The position numbers were made by a program, and so were the translations under genes. DNA of 64,000 nt from Forficula auricularia (lineage: Eukaryota; Arthropoda; Insecta; Dermaptera; Forficulidae): positions 7,496,191 through 7,560,190 of the forward strand of contig JALMQS010000030.1 of assembly GCA_024734495.1 (NCBI GenBank), written 5' to 3'. Position 1 is the stretch's first letter; each line of letters starts with the position of its first letter. Below, in pieces: positions 1 through 64,000 of the stretch. The notes beneath the pieces were generated by a model. The model was given only the letters and a program-made list of their open reading frames with translations, had not been told where the DNA came from and did not search any database.

Positions 1-109
1 TGTACCTACCTATGTACCTATGTCCGTCCCCCAACAAAAACAGTCGTCATGGTTACCAATTTAAATGAAATTATCTATATATATATATAGAAAATAAAAT
101 TAAGGTTTT

Positions 110-235
110 GTCTGTACATTGGGGTGGTGGTGTGCTGGATGGGTTTCGGGGGGAGGGGGGTCCAGGGTGCGAGTCCCCTGGCTAGCAAGAAAGCCGCCGA
201 AGGCGAGCCTTGCAGCTAGTATTATTAATAAAATC
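110..235 (+). repeat. G-rich dispersed repeat K, fragment 1
   Basis: A GC-rich block in AT-rich DNA. It has G-runs, then a segment with CTGGCTAGCAAG, GCCGCCGAAGGCG and GCAGCTAGTA, and ends in an AT-rich tail (ATTAATAAAATC). The same order of motifs recurs at 46905-47180, so this is an interspersed element of unknown class. The compact conserved 3' part and A-rich tail would fit a retroposed sequence, but that is inference. Confidence 0.5.
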
Positions 236-968
236 GTTGGTTAAGAAATAAAACCAATGTTCTATTTTATGTAAAAATAAAGTTAAAAACTACAGGCGTC
301 TTCCCCCAGTCTACATAGAATAAGAAAACATTTTTTGTTTTGAAAAGTATGTATATTGATTTTCGAAATGAAATAAAATGGTTGCAAGTTTCAAAGGTCA
401 ATTAAATTGAATGATTTTTTATGAAAAGAGCGCTGATAGAAGGTTTCAAGTCCCTGTCTGGTTTATCTTCCAGTTCAAACATGTGAATGACAAGTCCAGA
501 CGAGTTTAGTCGAATAAAAATTGTTCTCGCTGAGGAGCTATTAAAATAGAAATAGTAGAAAAAAGGAATAAATAAAGAGGATTCGAGAATGTTTAGAATA
601 ATTCATTTCTAAGAACTCTCAATATATTAGATAGGAAATAACTAAGAGTTCTTTAGATAAGTCCTAGCTTAGCTTCGAGAATTAGAAGAATTTAAGATTT
701 TCTTATAGGACAGACTGTTTCTTTGTGGAGGATGGTCCAGTTCCATCTCTGGGAGTGTGGAGTTGAAGTCACAAGAATTAATTTCTAACTTCTACCCTCA
801 CTCACACAAAGCAGTATTCGTTTGGGGCTGAAGGTCCCAAAATATATTTAAAAAAAATTTTAATTTCCTTCTATTTCTTGAAGTAATGCATTTCTTAATT
901 TTTTAAATATTTCTGTAAATTGTGTTTTTCAGTTGAAAAATTATTTTCTATATATTTCTCTAGCAGTA
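236..968. other. AT-rich sequence, nothing recognised
   Basis: No open reading frame of interest, RNA gene or repeat shared with the rest of the window was seen. Homopolymer A/T runs are common. Confidence 0.5.
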
Positions 969-978
969 TAAGAGATTT

Positions 979-1190
979 TTTTTTTTATTATTTAATGTCA
1001 CCGGGAAAAAACCCCATTTAGACAGCACATAAGTAAAGTGTTAGTAGGGTTAGTGAGGGAGCCGAGTTTTTAGCCGGTTTTATTTGCCAGCCAGGATCGA
1101 ACCCCGGCCTTCCACTCCAACGTCGTCATAATCGATCGATGCCGAAGCGAGGCCAGTGCGTTAGCTGGCTCAGCTAACCCGACTCCCCTG
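979..1190 (-). mobile_element. tRNA-derived SINE with 10-bp target duplication
   Basis: Read on the minus strand, the element starts with a tRNA-like head. The A-box-like part is TTAGCTGAGCCAGCTAACGC and the B-box-like part is GGGTTCGATCC. An unrelated body follows, then a T/A-rich tail (T-run on the plus strand near 979). The decamer TAAGAGATTT flanks it at 969-978 and 1191-1200, as expected of target-primed retroposition. The acceptor-stem ends do not pair, so it is not a functional tRNA gene. Confidence 0.75.
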
Positions 1191-1200
1191 TAAGAGATTT

Positions 1201-1773
1201 AATGCGTTCAAAAGCAAGATTTTGAAGAAAAAAAAATTAGTTTTTATTTTTTTTCATAATGTTTCACCACTTCAAAAAAAAAAAATGAAAAAATTCCTGA
1301 GTATAAAGAAGTATAGAAGACATTTTCTGACAAAGTTTGGCGGTGGACACTTTTAAATAAAACGGTAAAAAAATGATTATAGTTTTATTTCTGTTCTTAA
1401 AAATCGGCTTTCAACCTGAGATTTATAATGAAACTGTTTTTTCATCCCTTTTATTCCTAAGAATTGGAAAAAAAATCACCATTCATTAATTTTGAATTTT
1501 ACTATTGAAAAAAAAATAAAATGAGGTTTTTTTGAAAGTCTCAAAAATCGTTTGAAATAAAGAGCTAAAAATTTAGCTGAATTATTTTTATTTAATGGTA
1601 AATCGATCCCCAAGTGCAAATCGAAAAAGCCACGGGGACAGATTTCCCATATAAACCCGGCTATACTATTTGCAAAAAAAACAAAGATTAAAATAAAATT
1701 TCAAAAAATGAAGGGTACCTACTTTTTTGGACAGCATCCACTGGTTGAAAAGTCACCAATAGCCACTGAGATA
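1201..1773. other. AT-rich sequence, nothing recognised
   Basis: Long A and T runs and no shared repeat, coding or RNA signal seen. Confidence 0.45.
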
Positions 1774-1781
1774 GATATATA

Positions 1782-1938
1782 CGAGGGGTGAACCTCGATT
1801 GGAATTAGGTGTACACGTCTTTGGAATTATTTTGGAATTCATTCGATAATGCCCCTTCATCTATTTTTCCTTCTACTTGGAAATGAAAATGGAAGTGGAA
1901 GTAGGTGTACACGATATTAAGTCCCGGTTCACCCCTCG
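1782..1938. mobile_element. hAT-like MITE, family I, copy 1
   Basis: This 157-bp non-autonomous element has terminal inverted repeats CGAGGGGTGAACC and GGTTCACCCCTCG. It is flanked by perfect 8-bp target duplications GATATATA (1774-1781 and 1939-1946). An 8-bp duplication is characteristic of hAT transposases. There is no coding capacity. Other copies are at 46439-46603 and 61203-61356, and a lone right end is at 44376-44411. Confidence 0.85.
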
Positions 1939-1946
1939 GATATATA

Positions 1947-3224
1947 GTAGATAGATAGATACCAATATAATTTTGAAATCTCAAATTAAGCCCAACAGTG
2001 CTTCCACTTTTCGAAATATCTCACCCAAGTTCAAGTTTATAATATAAATAGGTTCTGCTTACAAAAAATCTTTTTATATCAGGATTAGTTTTAAGGGATG
2101 TTTTTATGTGACTACAAACTTGATGTTGAACGCCTAAGAATTCTTCTCCCTTATGACCTATCAACCTTTGTCCAACTTTTATTCCTCTAAGCTTCTTTTC
2201 AACCCCAATCCTTCATATGATTTTAGATAGCTAAACAACGAACCGGAAGCTTATGCTCCCAAAATCTTAATTGATGATGATGGTGATGATGATAAAAAAT
2301 CTCTATAAAAACTGGATAGTTCTTTTGTTTAAGAATTCAATTCGTTGAATTTTCACTGGACCCTGATATTTATTTATCAATGCACACACATATTATTAGA
2401 TATCAATTAGTATCGCGCCTGCATATCTCGGGATTTTCTTTGGCACTTCAAACGCCCTCATCTGTCTTTCTTTGTGGCCATGATTTAATCTCCCCTCCAG
2501 TTTAAATTCTAATCTAGAGATTCTCTCCCTCATTAAAAATTCCCTCTGCCTTTAATATGTTACTCTAACTAACCCAGACGGATAACAAAATATGAGACCC
2601 TTAAGACGACGACGTCTTGGATGACTCAGCAGGCCCCAAGGGGTCGATGAATACTGTATAAGAGGGGGTTGTGAAATTCCCTTCTACGTAGTCACTTCTT
2701 TTTTTTTTTAATTAGACTCAACTCCAGTCTCGAGGTAGAAGGGGATTCAACACCCTCGCTTTTTTGGCTTCCTGTTCCGTTGTTACTAATAGGTCGCTTT
2801 GGGGATCTGGCCGATAGCCGCCGCAGGGTGGAAGGGCGGTTGCTTATTTATTATCGAAATAAGAAAGGGAACGAATGGAGATTTTGGGGCCCGCTTGGGG
2901 GTTTTAATGCCAGTTAAAGTTGAGCAGAAAATATTAAAAAAATAATATTCGATGGGGCAAGATTATTTATTTCTTTACGATGGATTTTTTTATTGGAAAT
3001 TACCATAATAATAATAAACCATACCGTATTAATGAAATGGCAAAGATGATATTCGCATATGCATCTGCTACCCTGCTTAATTATTCTACTACTGTGCTTC
3101 AAAGAATTTTAAATGAAGGCAAAATTAATGAAAACATGACTTTGAATTAAACAATCTCTTGGCTAACCATGACCATATTATAGAAATCTTTCTATGATCA
3201 ATTTATATAGCAATTGAAGCTTTT
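1947..3224. other. Mostly single-copy sequence, no gene seen
   Basis: Not shared with other parts of the window. A less AT-rich island lies at about 2400-2900 and includes GGCCCCAAGGGGTCGATGAA. No credible exon could be defined. It could be intronic or regulatory DNA near the zinc-finger gene, which is inference only. Confidence 0.4.
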
Positions 3225-3226
3225 AT

Positions 3227-3375
3227 TTTTGTGATTGATTTGATTTAGAGTTGAAATTTTAGTAAAATCACAGATAATTAATTATAATTATTTATTGAAG
3301 ACGAATAAATAATACAATAAAACTACGACGTTTCGATCTACTTATTCTGGTATCGTTCTCAAGTATGAGCACCAA
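3227..3375. repeat. Foldback family T, single arm
   Basis: One arm of family T. It runs from AAGCTTTTATTTTTGTGATT through TTATTTATTGAA and ACGACGTTTCG to TCGTTCTCAAGTATGAG. The opposite arm, present at 5110-5445 and 35890-36195, is absent here. A separate short hairpin (GATTTTAGG/CCTAAAATC) follows at about 3379-3410. Confidence 0.6.
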
Positions 3376-3419
3376 CTCCGATTTTAGGTTTTCATTTAAC
3401 CTAAAATCGAAGAGAATGC

Positions 3420-3610
3420 TCATTATAGTGGTCCTTATTTTACGACCATGAAAATTTTTCGGGACACCCTTTCAAATTATGAGGTTGGGTAAGATAATAA
3501 TTCATACAAAATTTGAGATCGATCGGACAACCCTTTGAGGTGGCTCATCTCATTTGAAAATTTGAAATTTTACGAATTTTGCTCTATTTGGCGTACAATT
3601 TTGATAAATA
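3420..3610. repeat. Dispersed repeat V, copy 1
   Basis: Shares a block with 63300-63480, including GATCGATCGGACA, TCTCATCTCA and GAAAATTTGAAATTTT. Class unknown. The tract reads like other AT-rich non-coding elements here and has no coding potential. Confidence 0.45.
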
Positions 3611-3737
3611 AACTTATGTTAACTTATAAAGGTATTTACAATTATAATATGGTGGATTGTTTCTATACATTCACAAGTATTTACAATATTTACAAATGTA
3701 TAATTATTTTGATTATTTATGTCCATCGATTAAATTA

Positions 3738-3946
3738 ATGAGTTGTTGTAGGGAAATAAGGACAATAGCTTATGCAAATATTTTTTATTTTATACCAACG
3801 TTTCGTCAACTTTGTTGACTTCCTCAGGAGCTCAAAGAAATTAATTTGTTTGAGCCCTGAAAAAGTCGGCAAAGTCGACGAAACGTTGGCATAAAATAAA
3901 AAATATTTGCATAAGCTATTGACCTTATTTCCCTACAACAACTTAT
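3738..3946. repeat. Foldback element U with CTGANGA/GAAACGTT core in each arm
   Basis: A near-perfect palindrome. Arms begin AGTTGTTGTAGGGAAATAAG and continue through ATAGCTTATGCAAATATTTT to the core. On the minus strand the core is CTGAGGA, extra A, hairpin GTCAAC-AAA-GTTGAC, then GAAACGTTGG (3801-3827). The plus-strand arm is degraded (CTGAAAA). See the finding on the shared core. Confidence 0.75.
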
Positions 3947-5105
3947 TAATATTTACAAGTTTAAATTGTACCAGGCCCGTTTTGGGCATAGGCCTCTCCC
4001 AATTTCTTCCATTCTGATAATGCTTCATACAGTGACTAAAATATTTATTGAAACTATTGGAGTCTTTGTCAAAATCCCATGTTATTGTAATAGATAAAAA
4101 TTTTTCAAGCCCTTTACTGAGTTTATACATATAACTTGATCGTGAGTAAATTGTTGGATGGCTAATAATCTTGAACGTCCTGGTTGAGTCCAGTTATAAT
4201 ACTTGCATCCCACTTGGATTGATTTGTAAGACTTCTAACAGTCTGTCCCATAGAAAATATACCTTGTCAGGGTAAATGGCATTGTCTGTACTGACAGAGG
4301 CTAGTCATTATTATATCTATAAATTGATAAATGTTTAAAAACTCAAAAGTCATCACTTAGATCAATATGGATTACACCTTCAAATATAATTACACTATAC
4401 ATCCTGAATATTTTTTATAAAACATTATTAAAATAATTATATAGCGCCGTTTTCATACACCCTAGATGAAATAAATAAGAATCTGACGGTCATTATACGG
4501 TCGTATTTGAATATCCTATCTTGAAGGAGAGCGTCAAGATTAATATTGCCACCAGCACTCCTCAATTGAATTCCTTATTTCCGTTTCTTAAGTCCCCTTC
4601 ATTACAAGAGCAATAATCAGTATTGAGGGAACGAGACAGAGGGAGTCATAAAAACCTCTCAGACTATTGAAATGAATCTGGGATCAACTTAGATTGCCAT
4701 TTCGGTTATTTATTCAAACTTTTAATGAGAATTCACACTTTAACGAGTGAAACGATGCCATTCGAAGTCTCGCCCTAAAAAAAATAAAAAAGAAACACGA
4801 AATATTAAGAAGGGAATTTCGGCGGCTTCTCTTTCAAACACCTTAAGATTTGACTTTAATGATTAAAATCGAGGATTTAACTTTGACGGAGATGTTAGCA
4901 AATATGATTAAAAATATCGCAATATACAGGCATTAGTAGAGGATGTTGTTAAACCCATATCTTGAATAGGGAAAAACGCCTGTAATGTCGGCAACCTGAG
5001 AGTACAGCTCAAAATGAATGGGATGTTTACTCCAGGTTATCGATGTTGCAGTCATCATAGGGTTAACATTTCTCCCTGAATACACAGAGCACAAAATTTT
5101 CTTTT
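3947..5105. other. Mostly single-copy sequence, no gene seen
   Basis: No repeat shared with the rest of the window was noticed and no exon could be supported. Small ORFs present have no recognisable domain. Confidence 0.4.
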
Positions 5106-5109
5106 AATT

Positions 5110-5445
5110 TAACCGTTGAATTTTTAGTTAAATCACACATAATTAATTATAATTATTTATTGAACACGAATAAATAATACAATAAAACTACGACGTTTCG
5201 ATCGAATTATTCTGCGATCGTTCTCAAGTATGAGCACTCACTCCGATTATAGGTTAACTGAGTGGGAGTCGGAGTGGGTGGTCATACTTGAGAACGATCG
5301 TAGAATAATTCGATCGAAATGTCGTAGTTTTATTGTATTATTTGTTCGTGTTCAATAAATAATTATAATTAATTAAGTGTGATTAAACTAAAAATTTAAC
5401 TATTAATATAATTAATCACAAAAATAAAAGTTTCAACACTTTAAT
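5110..5445. repeat. Foldback family T, full palindrome
   Basis: Two arms of about 145 bp in inverted orientation around an ACTCCGAT centre. Each arm carries AATAATACAATAAAACTACG, then GACGTTTCGATCG and GATCGTTCTCAAGTATGA. Read outward, the core is CTTGAGAA, stem CGATCG, a 10-base loop, stem CGATCG, then AAACGTCG, a variant of the core in the other foldbacks. Other copies or halves: 3227-3375, 19745-19948, 21905-22080, 34622-34798, 35890-36195. Confidence 0.75.
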
Positions 5446-5833
5446 TTATTTTAATTTGATACAATTATTAAATTATAATTATTTTTGAAATACGATCCTT
5501 AATTTTATTTAATTAAAATATTTTCTTTAGAGTTGTTAAATTTTGAGGGAGTAGTTTGTCTAATGTAGTCCGGTTATCTATTTAATTTAGAGTCAAATTA
5601 GTCATCGATTTCTGCTATCTTTGGCTGTAACTTTAACTCATTGCACACATATCAGACGGCTAGCTTATTTAACTGTCAGTCCAACTGTTTTTTACAATAA
5701 ATGGGAAAACAAGTGGGAAATCTATTTCGGAAAACAATAACAATTTCTTGAAAACGTGGTTTAAGAATGTATAACATTATCATAATCTTAAATTATGTTT
5801 TTTAAAGTAATAAATTTAATATAAGTATATATA
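5446..5833. other. AT-rich spacer, nothing recognised
   Basis: No gene or shared repeat seen. Confidence 0.4.
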
Positions 5834-6691
5834 TTTTTTACTTTACCATACAGGGTATGGTCAAGTATTGTAATCGTGCATGAGAAAAAAGTGGTTTTTT
5901 CCTTCTTTTTTCCAAATATATCAAAAACGGCTAAAACTATTTTGATTAAAAAAATTGAGCGAAACCAGGTCATTTCGCTCTACAAAAAAAGCCCAAATAA
6001 GTGAACATCGAAAAAATTATATTTTTCGAGATAATAATTGTTTTGTCAAAATGACTGTTAGTCTGTCTGGTTGTCTGGTTGGGTCTCCGTTAGTCTGTGC
6101 GTTACCAAATTTTTGTGGACGAGCTAGCTCAAAAACTTGTGTGAATATCGAAACCAAATTTCACACATAGTTTTGGTTCATTGAGATTAAGAGCTGATTA
6201 GATATTGATGCATATCGACGCCAAAATTAAGGGGGGGGGGGGGTTAAGAATTAAAAATCTAGGCTATTTTAGCAAAATCAACCAAATTTTGTATACATAA
6301 TCAGTGGGACCCCAGAAGTCTAAAAATGCAAAACCTAACCCCCCAAAATTGGAGGTGGGAGGGGAGGTGTAAGATTAAAAAATGAAAATATAGGCTCTTG
6401 TACCAAACTCAACCAAATTTTGTATAAATAATCAGTGCGACCCCAGAAGTCTAAAAATGGAAAAACTAACTGTCAAAAATGGGTGGGGGGTCAAAAAATG
6501 AAAATAAAGGTTCTTGTTCCAAACTCAACCAAATTTTGTGTACATAATCAGTGGGCACACAGTAATCTAAAAATGCAAAAACTAACCCCCCCCCCCCTAC
6601 ATGATTATAAATAATTTTATTAAATATAAGTGAGATGCCAGGTTGTATGGTAAAGTCAAGTGGATGGTCACATCAGAACACGTCAGCTTAA
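5834..6691 (+). mobile_element. Family E (Helentron-like non-autonomous element), near full length
   Basis: Starts TTTACTTTACCATACAGGG, with a terminal hairpin (CCATAC/GTATGG) followed by AAGTATTGTAATCGTGCATG. It then has a conserved non-coding block (CTCAAAAACGGCTAAAAC, GTTAGTCTGTCTGG). Next come two to three ~115-bp tandem units, each holding a G-run, TTGTATACATAATCAGTGGG and AAAAATGCAAAAACTAACC. It ends GTATGGTAAAGTCAAGTGGA plus ACACGTCAGCTTA. The inverted ACTTTACCATAC/GTATGGTAAAGT pair sits subterminally at both ends. Subterminal inverted repeats, an end hairpin and central tandem repeats match the DINE-1/HINE plan. No Rep/helicase protein is present, so the class is inferred. Confidence 0.6.
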
Positions 6692-7365
6692 TTTAGATAA
6701 TAATGAAAAAAAAATCAAGATTACATTTTAGAAGGAGAAATGTTGAGTTACTTCAGGGTAATTCAAGGGGTGAATCGAGTCAATAGGATTTGTGAAAGTG
6801 GTAAATTTTGAGAATGATGAAACCAGAAAGAATAATTAATTTAGGTGACATTTTAGGTTCGATTTTCTTTCAATTTGACTATAAAGATGCATTAAAATAA
6901 AAGTGAAAGTAGTGAAAAGATTCTACGATATGCCATGTTATGGCTGTATTCAAGAAAATGCATAATGTAAAGTGGAATCCAACAAAGAAAATTTCTCTCA
7001 AAACTTTAAGAATAAAATTCAAAAGAAATTTATAGAAAATTTAGAACCGTGCAACTATAAGATAGGCAACATTGTGTCTTGTCGGGCAATTGAGGGGATC
7101 TTAACAACTTACGAAAATCAAACTCTAAATTTGGTTTCAAAATTCATTTATGTGTGGTTTATTTAAAAACACATCTTACTTTCTAACAAATTAAATAAGT
7201 TAATATAGAATTATTGTTTTAAGAAAGTTTTGAGTGATGAATTCAATCTCGTGTTGAACAAATTAAATTATTTTTTCGAATTCTGTCGATTTAATAGAAA
7301 AACAAAAATTGTACGATTAAAACAGAAGAGTGCCCAAATGAGATTATGTTTTGTTTCTTGTACAA
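6692..7365. other. AT-rich sequence, nothing recognised
   Basis: No shared repeat or credible exon seen. Short ORFs here have no domain signature. Confidence 0.4.
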
Positions 7366-7697
7366 TTGTCCGCCTCCCTGGTGTAATGGTCAGCATCTCT
7401 GGCTGGCCGGAGTTCTCGGGTTCGATTCCCGGCTATACCCAGACATTTTTTCTGTAAGTATAAGGTTTGGTAATAAAAATTAAGTGGGAGATAAATTTAA
7501 CCAAATTTATCGTTCGGAGAATTTACCACTGCTCGAAACTTAGTAAATTGGATTGTATCTAACTTTCTGAGATTTGGCTCGTGATCCCGGCTTCTTTCCT
7601 TCTACTCTGTTCTTTTCACGATGGAGGGGCTATCCCATTCAGGCTTTTAGGGGATCCACCTTCTGGTGTATCTCCTTCTCACATCAATATCAAAAAA
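7366..7697 (+). mobile_element. tRNA-derived SINE family M, full length
   Basis: The tRNA-like head has an A box (CTGGTGTAATGGTCAGCATC) and a B box (GGGTTCGATTCCCGG) at 7372-7432. A body follows (GTGGGAGATAAATTTAACC, ACCACTGCTCGAA, CTTTCTGAGATTTGGC, ACTCTGTTCTTTTCACGATG), then the 3' end CTCCTTCTCACATCAATATC and an A-run. Headless copies of the body lie at 59750-59983 and 63662-63990. Because the acceptor ends do not pair, this is a SINE and not a tRNA gene. Confidence 0.8.
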
Positions 7698-7967
7698 AAA
7701 TTAGCAATTAGAACTAAGCAAGATCATATCTTGCCAAAAGATAGTAGTTTTTAGCTTTTAATAAACATCTTTTTACTGAAAAAATAAATAAATAAATAAA
7801 AACTATAGATGTTTATTTTTTATTTTAAATCAATTCCTCCATGTCTTCAAAAATGTGTTCCCTTCAATGTCACCTGAATTGGTGCATTTGGTGGAAAATT
7901 CTAGATCTCTAATAACTTTGATTACAAGAAGAACATTCGAACAGTGTGAGTTAATAAAAGCTCTGAT

Positions 7968-8600
7968 ATAATAATAATAATAATAATATTTTTTATTGTT
8001 AAATGATAAATAAATTGAATTGCTTCTTTCCAGTAATTTATTTTATTATTCAAATGGTTAATCCAAATATTTCGAGAGCGCTTTCGGCATCTCTTCCTCA
8101 GTGGAAACCACTCCCCCACCAATGTGCCGACCCCATCAGTTTGTACAGAACATTGATAAAAGCTTGATCAAACAACACACATACATATATATATATATAC
8201 AAATTAAAATAAGATAACATACAGTATTTACAATTATTTACATTCCATTTACATTTTTCAATCCGAAAATCATTTTAAATTTCATTCGGACTTCATTGTG
8301 AATAGATGTAAATAATGGTATATACTTGTTTCGGCCCCAAGGCTCGTATGTTATCTCATTTTGAATTTGTATTTGTATATTATATATATATATGTATGTG
8401 TGTGTTGTTTAATCAAGCTTTTATCAATGTTCTGTACAAACTGATGGGGTCGGCACATTGGTGGGGGAGTGGTTTCCACTGAGGAAGAGATGCCGAAAGC
8501 GCTCTCGAAATATTTGGATTAACCATTTGAATAATAAAATAAATTACTGGAAAGAAGCAATTCAATTTATTTATCCTTTAACAATAAAAAATTAATATAT
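7968..8600. repeat. Foldback element Q, long near-perfect palindrome
   Basis: Arms of about 240 bp (about 7985-8222 and 8345-8594) around a ~120-bp centre. Each arm includes AAGCTTGATCAAACAAC, TGGGGTCGGCACATTGG and CCAAATATTTCGAGAGCG or its complement. The core on the plus strand (8479-8510) is CTGAGGA, extra A, GAGA, loop, TCTC, GAAATATTTGG. The same core occurs on the minus strand in the left arm. Confidence 0.8.
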
Positions 8601-9609
8601 CCAGTACACACCAAGCCAAAGGGGATTTTGGATCCTTGTGACTCCGTGGTCACAGCTTTGGACCCTATTTAGCACCCACGATAGCCATCTCACCCTCTCA
8701 CCGACAAATTCTAAATTTAACCCCCACGGCTAAGTGATGTCAGAGGGCTGAAAGAGAGAAAAAACAAATGGGAAATTGAAGGTGGTTCGAGACACGGGGT
8801 GAGTGGGGGGTGGGGGTGGGGGTGAGGGGATGGAATGGAAATCGAGGACGGGCGGGCAACGAACATCTTTCGTTTTTCGATCTCGTTATAAGTCTACTCC
8901 ATTATTCGCTTCTATAAAGACAAGATCGGATCAGGAAGAGACGAAATAGAAGAACAGAGGGTACGGATGGGGGTGCAGGGAGGGGGGACGGTTTAATATT
9001 CTGTCTTGGAAACAAACAAAATAGAAATCGACAATGTTTAAATTATCCCTACGAGAGAGAGTTTGACGTCGATTATTAGTTATTGATTTTCTCGTAGTAT
9101 ATATAATATTTGAAATGAAGTAATATTAAAAAAAAAAAAGAAGTGAGTTGGTTGAGAAACCAACAACTTCTTCCTATTATTCCTACGATTAGAATAGAAT
9201 CGATTGAAGAAACGAAAAGTCGACATGAAATGGAGGGTCGGTGGGGGGTTGAAAGGGGGAGCTATTTGTCTAATCTACAACGAAGACGGTTATACCATCG
9301 TCTAATTGATTTCCAAATTTAACTCAAATGACACTTGGAATAAACGATGACATGAAAATTTAATTAGTCGTGAGTTAAAGAGGAAGAAAGAGAGAGAAAA
9401 TGTTGAAATCTCGCCCCCAGTAAATGTTTGTGTCCTCATTTTTATAAAAATAATATTTTACAATAAACCGAAAATAAGAATAGACTTTTGTTATATTTAA
9501 TCAACTAACTTTTGAAAAATTAATTTAGAAAATATATTTATTTCAAAAGAAAAATAAATCCAAATAATACAATAGGTTGTATTAGGATGTATTTATTTTA
9601 ATACTTTTA
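8601..9609. other. Single-copy, G-rich island, no gene seen
   Basis: Less AT-rich than its surroundings, with G-rich runs (8797-8825, 8970-8990, 9240-9265). It is not repeated elsewhere in the window. No open frame with a recognisable domain was found. It may be conserved non-coding DNA, but that cannot be shown from one sequence. Confidence 0.4.
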
Positions 9610-10200
9610 AAAAATAAATTGACACGTTCTGATCTAGCCAAGTCAAGTGACTTTACCATACACTTCTGGTTGACTTTGGTACAAGGGCCTAGATTTTAAT
9701 TTGTTGACCCTAAACCCCCCCCCCATTTTGGGGGTTAGTTTTTACATTTTTAGTCTTCTGGTAGCCCATTAATTATGTATACAAAATTTGGTTGAGTTTG
9801 GTCCAAGGGCCTAGATTTTCATTTTTTGACCCCCCTCTCCGCCCTCCTGATTTGGGCGGTTTGTTTTTGCATTTTTAGTGTTCTGGGGCCCCACTGATTA
9901 TGTATATAAAAATATTTTCGTTATTATAAGTTAATTTATATTATATTTCATTTTTCTCGTTTTTTTTTTAGTTTGAAAATATTTATAAAATATGAATTTG
10001 AAAATTGAAAATATATTAAATTTTAACCCCCCCCCCCTCCCATTAATTTTGGGTCGATATGAACCAAAGTCTAATCAGCTCTTAATCTCAATTCACCAAA
10101 ACTACCTGTGAAATTAGGTTTTGATATTCACACTAATTTTTGAGCTAGAGCCTATACTAAATTTGGTAATGTACTAACACATTTTTTGACAAAATTATTA
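9610..10200 (-). mobile_element. Family E, partial copy 2
   Basis: Minus orientation. It begins at the distal end (TGACACGTTCTGATCTAGCC, GTGACTTTACCATACA), carries two G/C-run tandem units, has an AT-rich disruption at about 9905-10020, and runs to the GTTTTTGAAATAT block. The terminal-hairpin end is missing. Confidence 0.55.
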
Positions 10201-10800
10201 ATAAGCCGTTTTTGAAATATAACACGGTTGTCTCAATAAACTCAATATTGCCAGAAATTAAATTGTATTGCATTTAAGTTTTTAAAATCGGCTTAACCAT
10301 AGCCCTATTACAAATTACAAGTAACTTCCTGATTTACAAATTAAAATACATTTTTCTTATACTACTTCATAAATAAAATAAAATAATATTGGTAGAAAAT
10401 AATATTTGTCTTAATATTGAGAAAAAAATCTTTAACTCATAATATAGAACGGGTTCCCTCAGGGTAGTAGGCTGAATTTATATAGCCTAGAATCTTCCTC
10501 AATAAACGGGCTATCTAATGCAAAATAATTTTTCAAATCGGATGATTATTTTCTGAAGATAGCTTCCTCAAAGAGCCAAACTAACTAGAGTAGTATATAA
10601 ATATAGATTATAGATATATAGATTAAGCTGCACTTTTGTGCCAAGTTATACTTTCTAAGTCAAACTGCGGTCAAAAAAAAGCAGAGAGCGTACCGAGTCT
10701 TAACAAAAAATATCTTCTCCAATTTGCAAAACGTTTGTTCATAGAAAAATTAAAAATCAGATAATGAAAAGATATACCCATTATCAGTTTAGTTGGTAGG
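10201..10800. other. AT-rich sequence, nothing recognised
   Basis: No gene or shared repeat noticed. Confidence 0.4.
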
Positions 10801-11180
10801 TATTAATTTTGGTGGCGCTTGAGAATCGTGGGAAGCCAATCCGTTAGGTTTATCGACGACAGTATAAATGTGATGAGTAGGGTGGGCGAAGTGACGTAAT
10901 ATCCCTTATTAGTGCCACTTCCGGTGTAATGATGCGACTGGGTTCCCATTCGGTGTGGTTTCATCCCGCGATCAGGCGCAAAATCATTCATTCATTCCTG
11001 TATGAATTAGTGTGTGTGTGTGTGTGTGTGTTTGAAAGAGGACAAAAACAAACCAAATAAACGAAGCCAAAGGCGATTTCCACTTTGGCTTTGTTATCTT
11101 TCTACTATCAGACGAAAGAAAAAAGACAGACAAAGCAAAAGAGCGCCATTAGAGGCTCTTTTAAGCAAATTACAAGTTTA
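10801..11180. other. Single-copy island, possible conserved non-coding DNA
   Basis: A less AT-rich stretch with no internal repeats and no match elsewhere in the window (for example GTGACGTAATATCCC, GTGCCACTTCCGGTGTAATG, CATCCCGCGATCAGGCGC), followed by a short (GT)n tract at 11013-11031. GTGACGTAA and CACTTCCGG resemble CRE/AP-1-like and ETS-like binding sites, but short motifs like these occur by chance. No exon is supported. Confidence 0.35.
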
Positions 11181-12625
11181 TTACAGCAATTGATCGGGAG
11201 ATACAACAGGTTCTTCAATATGCAGGTGTCAATTCTGCAACTTTTATTATTTTCAAAATATCGAAACGTTTTTTTTCATTAATTATTTTTTTTTCTTATA
11301 TCTTTTTTTCCTCATTACTTGTATCTTTTCTTACTTTTAATAAAAATCTAAAAAAACCTTCTAAGATATTCTAAAACAATAAACTATTACTAATTATCCC
11401 TGATTTTTAACAATTATCGAATAAAGTGACGTTTTTATCACTCTTACCTTCGGGGCATACTTTTTTTTTTAGAGAAAATTTCTTTAACGATGTATGTATA
11501 AATACACGCATTAACGTTTCACACCTCTAAGTTTTTATTTATCTATTAATTTTGCACTTGAATTCTACGCATACGCAGAGAAGCGTCAAACTATTGTCCA
11601 TTAGTCGATTACAATATACTACATGTTTATGGGCGGGGGGAGTGATAATATTCTTCCATTACACTTAAAAAATGCCTACAACCGGCCCTGATTACAGAAC
11701 AATACATTATTTAAATACTCAAGTGAAACTGATTTTGAAATAGTCAAATTTTACAACGCCATCTCTTATCTAGCAAAACTACTTCATATTTAAAGGCGCC
11801 AAATAACAATGGGTTATTTTAAATTCGAAAAAAATATACATTTACAACCATATTATTTTATGTAAATAAAATAATTAAACGATTTAAAATTAATACAACA
11901 CGGAAAATCAATTTCTAATCATAAGTATTTATTATATAACTGAGAAATCATCACAACTATCCAATTTAACAAATACATCTCCATAATATAGGATATATTA
12001 TTATATAATAAATATCAGATTAATTTTACATAAATATATAATAAAACAATAAATAGATATTCTGATGCAATAATATAATCTATAAACTAGCTATTAAATT
12101 AATAGATATTTCAGACTTGAATGTCTAGGTTATTTAATTCCTTGGGCCGTCTAGAAATACTATTTTATAAACTATTTTCATTACTCGTGTGTGAAACATT
12201 TCACATAATTTTTTTTTCGAATAAAAGTCACGATTTTTTTTTGAAAAATAAAACAATGAATAATAATATGATTTTTGTTTGTTGTCACTTTTATTATAAG
12301 TTTTTAAAATAAATAATTTCGTTTCTCGAGCGGAAAGAGTTTTTTTTCTTTTAAACAGTATTTTCACGAAATATTCATTTTTTATTTATTTATTTATTTT
12401 TATTTCACTCGTGATAGAAAATAATGATTTATTAAAATAAATAAATAATGACTAAGGAAATATTTTTTATATCGTGCGAATTTAATTTTTGCAAACATTT
12501 GGTTTTTTTGTTAACATTTTTTTTAATTTCAAAATAATTAATATAAATATTTATCTTACTTAAAAATTTGCCAAATACTTTAAAATATGTTTTAAATATT
12601 CTTCTTCGTGTGTAGATTTAAAAAA
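11181..12625. other. Very AT-rich sequence, nothing recognised
   Basis: Long runs of A/T and ATTTATTTATTT-type low complexity (about 12375-12400). Small ORFs in several frames look like chance frames. Confidence 0.45.
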
Positions 12626-12910
12626 ATAAACTGATCTGGCCATCCACATAACTTTACTTACACATATACCTGGGTCTTTTCTTAAATTTAATATTGAATT
12701 AAAAAACTATATGTCACATTTCGTTTTTATATCCACACTAGTTTTTGAACTAGTACCTACGTCCACAAAATTTGGTAATTAACAACCAATTTGACAAAAC
12801 AGTTAATATTTCGAAAAATACCATTTTTTTCGATCTTCACTTATTAGGGCTATTTTTGTAGACCAAAACGCCATGGTTTCGACCAATTTTTTTAATCAAA
12901 ATAATTCGTT
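12626..12910 (-). mobile_element. Family E, internally deleted copy 3
   Basis: Minus orientation. The distal end (AAACTGATCTGGCCATCCAC) is joined to the block before the terminal hairpin (CACACTAGTTTTTGA, TTTGGTAATTAACAAC, TTTCGACCAATTTTTTTAAT). The central G-run tandem units are missing. Confidence 0.55.
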
Positions 12911-13063
12911 TCCAAGATTGTTTATTATTGTGAGTCAAGAATATGCTAAAGAAAGATTAATGATATAGTGATGATTAGTTTCCCCCTTGATATAAATAAA
13001 CTTTTATTTGAAACTTTTTTTCATATATTGCACTGTTCTTGAGTTATAAGACTGTCTCAAGAT

Positions 13064-13670
13064 AAATAAACTGCAACGGATCGTTGCTAAACTTTATCCA
13101 AAGTCATTTGAAATATTAATATGTTTATTCTTTTATTATTAATCAGATATCATTGCTTTTTGCAGTCCATGTTTAAAATAAAATAATAAAAATTTTAAAA
13201 AAAGTACTATCTTACTCATGAGTAAAGTACTTTAAAATATAATTTTACTAAAAACTTTATATACGCTTTTTTGTAGTTCTCAAAGTACTTAATTAGGATA
13301 TTAAATTTAATCAAAATTGGTTAAGTCATTTTTAAAATATTTAGAAAAAAACTAAAAAAGTACCGAAATAAAGTACTAATGTTTGTGGGCCGATATGTAC
13401 CAAAAACTAATCATTTTGTTAAAATATTGGAAGATTTTCAATTTTATTTCAATCGGTCCAACGGTGTAGAAAAAATCGTGGACGAAAAAAACGATAACAT
13501 CCATCCATCCATCCATCCGCACGCACTTCCTGAAAAAATCGCAATTTTGTCCTCTCGACGAGACCCCATGTAATTTTTGACAAAACCGTCACGTGCTAAA
13601 ATGAAGTCGAGTTTGCCGCTAGACCGATTACAATACTTTCCCCATGCTTCGCATTGGATAAAGTAAAAAC
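13064..13670 (-). mobile_element. Family D (Helentron-like non-autonomous element), copy 1
   Basis: Minus orientation: AAATAAACTGCAACGGATCG, then CTAAACTTTATCCAAA. The middle has AAAGTACTTTAAAATATAAT, the phrase TTGGTTAAGTCATTTT, a CCATC-repeat stretch and GTCACGTGCTAAAAT. It ends in the hairpin CCCATGCTTCGCATTGG followed by ATAAAGTAAAA. Subterminal ACTTTATCC/GGATAAAGT mirrors the ACTTTACCATAC pair of family E, so D and E appear to be sister families. Copies: 32331, 33343, 38875, 42549 (partial), 49640, 51488. Confidence 0.65.
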
Positions 13671-13795
13671 TCACCCGGTATATATCTTGTTTAAAAATGT
13701 CGCTGTCAAAATTAACTCTCTTTGATTTATTAATTAGAAAAATATTTAAAAATTAATTATTTCTTATACAGGAATATATAAATCCAGATATTATT

Positions 13796-14600
13796 ATTAC
13801 TTAACGAGCTTTTCGTGCGTGCCTTCGACACGCCCTCGAAGCTCGGCCCTCCGGGCTGGTGCCCTGGCGGGCAGCGTCTCGGTCCAAAAATTTTATTCCT
13901 CTTAAAAAACCACACTCCAAATGTATACCCGTAAACTACCGAAAATACATCGTCTCTTAAAAGTTTCGCCTCTTTAATTTTTGAGTGGCGGGGGGGGGGG
14001 GGGAGGAATAATTATGAATATATTTAAATTTAAATTTCATTTTTCCTTTTCAAAACAAAAATAATGAAATGATTTATGAACTGCAAAAAATTCGTAGGCT
14101 GAATCATGGAAATTATTCAAATTTACGCGGTTCAATTAATTTAATTAATTACAAAAAATATATTTAATGTTTCTTAATTTAAAATGAATTGGAGTCTTTC
14201 ATTTCAAAATTCGAGTGCAAATTAAAATTATATTTCAAATTTGCCTGGTTAATGAAAATCAATTGGAGCTGTCAGTTTAAAATCCTAGCTGACAATTATA
14301 TTTCAAATTTGCCTCGTTAATTAATATATATATTAATGTTTCTTAATTTAAAATCAATTGGTGTTTTTTCATTTTCATTCGAGTTCAAATGAATACAATA
14401 TTATCTCGACACAAAGTCTAAATCAAAAATTTATAGTTTTAGTAACTGAAATCATGGTATAAATATTAATGTCAGATTGGTCTAGTGGTTAAAACTAATG
14501 ACCTTAGTTCAAGAGTTCGTAGGTTCGATTCTAGGCAAGAGGAGATTTTTTTAGAGAAATTTCTCTTAGCGTTGTTACAAATTAATCTAGACAAACATAT
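13796..14600 (+). repeat. Long interspersed repeat, copy A (inverted partner at 56515-57435)
   Basis: A GC-rich start (GAGCTTTTCGTGCGTGCC, CTCGAAGCTCGGCCCTCCGG, CTGGCGGGCAGCGTCTCGG) is followed by TATACCCGTAAACTACCG, a G-run near 13989, and then AT-rich blocks (AATTGGAGTCTTTCATTTC, TTTCAAATTTGCCT). It ends with a tRNA-like SINE head. The same order recurs in reverse at 56515-57435, where an extra ~250-bp block is inserted. Confidence 0.65.
14466..14600 (+). mobile_element. tRNA-like SINE head within the long repeat
   Basis: The A-box-like part is GATTGGTCTAGTGGTTAAAA and the B-box-like part is GGTTCGATTCTAGGC. The body runs into TTAGAGAAATTTCTCTTAGC. A reversed copy is at 56530-56645. Acceptor ends do not pair, so it is not a functional tRNA gene. 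Confidence 0.6.
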
Positions 14601-15118
14601 ATAGTATATCTGAGAAAAATTAGCTGCATTCGATTCGCGAGTGAATCCAATGTAGGAAACTCATGATTAATAAGTCAAGTGCATAGCAAAATCATGTGTA
14701 TGGCTACATAAACTTATTTTTATTAACAATTATGAGCTGTTGATATAAGAAACTTGAAAAATCTGAACCATCTCATTTAAAAGTTACGAAAGATATTAAA
14801 TATAAAATATTATTCATATATCTTGATAACATATATAATTTTAATATATTAAAAAGAAGAAGAGGAAAAAAGGGTATATAAGGGATGAGTAGCAGAGAAG
14901 ATAGAGAAAGCGATTAATATAAGAAAAATTCTTTTAGCATATAAATAAAACTGAGTTCTAGTAATAAAGATTAGAAAGAGAGAAAAAAGAGAGAGATTAT
15001 TGTCACGAACACCAACCATAACGTCGTCGAATCGTTGTTGAAGAAAATTCCGAAAAAATTCCCATTTATATATTAGATGCGCTGTTTGTTTGTCTTTTTT
15101 TATTCGGCTTGGAATGCC

Positions 15119-15121
<3 letters not shown>

Positions 15122-15194
<73 letters not shown>
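15122..15194. repeat. (TA)n microsatellite
   Basis: About 36 TA dinucleotides without interruption. Open frames here translate to alternating Tyr-Ile and are artefacts of the repeat. Confidence 0.95.
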
Positions 15195-15199
<5 letters not shown>

Positions 15200-15202
<3 letters not shown>

Positions 15203-16009
15203 GGAGATGGTAGACCTGATGGTCAAAAGGGCGGTGGTAAAGATATAGAAGCCAACACACAGACAGACAATGCGACACACACATACACACATACATACAT
15301 CGATAGCTGACAAACGTTTTGATTTATCACGAAAGCTGATGATTTTACAAACATATTGATAATATTTTATCCGACCCGCGTGTAATTCCTCGGAAAAGGA
15401 CAGTACAAAAGACCCACAAATCTTAATTTAAACCTCTCTCACTCTTTTGACCCCCCCCTTGCCCCCCACCCCCATCTTCAGGCATTTTATATTTATTTCC
15501 TTTGGAATATATTTTCCCTTTCTTTCTAATCTTCTATTTTCTGTTTCACTTCTTCCAAACAACCATCTAAGCGCATATAGAAAAAAATATTATACACACC
15601 CTATCTTCTAGTGATTAGTTTAAATTGAGATTGCTATTTAAGGTCGATTTACATAATCTGAAAATAAATTCTAATTTAAAGATTGTTTAGTTTCGTCGTT
15701 TTCGTCTTCGTTTAAAAATTTATATATATCCAATTGATTGATTTATTTCCTACCAAACAGTCTTAAATTAATATTAAACTTTCTAATCCAATTATAGATA
15801 TATACATATAATATTTATGTGTGTATATGTGCCTGGCAAGTCGTTCGTTTTACCTCTTATCCCCTTTAAAACCAATCAGTTAAACACTTTTTTATATACT
15901 ATATGTGTGTGTTTCACTATTTAAGATTTCATTTCATTGGAAATTTCGACTGAAGCACCATCTGGTGAAATATTAGACAAATTTGAGATTAAAAATATTT
16001 TAAAATAAA
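15200..16009. other. Mostly single-copy sequence, no gene seen
   Basis: Contains C-runs near 15450-15470 and a short (CA)n tract. Not repeated elsewhere in the window. No supported exon. Confidence 0.4.
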
Positions 16010-16559
16010 ATAAAAAAATAAGCTGACGTGTTCTGATGTGGCCATCTACTTGACTTTACCATACAACTCCTGCTCTCACTTACATTAATATTTAATAAAA
16101 TTATTTATAATCATGTGGGGGGGGGGGGGGGGGGGTAGTTTTTGCATTTTTAGACTCCTGGGACCCACTGATTATGTATACAAAATTTGGTTGAGTTTGG
16201 TAAATGACAAAGATTTTCATTTTTTGACCCCCCCCCCCCCCATTTTGGGCGGTTAGTTTTTTGCATTTTTAGCTTCTGGGGTCCATTGATTATGTATACA
16301 AAATTTGGTTGAGTTTGCTCAAACGACCTAGATTTTTAATTTTTAACCCCCCCTCGACCCCCCTTAATTTTGGGTCGAAATATAATTTTTCGATGTTTAC
16401 TTATTAGAGCTTTTTGTTGACCTAAATGCTATGGTTTCGTTCAATTTTTTTAATCGAAATAGTTTCAGCCGTTTTTTAGATATTTTGAAAAAAGAAGGAA
16501 AAACCCACTTTTTTCATGCACGATTACAATAAATTGACCATTCCCGGTATGGTAAAGTA
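16010..16559 (-). mobile_element. Family E, copy 4
   Basis: Minus orientation. The distal end is AAGCTGACGTGTTCTGATG with TGACTTTACCATACAA. Tandem units follow with an 18-G run and a 13-C run. It ends TGCACGATTACAATAAATTG and GGTATGGTAAAGTAA. Central blocks are partly deleted. Confidence 0.6.
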
Positions 16560-16572
16560 ATAATAATAATAA

Positions 16573-17313
16573 TTGGATAAATTAAAACACAGAGTTTTGT
16601 TATCTTTGTATAAAACGACGACAAATTTTAAGTGTTCAAGCAAAAGTCCTTTCCAAGATTATTGTGATCCAAAAGTATGTGCATTAAGGATTTTGTGATT
16701 CATTTGTAAGTTTGATTAAATTGAAAGTTGTTTTGCCGAGAGTAGCAGAATTTTTATATATTGAAGGAGACAATAAAAGAGTGTGTCTTCTGTGGCATTA
16801 TAAGATTTTTAATTTATTTAAAACGAGACTATAGTTTCGAAAGCTTTGCCCTCTTCATCAGTCTATTATAATTGATTCTCGGGAATTATGTAATTATATT
16901 CTTATATTATTATTATAATTCCTGTGAATCAATTCTAATAGACTTGTTGAAAGGAGCAAAGCTCTCGAAACTATGGTCTCGTTATAAGCTTAGAATTAGA
17001 AATTTATACACCTCTTTGATTGTCTCCTTCAATGTATGTTTGAAGCTGAGTTTCGCGAATTTTTAATGATAAAATTGGTATAGAATTAAAAAAAAAAATC
17101 ATATACCTGCCAATCTAAAATTGCAAGGTTTTGATAAATTTGTTACAAGGAGGGGTCGGTTTTTCCATTTTTAATATAATATGATGTTTTATCTTATAGA
17201 AAAAACTGTTTTGACAAAGAGTGAGCCACTGAGGAAGTCAAAATAAATTTGCCAAGGTCTGGCTTACTTAATAAAAACTAAAAACTCTGTGTCTTAATTT
17301 ATCCAATTCCTTG
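16573..17313. repeat. Nested foldbacks W (outer) and R (inner)
   Basis: The outer inverted pair is ATTGGATAAATTAAAACACA (from 16573) and TGTGTCTTAATTTATCCAAT (to 17313). Inside it, family R has arms TATTGAAGGAGACAATAAA and TTTGATTGTCTCCTTCAAT (about 16760-17040). The R core on the minus strand (16835-16861) is CTGATGA, extra A, GAGGGC-AAA-GCTTTC, GAAACTATAGTCTC. A diverged copy is on the plus strand at 16945-16980. The 60121-60260 palindrome is another R copy. Confidence 0.65.
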
Positions 17314-17379
17314 CAACATTTAATATGGATACATAGTGATATAACATTAAAAAAATAATTTTGTGTTTATTATCTATCT

Positions 17380-17515
17380 ATCTATACTTATAATAATCGG
17401 CTTTCGTGACGACGATTTTTTTAATTTTGGGACCCATTAATAGTTCCTGACAAATAAAATTTATTAAAATTAAAAATTTAAATTATTATTTTAAAACCCA
17501 CTATGGAGTCCGGGG
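17380..17515 (-). repeat. Repeat F fragment
   Basis: TATACTTATAATAATCGGC followed by TTTCGTGACGACG, then TGACAAATAAAATTTATTAA and AAAACCCACTATGGAGTCC. Shared, mostly in the opposite orientation, with 19950-20940 and 22512-22600. Confidence 0.55.
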
Positions 17516-17635
17516 ACTTCACAACTGGTATTATTATTTTATGTACTAAATGTTGTTGTTTTATATCTAAGTAATTTTTAATAAGAATTAATATGATTTC
17601 GATAAAAATTAATAATGTTAAAATAAATTAAGTAT

Positions 17636-18606
17636 ATATTAGTAGGTATTTGGACAGGAAAGTAGAAAATCAAAGCAATTTTCATCTATTAAATCCAACG
17701 TTTCTCTAATTTTTTATTTCGCCTTTTGTCGGGCGTCTAAACAAAATAAATTACATAATATATAACATTTTTGGCGCCAAGAGCTGATTTTTTTGAAAAG
17801 CATTCCAGCTATTTTTCTAGGGGTCCGGGTTTAGGCTAGGTGCTAGCGTGTCATCCTGCTAACCATGTGGACCCCGGGTTCGAATCCAGCTTCCAGGCAT
17901 CCAGCTAAAATCTGACCCCGGGGTAGAGATAAATTATTAATAAAATAAATAGTATTGTAAATTTGCTTATGGGTAGAAAGGCCGAAAAGCTAAAAACACA
18001 AACAAACTATTTTGGAAAAAAAGATGGTCAAATCTTTAGATTTATGTTTTAAGAAAAAGGTCTTGTATGAAAAACTTTTTTCATTTTAGGCTGAATTTTT
18101 TAATTTCCGTTATAGAAAAAGAATGGAGTAAAAAAATTCTGCTAATAGAAGAGAAATCATATATTGTGATTCAAAGAGAGATTTTTGCCTCGAGGATGTG
18201 AGCTGACTGGCCGGATAGCATGCTAGTTCTCAGGTTCTACTCATGGGATGAATCCCCTCTGAATCAGAGGCTCTGATTTCGCAATTAAAGAATATTTATA
18301 CTAAAATCCAGAATTTGTCTTAAAAAATTAAATTCTTTCTAAAATATATGTTACATCATTTTTTCAACTCTTTTAACACTCAATTAACAAATTATAATTA
18401 TAATCATTGAGGTATGTTGTTTGTAATATCCTTTGTTAATTGAATGTGAAAGAGATGAAAAATGGTATATAATAACTTATATATTTTAAGTAATTTCTCT
18501 TGTTTAGACGACTGATGAAGTGGAAATAAAAATTGGCGAAACGTTGCGTAAATCGATGAAAATTGTTTGATTTTTCTACTTTCCTGTCCAATTACCTGCT
18601 AATATA
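17636..18606. repeat. Foldback element X
   Basis: Terminal inverted repeats of about 70 bp. The left is TATATTAGTAGGTATTTGGA, then CAGGAAAGTAGAAAATC. The right, read in reverse, is TATATTAGCAGGTAATTGGA, then CAGGAAAGTAGAAAAATC. Near the right arm the core CTGATGA, A, decayed stem, GAAACGTTGCG is at 18512-18545. A SINE (17815-17990) and a second weak tRNA-like block (18190-18260) lie between the arms. Confidence 0.65.
17815..17990 (+). mobile_element. tRNA-like SINE inside foldback X
   Basis: GTTTAGGCTAGGTGCTAGCG (A-box region) and CCCGGGTTCGAATCC (B box) spaced as in a tRNA, followed by CATCCAGCTAAAATCTGACC and an AT-rich tail. This head differs from those of the other SINEs here. Confidence 0.55.
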
Positions 18607-18609
18607 CCA

Positions 18610-19740
18610 ATTTATTTTAAATAATATGGATGTAATTGAATCGTATAATATTTGTTATCAAATAATAATTTGATTAAATAAGAAAAATAACTTTTCAAAA
18701 TTAACTGAAAAATGAAAAATCTGAAGTGATTTTGTCTATAGAATAAAATTTTACTTTCATCAGGGTTTTACTTTTTTTTTTATATTTTGAAAAAAGTGAA
18801 TAAATGTAAATTCACTAAAAAAAAGGTTGAAAAATATGAATTCCTAATTACTTAAATAATGACATCAGCAGGGTCGAAACTTGTCACGATATACTCCCGC
18901 CGAAGCCGCCGGGATGATAAACTTGTATATTGTGATGCCCACAAAACAATGCTGAAAACTTTTTTCGTAATGATTTTGTTAGAATAGAATCAGTGAACTC
19001 TGTGCTTATTAAATCCAAAGGTCAAACGATATGGAGTCGTCCCTGAACTTTTCATCTAATTAGATGATGAGGATTTAATTGTATTGAAAACTTTCGACCC
19101 CCTCAGGGGCTAGGGGTGGGGCTTTAACACACACACACACACACACTTTCTCCCAACCAAAACGATTTTAAACTTTTAACCGGAATCTCTCTCTTTATAT
19201 ATATATATTCTAACCACCACAACAAAAACAACAACCAGGACGTCGACAAGGACAAAACAACAAACAACACTAGCATCAATTAGTCCAAGTTTTAATTAAG
19301 CTTAGACAAGTTGAGTTGTCAACTCCCCCTGTTAATTCTCGCCTTGTAATTAATCAGGATTTCCCCTTTGTCAAGACTCTATGGATGTAAGTAGGCATGT
19401 ATGTATGAGTGAGTAGACCCTATTGAGACTACTAATTACTGAACCAAGTTCAAATTAATTAGCCATTAACTACTCTCTGACTCTCACACTTCACTCTTTA
19501 ATGGAGCGTTTCCTCTTAAGTAAGTACAGTTCACTCTACTCGTTGACAACGGGGTCGGTGAGTTGTTATCAGAGTCAACTGTGAGCACATGGGGGGAGGT
19601 ATTTCGAATTCCGTGTTGTTTCATTCCTACCCAATTACAATACAATTGGAAAGAAAAAGGTTTACTTAATAATGTATACATTTAATCTAACCAAAAAGTA
19701 GGTTTTAAAATAATAATTTAAATTTATTAGTAATGACGAT
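18610..19740. other. Mostly single-copy sequence, no gene seen
   Basis: Includes GC-richer stretches (18870-18920, 19095-19120) and a short (CA)n tract (19130-19146). No exon could be supported and no copy elsewhere in the window was noticed. Confidence 0.4.
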
Positions 19741-19744
19741 GTTA

Positions 19745-19948
19745 AAGCATTTATTTTTGAGATTAATTTGATTTAAATTTGAATTTTTAGTGAAATCACA
19801 CATAATTAATTATAATTATTTATTGAACACGAATAATTAAGACTATAAACTGTGACGTTTCGATCGTCTAATTATGCGGCGATCGAAATATCGTAGTTTT
19901 ATTGTATTATATATTCATGTTCAATAATAAATAATTATAATTTAAATT
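19745..19948. repeat. Foldback family T, collapsed copy
   Basis: Left arm (GATTAATTTGATTTAAATTT, TTATTTATTGAACACG, GACGTTTCGATCG) joined through a short centre to the right arm (GCGATCGAAATATCGTAGTT, TATATTCATGTTCAATAA). The middle of the normal palindrome is missing. Confidence 0.6.
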
Positions 19949-19949
19949 T

Positions 19950-20625
19950 CCTAATTTTAATATATTTTTATTTGTCATGAACTATTAGTGGGTTTTAAAA
20001 TTAAAAAATTCCGTCACAGTCTTCGTACAAGCCGATTATCTTATCTTATCTTATCTTATCTTATTATATTAAACGAGCAATTCTGTGTATATAGAATCGG
20101 TTTCTCGAAAACGGCTCTAACGATTTGGATGAAATTCACGGGTTAGGAGGTTTTTGGGTTGACAATTCGATCTGTCACGGTCTCATCTTCGGCTAAGTTG
20201 TTTTTGATGGGTTTTTTTGTTAATTGAAATAATTATTCACAGGTGGTTGTCTCGATAAAAATGTATAATTACATTTTTATTCAATTTCCTTATTTTAATA
20301 ATTAATTGGTTTTTTAATTTTATATCTCACTAATAATTCATTACAAATATTATTATATATTAGAATTTGCCAATTTGATTAATTGGAGGTATTTTTTATT
20401 GAATATTAAATTATTAAATAATTAAAAATAATATTAATATATCACTTTGAACTAAAAGCAAAAAATTACCGACCAACCGCAGGTACTAATTAATTATGTG
20501 TGATTTCACTAAAAATTAAAATTTCGTAATAAAAAAAATATATTTGTCATGAACTATTAGTGGGTATTAAAATCAAAAAAACACGTCGTTGTCGTCGTGC
20601 AAGCCGATTATAATAATAATAAGTA
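19950..20625 (+). repeat. Repeat F copies with (TTATC)n
   Basis: Two F units: TTTGTCATGAACTATTAGTG, GGGTTTTAAAATTAAAAAA, a GTCGTCGTGCAAGCCGATTA-type end. The first is followed by a (CTTAT)n tract at 20037-20064 and by ACGAGCAATTCTGTGTATAT and AACGATTTGGATGAAATTCA. Phrases of this kind are common in non-autonomous invertebrate elements. The class is not established. Confidence 0.5.
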
Positions 20626-21390
20626 TAGATTAATTTCAGAATATAATATTTATATCTACACAACCTAATCAATTTTGCTTAGAAAAATAAATTTAAATAA
20701 TAATAATAACACATTTAAAATTTCATTTTCTTATCAAATTTAATCAAATGCAGAACTCGCCAACGTCAAAATAGACAGGTGGAAATCCTCTTGGAGTCCT
20801 ATTGAGTTATAAAATAATAATTTAAATTTCCTAATTTTAATAAATTTTATTTGTCATGAACTATTAGTGGGTTTTAAAATTAAAAAAATCACGTCAACGT
20901 CGTCGTGCAAGCCGATTATAATAATAATAAGTATAAAAATAATAATAAAGAGGCGACTGTGAGTCAGTGGTTAGATTGTCGAACCGCTTGCCTGAAATAC
21001 GCTGGTTCGTGAGTCTCGGCAGATATTTGCAGCCGTCTCCTCTTGGAAAGCAATGGCAAACCTACCAAGAGTATAATTGCCTACTAACCCTCTCCAAACT
21101 AGCCGTTCGGAACCGGCGTTAGAAAGAAGGTCCCGTATATCTGTGTAAAGACAACTTACACACTCAGCACGGGTATATATGGAGAGGAGCCGAAACGTCA
21201 GGGAGACCTGATATGTCACTTAAAGAAGAAAAGTATAAATAATTTCAGATTATTATATTTATATCTAAACAACCGAATCGATTTTGCTTAGAAAAATAAA
21301 TTTAAATAATAATAAATAATAAGACATTTAAAATTTCATTTTCTTATCAAATTTAATCAAATGCAGAACTCGTCAACGTCAAAATAGAAA
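20520..21390. repeat. Tandem duplication of repeat F plus flank, second copy split by a SINE
   Basis: The tract 20530-20785 (F end, then TTTCAGAATATAATATTTAT, TTTTGCTTAGAAAAATAAAT and CAAATGCAGAACTCG) is repeated at about 20830-21390. In the second copy the SINE at 20948-21232 sits between the F end and the flank, so the duplication predates the SINE insertion. Confidence 0.65.
20948..21232 (+). mobile_element. tRNA-derived SINE family L, copy 1
   Basis: Head GAGGCGACTGTGAGTCAGTG with a degenerate B box (GGTTCGTGAGTCTCGG). The body is GCCGTCTCCTCTTGGAAAG, ACTAGCCGTTCGGAACCGG and AGGTCCCGTATATCTGTG, with a tail of AAGAAGAAAA type. The flank AAGTATAAA occurs on both sides, consistent with a target duplication. 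A second copy is at 44797-45072. Confidence 0.8.
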
Positions 21391-21900
21391 GAGCGTTTGG
21401 CAAACCCTTTTTTTCATTTTTTATTTCCAATCTTCTTCTCCTTTTTTCCCTTAAAATGACTTTCTTATATGTATATATGTATATATATATATATAATGTT
21501 GATAGAAAAAGACGGAAGGAGTGTTCAGTGCAAGGGGCGAAGTGGGGGTGGGGGATGAGTCCGGACGTGACATTTTCTATGAATATTTAGCCGACCTCTT
21601 CTTCTCATCTATCATTCTCTTTTAAACAATCGATTGGCAAAAACCACCCTTTTTTCTCTTTTTATGCTACAACAGACCCGACTGGATTGTTTGTTTTTTT
21701 TCTTATAAAGGGCGAGGTCCTTCTAAATTTGAATATTTAATTTTTCCCTTGGAGAAAATATTTAATGAAGATGTTTATTCAAAGCTTGTTTGCATCAGAC
21801 TGGATAGTGTGCAGGGCTTATCATAACCTCTTTACTCTCGAAGAACTCTTCCAATAAAATTCATGACTCAGGAAACTCTTACATAAAAATTATAATCGGC
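21391..21900. other. Mostly single-copy sequence, no gene seen
   Basis: Contains a short (TA)n tract (about 21470-21495) and GTGGGGGTGGGGGATGAG. No exon supported. Confidence 0.4.
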
Positions 21901-21904
21901 TTGC

Positions 21905-22080
21905 GTGAAGACTCCTGGGTGTTCATACTTGAGAACGATCGCAGAATAAGTCGATCGAAACGTTGTAGTTTGATTAGATTATTTATTCGTATTCAATAAA
22001 TAATTATAATTAATTATGTGTGATTTCATTAAAAATTCAAATTTTTATCAAATTAATCACAAAAATACAAGCTTCAACAG
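21905..22080. repeat. Foldback family T, right arm only
   Basis: GAACGATCGCAGAATAAGTC, GATCGAAACGTTGTAG, TTCAATAAATAATTATAATT and ACAAGCTTCAACAGCTTCAT. The left arm is missing. Confidence 0.6.
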
Positions 22081-22096
22081 CTTCATTACTAATGAC

Positions 22097-22511
22097 TAAG
22101 GCTCGTATTTATAGGCACTAAAAATCTTTAAAGTAGGCAGGCAACTAAGCACTAAAAATAACTAAAATAGGCACTTATAAAGGCATTTTAAGACACAAGA
22201 GGCAGTTCAAAATAAAAGTAAAATATTGAGTGAGTCAGTAATATCTACCAAAAAATTTTCATGGTTATTTTCTGCAGGCCACAGAATACCTGTACAAGTA
22301 TGATGCAAATTCCCATTAAGAATACATAATATTTTTAGGAGACAAAGAAATTGAAGCTTACGTATACTTTACGAATTCAATATGGTCCACTTTTCAATTT
22401 TTGGGCCTCTTAATTTATTCGAAATTTCATGAAACGCATAAATATTATATTGGCTTAAATTTTATAGTCTTAAATAAAATTAAAGGCAAATAGGGCGAAA
22501 TCCGAGCCCTA
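22097..22511. mobile_element. hAT-like MITE, second family
   Basis: This 415-bp element has inverted termini TAAGGCTCGTATTT and AAATCCGAGCCCTA and perfect 8-bp target duplications CTAATGAC (22089-22096 and 22512-22519). Internal sequence contains repeated AGGCACTAAAAAT-like words. No transposase frame. Terminus and duplication length fit hAT. Confidence 0.75.
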
Positions 22512-22599
22512 CTAATGACAAATAAAATTTATTAATTAGTAGGAAATTTAAATTATTATTTAAAAACTCAGTACGGAGTCCGGGGGGTGAGCAAGATTC

Positions 22600-22940
22600 C
22601 CGTCGAAGGAGGGCTTCCCAGCTTCATTTAAAATTAAGTTTCAAATTCGACTATGAATTTGTTTTTAACCAGATTCACTTGTTATATAAAACCTATAAAT
22701 TTGTTTGATGTCTGACCAGAAACATCTGAATCCTTACCACCCTTAGTTGTGAGCTAACCGTCAGATTTGTAGGCAACGACCTAAAAACTTAGAGCCTAAA
22801 ATGGCAGGTATTATGCCTCAAGACAAGCTTAGCTGGAAATTGATAAACTGGAGTGGTACAGGGAGATACAGTGGTTAAATCCATGGCTGCCGGCAACCCC
22901 GGTAACGGGGGGTACAGCTTAAACATAAATAATGAAGCTA
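22600..22940. other. Intergenic stretch with GC-rich dyad
   Basis: No gene recognised. A GC-rich dyad (GCCGGCAACCCCGGTAACGG) lies near 22890-22909, just beyond the LINE tail. It may be part of another retroelement UTR. Confidence 0.3.
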
Positions 22941-22947
22941 CTCTAGG

Positions 22948-23232
22948 TTTTTTTTATAATGATACTGATACAAGAAGAAGTTGCACCGAAAAGGTTCAAC
23001 CACTGAAGTCCGCGGTACTTTGGAAATAAAAAAAGATTTAGGGGTTGGGTCGGAGTTGAAGGTGTTCGTGGATGCGTATCTTGAAAGTTTGAAGGTTATA
23101 TGTTGCTGGGAAGACGGTTGGAGGAAAAGAGTTCCAGACTCTAGATGTCATAGGGATAGTTCGGTTAGTATCCAATTTAAGCACGTGGGGGTGTTGAGTC
23201 CTAGAAATCATGTATTTCGCGCAAATGGTTGC
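22948..23232 (-). pseudogene. LINE reverse-transcriptase ORF, C-terminal fragment with 3' tail
   Basis: On the minus strand about 63 codons are open from near 23228 down to a stop at 23038-23040. They contain the segments RTIPMTSRVWNSFPP, TVFPATYNLQTFK and IRIHEHL. A Trp-Asn-Ser-x-Pro, Val-Phe-Pro, Tyr-Asn-Leu-x-x-Phe-Lys pattern is typical of the extreme C-terminus of non-LTR retrotransposon ORF2 proteins, just after the last conserved region. A short 3' UTR follows and ends in an 8-base A-run (T-run at 22948-22955 on the plus strand). RT and endonuclease domains are absent, so this is a 5'-truncated remnant. The plus-strand frame of 92 codons over the same DNA is its antisense shadow. The clade (CR1/LOA-like) cannot be fixed from so little. 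Confidence 0.65.
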
Positions 23233-23439
23233 CTACATTTAAGGAAACTATGGAATTAATTAGTCCGTTGAGTGCAAACATTTATGTTGAATTGTTTTAA
23301 TTTGAATTTTGATTCAGAACATTTTTTTGTTATTTAATAAATATTCGTGTTTGATCATTTTTTATTTCGCACCTATATCACAACCTGTTTGAAATAATTG
23401 TAGCTCTTAAATATCGTTATTTTTCATGTTTGTATTCTT

Positions 23440-23452
23440 TTTGATGTTCTAG
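23440..23452 (+). promoter_or_regulatory. 3' splice acceptor of the zinc-finger exon
   Basis: A pyrimidine-rich tract (TTCTTTTTGATGTTCT) ends in AG at 23451-23452. The open frame and the sharp rise in GC both begin directly after it. Splicing here joins an upstream codon in phase 2: two bases (CC) complete the split codon and the first full codon starts at 23455. Confidence 0.6.
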
Positions 23453-24117
23453 CCTCCAGCGGGGCCGAGCAGTCCACCGGATCTCGAAGCGTGGGCGGCA
23501 GCAGCAGCAGCGGCACGCCGTTAGGTCTTCTGCAACTGACCAGGGAGGCTGCGGATTCTCTTCGTGAGGCGCTTTCCAACCCCAATATGCCCAACGCCTT
23601 ACGTCTGAGTTCCTACCCCGGAGTGCTTCCTGCGTTTTGCCGTGAACTTGAGCTGGACGTTGGCTGGGCGTGTCGTGGTTGCCGCCTGGCGTTCCCCACC
23701 GAAGCTTCATTCCACGGCCACCAACGACATTGTCTCAACAACAGCGCAAGCACCGCTATCCGTCTCATCCAGCCACATTACGAGTGTATGGCTTGTGATG
23801 TGAAACTCTTGCCGAACGCCACCGAACTGGACCGGCATTGTGATGCGGACGGACACCGCGCCCGTATCTCATCCGCCACAACCTGTGCCACATCGACCCC
23901 GAGGTCAATGTCTCCGTCCCTCTCTCACGAGATGGACGATGTCGTCAACCAGATCACTTTGTTAGCTGCGAGGGCTGCGGCCGAGTCGCAAGCAGCGGCC
24001 TCTATCGATTCGAACGCGAATCTCAGTAACAAGGATCGTCGGGATTCGGGCAAGTATTCTTCATCGGCTCCCGGTGGAGAGCCACCCGCCACCGCGGCGG
24101 TGGCTCTGAGTCAATGA
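23453..24117 (+). CDS. zfh2: Terminal exon of a C2H2 zinc-finger protein, zfh2/ZFHX-like C-terminus
   Basis: This exon encodes the last 220 residues of a nuclear zinc-finger protein, probably the C-terminus of the large homeodomain/zinc-finger transcription factor Zfh2 (ZFHX3/4 type). In order it has: a Ser/Gly-rich start; a conserved-looking segment (TREAADSLREALSNP, about residues 26-44); finger 1 with C73, C76, H89 and H92 (a further Cys at 93); finger 2 with C111, C114, H128 and H134 (unusual C-x2-C-x13-H-x5-H spacing); and an Ala-rich, low-complexity tail. The stop is TGA at 24115-24117. The frame runs back without a stop to the AG at 23451-23452 and there is no good ATG start, so it is an internal-to-terminal exon. 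An ORF beginning at 23491 would start on GTG and is not real. GC-rich codon use contrasts with the AT-rich flanks. No homeodomain is present in the window, so the assignment rests on recall of the family C-terminus; another C2H2 protein is possible. Upstream exons were not found. Confidence 0.6.
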
Positions 24118-24647
24118 AACTCCACCCCCACACCAAGACTCATCATCTACAACCGACTCTCCCAAATTCAATCTGCATTTTAAGACAATTCTGTGTTCCT
24201 TTTCTAGGCGACTTATCAACAAAAATGCCTCCTAGTTTTTGATTAAGATTTTAATATAAAAAAAAAGAAAAGAAAATTATAAATCTATATTCCTAAAAAA
24301 AATCTAACGAAAGTGATTTAGTGCGTCTGGACGTGTCGAGATAAAAATTAAAAAAAAGAAAAACTGTTGTTTTCTCAATAGGTTATTAAATTTATATATA
24401 CATATATATTCACAAGCCAAATCCAGAAATATATATGTATATATAAATATACATATATATATAATATATACTTATAAAAATATATATTATAAATATATTT
24501 TAAAAATTTTAGTCCCAAATCCTATCCCCTCTCCTTAGAAAACTCCTTATAAATATATATATATATCATTCCTCTCTCCCTTCGTATAAGTAGAGTTAAA
24601 TGAAAAAACGCAATGTTTCCTATATGGAGTGTCTTTTTGAGAAAATC

Positions 24648-24653
24648 AATAAA
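24648..24653 (+). terminator. Candidate polyadenylation signal AATAAA
   Basis: First canonical hexamer downstream of the stop codon, 531 bases after it and followed by T-rich sequence. Such hexamers are frequent by chance in DNA this AT-rich. Confidence 0.35.
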
Positions 24654-24885
24654 AAATCATTTTTTTATATATTTAAAGAATTATTATATAGTAAAAAAAA
24701 TGTTATATATATATATATTTTAAAAAAAAATTGATTGATAACTGGCTAAGTCGGTTGTCAGACTTATGCACATGACACGAGTTCCTCTAAAATAATAATA
24801 AAAAGTTATTATAAACTAAAAAAAAAATCATGATTATCACTAAAAAATTCTACAAATATTGATAATTAGTAGATGTGATGGAAAT

Positions 24886-25013
24886 TTAGCGGGTGGTTTG
24901 ACAAGGAAGGCGCCGGGGGATGCGACCATCCATCCCCGGGGGTGTCTACGCCCGCTAAAAATAAAAAAATGATTGCTCCTCGGTCCGCCCGCCACACTAA
25001 TCAGGCGGTCCAA
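24886..25013 (+). other. GC-rich hairpin pair in the candidate 3' UTR
   Basis: The outer stem AGCGGG (about 24887) pairs with CCCGCT (24951-24956). Inside it, GGGGATG (24916-24922) pairs with CATCCCC (24931-24937). A second dyad (CCGCC/GGCGG) lies at about 24982-25013. The only GC-rich patch in about 1.4 kb. Possible conserved RNA element. Confidence 0.4.
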
Positions 25014-25531
25014 TTATGATAAGAATTACTACAAAAAACTACACACCTCGCTATTAATATTAAAGTTTAAAAAAAATATTAAAGAATATATATACTTATA
25101 TATTCATGTAATAAAAAATTTTTTGTGAGTAAAAATAGGTATATATATGCATCAATATATATATAAATATATATATCTATGAACGAAATAACTATTGGTT
25201 AAATATTATAAATGTGTATGTTTGTATGTGCGTGTGCATGTTGAGATCATGTTTATTTTTTCCAATATTCTTTAAAAAAAAATTATTTTGAAAAAAAACC
25301 ACCCCCGTCACTAAAATTTTTTCAATTTTTTTTTGATTCTCCTACTTTCTCTGTTTGATTATTTAGCCATCAGAGAGGGCTAGTGTACGGGGGTTTCGAC
25401 TATCGGGGGGATGACGCCGTTAAAGCTTTACGTTATCACACATATAGTTAGTGTGAGTGGTTGTGTTAGTGTGTGTCTCTGTCTCTGTGTGTGTGTATGT
25501 GTGTGTGTGTGTATATCTTTTTACATACATA

Positions 25532-25631
25532 NNNNNNNNNNNNNNNNNNNNNNNNNNNNNNNNNNNNNNNNNNNNNNNNNNNNNNNNNNNNNNNNNNNNN
25601 NNNNNNNNNNNNNNNNNNNNNNNNNNNNNNN
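25532..25631. other. Assembly gap (100 N)
   Basis: Exactly 100 N, the usual placeholder for a gap of unknown size. It lies between a (GT)n tract and the end of foldback J, a place where short reads would collapse. Frames across it are meaningless. Confidence 0.98.
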
Positions 25632-25906
25632 ATAAAGAAAATTAAGTGTATATCGATGAGGCAGTCCAAAAAAGAAGAAGATAATTTACACTATCTTTTA
25701 TTCATAAAACCGACGTTTCGGAGGCTATTCCCTCCTTCTTCGGGTTTTGAAGAGTCAGTGAAGGAAATCCACTGACTTTTCAAAACCCTGAAGATGAAGG
25801 GAATAGCCTCCGAAACGTCGGTTTTATGAATAAAAAGATAATGTAAATTATCTTCTTTCTTTTTTTGGACTGCCTCATCGATATACACTTAATTTTCTTT
25901 ATTCTT
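25632..25906. repeat. Foldback element J
   Basis: A palindrome with arms from ATAAAGAAAATTAAGTGTAT through CGATGAGGCAGTCC and ATTTACA to the core. The plus-strand core (25788-25815) is CTGAAGA, extra T, imperfect stem, CCTCC, GAAACGTCGG. The left arm gives on the minus strand CCGAAGA, A, GGAGG-GAATAG-CCTCC, GAAACGTC. The left edge abuts the assembly gap. Confidence 0.75.
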
Positions 25907-26049
25907 TCATTGATCATATCATCAGAACTTGATCAAATTAATGTGGGACCTCATCGATATCCACTTAATCCACTTATCAGCCCGTCTCCAAAAATTACTC
26001 CAATCTTAATAAAGGAAATATTCAATTCTTATGAGCAATAATCGAAATT

Positions 26050-26300
26050 ATAATAAATAAAATCTTAATTGAAAAGTTTTTGTTTTGCCGAGAGTAGCAG
26101 AGTTGTTGATTCACAAAGAGAAACGAGGTTGTCCTCGCTTGATGCAAATAAACATATACACATATATCTCAAGATGATATATCTGTTTATATTACTATTT
26201 TATAAATAATATATATACAGATATATCATCTTGAGATATATGTGTATATGTTTATTTGCATCAAGCAGAGGACAACCTCTTTGTTTCTCTTTGTAAATAA
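26050..26300. repeat. Foldback element (R-related), GAGGACAACCTC arms
   Basis: Inverted arms AAAGAGAAACGAGGTTGTCC and GGACAACCTCTTTGTTTCTC surround ATGCAAATAAACATATACAC and GATATATCATCTTGAGATAT. The leading AGTTTTTGTTTTGCCGAGAG is shared with 30295-30320. The same arms recur at 30050-30700. Confidence 0.65.
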
Positions 26301-26589
26301 AATCTTATATATAAAATGAATTTAAAACATTCATTTTAGGTTAAAAATAAAATAAAATGAGAGAGTCTTCTGTTTTTTAATAAAATAATTTTTAATTATT
26401 TCTAGAGACTATAGTTTCGAAGTTTCTTTTGTTCAACTAATATTAAAACATTCATTTAAACCCCGCCAACATTTCTCTATTAATGAATTGAATTTTATTA
26501 TCATTTTCTGATTCATTCGCACAACTCTTTTTCTCATAATATGCATGAAAAATATTATCTTAAGGCACTACATATTCTCAAAATCACTA

Positions 26590-27010
26590 AAAAGAGAAAA
26601 TAAAAATAATTTTTAGTATAAAAAACTCACTTTAAAAATTAAATTCAACAAATAAAATAATAAGAACTCAAAAATCAAATAAAATGCACTAAAAGATAAA
26701 ATAATTATCTAATTTAGTTACAACTAAACGACGAAATATTAACATGAATTTACTTTTTGAAGTCGGTGCCAAACAAACTATATAAGCGATCTTACGCGAT
26801 GTTGTATTCAGTACACGCCAAACGTACTATCCGTTGAGTACGATTCATAAATGTATATGTTTGGCACCGACTTCAAAAAGTAATTTCATATAAAAATTTC
26901 GTCGTTTAGTTGTAACTAAATTTAATTTAATTATTTTATACCTTTTAGTGCATTTTATTTGAATTTTAGTTCTTATATATTATTTTATTTGTTCCATTTA
27001 ATTTTTTTGA
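26590..27010. repeat. Palindrome G', isolated half of family G
   Basis: Arms run from AAAATGCACTAAAAG through TTAGTTACAACTAAACGACG and TTACTTTTTGAAGTCGGTGC to a centre at about 26815-26835, then back. The inner inverted motif is TTTTTGAAGTCGGTGCCAAA. Matches the distal halves of the G elements at 30995, 58795 and 60473. Confidence 0.7.
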
Positions 27011-27070
27011 AGTCGTTTTTTTTTCTAATGTGTTGTTGAAAATGAATTATTTAATTAAAAATTCAATATT

Positions 27071-27390
27071 AGTAACAGGAATAGCAGGAAAATTGGACAA
27101 AAATTAAAAACACATAGTTTTTATTAAATGGGTCAGACGTTTCGTCAATTTATTTTGACTTCCTCAGTGGCCCATTTTATCACTCTTTATCAAAAAACAA
27201 TTTCACTATAAGACAAGAAAAGTCCAAGATTGTTCATCAGAATTGGAGCCAGGAAAGATTAATGATGTTTTGACGTATAGTAAATTTTTTTTTACAAAGA
27301 GTGATAAAAATGCCTACTGAGGAAGTCAAAATAAATTGACGAAATTCTGTGTTTTTAATTTTTGTCCAATTCCCTGCTATTCCTGTTACA
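27071..27390. repeat. Foldback element, GGACAAAAATTAAAAACAC arms
   Basis: The left arm (GTAACAGGAATAGCAGG, AATTGGACAAAAATTAAAAA) mirrors the right arm (TTTTTAATTTTTGTCCAATT, CTGCTATTCCTGTTAC). Cores: minus 27140-27167 CTGAGGA, A, GTCAA, loop, TTGAC, GAAACGTC; plus 27317-27344 CTGAGGA, A, GTCAA, loop, TTGAC, GAAATTC. Both copies keep the same stem. Confidence 0.75.
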
Positions 27391-27469
27391 AATTTTTTAT
27401 GGATGCGAATGATACAACATTCAATATTAGTTTTAGTTTTTGATATATAATATAATGCAGATCTAAAAT

Positions 27470-27880
27470 TATCAAAATTTTTATAATTTTTCTAATTAAT
27501 ATATCAAAGAATAATTGCTATATCAATGAGAATTGTTTTTGACCGCGCTTATTTGAAAAAGATATTTATCGCGAGACTACTGCGGATTACGCTATTGGAG
27601 TCTGCGAGAGTCTTCAAGTTCAAATATTATTTTCACTCAATATTTGACAAAAATTCCCTACATTTGATTCGCGATTGAATCAAATGTAGAAAACATTCGA
27701 TTAAAATTATCAACTTTATAGCCGTCTCATTAATTCTAAAGTGAATGATATTTTATGCTAGTATAGGATTCTCTCATTGAAGGGAATTGAGAGTAGCCTT
27801 GCTCAGAAATATATGCCAGCCTCACCCTTGTTCGCTCTGAATGGGTTTCTAAGCGCGAATCAATGGATACGAGAGGGAGT
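27470..27880. repeat. AT-rich repeat N with TGATTCGCGATTGAATCA dyad
   Basis: Contains a short dyad around CATTTGATTCGCGATTGAAT and the words GACTACTGCGGATTACGC and CTCAATATTTGACAAAAATT. These recur at 41018-41700, and part recurs at about 14620-14660. Diverged pieces also occur at 28770-28910. Confidence 0.5.
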
Positions 27881-27897
27881 GCATTCAAGATACTCGG

Positions 27898-28683
27898 CAA
27901 TTCTACGGTAACTATGGCTCCGTGATCTGACAATGGATTCTTATAGTACTCACCAAAATAAGACGAAAATGATGAATACCATTTTTCTAGATATTGAGTT
28001 TAAAAAATTCAGTTTTTTTTATTTTTCAATTGTTTTTTTATAGAAATCAGGGAAACCATAGTATCACGGGTTTTGTGAGGCGCCGCTATCTGACGACCGA
28101 ATAGCAACGTAGTTTGGCTAAAATCAAAAAATGAAAATTAATTAAAAAATAATTAGTACATGCCCAAAAAAATTCGAATATGCGAAAAGTCGTTGCCGGT
28201 TCGGTTAAGATATATTGAATTCGGCTCCTATATCGGGCTGGATATAGGTACGAGCCGAACCGAGCCGAACTGAATATATCTTAATCGAACCTTTCAAAGT
28301 TTGTTCAGAACCCATGAATCGAGATGATGAATAGAACCGAACGCATGAAAGTTTCTAAAAGTGGCGCTCATTTGAGACAATTTGAGACATCACGGTCCAT
28401 AAACTCAATTTCAGTTCAAATTTGTAGTTTAAAATTTTATTTTTACTTTCCTACTTATTTTGACTAGTTTCAAAAGAAGATAGCGGCGTCACACGGAACC
28501 ATATACTACGGTTTCCGTGGTTTCTATTAAAAAACAATTGAAAAAACTGTATTTTTTAAATTCGATATCTCGAAAATTAAGCAAAATCTCGGAAAAATGG
28601 TACTCTTCATTTTCGTCTTATTTTGGTTAATACTCTAAGAATCCATGGTTAGATCGCGCCGCCACGGTTACCGTAGAATCCCC
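27898..28683. repeat. Large palindrome, ~210-bp arms
   Basis: The left arm (ATTCTACGGTAACTATGG, CCAAAATAAGACGAAAATGA, AATTGTTTTTTTATAGAAA, GCGCCGCTATCTGACG) is mirrored by the right arm (AGATAGCGGCGTC, TCTATTAAAAAACAATTG, TCATTTTCGTCTTATTTTGG, CACGGTTACCGTAGAAT). A second, inner palindrome at about 28205-28290 is built on TTCGGCTC/GAGCCGAA. No coding signal. Confidence 0.7.
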
Positions 28684-29053
28684 AATAATATTGGTCAACA
28701 AGGTTTTTTTTTATTCTTTATATAGATTATTCAAATCTACTAATTTTATGTTTGTGAATATAAACATTCAATTTAAAAATTCAATAGTAGTTTTAGTTTC
28801 TTTGATATATAACATTACAGATCTAAAATTATCAACTTTATAGCTCATTTTATTTATAGTTTCTGAGCGCGAATGAATGGACAGGCGAGGGAGAGCAGAC
28901 TCTCTACTGACTTTCCGAGAATCTACTCAGTAAAATGTTTCGCCGAGATTTTCCAAGATCGGTCTGCAAAAAATAATTTCTATTTAAGGAGTTCCTTTCG
29001 CCGCCAATGTTAAATAAACAAATATTAGATTATAACTATAACTTATTTTTTTA

Positions 29054-29558
29054 TAATATACTAAGGTGCAAAAAAATCGACCCACTAATAAAACTTGATT
29101 TATCTGATGGCTAAAAGGCCAGGGATGAATCTAATAAAAAAAAAAAAACTTGACATTAAATAGCAAATTATTTTTAAAATTTTTACAAATAACCATATAA
29201 TTTGTTGAATTAACTCTTAAACTAACATATTCAATAAATATTGTTGATAATTTTTGAATTTTATAAAAAAATAAAATAAGTGAAATTAAATTAAAAGATA
29301 CAATTACAAATTATAATACTTTCTCTCAATATCACTTTAATTTAAATAAAGTTTTAATAAAAGATCAAATTCCATTTGAAATATCAATAAAATGAATAAT
29401 TTTGAATTAAACATCATTGATAGAAAGATAAAATATACAAAATGGATATTTCTCAAGTTCAATCAGTTCAAATTGTGTACCTAATTAATCAAGGGCTTGC
29501 TTTACTATTTAATAAAGTTATTATTGGTGGCTCGATTTTTTTGCACTTCAGTGTAGAA
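29054..29558. mobile_element. Tc1/mariner-like MITE
   Basis: Inverted termini: left ACTAAGGTGCAAAAAAATCG then ACCCACTAATAAAACTT; right, read in reverse, CACTGAAGTGCAAAAAAATC then GAGCCACCAATAATAACTTT. Both are preceded by TA. Termini reading CACTGAAGTGCAAAAA with a TA target are typical of Tc1-like elements. No transposase frame. A third, lone terminus is at about 29825-29872. Confidence 0.6.
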
Positions 29559-29751
29559 ATTTCTCTGGAGTGTGATGTTTTAAGCGGGATAAATTTTTGG
29601 CCGTTATATACAGATAAATAAATAATTAAATTAAATTTGCTAATTTTAATAAATTTCCTCATTTTAATCAATTGTATTTCGCATGAACTATATGGGCGTT
29701 TTACAAAAATTGTTTCCTCTATTGAGTCATTTCTCCTTTATTGTAACAAAA

Positions 29752-29880
29752 ATTAGCTGACATATTCTGATGTGGCCATCCACTTGACTTTACTACACAA
29801 ACTGGTCCCTCACTTATATTTAATAAAGTTAATATTGGTGGCTCGATTTTTTTGCCCTTCAGTGTAGTTTAACTCTTTAT
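29752..29880 (-). repeat. Chimeric fragment: family E distal end joined to a Tc1-like terminus
   Basis: AGCTGACATATTCTGATG and CATCCACTTGACTTTAC (E distal end) run directly into AATAAAGTTAATATTGGTGG and TTTGCCCTTCAGTGTA (the right terminus of the 29054-29558 element). Confidence 0.5.
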
Positions 29881-30049
29881 CTATGCTTTGGTGAAATTTC
29901 AATCACACATTACCGTTCAAATTTTTTAAAATAAAATTTTTTAAAATGTAAACATTTACTTAGAGTCTTATGGAAAATTAAGATCTTGACACTTTCTCAT
30001 GAATTATACTACTATTAGTTCAATAAATAAAGTTAAAAAAACTAAAAAT

Positions 30050-30700
30050 TAACCACAAAGAGAAACAAAGAGGTTGTCCTCTGGTCGATGCAAATAAACA
30101 TACACACATATATATCGAAATGATATATCTGTATATATATATATTATTTTATTTGTTTGAGACTATATGTGGTCTTCATCATCAGTCTTTTTTAATTATA
30201 AATGTTGTTTTTCATGGAGTTTTCCACCACTTTTGTTGTCCATGACAAATAATTCACAATCAATGGCAATGGAATGACACCTTTGATTTAATTGAAAAGT
30301 TTTTGTTTTGCCGAGAGCAGCAGAGTTGTTGATTAATAAAGAGAAACAATGAGGTTGTCCTCTGCTTGATGCAAATAAACATACACACATATATATCGAA
30401 ATGATATATCTGTATATATATATATTATTTAATTGTTTGAGACTATAGTTTCGAAGACTTGGTCTTCATCATCAGTCTTTTTTAATTATAAATGTTGTTT
30501 TTCATGGAGTTTTCCACCACTTTTGTTGTCCATGACAAATAATTTACAATCAATGGCAATGGAATGACAATTCCTTTGATTTAATTGAAAAGTTTTTGTC
30601 GAAACTATAGTCTCAGACAAATAAATAATATATATACACAGATATATCAACTCGATATATATGTGTGTATGTTTATTTGCATCAAGCAGAGGACTAACTT
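30050..30700. repeat. Direct plus inverted duplication of an R-related foldback
   Basis: The block 30050-30290 (AAAGAGAAACAAAGAGGTTG, ATGCAAATAAACATACACAC, AAATGATATATCTGTATA, TCATCAGTCTTTTTTAATT) is repeated directly at 30335-30590, and its first part returns inverted at 30600-30700. The clearest core is on the minus strand at 30449-30475: CTGATGA, extra T, GAAGAC-CAA-GTCTTC, GAAACTATAGTCTC. Confidence 0.65.
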
Positions 30701-30994
30701 TTCAATTAAAAATTATCCTTTTGAAACATGCAGGTTTCTTTTTTTCCAATAAAATATATCATTGACCGTCGAATTTATTTAGATATTTACTTTAAAAAAC
30801 CACATAAATGCTATGTTTAGATGTAAACATAAACAGTAGAAATACAACGCATTGCCAAATCATAAAAGAGTTATTATTAGGTGATTTGAATAAATCAAAC
30901 TAACTTTTATTATGTATTTTTTTTTTTTATAATTGTTTTTATTACAAACATTTACGGCTTTCATACTATTTATTTTTTAATTCTATTATTTTTA

Positions 30995-31700
30995 ACCGAC
31001 TTCAAAAAAGGAAGAGGTTCTCTATTCGACTGATTTTTTTTTTGTGTCTATGTTACTTCATATCTCCGCCAATTGTGAACCGATTTTGAAAAAATATTTT
31101 GCATTGGGTTCAGTCTACTTTCCGATTGGTCCCATTTTTTTTTCATAGGTATTAGACCTTTTTTGTTAGGTTTGTTCAGGCCTAACTTCTTTGTTTATTA
31201 ACCGATTTCGATGATTCTTTTTTTATTGGAAAGGAGGTATCTTAGTGATGGTGCCATATTAATTTGGTCAAGTTCTGATGATATAATCACTATTAATAAC
31301 ATCACTAAAAAGAGAAAAATAAAAATAATTTTTAAGAAAAAAATAAAACCGACTTCAAAAAATTAAATGCAACAAATAAAATACACTAAAAGGTATAAAA
31401 TAATTATTATCTTATTTAGTTACAACTAAACGACGAAATATTAACAGGAAATTACTTTTTGAAGTCGGTGCCAAACATATACCTTTTATGAATCGCACTC
31501 GACGGATCTTACTTAGTACGTTTGCCGGGTACGCTCGCTTATAGGTATAGTTTGTTTGGCACCGACTTAAAAAAGTAATTTCATGTTAATATTTCGTAGT
31601 TTAGTTGTAACTAAATAAGATAATAATTATTTTATATTTTTTAGTGTATTTTATTTGTTGCATTTAATTTTTTGAAGTCGGTTTTATTTTTTTCTTAAAA
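30995..31700 (+). mobile_element. Family G element, copy 1
   Basis: Starts AACCGACTTCAAAAAAGG and AGAGGTTCTCTATTCGAC. The proximal half has CATATCTCCGCCAATTGTG, GGTCCCATTTTTTTT and AACCGATTTCGATGATTC. The distal half is a palindrome whose outer (ACCGACTTCAAAAAATTAA / TTTTTTGAAGTCGGT) and inner (TTTTTGAAGTCGGTGCC / GGCACCGACTT) arms use the same GAAGTCGGT word four times. Non-coding. Near-complete copies at 58795-59518 (reverse) and 60473-61185. Class uncertain. Confidence 0.65.
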
Positions 31701-32330
31701 ATTATTTTTTCATTTGTATTTTAACTTATTTTATTAAATATTAGATACTACATTTCTTTTGACTAAACTGGAGTAAAAGGACCTCCTTAAAGAGATTTTT
31801 ATAATACAGGATGAAAAAAAATGAAAAAAATAAAAAGTATTTTAAATATTACAAAAATTCTAACTTACCTATTCATTATCAAGGTTGACAAATTGGATCG
31901 ATAAGATTAGATGGGGACGTTTATTGAAAATCCAAAATCATAACAAAAACAATACAACGATAATTAGAAAACCACTGCTATCTTAATCCCTACAGTATAG
32001 AACAAGACTGTCCAACCTGCGGCCCCACAGCAATTAATGCGGCCCGATAAAAATTTATAAATTTCCTTAAAACATTGAGGTTTTTATTTTACTGGATTCT
32101 TTTTGTACCATTGAATTTTTTGAGAAAGTTGATAAGGGTCCCTTATCATCAGTTTCCCAATTTTTTTAGAAACATAATATTTGAATTACGAAGGGATTAT
32201 ACTTATTTCTTGTAGAGTATTTTATAAAGATATAGGAAATTATAATTTCGTTAAAGAAACTCGAAAAAAAGTAGCTTTTTGTACCTTTGAATTTTATGAG
32301 AATGTTGATAAGGGGACCTGATATTTTTTT
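31701..32330. other. AT-rich spacer with a hAT-like end fragment
   Basis: No gene seen. At about 32005-32050, GACTGTCCAACCTGCGGCCC and GCGGCCCGATAAAAAT resemble termini of hAT-type non-autonomous elements. A partner end was not found. Confidence 0.3.
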
Positions 32331-32960
32331 TTACTTTATCAAATGCGAAGCATGGGAGAAAGTATTGTAATGGGTCTCGCGGAAAGCGCGACTTCAAAGG
32401 GTCCTCAGGTAAAGACTACGGAACCCATGGACTCAATTAAGGTCACAAATTGAAGTATTCAATGAGATTGAATTTTAGCACGTGACGGTTTTGCCAAAAA
32501 TTACAAGGGGTCTCGTCGAGAGGCCAAAAAGTGCCATTTTTTTTGGAAGTGCGTGGGGATGAATGGATGTATGTATGTATGTATGTTTGTATGTGTGTGT
32601 GTGTGTGTGTTATCGTTTTTTCGTCCACGATTTTTTCCACACCTTTGCGCTGATTGAAATGAAATTGAAAACCTACCATTAGTTTAACAAAATGAAGCGC
32701 TGATTAGTTTTTGGTACATATCGGTCCACAAACATTAGTACTTTATTTCAGTACTTTTTTAGTTTTTTCTAAATATCTTGAAAATGACTTAACCAATTTT
32801 GATGAAATTTAATATCCTAATTAAGTACATTGGGGACCACAAAAAAAGTTAAATAAAGTTTTTAGTAAAATTATATTTTAAAGTACTTTACTCAAGAACA
32901 TATTAATATTTCAAATGAATTTGGATAAAGTTTAGCAACGATCCGTTGCAGTTTATTTTT
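32331..32960 (+). mobile_element. Family D, copy 2
   Basis: TTACTTTATCCAATGCGAAG with the terminal hairpin, CGCGACTTCAAAGGGTCC, GCACGTGACGGTTTTGCC, a (GTAT)n/(GT)n stretch at 32567-32610, CACGATTTTTTCCACACC, and the end GCAACGATCCGTTGCAG. Central satellite units are absent. Confidence 0.7.
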
Positions 32961-33342
32961 TCTAAAATAAGAAGAAATTAGAAAATCTCTCCAAAAGTTT
33001 TCGAAGAATAAAGCAGATTTTCAATTTTCAATGTGAAAAAATATATCGAGATTTCGGAAAAAATAATCACAATTTTAGCATATTTTGAACCATTTTTATT
33101 AGATTTAAATATTTTAACTGCAAACTTTCTGATTGAATGTATTGCACTCTAATCAGAGATTGAAGTGAAACAAATATTTAAAATGTTTTTTTATTAAAAT
33201 TTTATAAAAATTATCTACCCTGAAACAAATATTCCTCCTGGCTTCACAATAATCACTATTATTCACTTTTTAGAAATATGAATTTACCTAAAGCTAATTT
33301 CAAGAATAATTAAAAATCATTTTTCATCTCATATTTCCATTT

Positions 33343-34303
33343 TTTACTTTATCCAATGCGAAGCATGGGAAAAGTATTGTAATCGGTCTCAAGGCAAGCG
33401 CGACTTCAAAGGGTCCTCAGGTAAAGACTACGGAACCCATGGTCTCAATTAAGGTCACAAATTGTAGTATTCAATTAGGTTGAATTTTAGCACGTGACGG
33501 TTTTGCCAAAAATTACATGGGGTCTCGTCGAGAGGCCAAAAAGTGCCATTTTTTTTGGAAGTACGTGCGGATGGATGAATGGATATATGTTATGGTTTTT
33601 TTCGTCCACGATTTTTTCCACACCGTTGCACCGATTAAAATGAAATTGAAAACCTACCATTAGTTTAACAAAATGAAGCGCTGATTAGTTTTTGGTACAT
33701 ATCGGCCCACAAGATTAGTACTTTATTTCAGTACTTTTTTAGTTTTTTCTAAATATCTTGAAAATGACTTAACCAATTTTGATGAAATTTAATATTCTAA
33801 TTAAGTATCTTGTGGACAACAAAAAAGATTAAATAAAGTTTTTAGTAAAAGTATATTTTAATGTACTTTACTCTAGAGTAAGATAGTACTTTTTTGTAAA
33901 TTCAAGCTTGAGTTGTTTACCAAAAAATAATTTAGTCTTTTTGACTTTAAGTCGATTCTTCTACATTATCAGTAGAGGTTGCCATTAATAGTCAAAACAT
34001 CAAAAATAGAATGCAATAAGGTTATTCCGCTAGTATTAGATAAGAATCGATCGTTATTTTTGATTTTAAGTCGATTCCTCCATGTCCTCAGCAATGGTTA
34101 CTAATAATAAATTAAAAGTCAAAATTCCAATGTAGAATGGTTATTCCTAGACTATTAAATGAGAATTGTTCATTATTTTTGATTTAAAGTCAACATTAAT
34201 TGCAAATTGCAAGTGATATCTGATTAATAATAAAGGAATAAACATATTAATTTTCAAGTGAATTTGGATAAAGTTTAGCAACGATTCGTTGCAGTTTATT
34301 TTT
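33343..34303 (+). mobile_element. Family D, copy 3, with internal 120-bp satellite units
   Basis: Both ends of D are present. Between the AAAGTACTTTACTCTAGAG block and the terminal ACAAACTT-type end lie about two and a half units (33926-34215) of the 120-bp repeat that forms the large array at 48216-49490 (TTTTTGATTTTAAGTCGATT, TCAGCAATGGTTACTAATAA, GGTTATTCC). Confidence 0.7.
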
Positions 34304-34621
34304 AATGTTTATTATTTCATTAATTAAAAATAATTAATCTAAAAAAATGACTAAAAAGTGCGCGGATAGATGATGATCTCTCTCTCACTTAATGGCATCT
34401 AAGGCAAGGATTCCAAATACAGGCCCAGGCCTGTTTTAGACTAGTAGAAGTTAATTTCTTAATTTCTATTGTATTAGTCTAAGAATGCCCTTTTGACTAT
34501 TGCACTTGGACTAATTTGGATACTCGTTATTATATATAGAGAGAACATTCAATTAATTCAAGAATTTGGAAATGTTAAGAAATAAATGATTTAAAAACAA
34601 AAATATGGCCGATATCCTTAC
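34304..34621. other. AT-rich spacer, nothing recognised
   Basis: No gene or shared repeat noticed. Confidence 0.4.
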
Positions 34622-34798
34622 TGACTTACTTGAGAACGAGCGCAGAATAAGACGATCGAAACGTCGTAGTTTTATTGTATTATAATTTGTTCGTGTTTAA
34701 CAATAAATAATTTTAATTAATTACGTGTGATTTAAATAAAAATTCAAATTTTAATCAAATTAATCACAAAAATAAAAGCTTCAACAGCTTCATTACTA
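34622..34798. repeat. Foldback family T, right arm only
   Basis: CTTACTTGAGAACGAGCGC, AAGACGATCGAAACGTCG, AAATAATTTTAATTAATTAC and AAAGCTTCAACAGCTTCATT. Confidence 0.6.
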
Positions 34799-34835
34799 TT
34801 CTAAAATATTCTTTATTTTGTGTATAACTCCTAAT

Positions 34836-34980
34836 TGACTGAAGATGGCCAAATAAAATTCAGGCCGAAACGTCTTATTAAAGGTGTTTTATTGAACCCA
34901 GTGATTCCATTTTTGGCTGATACCTCCTCCTTCACCTAACACAGTTTCATCACAGCCACGAACTCTAACAATATTCTTTA
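34836..34980 (+). repeat. Half-foldback carrying a clean CTGANGA/GAAACGTC core
   Basis: The core at 34839-34874 is CTGAAGA, extra T, GGCC, 12-base loop, GGCC, GAAACGTC. It is followed by TTATTAAAGGTGTTTTATTG and a unique tail. The opposite arm is missing. This is a separate family from its T neighbour. Confidence 0.55.
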
Positions 34981-35000
34981 TTTCAATCAATTATTCTCTT

Positions 35001-35812
35001 TTTTTACTTTACCATACAGGGTATGGTCAAGTATTGTAATTGTGCATGAAAAAAGTGTTTTTTTCGAAATATCTAAAAAACGGCTAAAACTATTTTGATT
35101 AAAAAATTGAGCGAAACCATAGCATTTCGGTCTACAAAAAAGCCCTAATAAATGAACATGGAAAAAATTATATTTTTCGAGATAATAATTATTTTGTAAA
35201 AAAATTTGTTAGTCTGTTCGTCTGTTATTCTATTATTTTGTTAGTCTGGGCGTTATCAAATTTTTGTGGATGGCCAAACTCAACCAAATTTTGTATACAT
35301 AATCATTGGGACCCCAGAAGACTAAAAATGCAAAAACTAACCACTCTAAATGGGGGGGGGTCAAAAAATTAAAAACTAGACCCTTGTACCAAACATAACC
35401 AAATTTTGTATACATAATCCATGGGCCCACAGAAGTATAAAAATGCAAAAACTAATAGCTCAAAATGGGGGGCGGGTTAAAAATGAAAATCTAGGCCCTT
35501 ATACCAAACTCAACCAAATTTTGTATACATAATCCGTGGGCCGTCAGAAGACTAGAAATGCGAAAACTAACCACGTAAAATGGAGGGGGGGGAATATGGT
35601 CAAAAAATGAAAATCTAGGCCCTTGTACCAAACTCAACCAAATTTTGTATACATAATCAGTGGGACACCAGAAGTATAAAAATGCAAAAAGTAACCCCCA
35701 CCCCTACATGATTATAAATAATTTGATTAAATATTAAATATAAGTCAGGGGCCAGGTTGTATGGTAAAGTCAAGTGGATGGCCACATCAGAACACGTCAA
35801 CTTATTTTTTTT
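35001..35812 (+). mobile_element. Family E, copy 6
   Basis: From TTTACTTTACCATACAGGG to AGTCAAGTGGATGGCC and ACACGTCAACTTA. Four tandem units of ~110 bp with G-runs of different length lie in the centre, more than in copy 1. Confidence 0.65.
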
Positions 35813-35825
35813 AATATCTACCAAA

Positions 35826-35880
35826 AATAATCGCGAGCTACCCGGTAGCTCGCGAGCAAAGTGTTGGCCACCACTGCATT
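35826..35880 (-). repeat. hAT-like terminus fragment
   Basis: On the minus strand it reads CAGTGGTGGCCAACACTTTG followed by CTCGCGAGCTACCGGGTAGC. CAGNGG(T)GGCCAA-type ends are common for hAT-derived elements. No partner end seen. Confidence 0.35.
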
Positions 35881-35889
35881 ATACTTTAC

Positions 35890-36195
35890 ATTCTAAAAAA
35901 ATTAAAATTTGAATTTTCATTTAAATCACACATAATTAATTATAATTATTTATTGAAGATGAATAGATAATACAATAAAACTATGACGTTTCCATCGACT
36001 TATTCTGCGATCGTTCTCAAGTATGAAAACCCACTCCGGCTTACTTACGTGAGAACGATCGCAGAATAAGACGATCGAAAACTTTTATTTTATTATTTGT
36101 TCGTGTTCAATAAATAATTATAATTAATTATGTGTGATTTAAATGAAAATTCAAATTTAAATTTATTAAATCACAAAATTAAAATCTTCAACAGC
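35890..36195. repeat. Foldback family T, full palindrome, copy 2
   Basis: Arms carry AAATCACACATAATTAATTA, ATGACGTTTCCATCGAC and TGCGATCGTTCTCAAGTATG, mirrored by GAGAACGATCGCAGAATAAG and GTTCGTGTTCAATAAATAAT, ending CTTCAACAGCTTCATTAC. Confidence 0.7.
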
Positions 36196-36404
36196 TTCAT
36201 TACTATTCTAAAATATTCTTTATTTCAATCGATTATTCTATTTTGTGTTTATTTTTGCATCTCTTTAAGACCACCCAACCAATACTCTCGGGTTCTTTAT
36301 ATACGATAACCGATGAGAGCTGTTTATTTTTATCACCTTCCAGGTCAATATTTATTAAATAGCTTAAAGAAAAAATCTTTGTGAATCCATTTACATACAT
36401 ACAT

Positions 36405-37803
36405 TTTTTTTTTTTTTATTACAAAATATTATTACAAAATATTATTTTTTTAAATACAACTACATTTCGCATGTAACGAGTATTTGTTCGCTCAAATAAA
36501 AGTTCATTGTTTCTGCAACTCTTTTGGCCTATGCCAATGGTCGCTTAATATTTAAGTGTAAATGCATTTGTTTACACAAGATCATTCGGTTTTAGCCTTT
36601 TCAGTCTTCTTATTCTCCCAGCAGTATTGAGGAGTCTTGATGCTTCACTATTTCTGTGGTTTTCCAGACGTTGTCCATGTTTCGTGGCAAGATCCTTGAT
36701 TACCTCGCTGACTGTCTTAATTTTCAAGTCCTTATGTAGGCGATCCGTACGCATATATCTGGGAGCATCCACGATGCAGCGCAGGATCTTGTTTTGAAAT
36801 TTTTGTATCGTCTCAATATGACTTTTTTCGCACAGCCCCACAACTGCGCCCCGTAGGTCCACACAGGCTTTAGTATTTGTTGGTATACTAATAGTTTGTT
36901 TGGTATGGAAAGCTGCGATTGACGGCCCAGCAGCCAATACATTTTACTAAATTTTAGATTTAATTCTTTTCTTTTCATTTTAACGTGCGCTTTCCATCGT
37001 AGTTTGGTGTCCAATGTCATACCCAGATATTTAGCTGTGTTGGACATAGGAACATCTACGCCATTAATTTGTACAGGCAAGGCAATACATTTACGATTGG
37101 TAAAGATTACCTGCTGAGATTTACTCTCGTTAAGTTTCATTCGCCATTTTTTGGTCCATAATAAAACTTTGTTTAATGCACGCTGTAACTTGGATGTCGC
37201 TTCTTCTATAGTTGCTCCAGTAGAGAGTAAAGCTGTATCATCTGCAAAGGTACCGATAATAGCGTCCCTATTATATGGAATATCACACGTGTATATCAAG
37301 TATAGAATCGGTCCCAAGACGCTTCCCTGAGGAACTCCTGCACCAATCCTACGGAAGCTTGTATATTTATCCTCCTGCTTAACACGAAAATATCTATCTG
37401 ATATATAAGATTTTAGTAATATACTATAGGATTTTGGAAGGTATCTTCTTAATTTTAATTCAAGGCCTCGGTGCCAGACTCTGTCAAATGCTTGCGATAC
37501 ATCCAAGAAAACTGTCGAGCAAATCTTCTTTTCTTCTAGGCTTGTTTCTATGACATCAGTGATACGGTGCACCTGATCAATAGTAGAGTGTTCTTCCCTA
37601 AAACCAAACTGGTGAGGTGGGATTAATCGTTTACTTTCGATAATTGGCATAAGACGTTTCAGGAATAGTTTTTCGAACAGTTTAGAAATTATAGACAATA
37701 GTGATATTGGTCTATATGAAGTTACCTCCTCCAATGGCTTACCAGGTTTAGGAATCATAATTATCTGCGCTATCTTCCATTGTTTAGGCACATATTTTAA
37801 TCG
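36405..37803 (-). pseudogene. 5'-truncated jockey-like LINE with reverse transcriptase
   Basis: On the minus strand this encodes most of a non-LTR retrotransposon RT. It begins abruptly at R-L-K-Y-V-P (37803). It has YRPISLLSIISKLFEK (finger/palm entry), QFGFREEHSTIDQ, FLDVSQAFDRVWH (first catalytic Asp), GVPQGSVLGP, the catalytic FADDTALLS, a WRMKLNESKSQ thumb region and KYLGMTLD. The C-terminal part (HIETIQKFQNKILR to LKRLKPNDL) continues in another frame after a one-base shift at an A6 run (36823-36828 on the plus strand). A 3' UTR ends in a 13-base A-run at 36405-36417. Target duplications of about 12 bp (ACATACATACAT) lie at 36393-36404 and at 37804 onward, though the target is itself a simple repeat. 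The endonuclease domain and ORF1 are missing. Jockey-clade placement is by motif resemblance. Dead copy. Confidence 0.9.
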
Positions 37804-37819
37804 ACATACATACATACAT

Positions 37820-38210
37820 GCGCATTGAAAAATAATATTATAATTATTCATCCCCTATCAATCATCAACCACTAATTAATAATCAATTACATTTTATAAT
37901 GACATCAGGGGATTGGATATGATATTCCTGTTTTTAAATTAATTCTTTATTTTAACTAAATATATACCAGCATAGATATTTTGTACAAAACTTCCTTCAT
38001 TAAGTTGAAAAAAAATAAAAACAGCATTTAGTAATTAACCCTGCTGACAAATTACTTTTACACTCATCCGCGTTGTTTCTTTTAATTGCTTAAGGAAATG
38101 AGTCAAAATGGACATGAAGAAGGAGGTGGATGATTCATTAGAAAAATAATTGATATAAAACGTAGATATCAGGGATTTACCCAGGGAGACCCCCTTCAAA
38201 AAATTTCGAC
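37820..38210. other. AT-rich spacer, no gene seen
   Basis: No shared repeat or exon was noticed. Confidence 0.4.
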
Positions 38211-38320
38211 TTTATACAGGGTGTCCTATATCACAACGATAAACCGTGAACAGAATATAGGACAATTTATACAGTCCAGAATTTTTTTAATAAAAGTCTT
38301 ATAGTTTTCGAGTTATACAC
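38211..38320 (+). repeat. Mariner-like terminus fragment
   Basis: TATACAGGGTGTCCTATATC and nearby sequence resemble a Tc1/mariner end (TACAGGGTGTCC). No partner end or transposase was found. Confidence 0.35.
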
Positions 38321-39815
38321 TGAAAAAACGATATATTTATTGTTAAGAAATTATATTTGATATGAATAGATGGTGAAGTTAATTATGGGCGAAATCGATC
38401 TCTGTTCAATATAAATAAATAATATACGTATTTTAAGTATTCTCATATTTTTGGAACAGCTCTAGATATATTAATAGTTAAGATGCCGCTATTTGAACCA
38501 AGCACCATTAAATAAATTATGAAAATATTGTTATTTGAGTAATATAGTGTAATAGTTAAATTTAATAATTGGATATTTAAATAAAATAATACGTAATTAC
38601 GACAAGAAATGATATAAACTTGAATATTTTTTATCTATAATAAATATAGGTATGTATTTCTGACTAGAAGATGAGTATATTCATTTGGTGTAGAATCTAC
38701 TATATTCAATCAAATGAATTATATAAATATTTATTTTAATTATTCATTTGGTTGAATTCATTAGATAAAAATTTGATTTAATTATTATATTTGATTTAAG
38801 GTACAAGATAATCTAATTTTAATATATATCAATATTTCTTATAATCTTATAGTGGGTTTTAAAATTATATATAAAAAATAAACTGCAACGGATTGTTGCT
38901 AAACTTGATCCAATGAACTATCGTGGTCTATGGTAAAGTACTTTAAAATATAATTTTACAAAAATTTTACATGACCATTTTTGTGGTCCTCAAGGTACTT
39001 AATTATAATATTAAATTTCATCAAAATTGGTTAAGTCATTTTCAAGATATTTAGAAAAAAACTAAAAAAGTACCGAAATAAAGTACTAATGTTTGTGGGC
39101 CGATATGTACCAAAAAATAATCAGCGCTTCATTTTGTTAAAATAATGTTAGGTTTTAATTTTCATTTCAATTGGTGCAACGGTGTGGAAAAAATCGTGGA
39201 CGAATACAACGATAACATACATACATCCCCACGCACTTCCAAAAAATGGCACTTTTTGGCCTCTCGACGAGACCCCAGGTAATTTTTGGCAAAATCGTCA
39301 CGTGCTAAAATTCAATCTAATTGAATACTACAATTTGTGACCTTAATTGAGTCCATGGGTTCCGTAGTCTTTACCTGAGTACTCTTTGAAGTCCCACTTG
39401 GTGCGAGATCGATTACAATACTTTACCCATGCTTCGCATTGGATAAAGTAAAAACAATCAATAATGTAAACAAAATTTTTGTCAATTTTTTTTAATATCT
39501 TGATTATTAAGATATCACTATTTGCAGAAAATCTAAGTCGTTTTATGATAAAAAAAACATTCGTTTAGATATAATAAGAGGTTTTACTAGAAGTAAACAA
39601 GACATTCATTTGATATTAAGAGATATTTAATAGAATAAAATAAATCACTCAAGTATATAATATATTAAGATTAAATACCTAAAAATTTGATCATATTTGG
39701 AATGATTTCGATATATCTTGATTATTCATAAAATATCTTTGGAATAAATAAGAGCTCATTAAAAATGCTCAACTCTATCAATGTATTTATTATAAAGAAA
39801 TTGTTTTCAGTGTAG
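38321..39815 (+). mobile_element. AT-rich element O, copy 1, split by a family D insertion
   Basis: Ends are CACTGAAAAAACGATATAT and, inverted, AAGAAATTGTTTTCAGTGT. Contents include GGGCGAAATCGATCTCTG, ATGCCGCTATTTGAACC, TTTGGTTGAATTCATTAG and ATATATCTTGATTATTCATA. Family D copy 4 (38875-39454) splits it. A second copy, inverted, is at 53993-56152, and a lone end is at 40690-40805. No coding region. Class unknown. Confidence 0.6.
38875..39454 (-). mobile_element. Family D, copy 4 (inside element O)
   Basis: AAATAAACTGCAACGGATTG, ACTTAATTATAATATTAAAT, GAAAAAATCGTGGACGAA, ATACATACATCCCCACGCAC, GCTTCGCATTGGATAAAGTA. No central satellite units. Confidence 0.7.
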
Positions 39816-40369
39816 ATATTTTTAAAAATGGTGAATATCGTTACCATTCCCTAAATATCGAGATGCTGTGGCTACAAATTTACATATTTTATTTAAATTT
39901 CGGAAATTTTTAAAAAATCTTATAAATTCGATTGTTTTAAGGCTCTCAGACAATTATTTACGGGGATAGAGACGTTTAAACATAAAAAAACATTTTCAGA
40001 AATTTTTAAAAAATCTTAAATGTTTATTGATAGATTTTTTGTTGCTAAAAAGTCGGGGAAATTTTTTTTGACGGGAGAGAAAAGTCACTCTTATTTGGTC
40101 CTAGGTCGCGGATACAAATTTTAAAATTGGTGGGGGTGGCCGCGAATATACTTTCGGATTTTTAGGGGCCCTCGCCTAATAAAAAAGTTAAGAACCACTT
40201 GCCTAAAGAACTTCTGCCTTGGTATAATTCCTTCTGACATTAATATAATTAAAAAAGTGTCGATCTATTTAGAAACTTTTGATATTTTCAATATTTCATA
40301 AACACTTGAGAATCTCAATTTCCTGACACTTTCCGACAAATCAATAAGCAGTTAGCATAAAATCAAACG

Positions 40370-40402
<33 letters not shown>

Positions 40403-40689
40403 ATCAAGAGAAAAAGATTGTGATTTAGTAATAAGAATTTTATTGATTAGAGTGAAAAAAAAAACAATCTTAAGTATTGTGTCTATAATAATAATCCACT
40501 CAGTGGTCGATTCAAGGTCTATTCTCTCTATTCCATTATTATTTCTAATTGAAATCTAATTACCTTTTATTTCAATGATTATTTTTTATACTTGGAATAT
40601 TAGGTTGCTCGGCACAGTAATTAGCTATGTTATGACTCATCTCAGCTGTTTCTATTCCCTTAACTCATTTGACGTGTATTTGACTATGT
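39816..40689. other. AT-rich spacer with (TTA)n and a hAT-like end
   Basis: A (TTA)n tract lies at about 40372-40401. At 40185-40200 TAAGAACCACTTG, read on the minus strand, resembles the hAT-like start CAAGTGGTTCTTA. No gene seen. Confidence 0.35.
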
Positions 40690-40811
40690 ACATTGAAAAA
40701 ACGATTTCTTTATAATAAATATATTGATAGAGTTGAGAATTTTTAATGAGCTCTTATTTATTTCAAAGATATTTTATTAATAATCAAGATATATCAAGAT
40801 AGATGCAGAAT
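40690..40811 (-). repeat. Element O, lone end
   Basis: CATTGAAAAAACGATTTCTT, AATATATTGATAGAGTTGAG, AATGAGCTCTTATTTATTTC and CAAGATATATCAAGAT match the right end of element O in inverse orientation. Confidence 0.55.
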
Positions 40812-41017
40812 TTTTTTCTCATGGAATGTGTTTGGGCTAGTTAGGAGGTAAAAATAGTAAAAATTCCCAATCCTAGCTACCGGGCTTAGTGGTGGAAGGG
40901 AGGGGCGAAAATCTCCCGTTTTTTCTTTTTTGCTTATATCTCTAAAACGGTGTGCCGTAGGGAAAAGTTACTCCTAGCAAAATAAAAGGGTATAATATTT
41001 AACTGAAGGTTTTCTAC

Positions 41018-41700
41018 ATTTTATTCGATAGCGACTCTAATGTAGGGAATTTTTGTCAAATATTGAGTGAAAATAATTATATATAATAATAATATATATT
41101 AATAATAATAATACTCCGCAGACTCCAATAGCGTAATCCGCAGTAGTCTCGCGAGATAAAAATATCTTTTTTCAAATCAGCGCGGTCAAAATAATTCTTG
41201 TTGACGTATCAATTATTCTTTGATATATTAATGAGAAAATTAAAATTTATTTAATATCATTATTTCAAGTTAGAAATATATAAGTTCAAATATTATTTTC
41301 ACTCAATATTTGACAAAAATTCCCTACATTAGAGTCGCTATCGAATAAAATGTAGAAAACCTTCAGTTAATTAATGGCAGGCATCTAACATACATGCTAA
41401 TAGATCTAGCGCTCTGGACTGGGAGATCGAGTATATAACATCTGAGATTTCAAATTCACTCGGTGATCCATCCGAATGTCTAGCGGGCTATACGCGAAAT
41501 GACGTTGGATTGTAGCTAAGTGGATTACATCTTTTTCTCTCTTGGTCCAGACTTAATACTCCGCAGACTCCAATAGCGTAATCCGCAGTAGTCTCGCGAG
41601 ATAAAAATATCTTTTTTCAAATCAGCGCGGTCAAAATAATTCTTGTTGACGTATCAATTATTCTTTGATATATTAATGAGAAAATTAAAATTTATATGGT
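41018..41700. repeat. Nested repeat complex with a ~140-bp direct duplication
   Basis: TACTCCGCAGACTCCAATAG through CGATATATTAATGAGAAAAT-type sequence at about 41109-41248 recurs with no difference I could see at 41560-41699. Between them is an inverted copy of the 41020-41075 segment (TCTACATTTTATTCGATAGC) at 41300-41372, and a ~170-bp block with GCTCTGGACTGGGAGATCGA. Related to the repeat N at 27470-27880. Confidence 0.6.
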
Positions 41701-42548
41701 ATAATATTTACTACAGGTTTTCATTTATGTAACTTTTCTTTATTCCTTATGGTTTTTGAGATATTTGCCCGCAAGTTTTTGAGTTAAAGTCCGAAAATTT
41801 CGAGGTTTTTCTGCCACCCAAAAGTTGTCCTCCACACTTTCGAGGTCACAAACTTAGATTTGGCATACACACACCATACCAAACGAATCTAGAAAAAAAA
41901 TATTTTCCCGCAATTAGGTAATGTAAGCTGAAACCTCCCTATACAGGGCGGTGACTTGGCCGACGCAGCATAGCGATTACAATGTTAATTTTGAATGTGC
42001 ATTCATTTGCTCCCTAATTATTTTAGAGTTAAAGTTCTTTTAAGTTTTTTATAGAGAAAAAATACTGAATCCGAACATATTTTTCTTTTCAAATTTTGAA
42101 ATTTCAGAACCGTAATAATAACATTATAAATAATTGTATTTTTACAAAAATCACTGAGGCCATGGAATTATTAAAACAAACAAGGAATTTTCATTTGTTT
42201 TTTCTATTTGAAGTTTAATAGTGATGTCTTTAGTGATTATTTTAGAGCATAATTAGAATACAACAAACTGAGCAGAATTAAAATTCTAAAAGATATTTAC
42301 ATCAGATTTTGTCAAATTCATAATTTAAAAGTAAAAAATTTTCTATTATTAATACGAAGGAGCAAAACATAAAAAGATAATTTATATTATATTTCACTTT
42401 ATTTAGTATAGGCAATAGTTTTATTCTCGGTTTTATTTAACCCTAAGATTCTTTCAACTTTAAAAATGTATTATTTAAACAGAATGGATGAATGAATTTT
42501 ATTAAAAAATTTCGAATATTATTGTCTTTTTTCTATTTTCGGGCTTTT

Positions 42549-42780
42549 TTTTTACTTTATTTTTATTTATCCAATGCCAAGCAGATATAGTATTGGAATC
42601 GGTCTCGCGCCAAGCGCGACTTCAAAGTGTCCTCAGGTAAACACTCCCAAACCCATCCATGGTCTCAAACAAAGTCACAAATTGGGGTATCCATGTAGTT
42701 TGAATTTTAGCACTTGACTGTTTTGCCAAAAATTACATGGGGTCTCGCCCAGAGGATAAAAAGTGCGATTTTTGTTAGAT
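42549..42780 (+). mobile_element. Family D, truncated copy 5
   Basis: Begins TTTACTTTATTTTTATTTAT with CCAATGCCAAGCAG (decayed hairpin), then CGCGACTTCAAAGTGTCC, TTTTGCCAAAAATTACATGG and GGTCTCGCCCAGAGG. The rest is missing. Confidence 0.6.
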
Positions 42781-43755
42781 GAGAATTGTTTTATAATGTT
42801 GATTATTACGGTTCTGAAATTTCAAAATTTGAAAACAAAAATATGTTCGGATTCAGTATTTTTTTTTCTACAAAAAACCTATAAGAACTTTAACTCTAAA
42901 ATAATTAGGGGAGCAAATAAATGCACATTCAAAAATTAACATTGTAATCGCTATGCTGCGTCGGCCAAGTCACCACCCGGTATACTAGTCTATTGCGGGG
43001 TTTTCTAGCAAAATGTATAAATCAACCTGAAATTTTTAAATTGCTATATCTCCAGAAGATTTGAAGATACATCATAAATGTATATAGTATTTTAAAGGAA
43101 ATTGAATGCTCTACAACTTGTTTTCTAAGGAGTTTTACTGTAAAACAAAAGGCTGAGGTGATAGAGACAAAAGTTTGACGAAAAATATAAGGAATTTTAT
43201 TTTTTTCATACATAAACGATATTCGCGGGCGATTATCTCAAAAAACCATAAAAAATTAAGAAAAATTAAATAAAAGCAATCTTGTAGTAAATATTATAAG
43301 ATTTTATTTTGCTAAGAGTAACTTTTTTCCTACCACCCTCCGTTTTAGAGATATAAGCAAAATACCAAAAAACGGGACATTTCCACCCCACTTTCACCCC
43401 ATAAGCCCGTTAGCTATGACTGGGGACTTTTAGTATTTTTACCTCCTAACTAGCCCAAACACATTCCATAAGAAAAAAATTATCTCCTATAAAATGTTTT
43501 CTATACCCCCTTTTTGAGCGTTCGTTGACTGGGCTATTTTATCATTTCTAAGATATATTTTTCTCTTATTCTAAGAGATATCCTTTCAAAATTACTTATA
43601 TATTGTCAAAATAAGTAAAATTTGCAAAAATATGGATACTATTTTCTTGTCAAAGGCTATTCAGAGTCTATTTATAAAAAAATAAGTCTTTTTAGAGCAT
43701 TTTTTGGGCTCTCTAATAAGCTAAATAAACCTTAAGTTAAAATTAATAAAAATAC

Positions 43756-44375
43756 ATTTCCAAATACTTCCAAATATTTCCAAGTACTTCCAAATATTTC
43801 CAAGTACTTCCAAATATTTCAAAGCACTTCCAAACATTTCCAAATACTTTCAAATATTTCCAAACACTTCCAAATATTTCCAAGTACTTCCAATCATTTC
43901 CAAATACTTCCAAATATTTCCAAGTACTTTCAAACATTTCCAAGTACTTCCAATCATTTCCAAATACTTCCAAATATTTCCAAGTACTTTCAAACATTTC
44001 CAAGCACTTCCAAACATTTCCAAGCACTTCCAAATATTTCCAAGTACTTCCAAATATTTCCAAATACTTCCAAATATTTCCAAGCACTTCCAAACATTTC
44101 CAAATACTTCCAAATATTTCCAAGCACTTCCAAATATTTCCAAGTACTTCCAAACATTTCCAAATACTTCCAAATATTTCCAAGCACTTCCATATATTTC
44201 CAAGTAATTCCAAATATTTCCAATTAATTCCAAATATTTCCAAGTACTTTCAAATAATTCCAAGTACTTCGAATTATTTCCAAGTACTTCCAAATATTTC
44301 CAAGTACTTCCAAATATTTCCAAGCACTTCCAAATATTTCCAAGTACTTCCAAACATTTCCAAGTACTTCCAAAG
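43756..44375. repeat. Minisatellite, 10-bp period (20-bp dimer), about 31 dimers
   Basis: Alternating CCAAATATTT- and CCAAGTACTT-like decamers over about 620 bp. It lies directly next to the right end of a family-I hAT MITE (44376-44411). In intact family-I copies the sequence just inside that end (AATTCCAAAATAATTCCAC) already shows a 10-bp rhythm. Long open frames (Trp-Lys-Tyr-Leu-Glu-type repeats in several frames) are an artefact of a stop-free repeat. Confidence 0.9.
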
Positions 44376-44411
44376 AGATGTACACCTACTTCCAATCGCG
44401 GATCACCCCTC
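44376..44411. mobile_element. hAT-like MITE family I, right end only
   Basis: GATGTACACCTACTTCCAAT, then CGCGGATCACCCCTCG, equals the right end of the copies at 46439-46603 and 61203-61356. No left end (CGAGGGGTGAACC) is present at the other side of the minisatellite. Confidence 0.7.
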
Positions 44412-44796
44412 GTGTCACAAACTCTACTAGAATGCCAAATTTCATGATGCTGGAATGATTGGAAGTACGGTTTAAGTAAGGTTTTAGGAAGTAAGGTTTT
44501 CATGACCTGTCAGTGAGTGAGTGAGTGTCCAAATTAGCTATTTTCTCAGGTCTATATCTCAGAATATATTTAAGCTATATTATTGAAATTTGGTACTCTA
44601 TTCACGATTGATTACATAATTACATGTGTATAATTTCAGCTTTCTATCACAAATATTTTCCGAGCTACAAGGGGGTCGAAATTGGTTCGAAATGGTTCGG
44701 GGTAAATAGCGTACAGCGTGTATGGGGCCAAGCTAATCCTCGAACTTGGCTTGCGCACGCTGTGCGCTTTGATAAGAAGTCTGTAAAATGCATTGA
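44412..44796. other. Spacer, nothing recognised
   Basis: No exon or shared repeat noticed. Contains GGGGCCAAGCTAATCCTCG. Confidence 0.35.
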
Positions 44797-45072
44797 GGCG
44801 ACTGTGGGTCAGTGGGTAGAGTGTTGGGTCGCTGACTCGAAGATCGCTGGTTCGAGACCGAGTCTCGGCAGATAGATATTTGCAGTCGCCTCCTCTTGGA
44901 AAGTAATGCCAAACTACCAAGAGTATAAATGCCAAGTAACCTATGCAAATTAGCCGTTCGGAACCTGCATTAAAAAGTAGGTCCCGTATATCTGTGTAAA
45001 ACAACTAAACATGTATATGTGGAGAGACGCCGACACCCGTTTCGGGTATGGCAGTCTAAGAAGAAGAAAATG
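44797..45072 (+). mobile_element. tRNA-derived SINE family L, copy 2
   Basis: GAGGCGACTGTGGGTCAGTG, GGTAGAGTG (A-box region) and GCTGGTTCGAGACC (B box), then GCAGTCGCCTCCTCTTGGAA, TTAGCCGTTCGGAACCTG and AGGTCCCGTATATCTGTG, ending AAGAAGAAGAAAA. Better preserved than copy 1 and has an intact B box. Frames on the minus strand here are chance. Confidence 0.85.
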
Positions 45073-45863
45073 CATTATTATAATGTAGCACAGATTGTTT
45101 TCATTTTCTCTGAAAATTGTAGAATATTTAATTTCGTAATGTCGTACGTATATTGAAATAAAGTGGACCCTGATAAAAAGAAAACAGAAGAGGGTGTCGC
45201 ACTGAATGATGAAGGAGGCGTTCGAGAGAGGGTGGGTGGTGGATGGTGGATGAATCAACGCAAAAGGAATGAGTGTTGAAGCTCTGGAAGGGTGGAAAGG
45301 GGGTTGGTTCAATCTGCAAGAAGGGCTGCTGGAGACGTTTTCACAAACCAAGATAGAGATAGCAAATATATATATATATATATATGCATCTGTGTGTGGG
45401 TGGGTATGGAATGAGGTGGATGTACGCAACTTAGACGGACAGACGGACGATGTATGTGTGTGTGTGTGTGTATGTGTGTTCTGGATGAATAAAACATCAA
45501 GCCTACGAAGAAGAAGAAGTAAGAGAAGAAGCGCGAGCAACTGAGACGGAAATATATATATATATATATAACTGGGATGGGGGCCAAAGAAGAAGATAAA
45601 AAGGGGGTGTGTAAGGAGGGGGGGGGGGGGACTGTGACGCCAAGCGTGCGAGAAAGGAAATATTGAAAATTGAAAAAAGTTCCATGTGTAGAATTTATAT
45701 AATATATACGATATATATCATTCCCACTTTAATTACATCTTATATATTTATATTGAATCGCTTTTTCATCAACCCCGCTTTTTTTCACCCTTTAGCTAAA
45801 TTTACGCAATCGTAAAACTTCCCCCCCCCCCCACAGACATTTTTTTTAAGTAAATAATTGCTT
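45073..45863. other. Mostly single-copy purine-rich sequence with microsatellites
   Basis: Purine-rich on the plus strand (45190-45350), with (TA)n at 45367-45384 and 45551-45570, (GT)n at 45455-45475, (AAG)n at about 45508-45535 and a G-run near 45620. Open frames in several phases reflect low stop density in biased sequence. No domain recognised. Confidence 0.4.
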
Positions 45864-45866
45864 ATA

Positions 45867-46389
45867 ATTGAATGTAATGGAAGGCAGCCCAGAGGTAGTG
45901 AGGAAAGAAAAAATTAACACATATAAAATAATGTGTAATTTATTGGAATCCTTCCTCCTTTCCTTTCGAACCGACGTTTCGGAGGATTTTTCCCTCCTTC
46001 ATCAGGGTTTCAAAGGGTCAATGAATGAAACAAATAAAATGTTTCCTTCTTCTCTCCACAGTAGTGTTCAAAAACTTTCTTCTTTTTTAGCAAAGGCATA
46101 GGAAAACAATTTTTTTTTTTACTCCTTTTTTAAACACTACTGTGGAGAGAAGAAGGAAACATTTTATTTGTTTCATTCATTGACCCTTTGAAACCCTGAA
46201 GAAGGAGGGAAAAATCCTCCGAAACGTCGGTTTGAAAGGAAAGGAGGAAGGATTCCAATAAATTACACATTATTTTATATGTGTTAATTTTTTCTTTCCT
46301 CACTACCCTGCCTGGGCTGCCTTCCATTACATTCAATTAAAATTTCTACCAGTCCGTCTCTCTCCAGAGAAAATTTCGTTGCAAAAAAA
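45867..46389 (+). mobile_element. Retroposed palindrome P, copy 1
   Basis: Arms run from TTGAATGTAATGGAAGGCAG through AATTAACACATATAAAATAA, TTGGAATCCTTCCTCC and the core to CAATGAATGAAACAAATAAA, and back. Beyond the right arm is an asymmetric tail (ACCAGTCCGTCTCTCTCC, GAAAATTTCGTTGC) ending in eight A. A 13-bp duplication ATAATTGCTTATA flanks the whole at 45854-45866 and 46390-46402. The plus core (46196-46224) is CTGAAGA, extra A, GGAGG-loop-CCTCC, GAAACGTCGG. A minus core in the left arm has CTGATGA. No protein is encoded. Confidence 0.8.
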
Positions 46390-46438
46390 ATAATTGCTTA
46401 TATTTGAATCAAAATAATTAATTTAAAAAAGTTCAGAT

Positions 46439-46603
46439 CGAGGGGTGAACCGTGATTGGAATTAGGTGTTCACGTCTTTGAAATTATGTGGAATTATTTT
46501 GGAATTCATTAGATAATGCCCCTTCATCTATTGTCTTCTACTTGGAAATGAAAGTGGAAGTGGAAGTAGGTGTACACAATATTAGGTCGCGGTTCACCCC
46601 TCG
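46439..46603. mobile_element. hAT-like MITE, family I, copy 2
   Basis: 165 bp, termini CGAGGGGTGAACCGTGATT and CGCGGTTCACCCCTCG, with perfect 8-bp duplications GTTCAGAT (46431-46438 and 46604-46611). Confidence 0.88.
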
Positions 46604-46904
46604 GTTCAGATAGTAGTTAAATCTACATATTTTAGAATTAATTTACTAATTAGAAAAAATAAATAAACTGATATGGCCAGGGAGGGTTGAAAATACTGAA
46701 TTTTTTTTTCGAAAACCCTTTGGCGCGGAAAAGTTGCCTATTACAATAAGAAGAAAAATGGCATAAAAAAAAAAAATTAAAATCGGTTAACATCTTCCGA
46801 TCTCGCATCGAACATGAAACTTATGAAAAATTGCAAAAATAACTATTTTTAGCAATTTTTTTTATTAATTAAAATTTTTAAAATAAGCACATTAGTTTGT
46901 TTCA
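46604..46904. other. AT-rich spacer, nothing recognised
   Basis: No gene seen. Confidence 0.4.
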
Positions 46905-47180
46905 TGGTTTACATAACCTAAAGTACCTGGAGCCAAGGAGCGATGGGTGGGTTTCGGGGAGTGTGGTGGGTTGGAGTGGGGGGTGAGGTTTGGGTTCTGT
47001 GGTATGGGGGCGGGGGTTGGGCACGGGTTCATGGTGCGGGGGTAGGGGTGCTGGATGGGTCGGGGGGAGTGTAGTGTGAGGGTGGGATTCGTGGGTTGGG
47101 GGTCCAAGGAGCGTGCCCTCTGGCTAGCAAGAGGGCTGCCGAAGGCGGGCCTTGAAGCTAGTAATAAATAAAATCTTTTA
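46905..47180 (+). repeat. G-rich dispersed repeat K, longer copy
   Basis: G-rich first half with irregular GGGG-containing words, then CTCTGGCTAGCAAGAGGGC, TGCCGAAGGCGGGCC, GAAGCTAGTAATAAATAAAA. The 3' part matches 110-235. The first half is absent or diverged there. The proline-rich open frame on the minus strand is a product of the C-rich strand. Confidence 0.5.
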
Positions 47181-47339
47181 TAAAAAAAAAACAATCTTAA
47201 AACGTTCATTTAAAACCCGCTAACGTTTCGACAAAATTCCTATATTTATGAATTGAATTTTATTAACATTATATAATTCATTTGCACGAGATGAATGCAA
47301 GGTATTATCATAAGTCACTATTCTTAACATAAGTAAAAA

Positions 47340-47640
47340 AAAGAAAAGACCGACTTCAATAAAATAAAATGCAACAAATAAAATAATAGAACTCAAAAAT
47401 AAAATAAAATGCACTAAAAGGTATAAAATAATTATCTTATTTATTTAGTGACAACTATACGATGAAATTATTACATGAAATCACTTTTTGAAGTCGGTGA
47501 CAAACGCGATCTTTTCTTCATTATCCGCCGAACGATCTGTCAAGTCCTATTCATAAAATATATATATTTGGCATCGACTTCAAAAAATGATTTCATGGAA
47601 AAATTTCGTCGTTTAGTTGTAACTGAATTAGATTATTATT
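47340..47640. repeat. Palindrome G', diverged copy
   Basis: ACCGACTTCAATAAAATAAA, ATGCACTAAAAGGTATAAAA, TCACTTTTTGAAGTCGGTGA, mirrored by TTGGCATCGACTTCAAAAA and TTCGTCGTTTAGTTGTAACT. Diverged from the copies at 31335, 58795 and 60820. Confidence 0.6.
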
Positions 47641-48215
47641 TTTAGATTCGGTTGTCCCCACCATCGTCTTTACACGACCCCAATAGGCTTTTCAATCATC
47701 AGCTTGAATGTTCAATTAATATTAACTTATTTTACTTGACTGATATTTTTTTATTTTTTATCAACCTATATCATATCTTATAACACAGTGGCATATAATT
47801 AAAAGTATATTTAATAAAGGATGTACGAATAATTAATAACGCATAATGAAATGGTGGCAGAGCTGATGGTATTCTATTAGTTATTTAATTATTATTTTTT
47901 TCTTTTCATAAATTCAAGGCCCCCAAATGTAATTAAAAACGAATTTTATAAAAAAAAAATAATAATAATTATTCTAATATAATACATAGAACTTTTAATT
48001 AGCCTTATTTTTTAATTATATCTCACCTGAATAAATAATATTTTTAATTTGTTGATTGAGACTGAAACGGATGAAATTGAAAGTATTGAAAATTTGGATT
48101 CTAAAAATAAAGAAAATCTGTAATTTCAAGGTCAAGTACTATTTTGAAAGGCAGGTACATATAATAATCAACTGGTGTGTTCACCACACGACTTTCACAT
48201 TTTCATTTATTTGAA
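47641..48215. other. AT-rich spacer, nothing recognised
   Basis: No gene or shared repeat noticed. Confidence 0.4.
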
Positions 48216-49490
48216 GAATCGACTTAAAATCAAAAAGAATTTAGTCTTTTTGATTTTAAGTCGATTCTTCTACGTTTTCAGTAGAGGTTGCTATTAATAG
48301 TCAAAACATCAAAAATGGAATTCAATAAGGTTATTCCTCTAGTATTAGATGAGAATCGATCGTTATTTTTGATTTTAAGTCGATTCCTCCATGTCTTCAG
48401 CAATGGTTACCAATAATAATCGAAACGTCAAAAACCTAATGTAGAATTGTTATTCCTCAGGTATTAGATGAGAATCGATGGCTATTTTTGATTTTAAGTC
48501 GATTCCTCTATGTCTTCAGCAATGGTTACCAATAAAAACCGAAACGTCAAAAATCCAATATAGAATGATTATTCCTCAAGTACTAGATGAGAATCAATCG
48601 CTATTTTTGGTTTAAAGTTGATTTCTCTATGTCTCAGGAATGGTTACTAATAAAAACCGAAACGTCAAAAATCCAATATAGAATGGATATTTCTCAAGTA
48701 TTAGATGAGAATCAATCGCTATTTTTTATTTTAAGTCGATTCCTCTATGTCTTCAGCAATGGTTACCAATAAAAACCGAAACGTCAAAAATCCAATATAG
48801 AATGATTATTCCTCAAGTACTAGATGAGAATCAATCGCTATTTTTGGTTTAAAGTCGATTTCTCTATGTCTTCCGCAATGGTTACTAATAAAAACCGAAA
48901 CGTCAAAAATCCAATATAGAATGATTATTCCTCAATTACTAGATGAGAATCAATCGCTATTTTTGGTTTAAAGTCGATTTCTCTATGTCTTCCGCAATGG
49001 TTACTAATAAAAACCGAAACGTCAAAAATCCAATATAGAATGATTATTCCTCAATTACTAGATTAGAATCAATCGCTATTTTTGGTTTAAAATCGATTTC
49101 TCTATGTCTTCAGCAATGGTTACTAATAAAAACCGAAACGTCAAAAATCCAATATAGAATGATTATTCCTCAAGCACTAGATGAGAATCAATCGCTATTT
49201 TTGGTTTAAAATCGATTTCTCTATGTCTTCAGCAATGGTTACTAATAAAAACCGAAACGTCAAAAATCCAATATAGAATGATTATTCCTCAAGCACTAGA
49301 TGAGAATCAATCGCTATTTTTGGTTTAAAATCGATTTCTCTATGTCTTCAGCAATGGTTACTAATAAAAACCGAAACGTCAAAAATCCAATATAGAATGA
49401 TTATTCCTCAAGCACTAGATGAGAATCAATCGCTATTTTTGGTTTAAAATCGATTTCTCTGTCTTCAGCAAAGGTAACGGATAAGAAAAC
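48216..49490. repeat. 120-bp satellite array, about 10 units
   Basis: Unit of 119-120 bp: GGTTACTAATAAAAACCGAA, CGTCAAAAATCCAATATAGA, ATGATTATTCCTCAAG, TAGATGAGAATCAATCGCTA, TTTTTGGTTTAAA, TCGATTTCTCTATGTCTTC. Units on the right are nearly identical and those on the left are diverged, so homogenisation is uneven. The left edge is a perfect inverted pair (GAAGAATCGACTTAAAATC and its complement, 48216-48272). Single units also occur inside family D copy 3 (33926-34215) and at 52340-52495. Confidence 0.9.
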
Positions 49491-49639
49491 AACGCAGTTG
49501 CTATGGTTACTCATAAAAATTCCTCCCAAATTTTTAGCATTTCACAGTGAGAAGCCTATCCATTCTTACTTAAGCAAGGCTAAATGAGCTATATTAAAAC
49601 TTTCAAATGAATAAATTTTAAAGAATTTAAAATAAAAAT

Positions 49640-50210
49640 TAAAAAAGTACCATCTAACTCTAGAGTAAAGTACTTTAAAATATAATTGTACTAAAAACTT
49701 TATTTAACCTTTTTTGTGGTCCCCAAGGTACTTAATTAGGATATTAAATTTCATCAAAATTGGTTAAGTCATTTTCAAGATATTTAGAAAAACTAAAAAA
49801 GTACTGAAATAAAGTACTAATGTTTGTGGGCCGATATGTACCAAAAACTAATCAGCGCTTCATTTTGTTAAACTAATGGTAGGTTTTCAATTTCATTTCA
49901 ATCGGTGCAACGGTGTGGAAAAAATCGTGGGCCAAAAAAGCGATAACATACATCCATCCATACATACATCCATCCATCCATCCGCACGCACTAAATGAAA
50001 AAATCGCACTTTTTGGCCTCTCGACGAGACCCCATGTAATTTTTGGCAAAACCGTCACGTGCTAAAATTCAACCTAATTGAATACTACAATTTGTGACTT
50101 TAATTGAGTCCATGGGTTCCGTAGTCTTTACCTGAGGACCCTTTGAAGCCACGCTTGCCCCGAGAGCGATTACAATACTTTACCCATGCTTTGCATTGGA
50201 TAAAGTAAAA
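49640..50210 (-). mobile_element. Family D, copy 6, next to the satellite array
   Basis: Starts at the AAAGTACTTTAAAATATAAT block and runs to GCATTGGATAAAGTAAAAA. The distal end (CTGCAACGGATCGTTGC) is missing on the side facing the array. Confidence 0.65.
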
Positions 50211-50462
50211 ATATATCAATACTTAAAATTGAGCAGTCGGATGGAAGAAATAGGAATTTTTGTGACGAGACAAACAACGCTAAAGATTCTCAACTCTGGA
50301 CTCTTACAGGGAGGTCTTCTCTAACTTGACTCTGAAAGAGAAACATCTAACTTGATCTATAGAGAGAGACTACATTTTTAATATTACACATTCGTCACTA
50401 AGAGCTCGCAAAAATCATCACTTTTTCCATACTTCTCTACGCAGAGCATCTTACAATTCCCT

Positions 50463-51140
50463 TCATATATACATACGTTTACGTTTGTACACCTCATCTT
50501 TTACTGTGCCCCACAAGAAGAAATCCAGTGGTGTAAGGTCTGGAGAGCGTGCTGGAAACTCGATTGCCCCCCTGCGTCCTATCCACTGGCCCGACAAATT
50601 TTGATCCAGGTAAGCTCGTACGTCCCTGTGATAGTGCGGCGGGGCACCATCTTGTTGAAAATAAAAATCATCATTACCGTATAATGCACGAATGGCAGGA
50701 AATATGGAATCAGCAAGCATTGTTAGGTAATTATTACCAGTTACAGTGCCTTCAAATCGAAAAGGTCCAATGAGTCCCCTTGAAGACAAACCGCACCACA
50801 CATTTACACCAGGCAAATTTACAGCTTTTTGAATTGTAATGTGAGGATTACAAACGTAAACCACGTAACCTAGACATTCTTTGGAATGAGATTCAAGCAG
50901 TGTGTAGAGAAATCTCATTGGACGTTTTGATACGATGTACAGAATCAGTGGTGACTCGTACTCAGAATTGTATTGATGCTGCAGGTCAGCAATTTGAACA
51001 GTATTAACATTTGTTATTTATGTTTCATTTACATTGGACTTTCAGCTTTCTATTTTCCTGAAATTTAACTTTGTAGAACGGTAAATAAATTTTCTATGGA
51101 AGTTCAAAGTGTGTATACATTTTTTTGAAGCACCCTGTAT
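50463..51140. pseudogene. Mariner-type transposase remnant with an inverted core
   Basis: Minus strand 50490-50848 encodes the DDE core: NVWCGLSSRGLIGPF, FYFQQDGAPPHYHRDVR (second Asp), FPARSPDLTPLDFFLWG (third Asp; I count 36 residues between the two), ending VKDEVYKRK. From 50850 the plus strand encodes the protein C-terminus (YKRKPRNLDILWNE, CIDAAGQQFEQY, stop at about 51005), then a terminal repeat (GTGTATACATTTTTTTGAAG, CACCCTGTAT) to 51140. The core is flanked by 13-bp inverted repeats GTTTACGTTTGTA (50477-50489) and TACAAACGTAAAC (50849-50861). The two reading directions, both parts of one protein, show an internal inversion. The helix-turn-helix N-terminus and left terminus are missing. 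Not functional. Confidence 0.85.
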
Positions 51141-51487
51141 ATATGTCCGAGGCGGTCGCTCTACATAGATTAATTGGAGGTAACTCGCTACCAGGAAGGA
51201 AGCGAACGGAATAATTGGGACTAGATCCCTAGATTGGTGCCTGAATTATAAAGCGGAGTCCAGGCGACGGAAGGAGGGATAATCCTATACCTTTGGTCCA
51301 CGAGGAGTGTAATATCGTCACATATATATTCTTAATAAACCCATTTAATACTGTTCAATTCAATTATTGATAAAGCAAAAAAAAAAAAAAAAAAAAAAAA
51401 TTCACATATTTAAATTTAATAATTCTCAAAACAAAAACTTTACTATTATTGAAAACCCACACATCCATCCTTTTTGTTTTATTTGCA
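51141..51487. other. Spacer, nothing recognised
   Basis: Contains a 22-base A-run near 51378-51400. No gene seen. Confidence 0.4.
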
Positions 51488-52088
51488 TTTTTACTTTATC
51501 CAATGCGAAGCATGGGGAAAGTATTGTAATCGCTCTCGCGGCAAGCGCGACTTCAAAGGGCCCTCAGGTAAAGACTACGGAACCCATGGACTCAATTAAG
51601 GTCACAAATTGAAGTATTCAATTAGATTGAATTTTAGCACGTGACGGTTTTGCCAAAAATTACCTGGGATCTCGTCGAAAGGCCAAAAAGTGCCATTTTT
51701 TTGGAAGTGCGTGGGGATGGATGTATGTATGTATGTTATCGTTTTTTTCGTCCACGAATTTTTCCACACCGTTGCACCGATTGAATTGAAATTGAAAACC
51801 TACGAGTATTTTAATAAAATGAAGCGCTGATTAGTTTTTGGTACATATCGGTCCACAAACATCAGTACTTTATTTCAGTACTTTTTTAGTTTTTTCTAAA
51901 TATCTTGAAAATGACTTAACCAATTTTGATGAAATTTAATATCCTAATTAAGTACCTTGGGGACCACAAAAAAGGTTAAATAATGTTTTTAGTAAAATTA
52001 TATTTTAAAGTACTTTACTCTAGAACATATTAATATTTCAAATGAATTTGGATAAAGTTTAGCAACGATCCGTTGCAGTTTATTTTTA
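51488..52088 (+). mobile_element. Family D, copy 7
   Basis: TTTACTTTATCCAATGCGAA to GCAACGATCCGTTGCAG with all non-satellite blocks. Among the best-preserved D copies here. Confidence 0.7.
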
Positions 52089-52339
52089 TTTAAATTCATT
52101 TTATAACTTACATTCAGTAAAGTAGATTATTTTAAATTCAATCATTCCAGACTTTAAGCATTGAGAGCAGCAACCCTGAGAAACACCGACCACCATTTAA
52201 GAAAACCCTTACTATAAGAGCAACCCCACGTCACCTCACATCCAAGCCTCATAACCATCATCAAAATCACAAACATCCATTATCACAATAACCACTGCAT
52301 AGTGTAGGTGCGTGGGATATCCATCATAACAATAACCCA
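52089..52339. other. Spacer, nothing recognised
   Basis: Includes a short CA-rich stretch with repeated CATCAT/CACAATAACC words. Confidence 0.35.
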
Positions 52340-52495
52340 CTGCAAGGTTATTCCTCTAGTATTAGATGAGAATCGATCGTTATTTTTGATTTTAAGTCAA
52401 TTCCTACATTTCTTCAGCAATGGTTACCAATAATAACCGAAAAGTCAAAAAGCCAATGTAGAATGGTTATTCCTCGACTGTTAAATAAGAATTAG
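52340..52495. repeat. Isolated 120-bp satellite units (about 1.3)
   Basis: GGTTATTCCTCTAGTATTAG, TTTTGATTTTAAGTCAATTC, AGCAATGGTTACCAATAATA. Joined directly to family E at 52496. Confidence 0.6.
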
Positions 52496-52772
52496 GAGCT
52501 GATTAGATTTTGGTGTAAATCGACCCAAAATTAAGGGGGTGGAGGGACGGGGGGTTAAAAATTAAAAATCTTTTCCATTTGAACAAACAACCAAATTTTT
52601 TATACATAATCAGTGGGCCCCTAGAACACTAGAAATGCAAAAGCTAACCTCCCGAAATGGGGGGGGGGGACAAAAAATGAAAATCTATGCCCTTGTATCA
52701 TACTCAACCAGAAGTGTATGGTAAAGTCAAAGTGGATGGCCACATCAGAACGTGTCAATTTATTTAAAAAGT
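52496..52772 (+). mobile_element. Family E, copy 7 (5' part missing)
   Basis: Starts at AGGAGCTGATTAGATTTTGG inside E, has two short tandem units with a G-run, and ends GTGTATGGTAAAGTCAAAGT and AACGTGTCAATTTA. Confidence 0.6.
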
Positions 52773-53117
52773 GTATGAATTGACATTGGATAAAACCTAA
52801 TAAAAGAAAGTAATTGCAACAAACCTTTCTGCTATCTATTGAACTAGGTTTGAATATACTAATTTATTTGCATCCAGAGAATGTCAAGCAAATTCTTCAA
52901 AGTCCCTGAACGTGTCCAACAGCTCATTCAAGCGCATTCTTACACCAGAACAACCACCAATGCTTTGAAAATATTATGAACATTTAATCCGAAATATATT
53001 AAATTTTTATAACATGAAACCTCACCTAATATCACAATTTAAATGAGGTAAAATTTATTATTAATAAGAGATAAAAAGGAAATAACGATTTAAAAATATA
53101 TTCGAAAAAGAGACTGA
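52773..53117. other. AT-rich spacer, nothing recognised
   Basis: No gene seen. Confidence 0.4.
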
Positions 53118-53992
53118 AATAAGCTGACGTGTTCTGATGTGGCCATCTACTTGACTTTACCATACAACCTGTCCCCTTATTTACATTAATATTTAATAAA
53201 ATTATTTATAATCATGTAAGAGGGGGGGGGGCGTTAGTTTTTGCATTTTTAAACTCCTAGGGGCACACTGATTATGTATACAAAATTTGGTTGAGTTTGG
53301 TAAATGGCCAAGATTTTCATTTTTTGACACTCCACCCCCCCCCCCAATTTGGGCGGTTAGTTTTTGCATTTTTAGACTTCTGTGGACCCACTGATTATGT
53401 ATACAAAATTTGGTTGAGTTTGGTAAATGGCCAAGATTTTCATTTTTTGACCCTCCACCCCCCCCCCTCATTTTGGGCGGTTAGTTTTTGCATTTTTAGA
53501 CTTCTGGGGACCCACTGATTATGTATACAAAATTTGGTTGAGTTTGGTAAATGGCCAAGATTTTTAATTTTTAACCCCCCACCCCCTTCCACCCCCCTTA
53601 ATTTCGGGTCGATATGGACCAAAATCGAATCAGCTCTTAATCTCAATGGACCAAAACTACTTGTAAAATATGGTTTCGATATTCACACTAGTTTTTGAGC
53701 TAGCTCGTCCACAAAAATTTGGTAACGCACAGACTAACGGACACCCAACCAGACAACCGGACAACCAGACTAACAGACATTTTGACAAAACAATTATCAT
53801 CTCGAAAAATATCTTTTTTTCGATGTTCAGTTATTAGAGCTTTTTTGTAGAGCGAAATGCCACGGTTTCGCTCAATTTTTAATCGAAATAGTTTAAGGCG
53901 TTTTTTAGATATTTTGAAAAAAAAGAAGGAAAAATAACAGTTTTTCCATGCACGATTACAATACTTGATCATACTCTGTATGGTAAAGTAAA
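53118..53992 (-). mobile_element. Family E, copy 8, near full length
   Basis: Distal end AAGCTGACGTGTTCTGATG with ACTTGACTTTACCATACAA, three tandem units, CTAGTTTTTGAGCTAGCTCG, an imperfect tandem of CCAGACAACCGGACAACC, and the hairpin end TCTGTATGGTAAAGTAAAA. Inserted at the extreme end of element O (53993). Confidence 0.7.
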
Positions 53993-54804
53993 AACAATTT
54001 CTTTATATTAAATATATTGATAGAGTTGAGCATTTTTAATGAGCTCTTATTTATTCCAAAGATATTTTATGAATAATCAAGATATATCGAAATCATTCCA
54101 AATATGAACAATTTTTTAGATAATTAATACATATATATTATATACTTGAGTGATCTATTTCATTCTATTAGATATCTCTTAATATCAAATAAATGTCTTT
54201 TTTTCTCCTAGTAAGACCTCTTATCTAAAGAAATGTTGTTTTTTATCATATAACGACTTCGATTATTTGCAAATAGTGATATCTTAATAATTAAGATATT
54301 TTTAAAAAAATTTAACAAGAATATAATTATATATTAAAATTAGATTACCGTGTACCTTAAATCAAATATAATAATTAAAATTTTTATCTAATGAATTCAA
54401 CCAAATGAATAATTAAAATAAATATTTATATAAGTCATTTGATTGAATATAGTAGATTCTACATCAAATGAATATACTCATTTTCTAGTCACAAATACCT
54501 ATATTTATTATAAATAAAAAATATTCAAGTTTATATCATTTCTTGTCGTTATTACGTATTATTCCATTTAAATACCTAACTATCAAATTTAACTATTCCA
54601 CTATTTTACTCAAATAACAATATTTTCATAATTTACATATTGGTGCTTGGTTCAAATAGCGACATCTTAACTATTAATATATCTAGAGTTGATCCTAAAA
54701 TATGAGAATACCAAAAATACGTATACCATTTATACCTATTGAACAGAGATCGATTTTGCAATAATTAAATTCACCATCTATTCATATCAAATATAATTTC
54801 TTAA

Positions 54805-56116
54805 TTGAATGTAATGGAAGGCAGCCCAGAGGTAGTGAGGAAAGAAAAAATTAACACATATCAAATAAGGTGTAATTTATTGGAATCCTTCATCCTTTTC
54901 TTTCGAACCGACGTTTCACAGGATTTTTCCCTCCTTCTTCAGGGTTTCTAAGGGTCAATGAATGAAACAAATAAAATGTTTCTTTCTTCTCTCCACAGTA
55001 GTGTTCAAAACTTTCTCCTTTTGTAACAAAGGCATAGAAAAACAATTTTTTTTCCTCCTTTTCTTAATTAGATCTCTTACTAGATTTCTTAATTATTCTA
55101 ATTGAGAAAAGGAGGAAATTTTTTTCTATGCCTTTGTTAAAAGAAGTTTTGAACACTACTATGTGAGAGAAGAAGGAAACATTTTATTTGTTTCATTCAT
55201 TGACCCTTTGAAACCCTAAAGAAGGAGGGAAAAATCTTCCGAAAACGTCGGTTTGAAAGGAAAGGAGGAAGGATTCCAATAAATTACACCTTATTTGATA
55301 TGTGTTAATTTTTACTATACCATACAGGGTATGGTCAATTATTGTAATCGTGCATGAAAAAAGTGGTTTTTTTCCTTCTTTTTTCAAAATATCTCAAAAA
55401 CGGCTGAAACTAATTTGGTTAAAAAAATTTGAGTGAAACCATGGTATTTCGCTCTACAAAAAAGCCCTAATAAGTAAACATAGAAAAAATTATATTTTTT
55501 GAGAAAATAATTTTTTTGTCAAAATCTCTGGTAGTTAGTTAGTCTGTGAGTTACCAAATGTTTGTGGACGAGCTAGCTCAAAAACTAGTGTGAATATCAA
55601 AAACAAATTTCACACGTAGTTTTGGTCCATTGAGATTAAGAGCTGAGTAGATTTTGGTGCATTTCGACCCAAAATTAAGGAAGGTCGAAGGGGGTCGAAG
55701 GGGGTTAAAAATTAAAAATCTAAGTCGTTTGAACAAACTCAACCAAATTTTGTATACATAATCAGTGGGACCCCCAGAAGTCTAAAAATGCAAAATCTAA
55801 CCGCCCAAAATGGGGTGGGGGGTCAAAAAATGAAAATCTTGGCCATTTACCAAACTAAACCAAATTTTGTATACATAATCAGTGGGTCCCAGGAGTCTAA
55901 AAATTCAAAAACTAACCCCCCCTACATGTTTATAAATATTTTTATTAAATATTAAATATAAGTGAGGGGCCAGGTTGTATGGTAAAGTCAAGTGGATGGC
56001 CACATCAGAACATTTCAGCTTTTTCTTTCCACACTACCCCTGGGCTGCCTTCCATTACATTCAATTAAAATTTCTACCAGTCCGTCTCTCTCCAGAGAAA
56101 ATTTCGTTGAAAAAAA
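54805..56116 (+). mobile_element. Retroposed palindrome P, copy 2, containing family E
   Basis: Same arms and tail as 45867-46389, with the tail ending in A7 and a 12-bp duplication ATAATTTCTTAA at 54793-54804 and 56117-56128. Cores are at about 54905-54945 (minus) and 55216-55245 (plus, decayed to CTAAAGA). Family E copy 9 (55310-56021) is inserted in the right arm. Confidence 0.75.
55310..56021 (+). mobile_element. Family E, copy 9
   Basis: TTTACTATACCATACAGGG to GTATGGTAAAGTCAAGTGGA and CATTTCAGCTT, with two tandem units. Sits inside palindrome P. Confidence 0.65.
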
Positions 56117-56152
56117 ATAATTTCTTAACTATAAATATATCGTTTTTTTCAG

Positions 56153-56514
56153 TGTAGAAGGAAGGTAATACATTTAAAAGTAGAAAGAGATTGAAGAAAA
56201 AGAGAGAGAATGAGGGAGAAAGTAAAAAGAGATGGTTTGAGAGGGAAGGAACAACGCCTCATTAGGCAAATGACCATCTATCCATCTATCTATCTCTCCA
56301 TCTACTTTACCTGATGTTTGCATCAGGCAATGATGCGTGCAACTTCTCATCTAATTGTATTAAAATTTAACATTCTATTAAATTTAGGGATCATCTCCCT
56401 CCCTTGTTTGATAGCTTCTTCAATAAAAGACCTTCCAATTTCTCCATTAAATCTGCGTGTTTAATGCACCCTGCATGAATTTCAAGTCTAAATACATGAA
56501 AATGTACTTCATTT
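56153..56514. other. Spacer with (CTAT)n/(ATCT)n, no gene seen
   Basis: Purine-rich at 56160-56230, short TATC-type microsatellite at about 56275-56300. Nothing else recognised. Confidence 0.4.
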
Positions 56515-57435
56515 ATACTATATATATTCATCTAGATTAATTTGTAACAACGCTTAGAGAAATTCCTCTAAAAATTACCTTCTTGTCTAGAATCGAACCG
56601 ACGAGCTATGGTCATCAGCTCTAACCACTAGACCAATGTCACATTAATATTTATATCTTGATTTCTTTTACTAAAACTATATATTTTTGATTTAGACTTT
56701 GTGTCTAGATAATATTGTATTCATTTGAACTCGAATGAAAATGAAAAAACACCAATAGATTTTAAATTAAGAAACATTAAATATATATTAATTAACGAGG
56801 CAAATTTGAAATATAATTCTCAGCTCTGATTTTAAACTGATGGCTCCAATCGATTTTTATTAACCAGGCAAATTTGAAATATATATATATTCGAATTTTG
56901 AAATGAAAGACTCCAATTCTTTTTATTTTATTTTATTTATTGGGCCTCCGAGGAGCGGGCCGCCTCTTACAAGAAAAGTTAAGATTATTACACAAATTTA
57001 CCCACAAATCTTTCACACTTTCGGCTTCAGAACAAATTAATTCAGATTCAGAGCGGGTGGCTGAGAGAGCCAGGATTAATCCTGGCTCACATTTCACATT
57101 TCTTTTTTTTTTTTTATTCCCAAAAAATAATCATACGCCACCCGCTCTCCATGTTCTTCTGCCGAAAGTGTAAAAATTAAGAAGAGATCCCCTCATCGCC
57201 CTATAGAAACATTAAATATATTGATAATTGTTCCTCCCCCCCCCCTCGCCACTCAAAAATTAAAGATGCGAAACTTTTAAGAGACGATGTATTTTCGGTA
57301 GTTTACGGGTATACATTTGAAGTGTGGTTTTTTAAGAGGAATACAATTTTTTGACCGAGACGCTGCCCGCCAGGGCACTTCAGCCCGGAGGGCCGAGCTT
57401 CGAGGGCGTGCCGAAGGCACGCACGAAAAGCTTGT
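56515..57435 (-). repeat. Long interspersed repeat, copy B (inverse of 13796-14600)
   Basis: In reverse: a SINE head (CTAGAATCGAACC, AACCACTAGACCAATG, 56580-56645), ATTTTGAAATGAAAGACTCC, then a ~250-bp block absent from copy A (56935-57185: GGGCCTCCGAGGAGCGGGCC, GAGAGCCAGGATTAATCCTG). Then come CGGTAGTTTACGGGTATAC, CGAGACGCTGCCCGCCAGGG, CGGAGGGCCGAGCTTCGAGG and GCACGCACGAAAAGCTT. Confidence 0.65.
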
Positions 57436-57579
57436 TAAATAACATGGAGATGATTGATTTCAATAATGATTGATACATATTATTTTTCGAAAATTTTGTA
57501 AATGACTAATAGCCCAGGCAAATTAGACCGAAAAAATGCCGCGTTATCCAAAAAATATGCATGAGCTGAAAATAATTGC

Positions 57580-57870
57580 ATAATAAAATTTGAGCAAGAT
57601 GCGAAGTAGGTCTCACAAAAAAGAAATAAAACAAAATTGAGTTTTGAATTCGATATATTTCGGGGTGAGCCTATCATCAGGAGTCATCAGGAGTCAAAAA
57701 AACGTTTTCTTTGACTCCTGATGATGGGCTCACCCCCGAAATATATCGAATTCAAAACTCAATTTTGTTTTATTTCTTTTTTGTGAAACCTACCTCGCAT
57801 CTTGGTCAAATTTGATTATTATATTAAAATGTTTCACCTAGAATCAACACCTAACTCCTTAAAAGTTATT
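57580..57870. repeat. Foldback element S
   Basis: Arms AAATTTGAGCAAGATGCGAA, AATAAAACAAAATTGAGTTT and GAATTCGATATATTTCGGG are mirrored. The plus core (57718-57741) is CTGATGA, T, GGG, loop, CCC, GAAATATATCG. The tail AAATGTTTCACCTAGAATCA is shared with the related insertion at 62459-62765. Confidence 0.7.
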
Positions 57871-58794
57871 GAAAATAATTTTAATCGACGTGAGTAATAT
57901 GAATTTGCGACGGTTTCTGGCTGGGCCTAAAAAACACGAAAATTTTGGTCTTTTTCAGATTTTCTTTTATAACTCCAAAATAATGAGTTCTAGAGAAAAT
58001 TTTAATCTTACTAAAATAAAAGAGCACAAAATTTTGCGTTGAATAAGGTGCTTAAAAGTTAAAATTGGTTCAGCGGCTTAGCCACAATTGATTGACAAAG
58101 ATAAGCAATTTTTACAAACTTGACGGAAAAGTTAATTATGCTCATTAGGTGGTCACAAGAAACCATTCTTTTAATTTTTTGAGTTGCTTACCCTCATAAT
58201 TGTTGCCAATTGGCTATAAAACGAGATTGGCAAAGTTTCATCTTAATTGGACAACGGTAAAACGTGTGGCAATGAGGTTGAAGTTTTTGAAAAACTCCAA
58301 AAAATTGCAGTTTTTCATACTAGAAACTTTGTTGGCTTGAAGATTTACTTTAGCCACATTTTTGTTTAAACTTTTAGGTTTGAAGATATCTAGCATTTTC
58401 TAAGACAGAATATGATCCGACCTTATTGCGGCACGGGTTACCGTTGTCCAATTAAGATGAAACTTTACCAATCTCGTTTTTTAGCCAATTGGCAACTATT
58501 ATGAGCATCAGCACCGCAAAAATTTGAACAATTGTTTCTTGTGACTATCTAATAAGCATAATTCACTTTTCCGTTGGTAAAAATTACCTAGCTTTGATGA
58601 TAGATTGTGGCTAAACGACTGAACCGATTTTAACTTTTATGTACGTTATTAGACGAAAAACTTTGTGCTCTTTTATTTTGGTAAGAGTAGAATTTTCAGT
58701 ATAAGGCATGGTTTTAGAGTTATAAGTAAAAATTAAAAAAAAGTCGAATTATAGGTGGCTCAAGTAAAAATTCAAGTCGACAAAATTTCCTAGA

Positions 58795-59518
58795 TAATTT
58801 TTAAGAAAAAATAAAAACCGACTTCAAAAAATTAAATGCAACAAATAAAATACACTAAAAGGTATAAAATAATTATTATCTTATTTAGTTACAACTAAAC
58901 GACGAAATATTAACATGAAATTACTTTTTGAAGTCGGTACCAAACAAACTATACCTATAAGCGAGCATACCCTCCAAACGTACTAAGTAAGATCCGTCGA
59001 GTGCGATTCATAAAAGGTATATGTTTGGCACCGACTTCAAAAAGTAATTTCATGTTAATATTTCGTCGTTTAGTTGTAACTAAATAAGATAATAATTATT
59101 TTATACCTTTTAGTGTATTTTATTTGTTGCATTTAATTTTTTTGAAGTCGGTTTTATTTTTTCTTAAATTTTATTTTTCTCTTTTTAGTGATGTTATTAA
59201 TAGTGATCCTATAATCAGAACTTGACCAAATTAATATTGCACCATCCCTAAGATACCCCCTTTCCAATAAAAAAAGAATCATCGAAATCGGTTCATAAAC
59301 AAAGAGGTTAGGTCTAAACAAACCTAATAAAAAAGGTCTAATACCTATGAAAAAAACGAAAAAAAATTGGACCAATCGGAAGCTAGACTGGACCAAATGC
59401 AAAAAAAATTTTCAAAATCGGTTGAGAATTGGCAGAGATATGAGGTAACATAGGCACAAAAAAAAAAAAAAAAAAAAAAATAGATAGAGAACCTCCTCCT
59501 TTTTTGAAGTCGGTTAAA
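58795..59518 (-). mobile_element. Family G element, copy 2 (inside repeat H)
   Basis: Reverse orientation. The palindromic half comes first (AAAACCGACTTCAAAAAATT, GAAGTCGGTACCAAAC, GTTTGGCACCGACTTC, TTTTTTTGAAGTCGGTTTTA), then the proximal half, ending AACCTCCTCCTTTTTTGAAG and TCGGTTAAAAA. A 22-base A-run lies at about 59459-59480. Confidence 0.7.
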
Positions 59519-59749
59519 AATGAAACAAGAATCAAGTTTCTAGGATAATTGTTTTTCATTTAATGAATTTTTTTGCAGTTTTTCAAAAACTTCAACCTCA
59601 TTGCGCCACGGGTTACCATTGTCCAATTAAGATGAAACTTTGCCAATATCATTTTTTAGCAAATTAGCAACTATTATGAGGGTCAGCTCCTCAAAAAGAG
59701 TGGTTTTTTGTGACACCTAATTAGCATAATTCACTTTTCCGTCAAGTTT

Positions 59750-59983
59750 TAAATTAAGTTGGAGATAAATTTAACCTAATTTATCGCACGGAGAATTACC
59801 ACTGCTCGAAGCCCTTAAAAAACTTAGTAAATTGGATTGTATCTAACTTTCTGAGATTTGGCCCGTGATCCCAGCTTCTTTCCTTCTACTCTGTTCTTTT
59901 CACGATGGAGGGGGCATCCCATACAGGCCATTAGGGATGTACCTTCTGGTGTATCTCCTTCTCACATCAATATCATTAAAAAA
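59750..59983 (+). mobile_element. SINE family M body without tRNA head
   Basis: AAGTTGGAGATAAATTTAAC, ACCACTGCTCGAAGCCC, TTCTGAGATTTGGCCCG, CTCACATCAATATC and an A-run. Interrupts repeat H. Starts at the same point in the body as the copy at 63662. Confidence 0.7.
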
Positions 59984-60120
59984 AAAGTTGGTCAAAATTG
60001 CCTATCTTCGACGATCAATTGTGACTGAACCAATTTTAACTTTTAAGTACGTTATTCTATGCGAAATTTTATGCTCTTTCATATTGATAAGAGTGGAATT
60101 TTCTGTACCAGGTATGGTTT

Positions 60121-60260
60121 TATATATTGAAGGAGACAATAAAGAGTGTGTCTTCTGTTGGAATTATAAATTTTATTTATTTATAACGTTATAAATAAAT
60201 AAAATTTATAATTCCACCAGAAGACACACTCTTTTATTGTCTCCTTCAATATATTAAAAA
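60121..60260. repeat. Palindrome R, near-perfect copy
   Basis: Arms TATTGAAGGAGACAATAAAG, AGTGTGTCTTCTG and AATTATAAATTTTATTTATT are mirrored around AACGTT at about 60187. Homologous to the inner palindrome at 16760-17040 but lacks the CTGATGA/GAAAC insert between the arms. Confidence 0.75.
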
Positions 60261-60472
60261 TTCTGCTACTCTCGACACAAAAACTTTCAACTTAACATTG
60301 TTTTAGAGTTATAATCGAAAATTTGAAAAAGTCCAAAATTTTTGTGGTTTGTAGGCTCTCAAAAATTTAGCAACAGCCAGAAACAGTCGCAAATGTTATT
60401 TGGGATGCCTAACGTCGTTTAAAATTATTTCCAGCTTGTGCATATTTATTTGCCAGCAGAAGTCTAATTTTT

Positions 60473-61185
60473 AACCGACTTCAAAAAAAGGAGGAGGTTC
60501 TCTATTCGACTGAATTTTTTTTTTTTTTTTGTTCCTATGTTACCTCATATCTCCGCCAATTGTGGACCGATTTTAAAAAAAATTTGCATTGGGTCCAGTC
60601 TACCTTCCGATTGGTCCCATTTTTTTTTTCATAGGTATTAGACCTTTTTTGTTAGGTTTGTTCAGGACTAACTTCTTTGTTTATGAACCGATTTCGATGA
60701 TTCTTTTTTTATTGGAAAGGGGTATCTTAGGGATGGTGTCATATTAATTTGGTCAAGTTCTGATGATATAATCACTATTAATAACATCACTAAAAAGAGA
60801 AAAATAAAAATTTTTAAGAAAAAATATAAAACCGACTTCAAAAAAATTAAATGCAACAAATAAAATACACTAAAAGGTATAAAATAATTATTATCTTAAT
60901 TAGTTACAACTAAACTACGAAATATTAACATGATATTACTTTTTGAAGTCGGTGCCAAACATATACATTTTATGAATCGCACTCGACGGATCTTACTTAG
61001 TACGTTTGGCGGGTACGCTCGCTTATAGGTATAGTTTGTTTGGCACCGACTTCAAAAAGTAATTTCATGTTAATATTTCGTAGTTTAGTGGTAACTAATT
61101 AAGATAATAATTATTTTATACCTTTTAGTGTATTTTATTTGTTGCATTTAATTTTTTTGAAGTCGGTTTTATTTTTTCTTAAAAA
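60473..61185 (+). mobile_element. Family G element, copy 3
   Basis: AACCGACTTCAAAAAAAGG, GTTACCTCATATCTCCGCCA, TTCCGATTGGTCCC and TTGGTCAAGTTCTGATG, then the palindrome with four GAAGTCGGT words. Same orientation as copy 1. Confidence 0.72.
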
Positions 61186-61202
61186 TTTTCTTAGACTATC
61201 TC

Positions 61203-61356
61203 CGAGGGGTGAACCGCGACCTAATATCGTGTACACCTACTTCCTCTTCCACTTCCAAGTAGAAGACGATAGATGCTATTATCTAATAAATTCCAAAATA
61301 ATTCCACATAATTCCAAACACGTGTACACCTAATTCCAATCGCGGTTCACCCCTCG
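61203..61356. mobile_element. hAT-like MITE, family I, copy 3
   Basis: 154 bp, termini CGAGGGGTGAACCGCG and CGCGGTTCACCCCTCG. Flanks ACTATCTC and GCTATCTC match at 7 of 8 bases. Interior shows AATTCCAAAATAATTCCACA, the 10-bp rhythm seen in the minisatellite at 43756-44375. Confidence 0.85.
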
Positions 61357-62268
61357 GCTATCTCCTATAGTAAAATAAGGAAGTTTATATACGATATATG
61401 TATATAATTTCTGGTGTATTAAGCAAATGAAAGATTCTTCAAATACTTATTTTTTTTCAATCAATTTTTCATTTTCATTCTTTCTTTGAAGAAGACGAAA
61501 ACCAAATAAATTCAAATTGAAAAATGAATGTGCTCTCCATAAATAAATAAGAAAAAAAAAGTTTTTGCCTCTGGAATTCGACTGATTTCAAAAAACGAAG
61601 GAAGGGTCCCTCTCTTCTAACTGGACAACTCATTGGAAACACACCCACACACACACACCCACAGATATTTACTTACACAGTAGAGCGCAAAAAGAAGAGA
61701 GACAATTGGAAGTAGTATTTGCATTTGATCAAAACTCCTTTGTATTTCAAATGTTTAAATTAAGTTAGCTATTACGTCGGATAGCCGCCCTCCTTAGACG
61801 GGGGCTGCTGCACCCCCCCCTCCCCCAAACTTGGTACCAATCGATTCCAATGCCCCTACTACCCTCCCCCACCCCACATCTCTTTTAACTCGCTTTACAA
61901 TTTATTCAAGGAACTATGACTGGTTTTTTTCCTCCCCCGATTTCAATAAAGAAAATCAAATTTCTTTCTAAATCTTCTAACAACAAATAGATAATTTATT
62001 TATCAATTAAATTTTTGAATTTATTTTTCAAAAATAAGATGTAAATTTTTATAATACCAATATTAAAAATTAAAAAAAAAAAAAACAATACATTCAATGT
62101 GAATGACTAAACTGATGTGGCCAAAATTACGAAAATTTAAATTATTAATATATTTTAAAATCCACTAAGGGACCATTCATAAAAAAGGGGTATTGCTTAA
62201 CGTGATGATATGTGACAAGAGGGGGGGGGCGAATGTAACTTTTGCACTTAATCAATTTTATTTTAATT
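61357..62268. other. Mostly single-copy sequence, no gene seen
   Basis: Contains (CA)n near 61640, C-rich tracts at 61811-61830 and 61860-61885, and a decayed E-like distal word (GACTAAACTGATGTGGCC) at 62104-62121. No exon supported. Confidence 0.4.
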
Positions 62269-63080
62269 TTCACTTTATCATACAGTGTATGGTAATCATG
62301 CATGAAAAAAATGTTTGTTTTTTTACTTCTCTCGAAATATCTCAAAAACGGCTGACACTATTTTGATTAAAATAATTGGGCGAAATCATGGCGTTTTGGT
62401 CTACAAAAAAGTCCTCATGACTGACCATCGAAAAAATAATATTTTTCTAGATAATAATCCAAAGTAGACTTCCTACCTTTTCTCCCTCCACTAATTTTAA
62501 ATATTTACCCTTTTGTTATCTTAAAAAATAAATTTTACCATTGACTTGTATTCAATTTCGACTTATTCAGGTCAGTTACTTTCTGTATCTCCTGAAGATG
62601 GGTTAGTCACCCGAAATATATATATCGAGATTAAAGATTCTCTAAAAATAAATTCGTTTTATTTTTTTATATCTTAATGTGAAACCTACCAAGTATTTTT
62701 ATCCAATAATTTTAAAAAATGTTTCACCAAGTACCAACACCAAATTCCTTAAAAACTAATAAATGTTTTGTCAAAATGTCTGTTAGTACGTATTTAGATC
62801 AATCTCATCCAAAGTTTGTACCTATACATAATCAGTGGGCCCCCAGAAGACTATAAATAAAAAACTAGCTACCTAGAATGGGGGGGGGGGGCTGTAGGGT
62901 CAAAATTGAAAATCTAGGCCCTCAACCAAATTTTGTATACATAATTTGGTTGAGTTTTGTCCAAGGGCCTAGATTTTCATTTTTTGACCTTCCCTCGTAA
63001 ATGATTTTATTAAAAATTAAACATAAGAGAGGCCCAGGTGTATGGTAAATTCATGTGGTTGACCACCTCAGTTTATGTTC
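62269..63080 (+). mobile_element. Family E, copy 10, interrupted by foldback S-like sequence
   Basis: ACTTTATCATACAGTGTATG and CGGCTGACACTATTTTGATT, then an insertion at 62459-62765 (core at 62592-62616: CTGAAGA, T, GGGT, loop, ACCC, GAAATATATAT). It resumes at TTTTGTCAAAATGTCTGTTA and ends GTGTATGGTAAATTCATGTG. Both E halves are in register, so the S-like piece is younger. Confidence 0.6.
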
Positions 63081-63660
63081 TTAACTTGTTAGCAACAAAT
63101 CGTTTATATGTGGGTGACGTTATATTTGTTAGAGGGGTCCCAGAAATGGGTCCAAAAAGGCGAAATTTCTTGTGAGGTATTTTATGAATAGTCCCTAATT
63201 GTTGATGACAAATAAAATTAATTAAAATTAGGAAATTTAAATCATGATTTTAAAATCCACTAAAGAGTTCACGAATAGTACCTCTGGCCAGCAAGATGGT
63301 GATATAATGTATGATCAATTTAGGCTGGACCTTACTTTTTGACCATCAAATTTTTTTCGAAACAGAAGCTCAAATTATGATGAGGTATGGTAAAAAAAAA
63401 ATAATTTGTAGAAAATTTGAAATCGATCGGACAGATGTCTCATCTCAATTGAAAATTTGAAATTTTAAAAATTTTGAATTATTCGCTTATTATATTTTGT
63501 TACTTACGAAATTAAATTGAAACAAAGAATAAAAAAACATAGAGGACGATGAAATTAAAAATATTTTCTTCTGAAATCCCGTCCGTATCTTCGTCACCCA
63601 ACTAACTTTAATAATATATTATATACATTAATATTATTTATCAAAGAATTTATATTAATA
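63081..63660. repeat. Fragments of repeats F and V, AT-rich
   Basis: A decayed F piece (GACAAATAAAATTAATTAAA, 63208-63270) with ACCTCTGGCCAGCAAGATGG, then repeat V (AAATCGATCGGACAGATGTC, GAAAATTTGAAATTTT, 63300-63480). No gene seen. Confidence 0.45.
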
Positions 63661-63661
63661 A

Positions 63662-63990
63662 AAGTGGGAGATAAATTTAACCTAATTTATCGCGCGGAGA
63701 ATTTACCACTGCTCGAAGCCCCTAAAAACTTAGTAAATTGGACTATATCTAACTTTCCGAGTTCTTTCGTAGCTTTTTCCCGTAACTTCCAATCTTCAAT
63801 CCTTCAGGACCCTCAAAGGTCCAGGGACTCTTTGGTCTACAGTCCATTCTCTCAACATCTCCAAACTCTTCTACTTTTCTGAACTACAAGGGTCTATCCT
63901 AATTTTTAGGCGAGACTTCTTAAATGGAAGTCTTAAGCATGAGCTTGCCAATTATAATTATAATAAAATGGTTTGATTTTCTTTTTACTT
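63662..63990 (+). mobile_element. SINE family M body, headless, variant 3' part
   Basis: AAGTGGGAGATAAATTTAAC, ACCACTGCTCGAAGCCCC and ATATCTAACTTTCCGAG match family M to about 63765. After that the sequence differs (CAGGACCCTCAAAGGTCC, TCTTAAATGGAAGTCTTAAG), ending in an AT-rich tail (ATTATAATTATAATAAAATG). May be a second M-type subfamily. Confidence 0.55.
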
Positions 63991-64000
63991 ATCCCTTAGT

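Follow-up and report, generated by a model that had tools for sequence, protein, structure and literature searches.

The window analysed here, a 64,000-nucleotide stretch of the Forficula auricularia genome, contains a series of inverted arm pairs (foldbacks) and single arms, many of which carry a compact core: CTGANGA, one extra A or T, a short stem, GAAA and a palindrome. The features are listed below. Foldbacks and f6 have no strand of their own, and the strands of cores are given in brackets.

3734..3950, no strand: f1 foldback, core 3801-3827 (-) CTGAGGA-A-GTCAAC-AAA-GTTGAC-GAAA-CGTT; flank word AATATTTACAA on both sides, offsets 38/-3
7988..8592, no strand: f2 foldback, cores 8070-8101 (-) and 8479-8510 (+), both outward; a flank duplication was searched for and none was found
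16756..17037, no strand: f3 foldback, core 16835-16861 (-), palindrome ACTATAGT
25632..25902, no strand: f4 foldback, core 25788-25815 (+), whose stem II contains an A-C mismatch; a piece of tail lies at 25949-26013
26065..26301, no strand: coreless, 5'-truncated Penelope foldback; flank word TAAATAAAATCTTA on both sides
27065..27396, no strand: f5 foldback, cores 27140-27167 (-) and 27317-27344 (+)
30054..30702, no strand: f6, Penelope pLTR pieces, partial tandem and inverted; core 30449-30475 (-)
34815..34938, plus strand: f7 single arm, core 34839-34870 (+) CTGAAGA-T-GGCC...GGCC-GAAACGTC
45862..46384, no strand: f8 foldback, cores 45977-46005 (-) and 46196-46224 (+); flank word AAATAATTGCTTATA on both sides
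54801..55316, no strand: second f8 foldback, core 54914-54942 (-), decayed
57580..57819, no strand: f9 foldback, core 57718-57741 (+) CTGATGA-T-GGG...CCC-GAAATATATC; flank word TGAAAATAATT on both sides, offsets 2/50
62580..62754, plus strand: f10 single arm, a relative of f9, core 62592-62616 (+) CTGAAGA-T-GGGT...ACCC-GAAATATATATATC

All 11 core positions and strands named in a first-pass annotation of the window were borne out, and the core format is present at all 11 places, except that the palindrome is lost in the core at 27317 (GAAATTCTG). The same annotation put the number of foldback families whose arms are unrelated at ten or more; this is somewhat high, because the core surroundings are related in the pairs 25788/46196, 57718/62592 and 16835/30449, and because an inverted partner for the cores at 34839 and 62592 was looked for within the window and not found. 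The f3 core is similar to the cores of two GIY-YIG loci, L089 and L091.

An automatic scan of the window (CTGANGA, 0-3 extra nucleotides, a stem of at least 3 bp, GAAA) returned 17 raw matches. Exactly one extra base, each time A or T, is present in 14 of them, compared with a mean of 0.5 (maximum 2) over 30 dinucleotide shuffles. These 14 matches correspond to 13 places; 45964-46005 is an alternative reading of 45977-46005 at the same place, and at 54901-54942 (-) the match runs from a decayed core to a later GAAA. The core at 25788-25815 was missed by the scan because of its stem II mismatch. Three cores are absent from the first-pass annotation, i.e., those at 8070-8101 (-) and 45977-46005 (-) and the decayed one at 54942. 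The pattern CTGANGA-N8-28-CGAAACGTC was counted 30,612 times across the 1.06 Gb of the host genome, against 5 times for the reversed pattern; tens of thousands of such cores are present in F. auricularia.

Pairing of the cores at type I hammerhead registers

The proposal that these motifs are hammerhead cores is supported by the pairing of stems I and II at the registers of a type I hammerhead, with the CUGANGA ... GAAA core that this type requires present around stem II. As in type I hammerheads, stem I is formed by the nucleotides before C3 and those after H17; at this register 275 of 364 cells are paired, compared with fractions of 0.24-0.45 at eight other registers. When one representative each is taken for 19 of the 20 stem types, the values are 51/76 and 26-34, respectively. 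For stem II, 193 of 216 cells are paired if a one-base insert is assumed, and 102-114 of 216 with an insert of 0, 2 or 3. In 91 of 96 contexts, the putative stem III is a self-complementary A..T word that is 4 or 8 nt long and has H after it; the palindrome of 4-8 nt leaves the cores too little space to form stem III within one molecule.

In a canonical hammerhead, stem II stands directly on A9, whereas in these cores one base intervenes. The constancy of this extra base, remarked on in the first-pass annotation, holds throughout the larger sample: among distinct contexts whose stem has at least 4 bp, 84 of 84 carry A or T there, and none of these well-paired contexts lacks the extra base. G takes this position in two of 54 pattern matches, one of which has a 3-bp stem (by eye). 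A match to the Rfam hammerhead models, which had been suggested as a check, was not found: the window gave no match of any kind at the gathering threshold and 46 at E values up to 5, none of them a hammerhead, and searches focused on 91 and 81 bases around two cores gave no hammerhead match. Rfam is probably silent because of the one-base insert together with the absent stem III, and the extra base may be the reason that these motifs escape the standard hammerhead models. According to the available part of PMC10085705, some known hammerheads have insertions of one or two nucleotides. On structural grounds, we infer that the cores may be ribozymes.

Penelope ORFs and the anatomy of the insertions

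A search for a linked gene with RT and GIY-YIG domains, as the first-pass annotation had advised, was successful: the core at 30449 recurs upstream of ORFs with both domains. For example, locus L106 is an array of tandem 2,909-bp units, each with a core identical to that of f6 ahead of an ORF of 858 aa, in which RVT_1 (1.6e-16) and GIY-YIG (8e-6) occur together, as in Penelope (EN+) elements. Relatives of this ORF share both domains, and the named ones among the 120 matches listed are from insects. In total, 23 of 30 GIY-YIG loci contain some kind of core. Within the window, f6 itself holds the start of the ORF frame, with residues 1-40 at 30217-30333 (-) and residues 4-40 at 30507-30617 (-). 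The Penelope traits found here include tandem and inverted pLTRs, a tail of ~38-43 nt and target duplication. What the first-pass annotation overlooked is that the foldback form is itself the signature of Penelope insertion.

Inside foldbacks, the cores read outward in 82 of 84 cases, and the foldback centres differ among copies of a single family. The outer ends were classified for 44 arm pairs of families f4, f8 and PLE, and in 37 of these each end could be assigned to a class. In 36 of the 37, one end is short and the other reaches ~40 nt further; the sole short-short case is the f4 copy of the window. The other 7 pairs have an unclassifiable end (1 f4, 5 f8, 1 PLE), and at L107 both ends apparently carry the tail (by eye). 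The window illustrates the two ends. In the f8 foldback at 45862..46384, the left arm stops at +143 and the right arm, with tail, reaches ~+185; in the second f8 foldback the right arm is interrupted, and its tail portion resumes at 56020-56121 (+). The coreless foldback at 26065..26301 has a left arm of +45..+183 with the tail and a right arm of +43..+142 without it. A target duplication in an offset pattern flanks 40 of 62 foldbacks, compared with 1.55 (maximum 3) at random positions and 2.1 (maximum 5) of 62 when partners were swapped as a control; the remaining 22 show no duplication of this pattern.

Inverted arms and short multi-copy elements without ORFs are also what DNA transposons of the MITE or Foldback type would offer, with the core as a conserved DNA structure or binding site. 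Such elements have symmetrical terminal repeats and a fixed body, which were not found in f4, f8 or PLE. We regard this origin as scarcely credible given the ~40-nt asymmetry of the outer ends in 36 of the 37 classified pairs, the variable centres within a family, the fact that PLE copies whose ORFs encode RT and GIY-YIG share this core and both end positions, and the pairing of stems I and II as RNA would pair.

Self-priming, in which a PLE cDNA folds back and is copied, was proposed for Adineta PLEs in 2013; head-to-head palindromes, which are usual in PLEs, were there attributed to self-priming on an antisense template (PMC3846280, available part). Arm identity is slightly higher within than between insertions, which fits this idea (0.941 vs 0.930 in f4; 0.965 vs 0.939 in f8). 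But self-priming should give equal outer ends followed by the primer flank, while 36 of 37 pairs are unequal, duplications lie outside 40 of 62 foldbacks, and in only 7 of 20 insertions do the two arms match each other better than any other arm. We therefore consider it unlikely. Nor does the last count bear out a single template RNA shared by both arms.

A retrozyme-like route, through tandem transcripts that are cut by the hammerhead, circularised and reverse transcribed, appears less likely still and is given very little weight. It would agree with one tandem f8 array of ~120-nt spacing (L075) and with the type I hammerheads that animal retrozymes have (PMC7761336, available part). Head-to-tail arrangements are nevertheless rare: among 95 listed places, neighbours within 700 bp comprise 3 '++' and 1 '+-' against 18 '-+'. 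Of 88 arm 5' ends, none maps to within 3 nt of the predicted cut. The loci were chosen by presence of a core, and just 21 of these ends, those located 3' of the core start, are able to show such a cut; the count gives no sign of a cleaved template and is no strong test.

Proposed insertion mechanism

We consider it quite probable, judging from the sequences, that the cores represent PLE hammerhead motifs of a minimal type I form and that the foldbacks arise from two-strand-primed PLE insertion. The predicted hammerhead would comprise stem I, CUGANGA, an extra A or U, stem II, GAAA, a tiny stem III, and C or U before the predicted cut, and its self-complementary stem III could pair solely between two RNAs. 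The cores belong to the pLTR: autonomous copies have them ahead of the ORF, and short ORF-less derivatives, families that may be mobilised in trans, have them within the arms. The PLE enzyme would cut both target strands, and each 3' end would prime reverse transcription of PLE RNA. On one strand, synthesis would begin at a proximal start ~100-145 nt 3' of the core, and on the other at a distal start ~40 nt further. The two cDNAs, with different 5' truncation points, would then be joined head to head, leaving one arm with the tail, one without it, and a target-site duplication outside.

A more specific proposal has three parts: insertion with two coupled starts, as a rule one per strand at different RNA sites; copying of uncut RNA through the putative ribozyme, which would then not produce the insertion template, so that cleavage may act against or after insertion; and a fixed extra A or U in all these cores. 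We put it forward tentatively, at somewhat less than an even chance.

One lead is that the proximal RT start may lie in a conserved hairpin. Candidates seen by eye are GGACTG..CAGTCC, GTGAAAC..GTTTCAC and GCAGAG..CTCTGC. In a free search over ten sequences, 20 to 447 of 500 shuffles were as good, and most families were non-significant; a narrower test on nine sequences, picked afterwards, gave Fisher p 0.008. Separately, a tendency of the proximal-start arm to extend further 5' (18 vs 7, 11 ties, p 0.043) was set aside as too weak.

Comparison with known systems

Penelope hammerheads, head-to-head pLTRs and tails are already known. What this analysis adds is the rule of one short and one long end and, unless Lunse et al. 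2017 already describe it, the near-uniform extra A/T. Among the literature titles listed, none on hammerheads in foldbacks or on ORF-less PLE foldbacks was found; Cervera & de la Pena 2014 and Lunse et al. 2017 may cover part of the subject. The minimal type I hammerheads of PLEs described there likewise lie in pLTRs, with helix III minimal or lacking, and dimeric action has been proposed, according to citing papers; of the well-paired contexts seen here, 84 of 84 have an extra A/T between A9 and stem II, a trait that the consensus of those papers may share. The role of PLE hammerheads is called unknown in the available part of PMC7761336, and the present findings bear on how Penelope elements integrate and why the hammerhead is retained.

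In Adineta vaga, Penelope elements likewise have direct and inverted pLTRs, a head-to-head junction, a 31-bp tail on one inverted pLTR and duplications of 8-10 bp, and pLTRs sufficed for insertion in trans, according to the available part of PMC3846280. The one-tail state is optional there, in contrast to 36 of 37 classified pairs here, and the copies detailed here are short ORF-less arm pairs, unlike the Adineta vaga families.

The Poseidon PLE of Anolis (PAc) shares a hammerhead of stems I and II at the ORF start, and two RT starts that explain the tail (PMC11167929). Its enzyme cuts and extends both strands from two adjacent internal starts. In vitro, the same start sites are used on either strand, whereas here nearly all classified insertions show both starts, apparently one per strand; short inverted copies record both starts, so that the two-strand extension seen in vitro becomes testable on natural insertions. 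The PAc ORF starts at stem II (PMC11167929), which suggests that PAc too has an extra U. In contrast, an ATG within extra-T cores was considered as the ORF start here and rejected: in L106 it reaches a stop after 8 codons (by eye).

An extra base between A9 and stem II is likewise present in the CChMVd (+) hammerhead, a viroid ribozyme that differs in having loop-loop contacts (PMC3705267, available part). At this position, A10, the viroid ribozyme tolerates A and does better with U, but is harmed by C and G. By analogy, the extra base in the earwig cores may occupy a position that tolerates A/U and not C/G, which offers a direct biochemical test.

Hammerhead-like cores in the window and the host genome

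Both strands of the window were scanned for CTGANGA followed by zero to three extra bases, a stem of 3 bp or longer, then GAAA. There were 17 raw matches, of which 14, at 13 places, carry one extra base, compared with a mean of 0.5 (maximum 2) in 30 dinucleotide shuffles; the base is A or T in all 14. The 11 core positions listed in the first-pass annotation were all confirmed. Its description of the arms as unrelated stood in part: there is kinship around the core for 25788/46196, 57718/62592 and 16835/30449 (minus strand). No inverted partner was found within the window for the cores at 34839 and 62592.

The host assembly (1.06 Gb, 845 contigs) was searched with CTGANGA-N8-28-CGAAACGTC, a pattern that demands nothing of stem II except its closing C, giving 15,410 + 15,202 matches against 0 + 5 for the reversed pattern. 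Among 54 distinct matches copied from 100 places listed, 193 of 216 stem II cells are paired when one base is inserted, and 102, 113 and 114 with zero, two and three inserted bases; the inserted base is mostly A (46), otherwise T (6) or G (2). In well-paired contexts (stem of at least 4 bp) from the fetched loci and the window, the insert occurs in 84 distinct cases (A 65, T 19), and none of the cores found there lacks it, so that the constant extra A/T beside stem II is borne out in 84/84. With stem I set at the hammerhead register, 275 of 364 cells pair; eight other registers give fractions of 0.24-0.45. After GAAA comes a self-complementary word, 4 or 8 nt long when counted from the last A, and then H in 91 of 96 contexts. 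These 96 comprise 20 types, defined by the extra base and the first four bases of the stem, one type holding 42. Because of these stem I and II registers and the short palindrome, the RNA is predicted to fold as a type I hammerhead, with cleavage activity likewise predicted, and stem III could form only between two molecules. The pairing upholds the earlier hammerhead reading; the window cores gave no match to Rfam hammerhead models.

Other window content is as follows.

48247-49475: satellite, 10.4 copies of 119 bp; by eye, each unit has T-GGTT...AACC-GAAACGTC but lacks the CTGANGA half, and is perhaps a decayed hammerhead
6234-6591, 16139-16353, 35274-35696, 53229-53586, 55700-55921 (both orientations): another abundant repeat, about 115-131 bp, in tandem pieces

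The window also encodes a reverse-transcriptase ORF (RVT_1, 2.2e-36), which we take to be non-LTR and Jockey-like, a second ORF, presumably mariner-like, with no Pfam match at 0.01, and, by eye, a zinc-finger-like exon.

Link to Penelope-like elements

A genome search for GIY-YIG (PF01541) returned 3,423 candidates, of which 150 were scored and 30 loci plus six more (L106-L111) inspected. At L106, units of a Penelope-like retroelement (PLE) recur every 2,909 bp and carry an 858-aa ORF with RVT_1 and GIY-YIG; upstream of each unit, on its own strand, stands CTGATGA-T-GAAGAC-CAA-GTCTTC-GAAA-CTATAGTC. This is the window core 30449-30475, also present in L107-L111; the linked Penelope gene suggested earlier thus lies downstream of that core type. 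Of 1,762 relatives of the protein, 120 were listed, and the named ones among these come from insects. The PLE repeat (pLTR) matches the window at 26065-26301 and at 30054-30702, the latter including ORF-frame residues 1-40.

Cores occur in 23 of the 30 GIY-YIG loci (two of the 30 being duplicates) and represent at least three stem types, one resembling the window's 16835 core. The abundant core types of foldback families f4 and f8 look ORF-less, since they were seen once only in these 30 loci (L105, downstream). L105 and L089 each hold two differing core types no more than about 1.1 kb apart, so families may be nested within each other. At L075 (G000:C4:1022104-1023703), f8 hammerhead units stand in tandem at about 120 nt spacing, with an inverted arm alongside.

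Outer ends, target duplications and the making of foldbacks

Of the 84 cores lying within foldbacks, 82 run outward, and the median distance from core start to palindrome edge is 105 nt. Copies of a family have common outer ends and differing centres; arm 5' ends lie between -124 and +120, counted from the core, with the low side bounded by the reference copies. The outer ends fall into two classes, at about +105/+143 in f4, +143/+185 in f8 and +139/+182 in the PLE. Among 44 arm pairs (18 f4, 23 f8, 3 PLE), both ends could be classed in 37, and 36 of these combine one short and one long end; the sole short-short pair is the rearranged f4 copy in the window. The other seven have one end outside the classes, several being interrupted copies. 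No partner arm was found within reach for L056, L060, L061, L004 and L063. Wider PLE copies were judged by eye: L084, L087, L088, L100 and L109 have mixed ends, and in L107 both ends look long.

Target duplications were sought, without family references, in 62 core-bearing foldbacks as a common word of nine or more bases, one copy of it lying at the palindrome edge and the other 25-55 nt further out. They were present in 40/62, compared with 1.55 at random positions (maximum 3, 20 sets) and 2.1 with swapped partners (maximum 5). Any such common word was found in 45/62, and one with both sides at the edge in 1/62. The offset pattern also occurs with several other core types (L033, L040, L047, L060, L074, window families f1 and f9).

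In vitro, the Anolis PLE enzyme acts on both target strands, cutting and extending each, and starts reverse transcription at two adjacent internal RNA sites bounding the "tail" (PMC11167929). The end classes and duplications fit two separate starts, one on each strand, whereby each target strand would prime its own reverse-transcription start on PLE RNA. Excerpts of PMC3846280 describe Adineta PLEs with head-to-head pLTRs, one with a tail, and 8-10 bp duplications, structures once attributed there to self-priming. Inverted arms might arise here in the same way, but self-priming would be expected to give equal outer ends, and 36/37 classed pairs have one short and one long. The partner arm is the best match in 1/9 f4 and 6/11 f8 insertions, a mixed result. 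The proximal-start arm is longer in 18 cases versus 7, with 11 ties (p 0.043), a weak hint that it exceeds the distal-start arm in length.

Role of the putative ribozyme and relation to known hammerheads

Arms that span a core are copies of RNA uncut at that core. None of 88 arm 5' ends falls 3 nt or less from the predicted cut, a count in which only the 21 beginning 3' of the core start could show one, because the loci were found through their cores. In the core-less window foldback 26065-26301, the arms begin at +43 and +45, 8-10 nt off the predicted cut. In the Anolis PLE, insertion persists in HHR mutants (PMC11167929).

An IMG/VR pattern search matched 17 contigs, with a paired T-bearing core in 14/17, the pattern itself demanding A or T at the extra position.

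L009, L011-L013, L015-L024: CTGANGA-T-stem-GAAACGTC cores in virus contigs

By eye, stem III is closed and stem I matches in several of these 14; Rfam at gathering, run on nine of the 14, gave no hammerhead and one tRNA.

PLE inverted pLTRs and tails are already known, as are minimal hammerheads in PLEs and scattered through animal genomes. The present data contribute the near-uniform extra A/T, the abundance within one genome and the one-short/one-long rule, though Lunse 2017 may already describe the extra A/T. Inserts of one or two nt next to CUGAnGA are known from hammerhead alignments, as excerpted from PMC10085705. According to passages of PMC3705267, the CChMVd hammerhead has an extra A in the same place as our cores, where A causes a moderate rate drop, U a 3-4-fold rise, and C and G are harmful.
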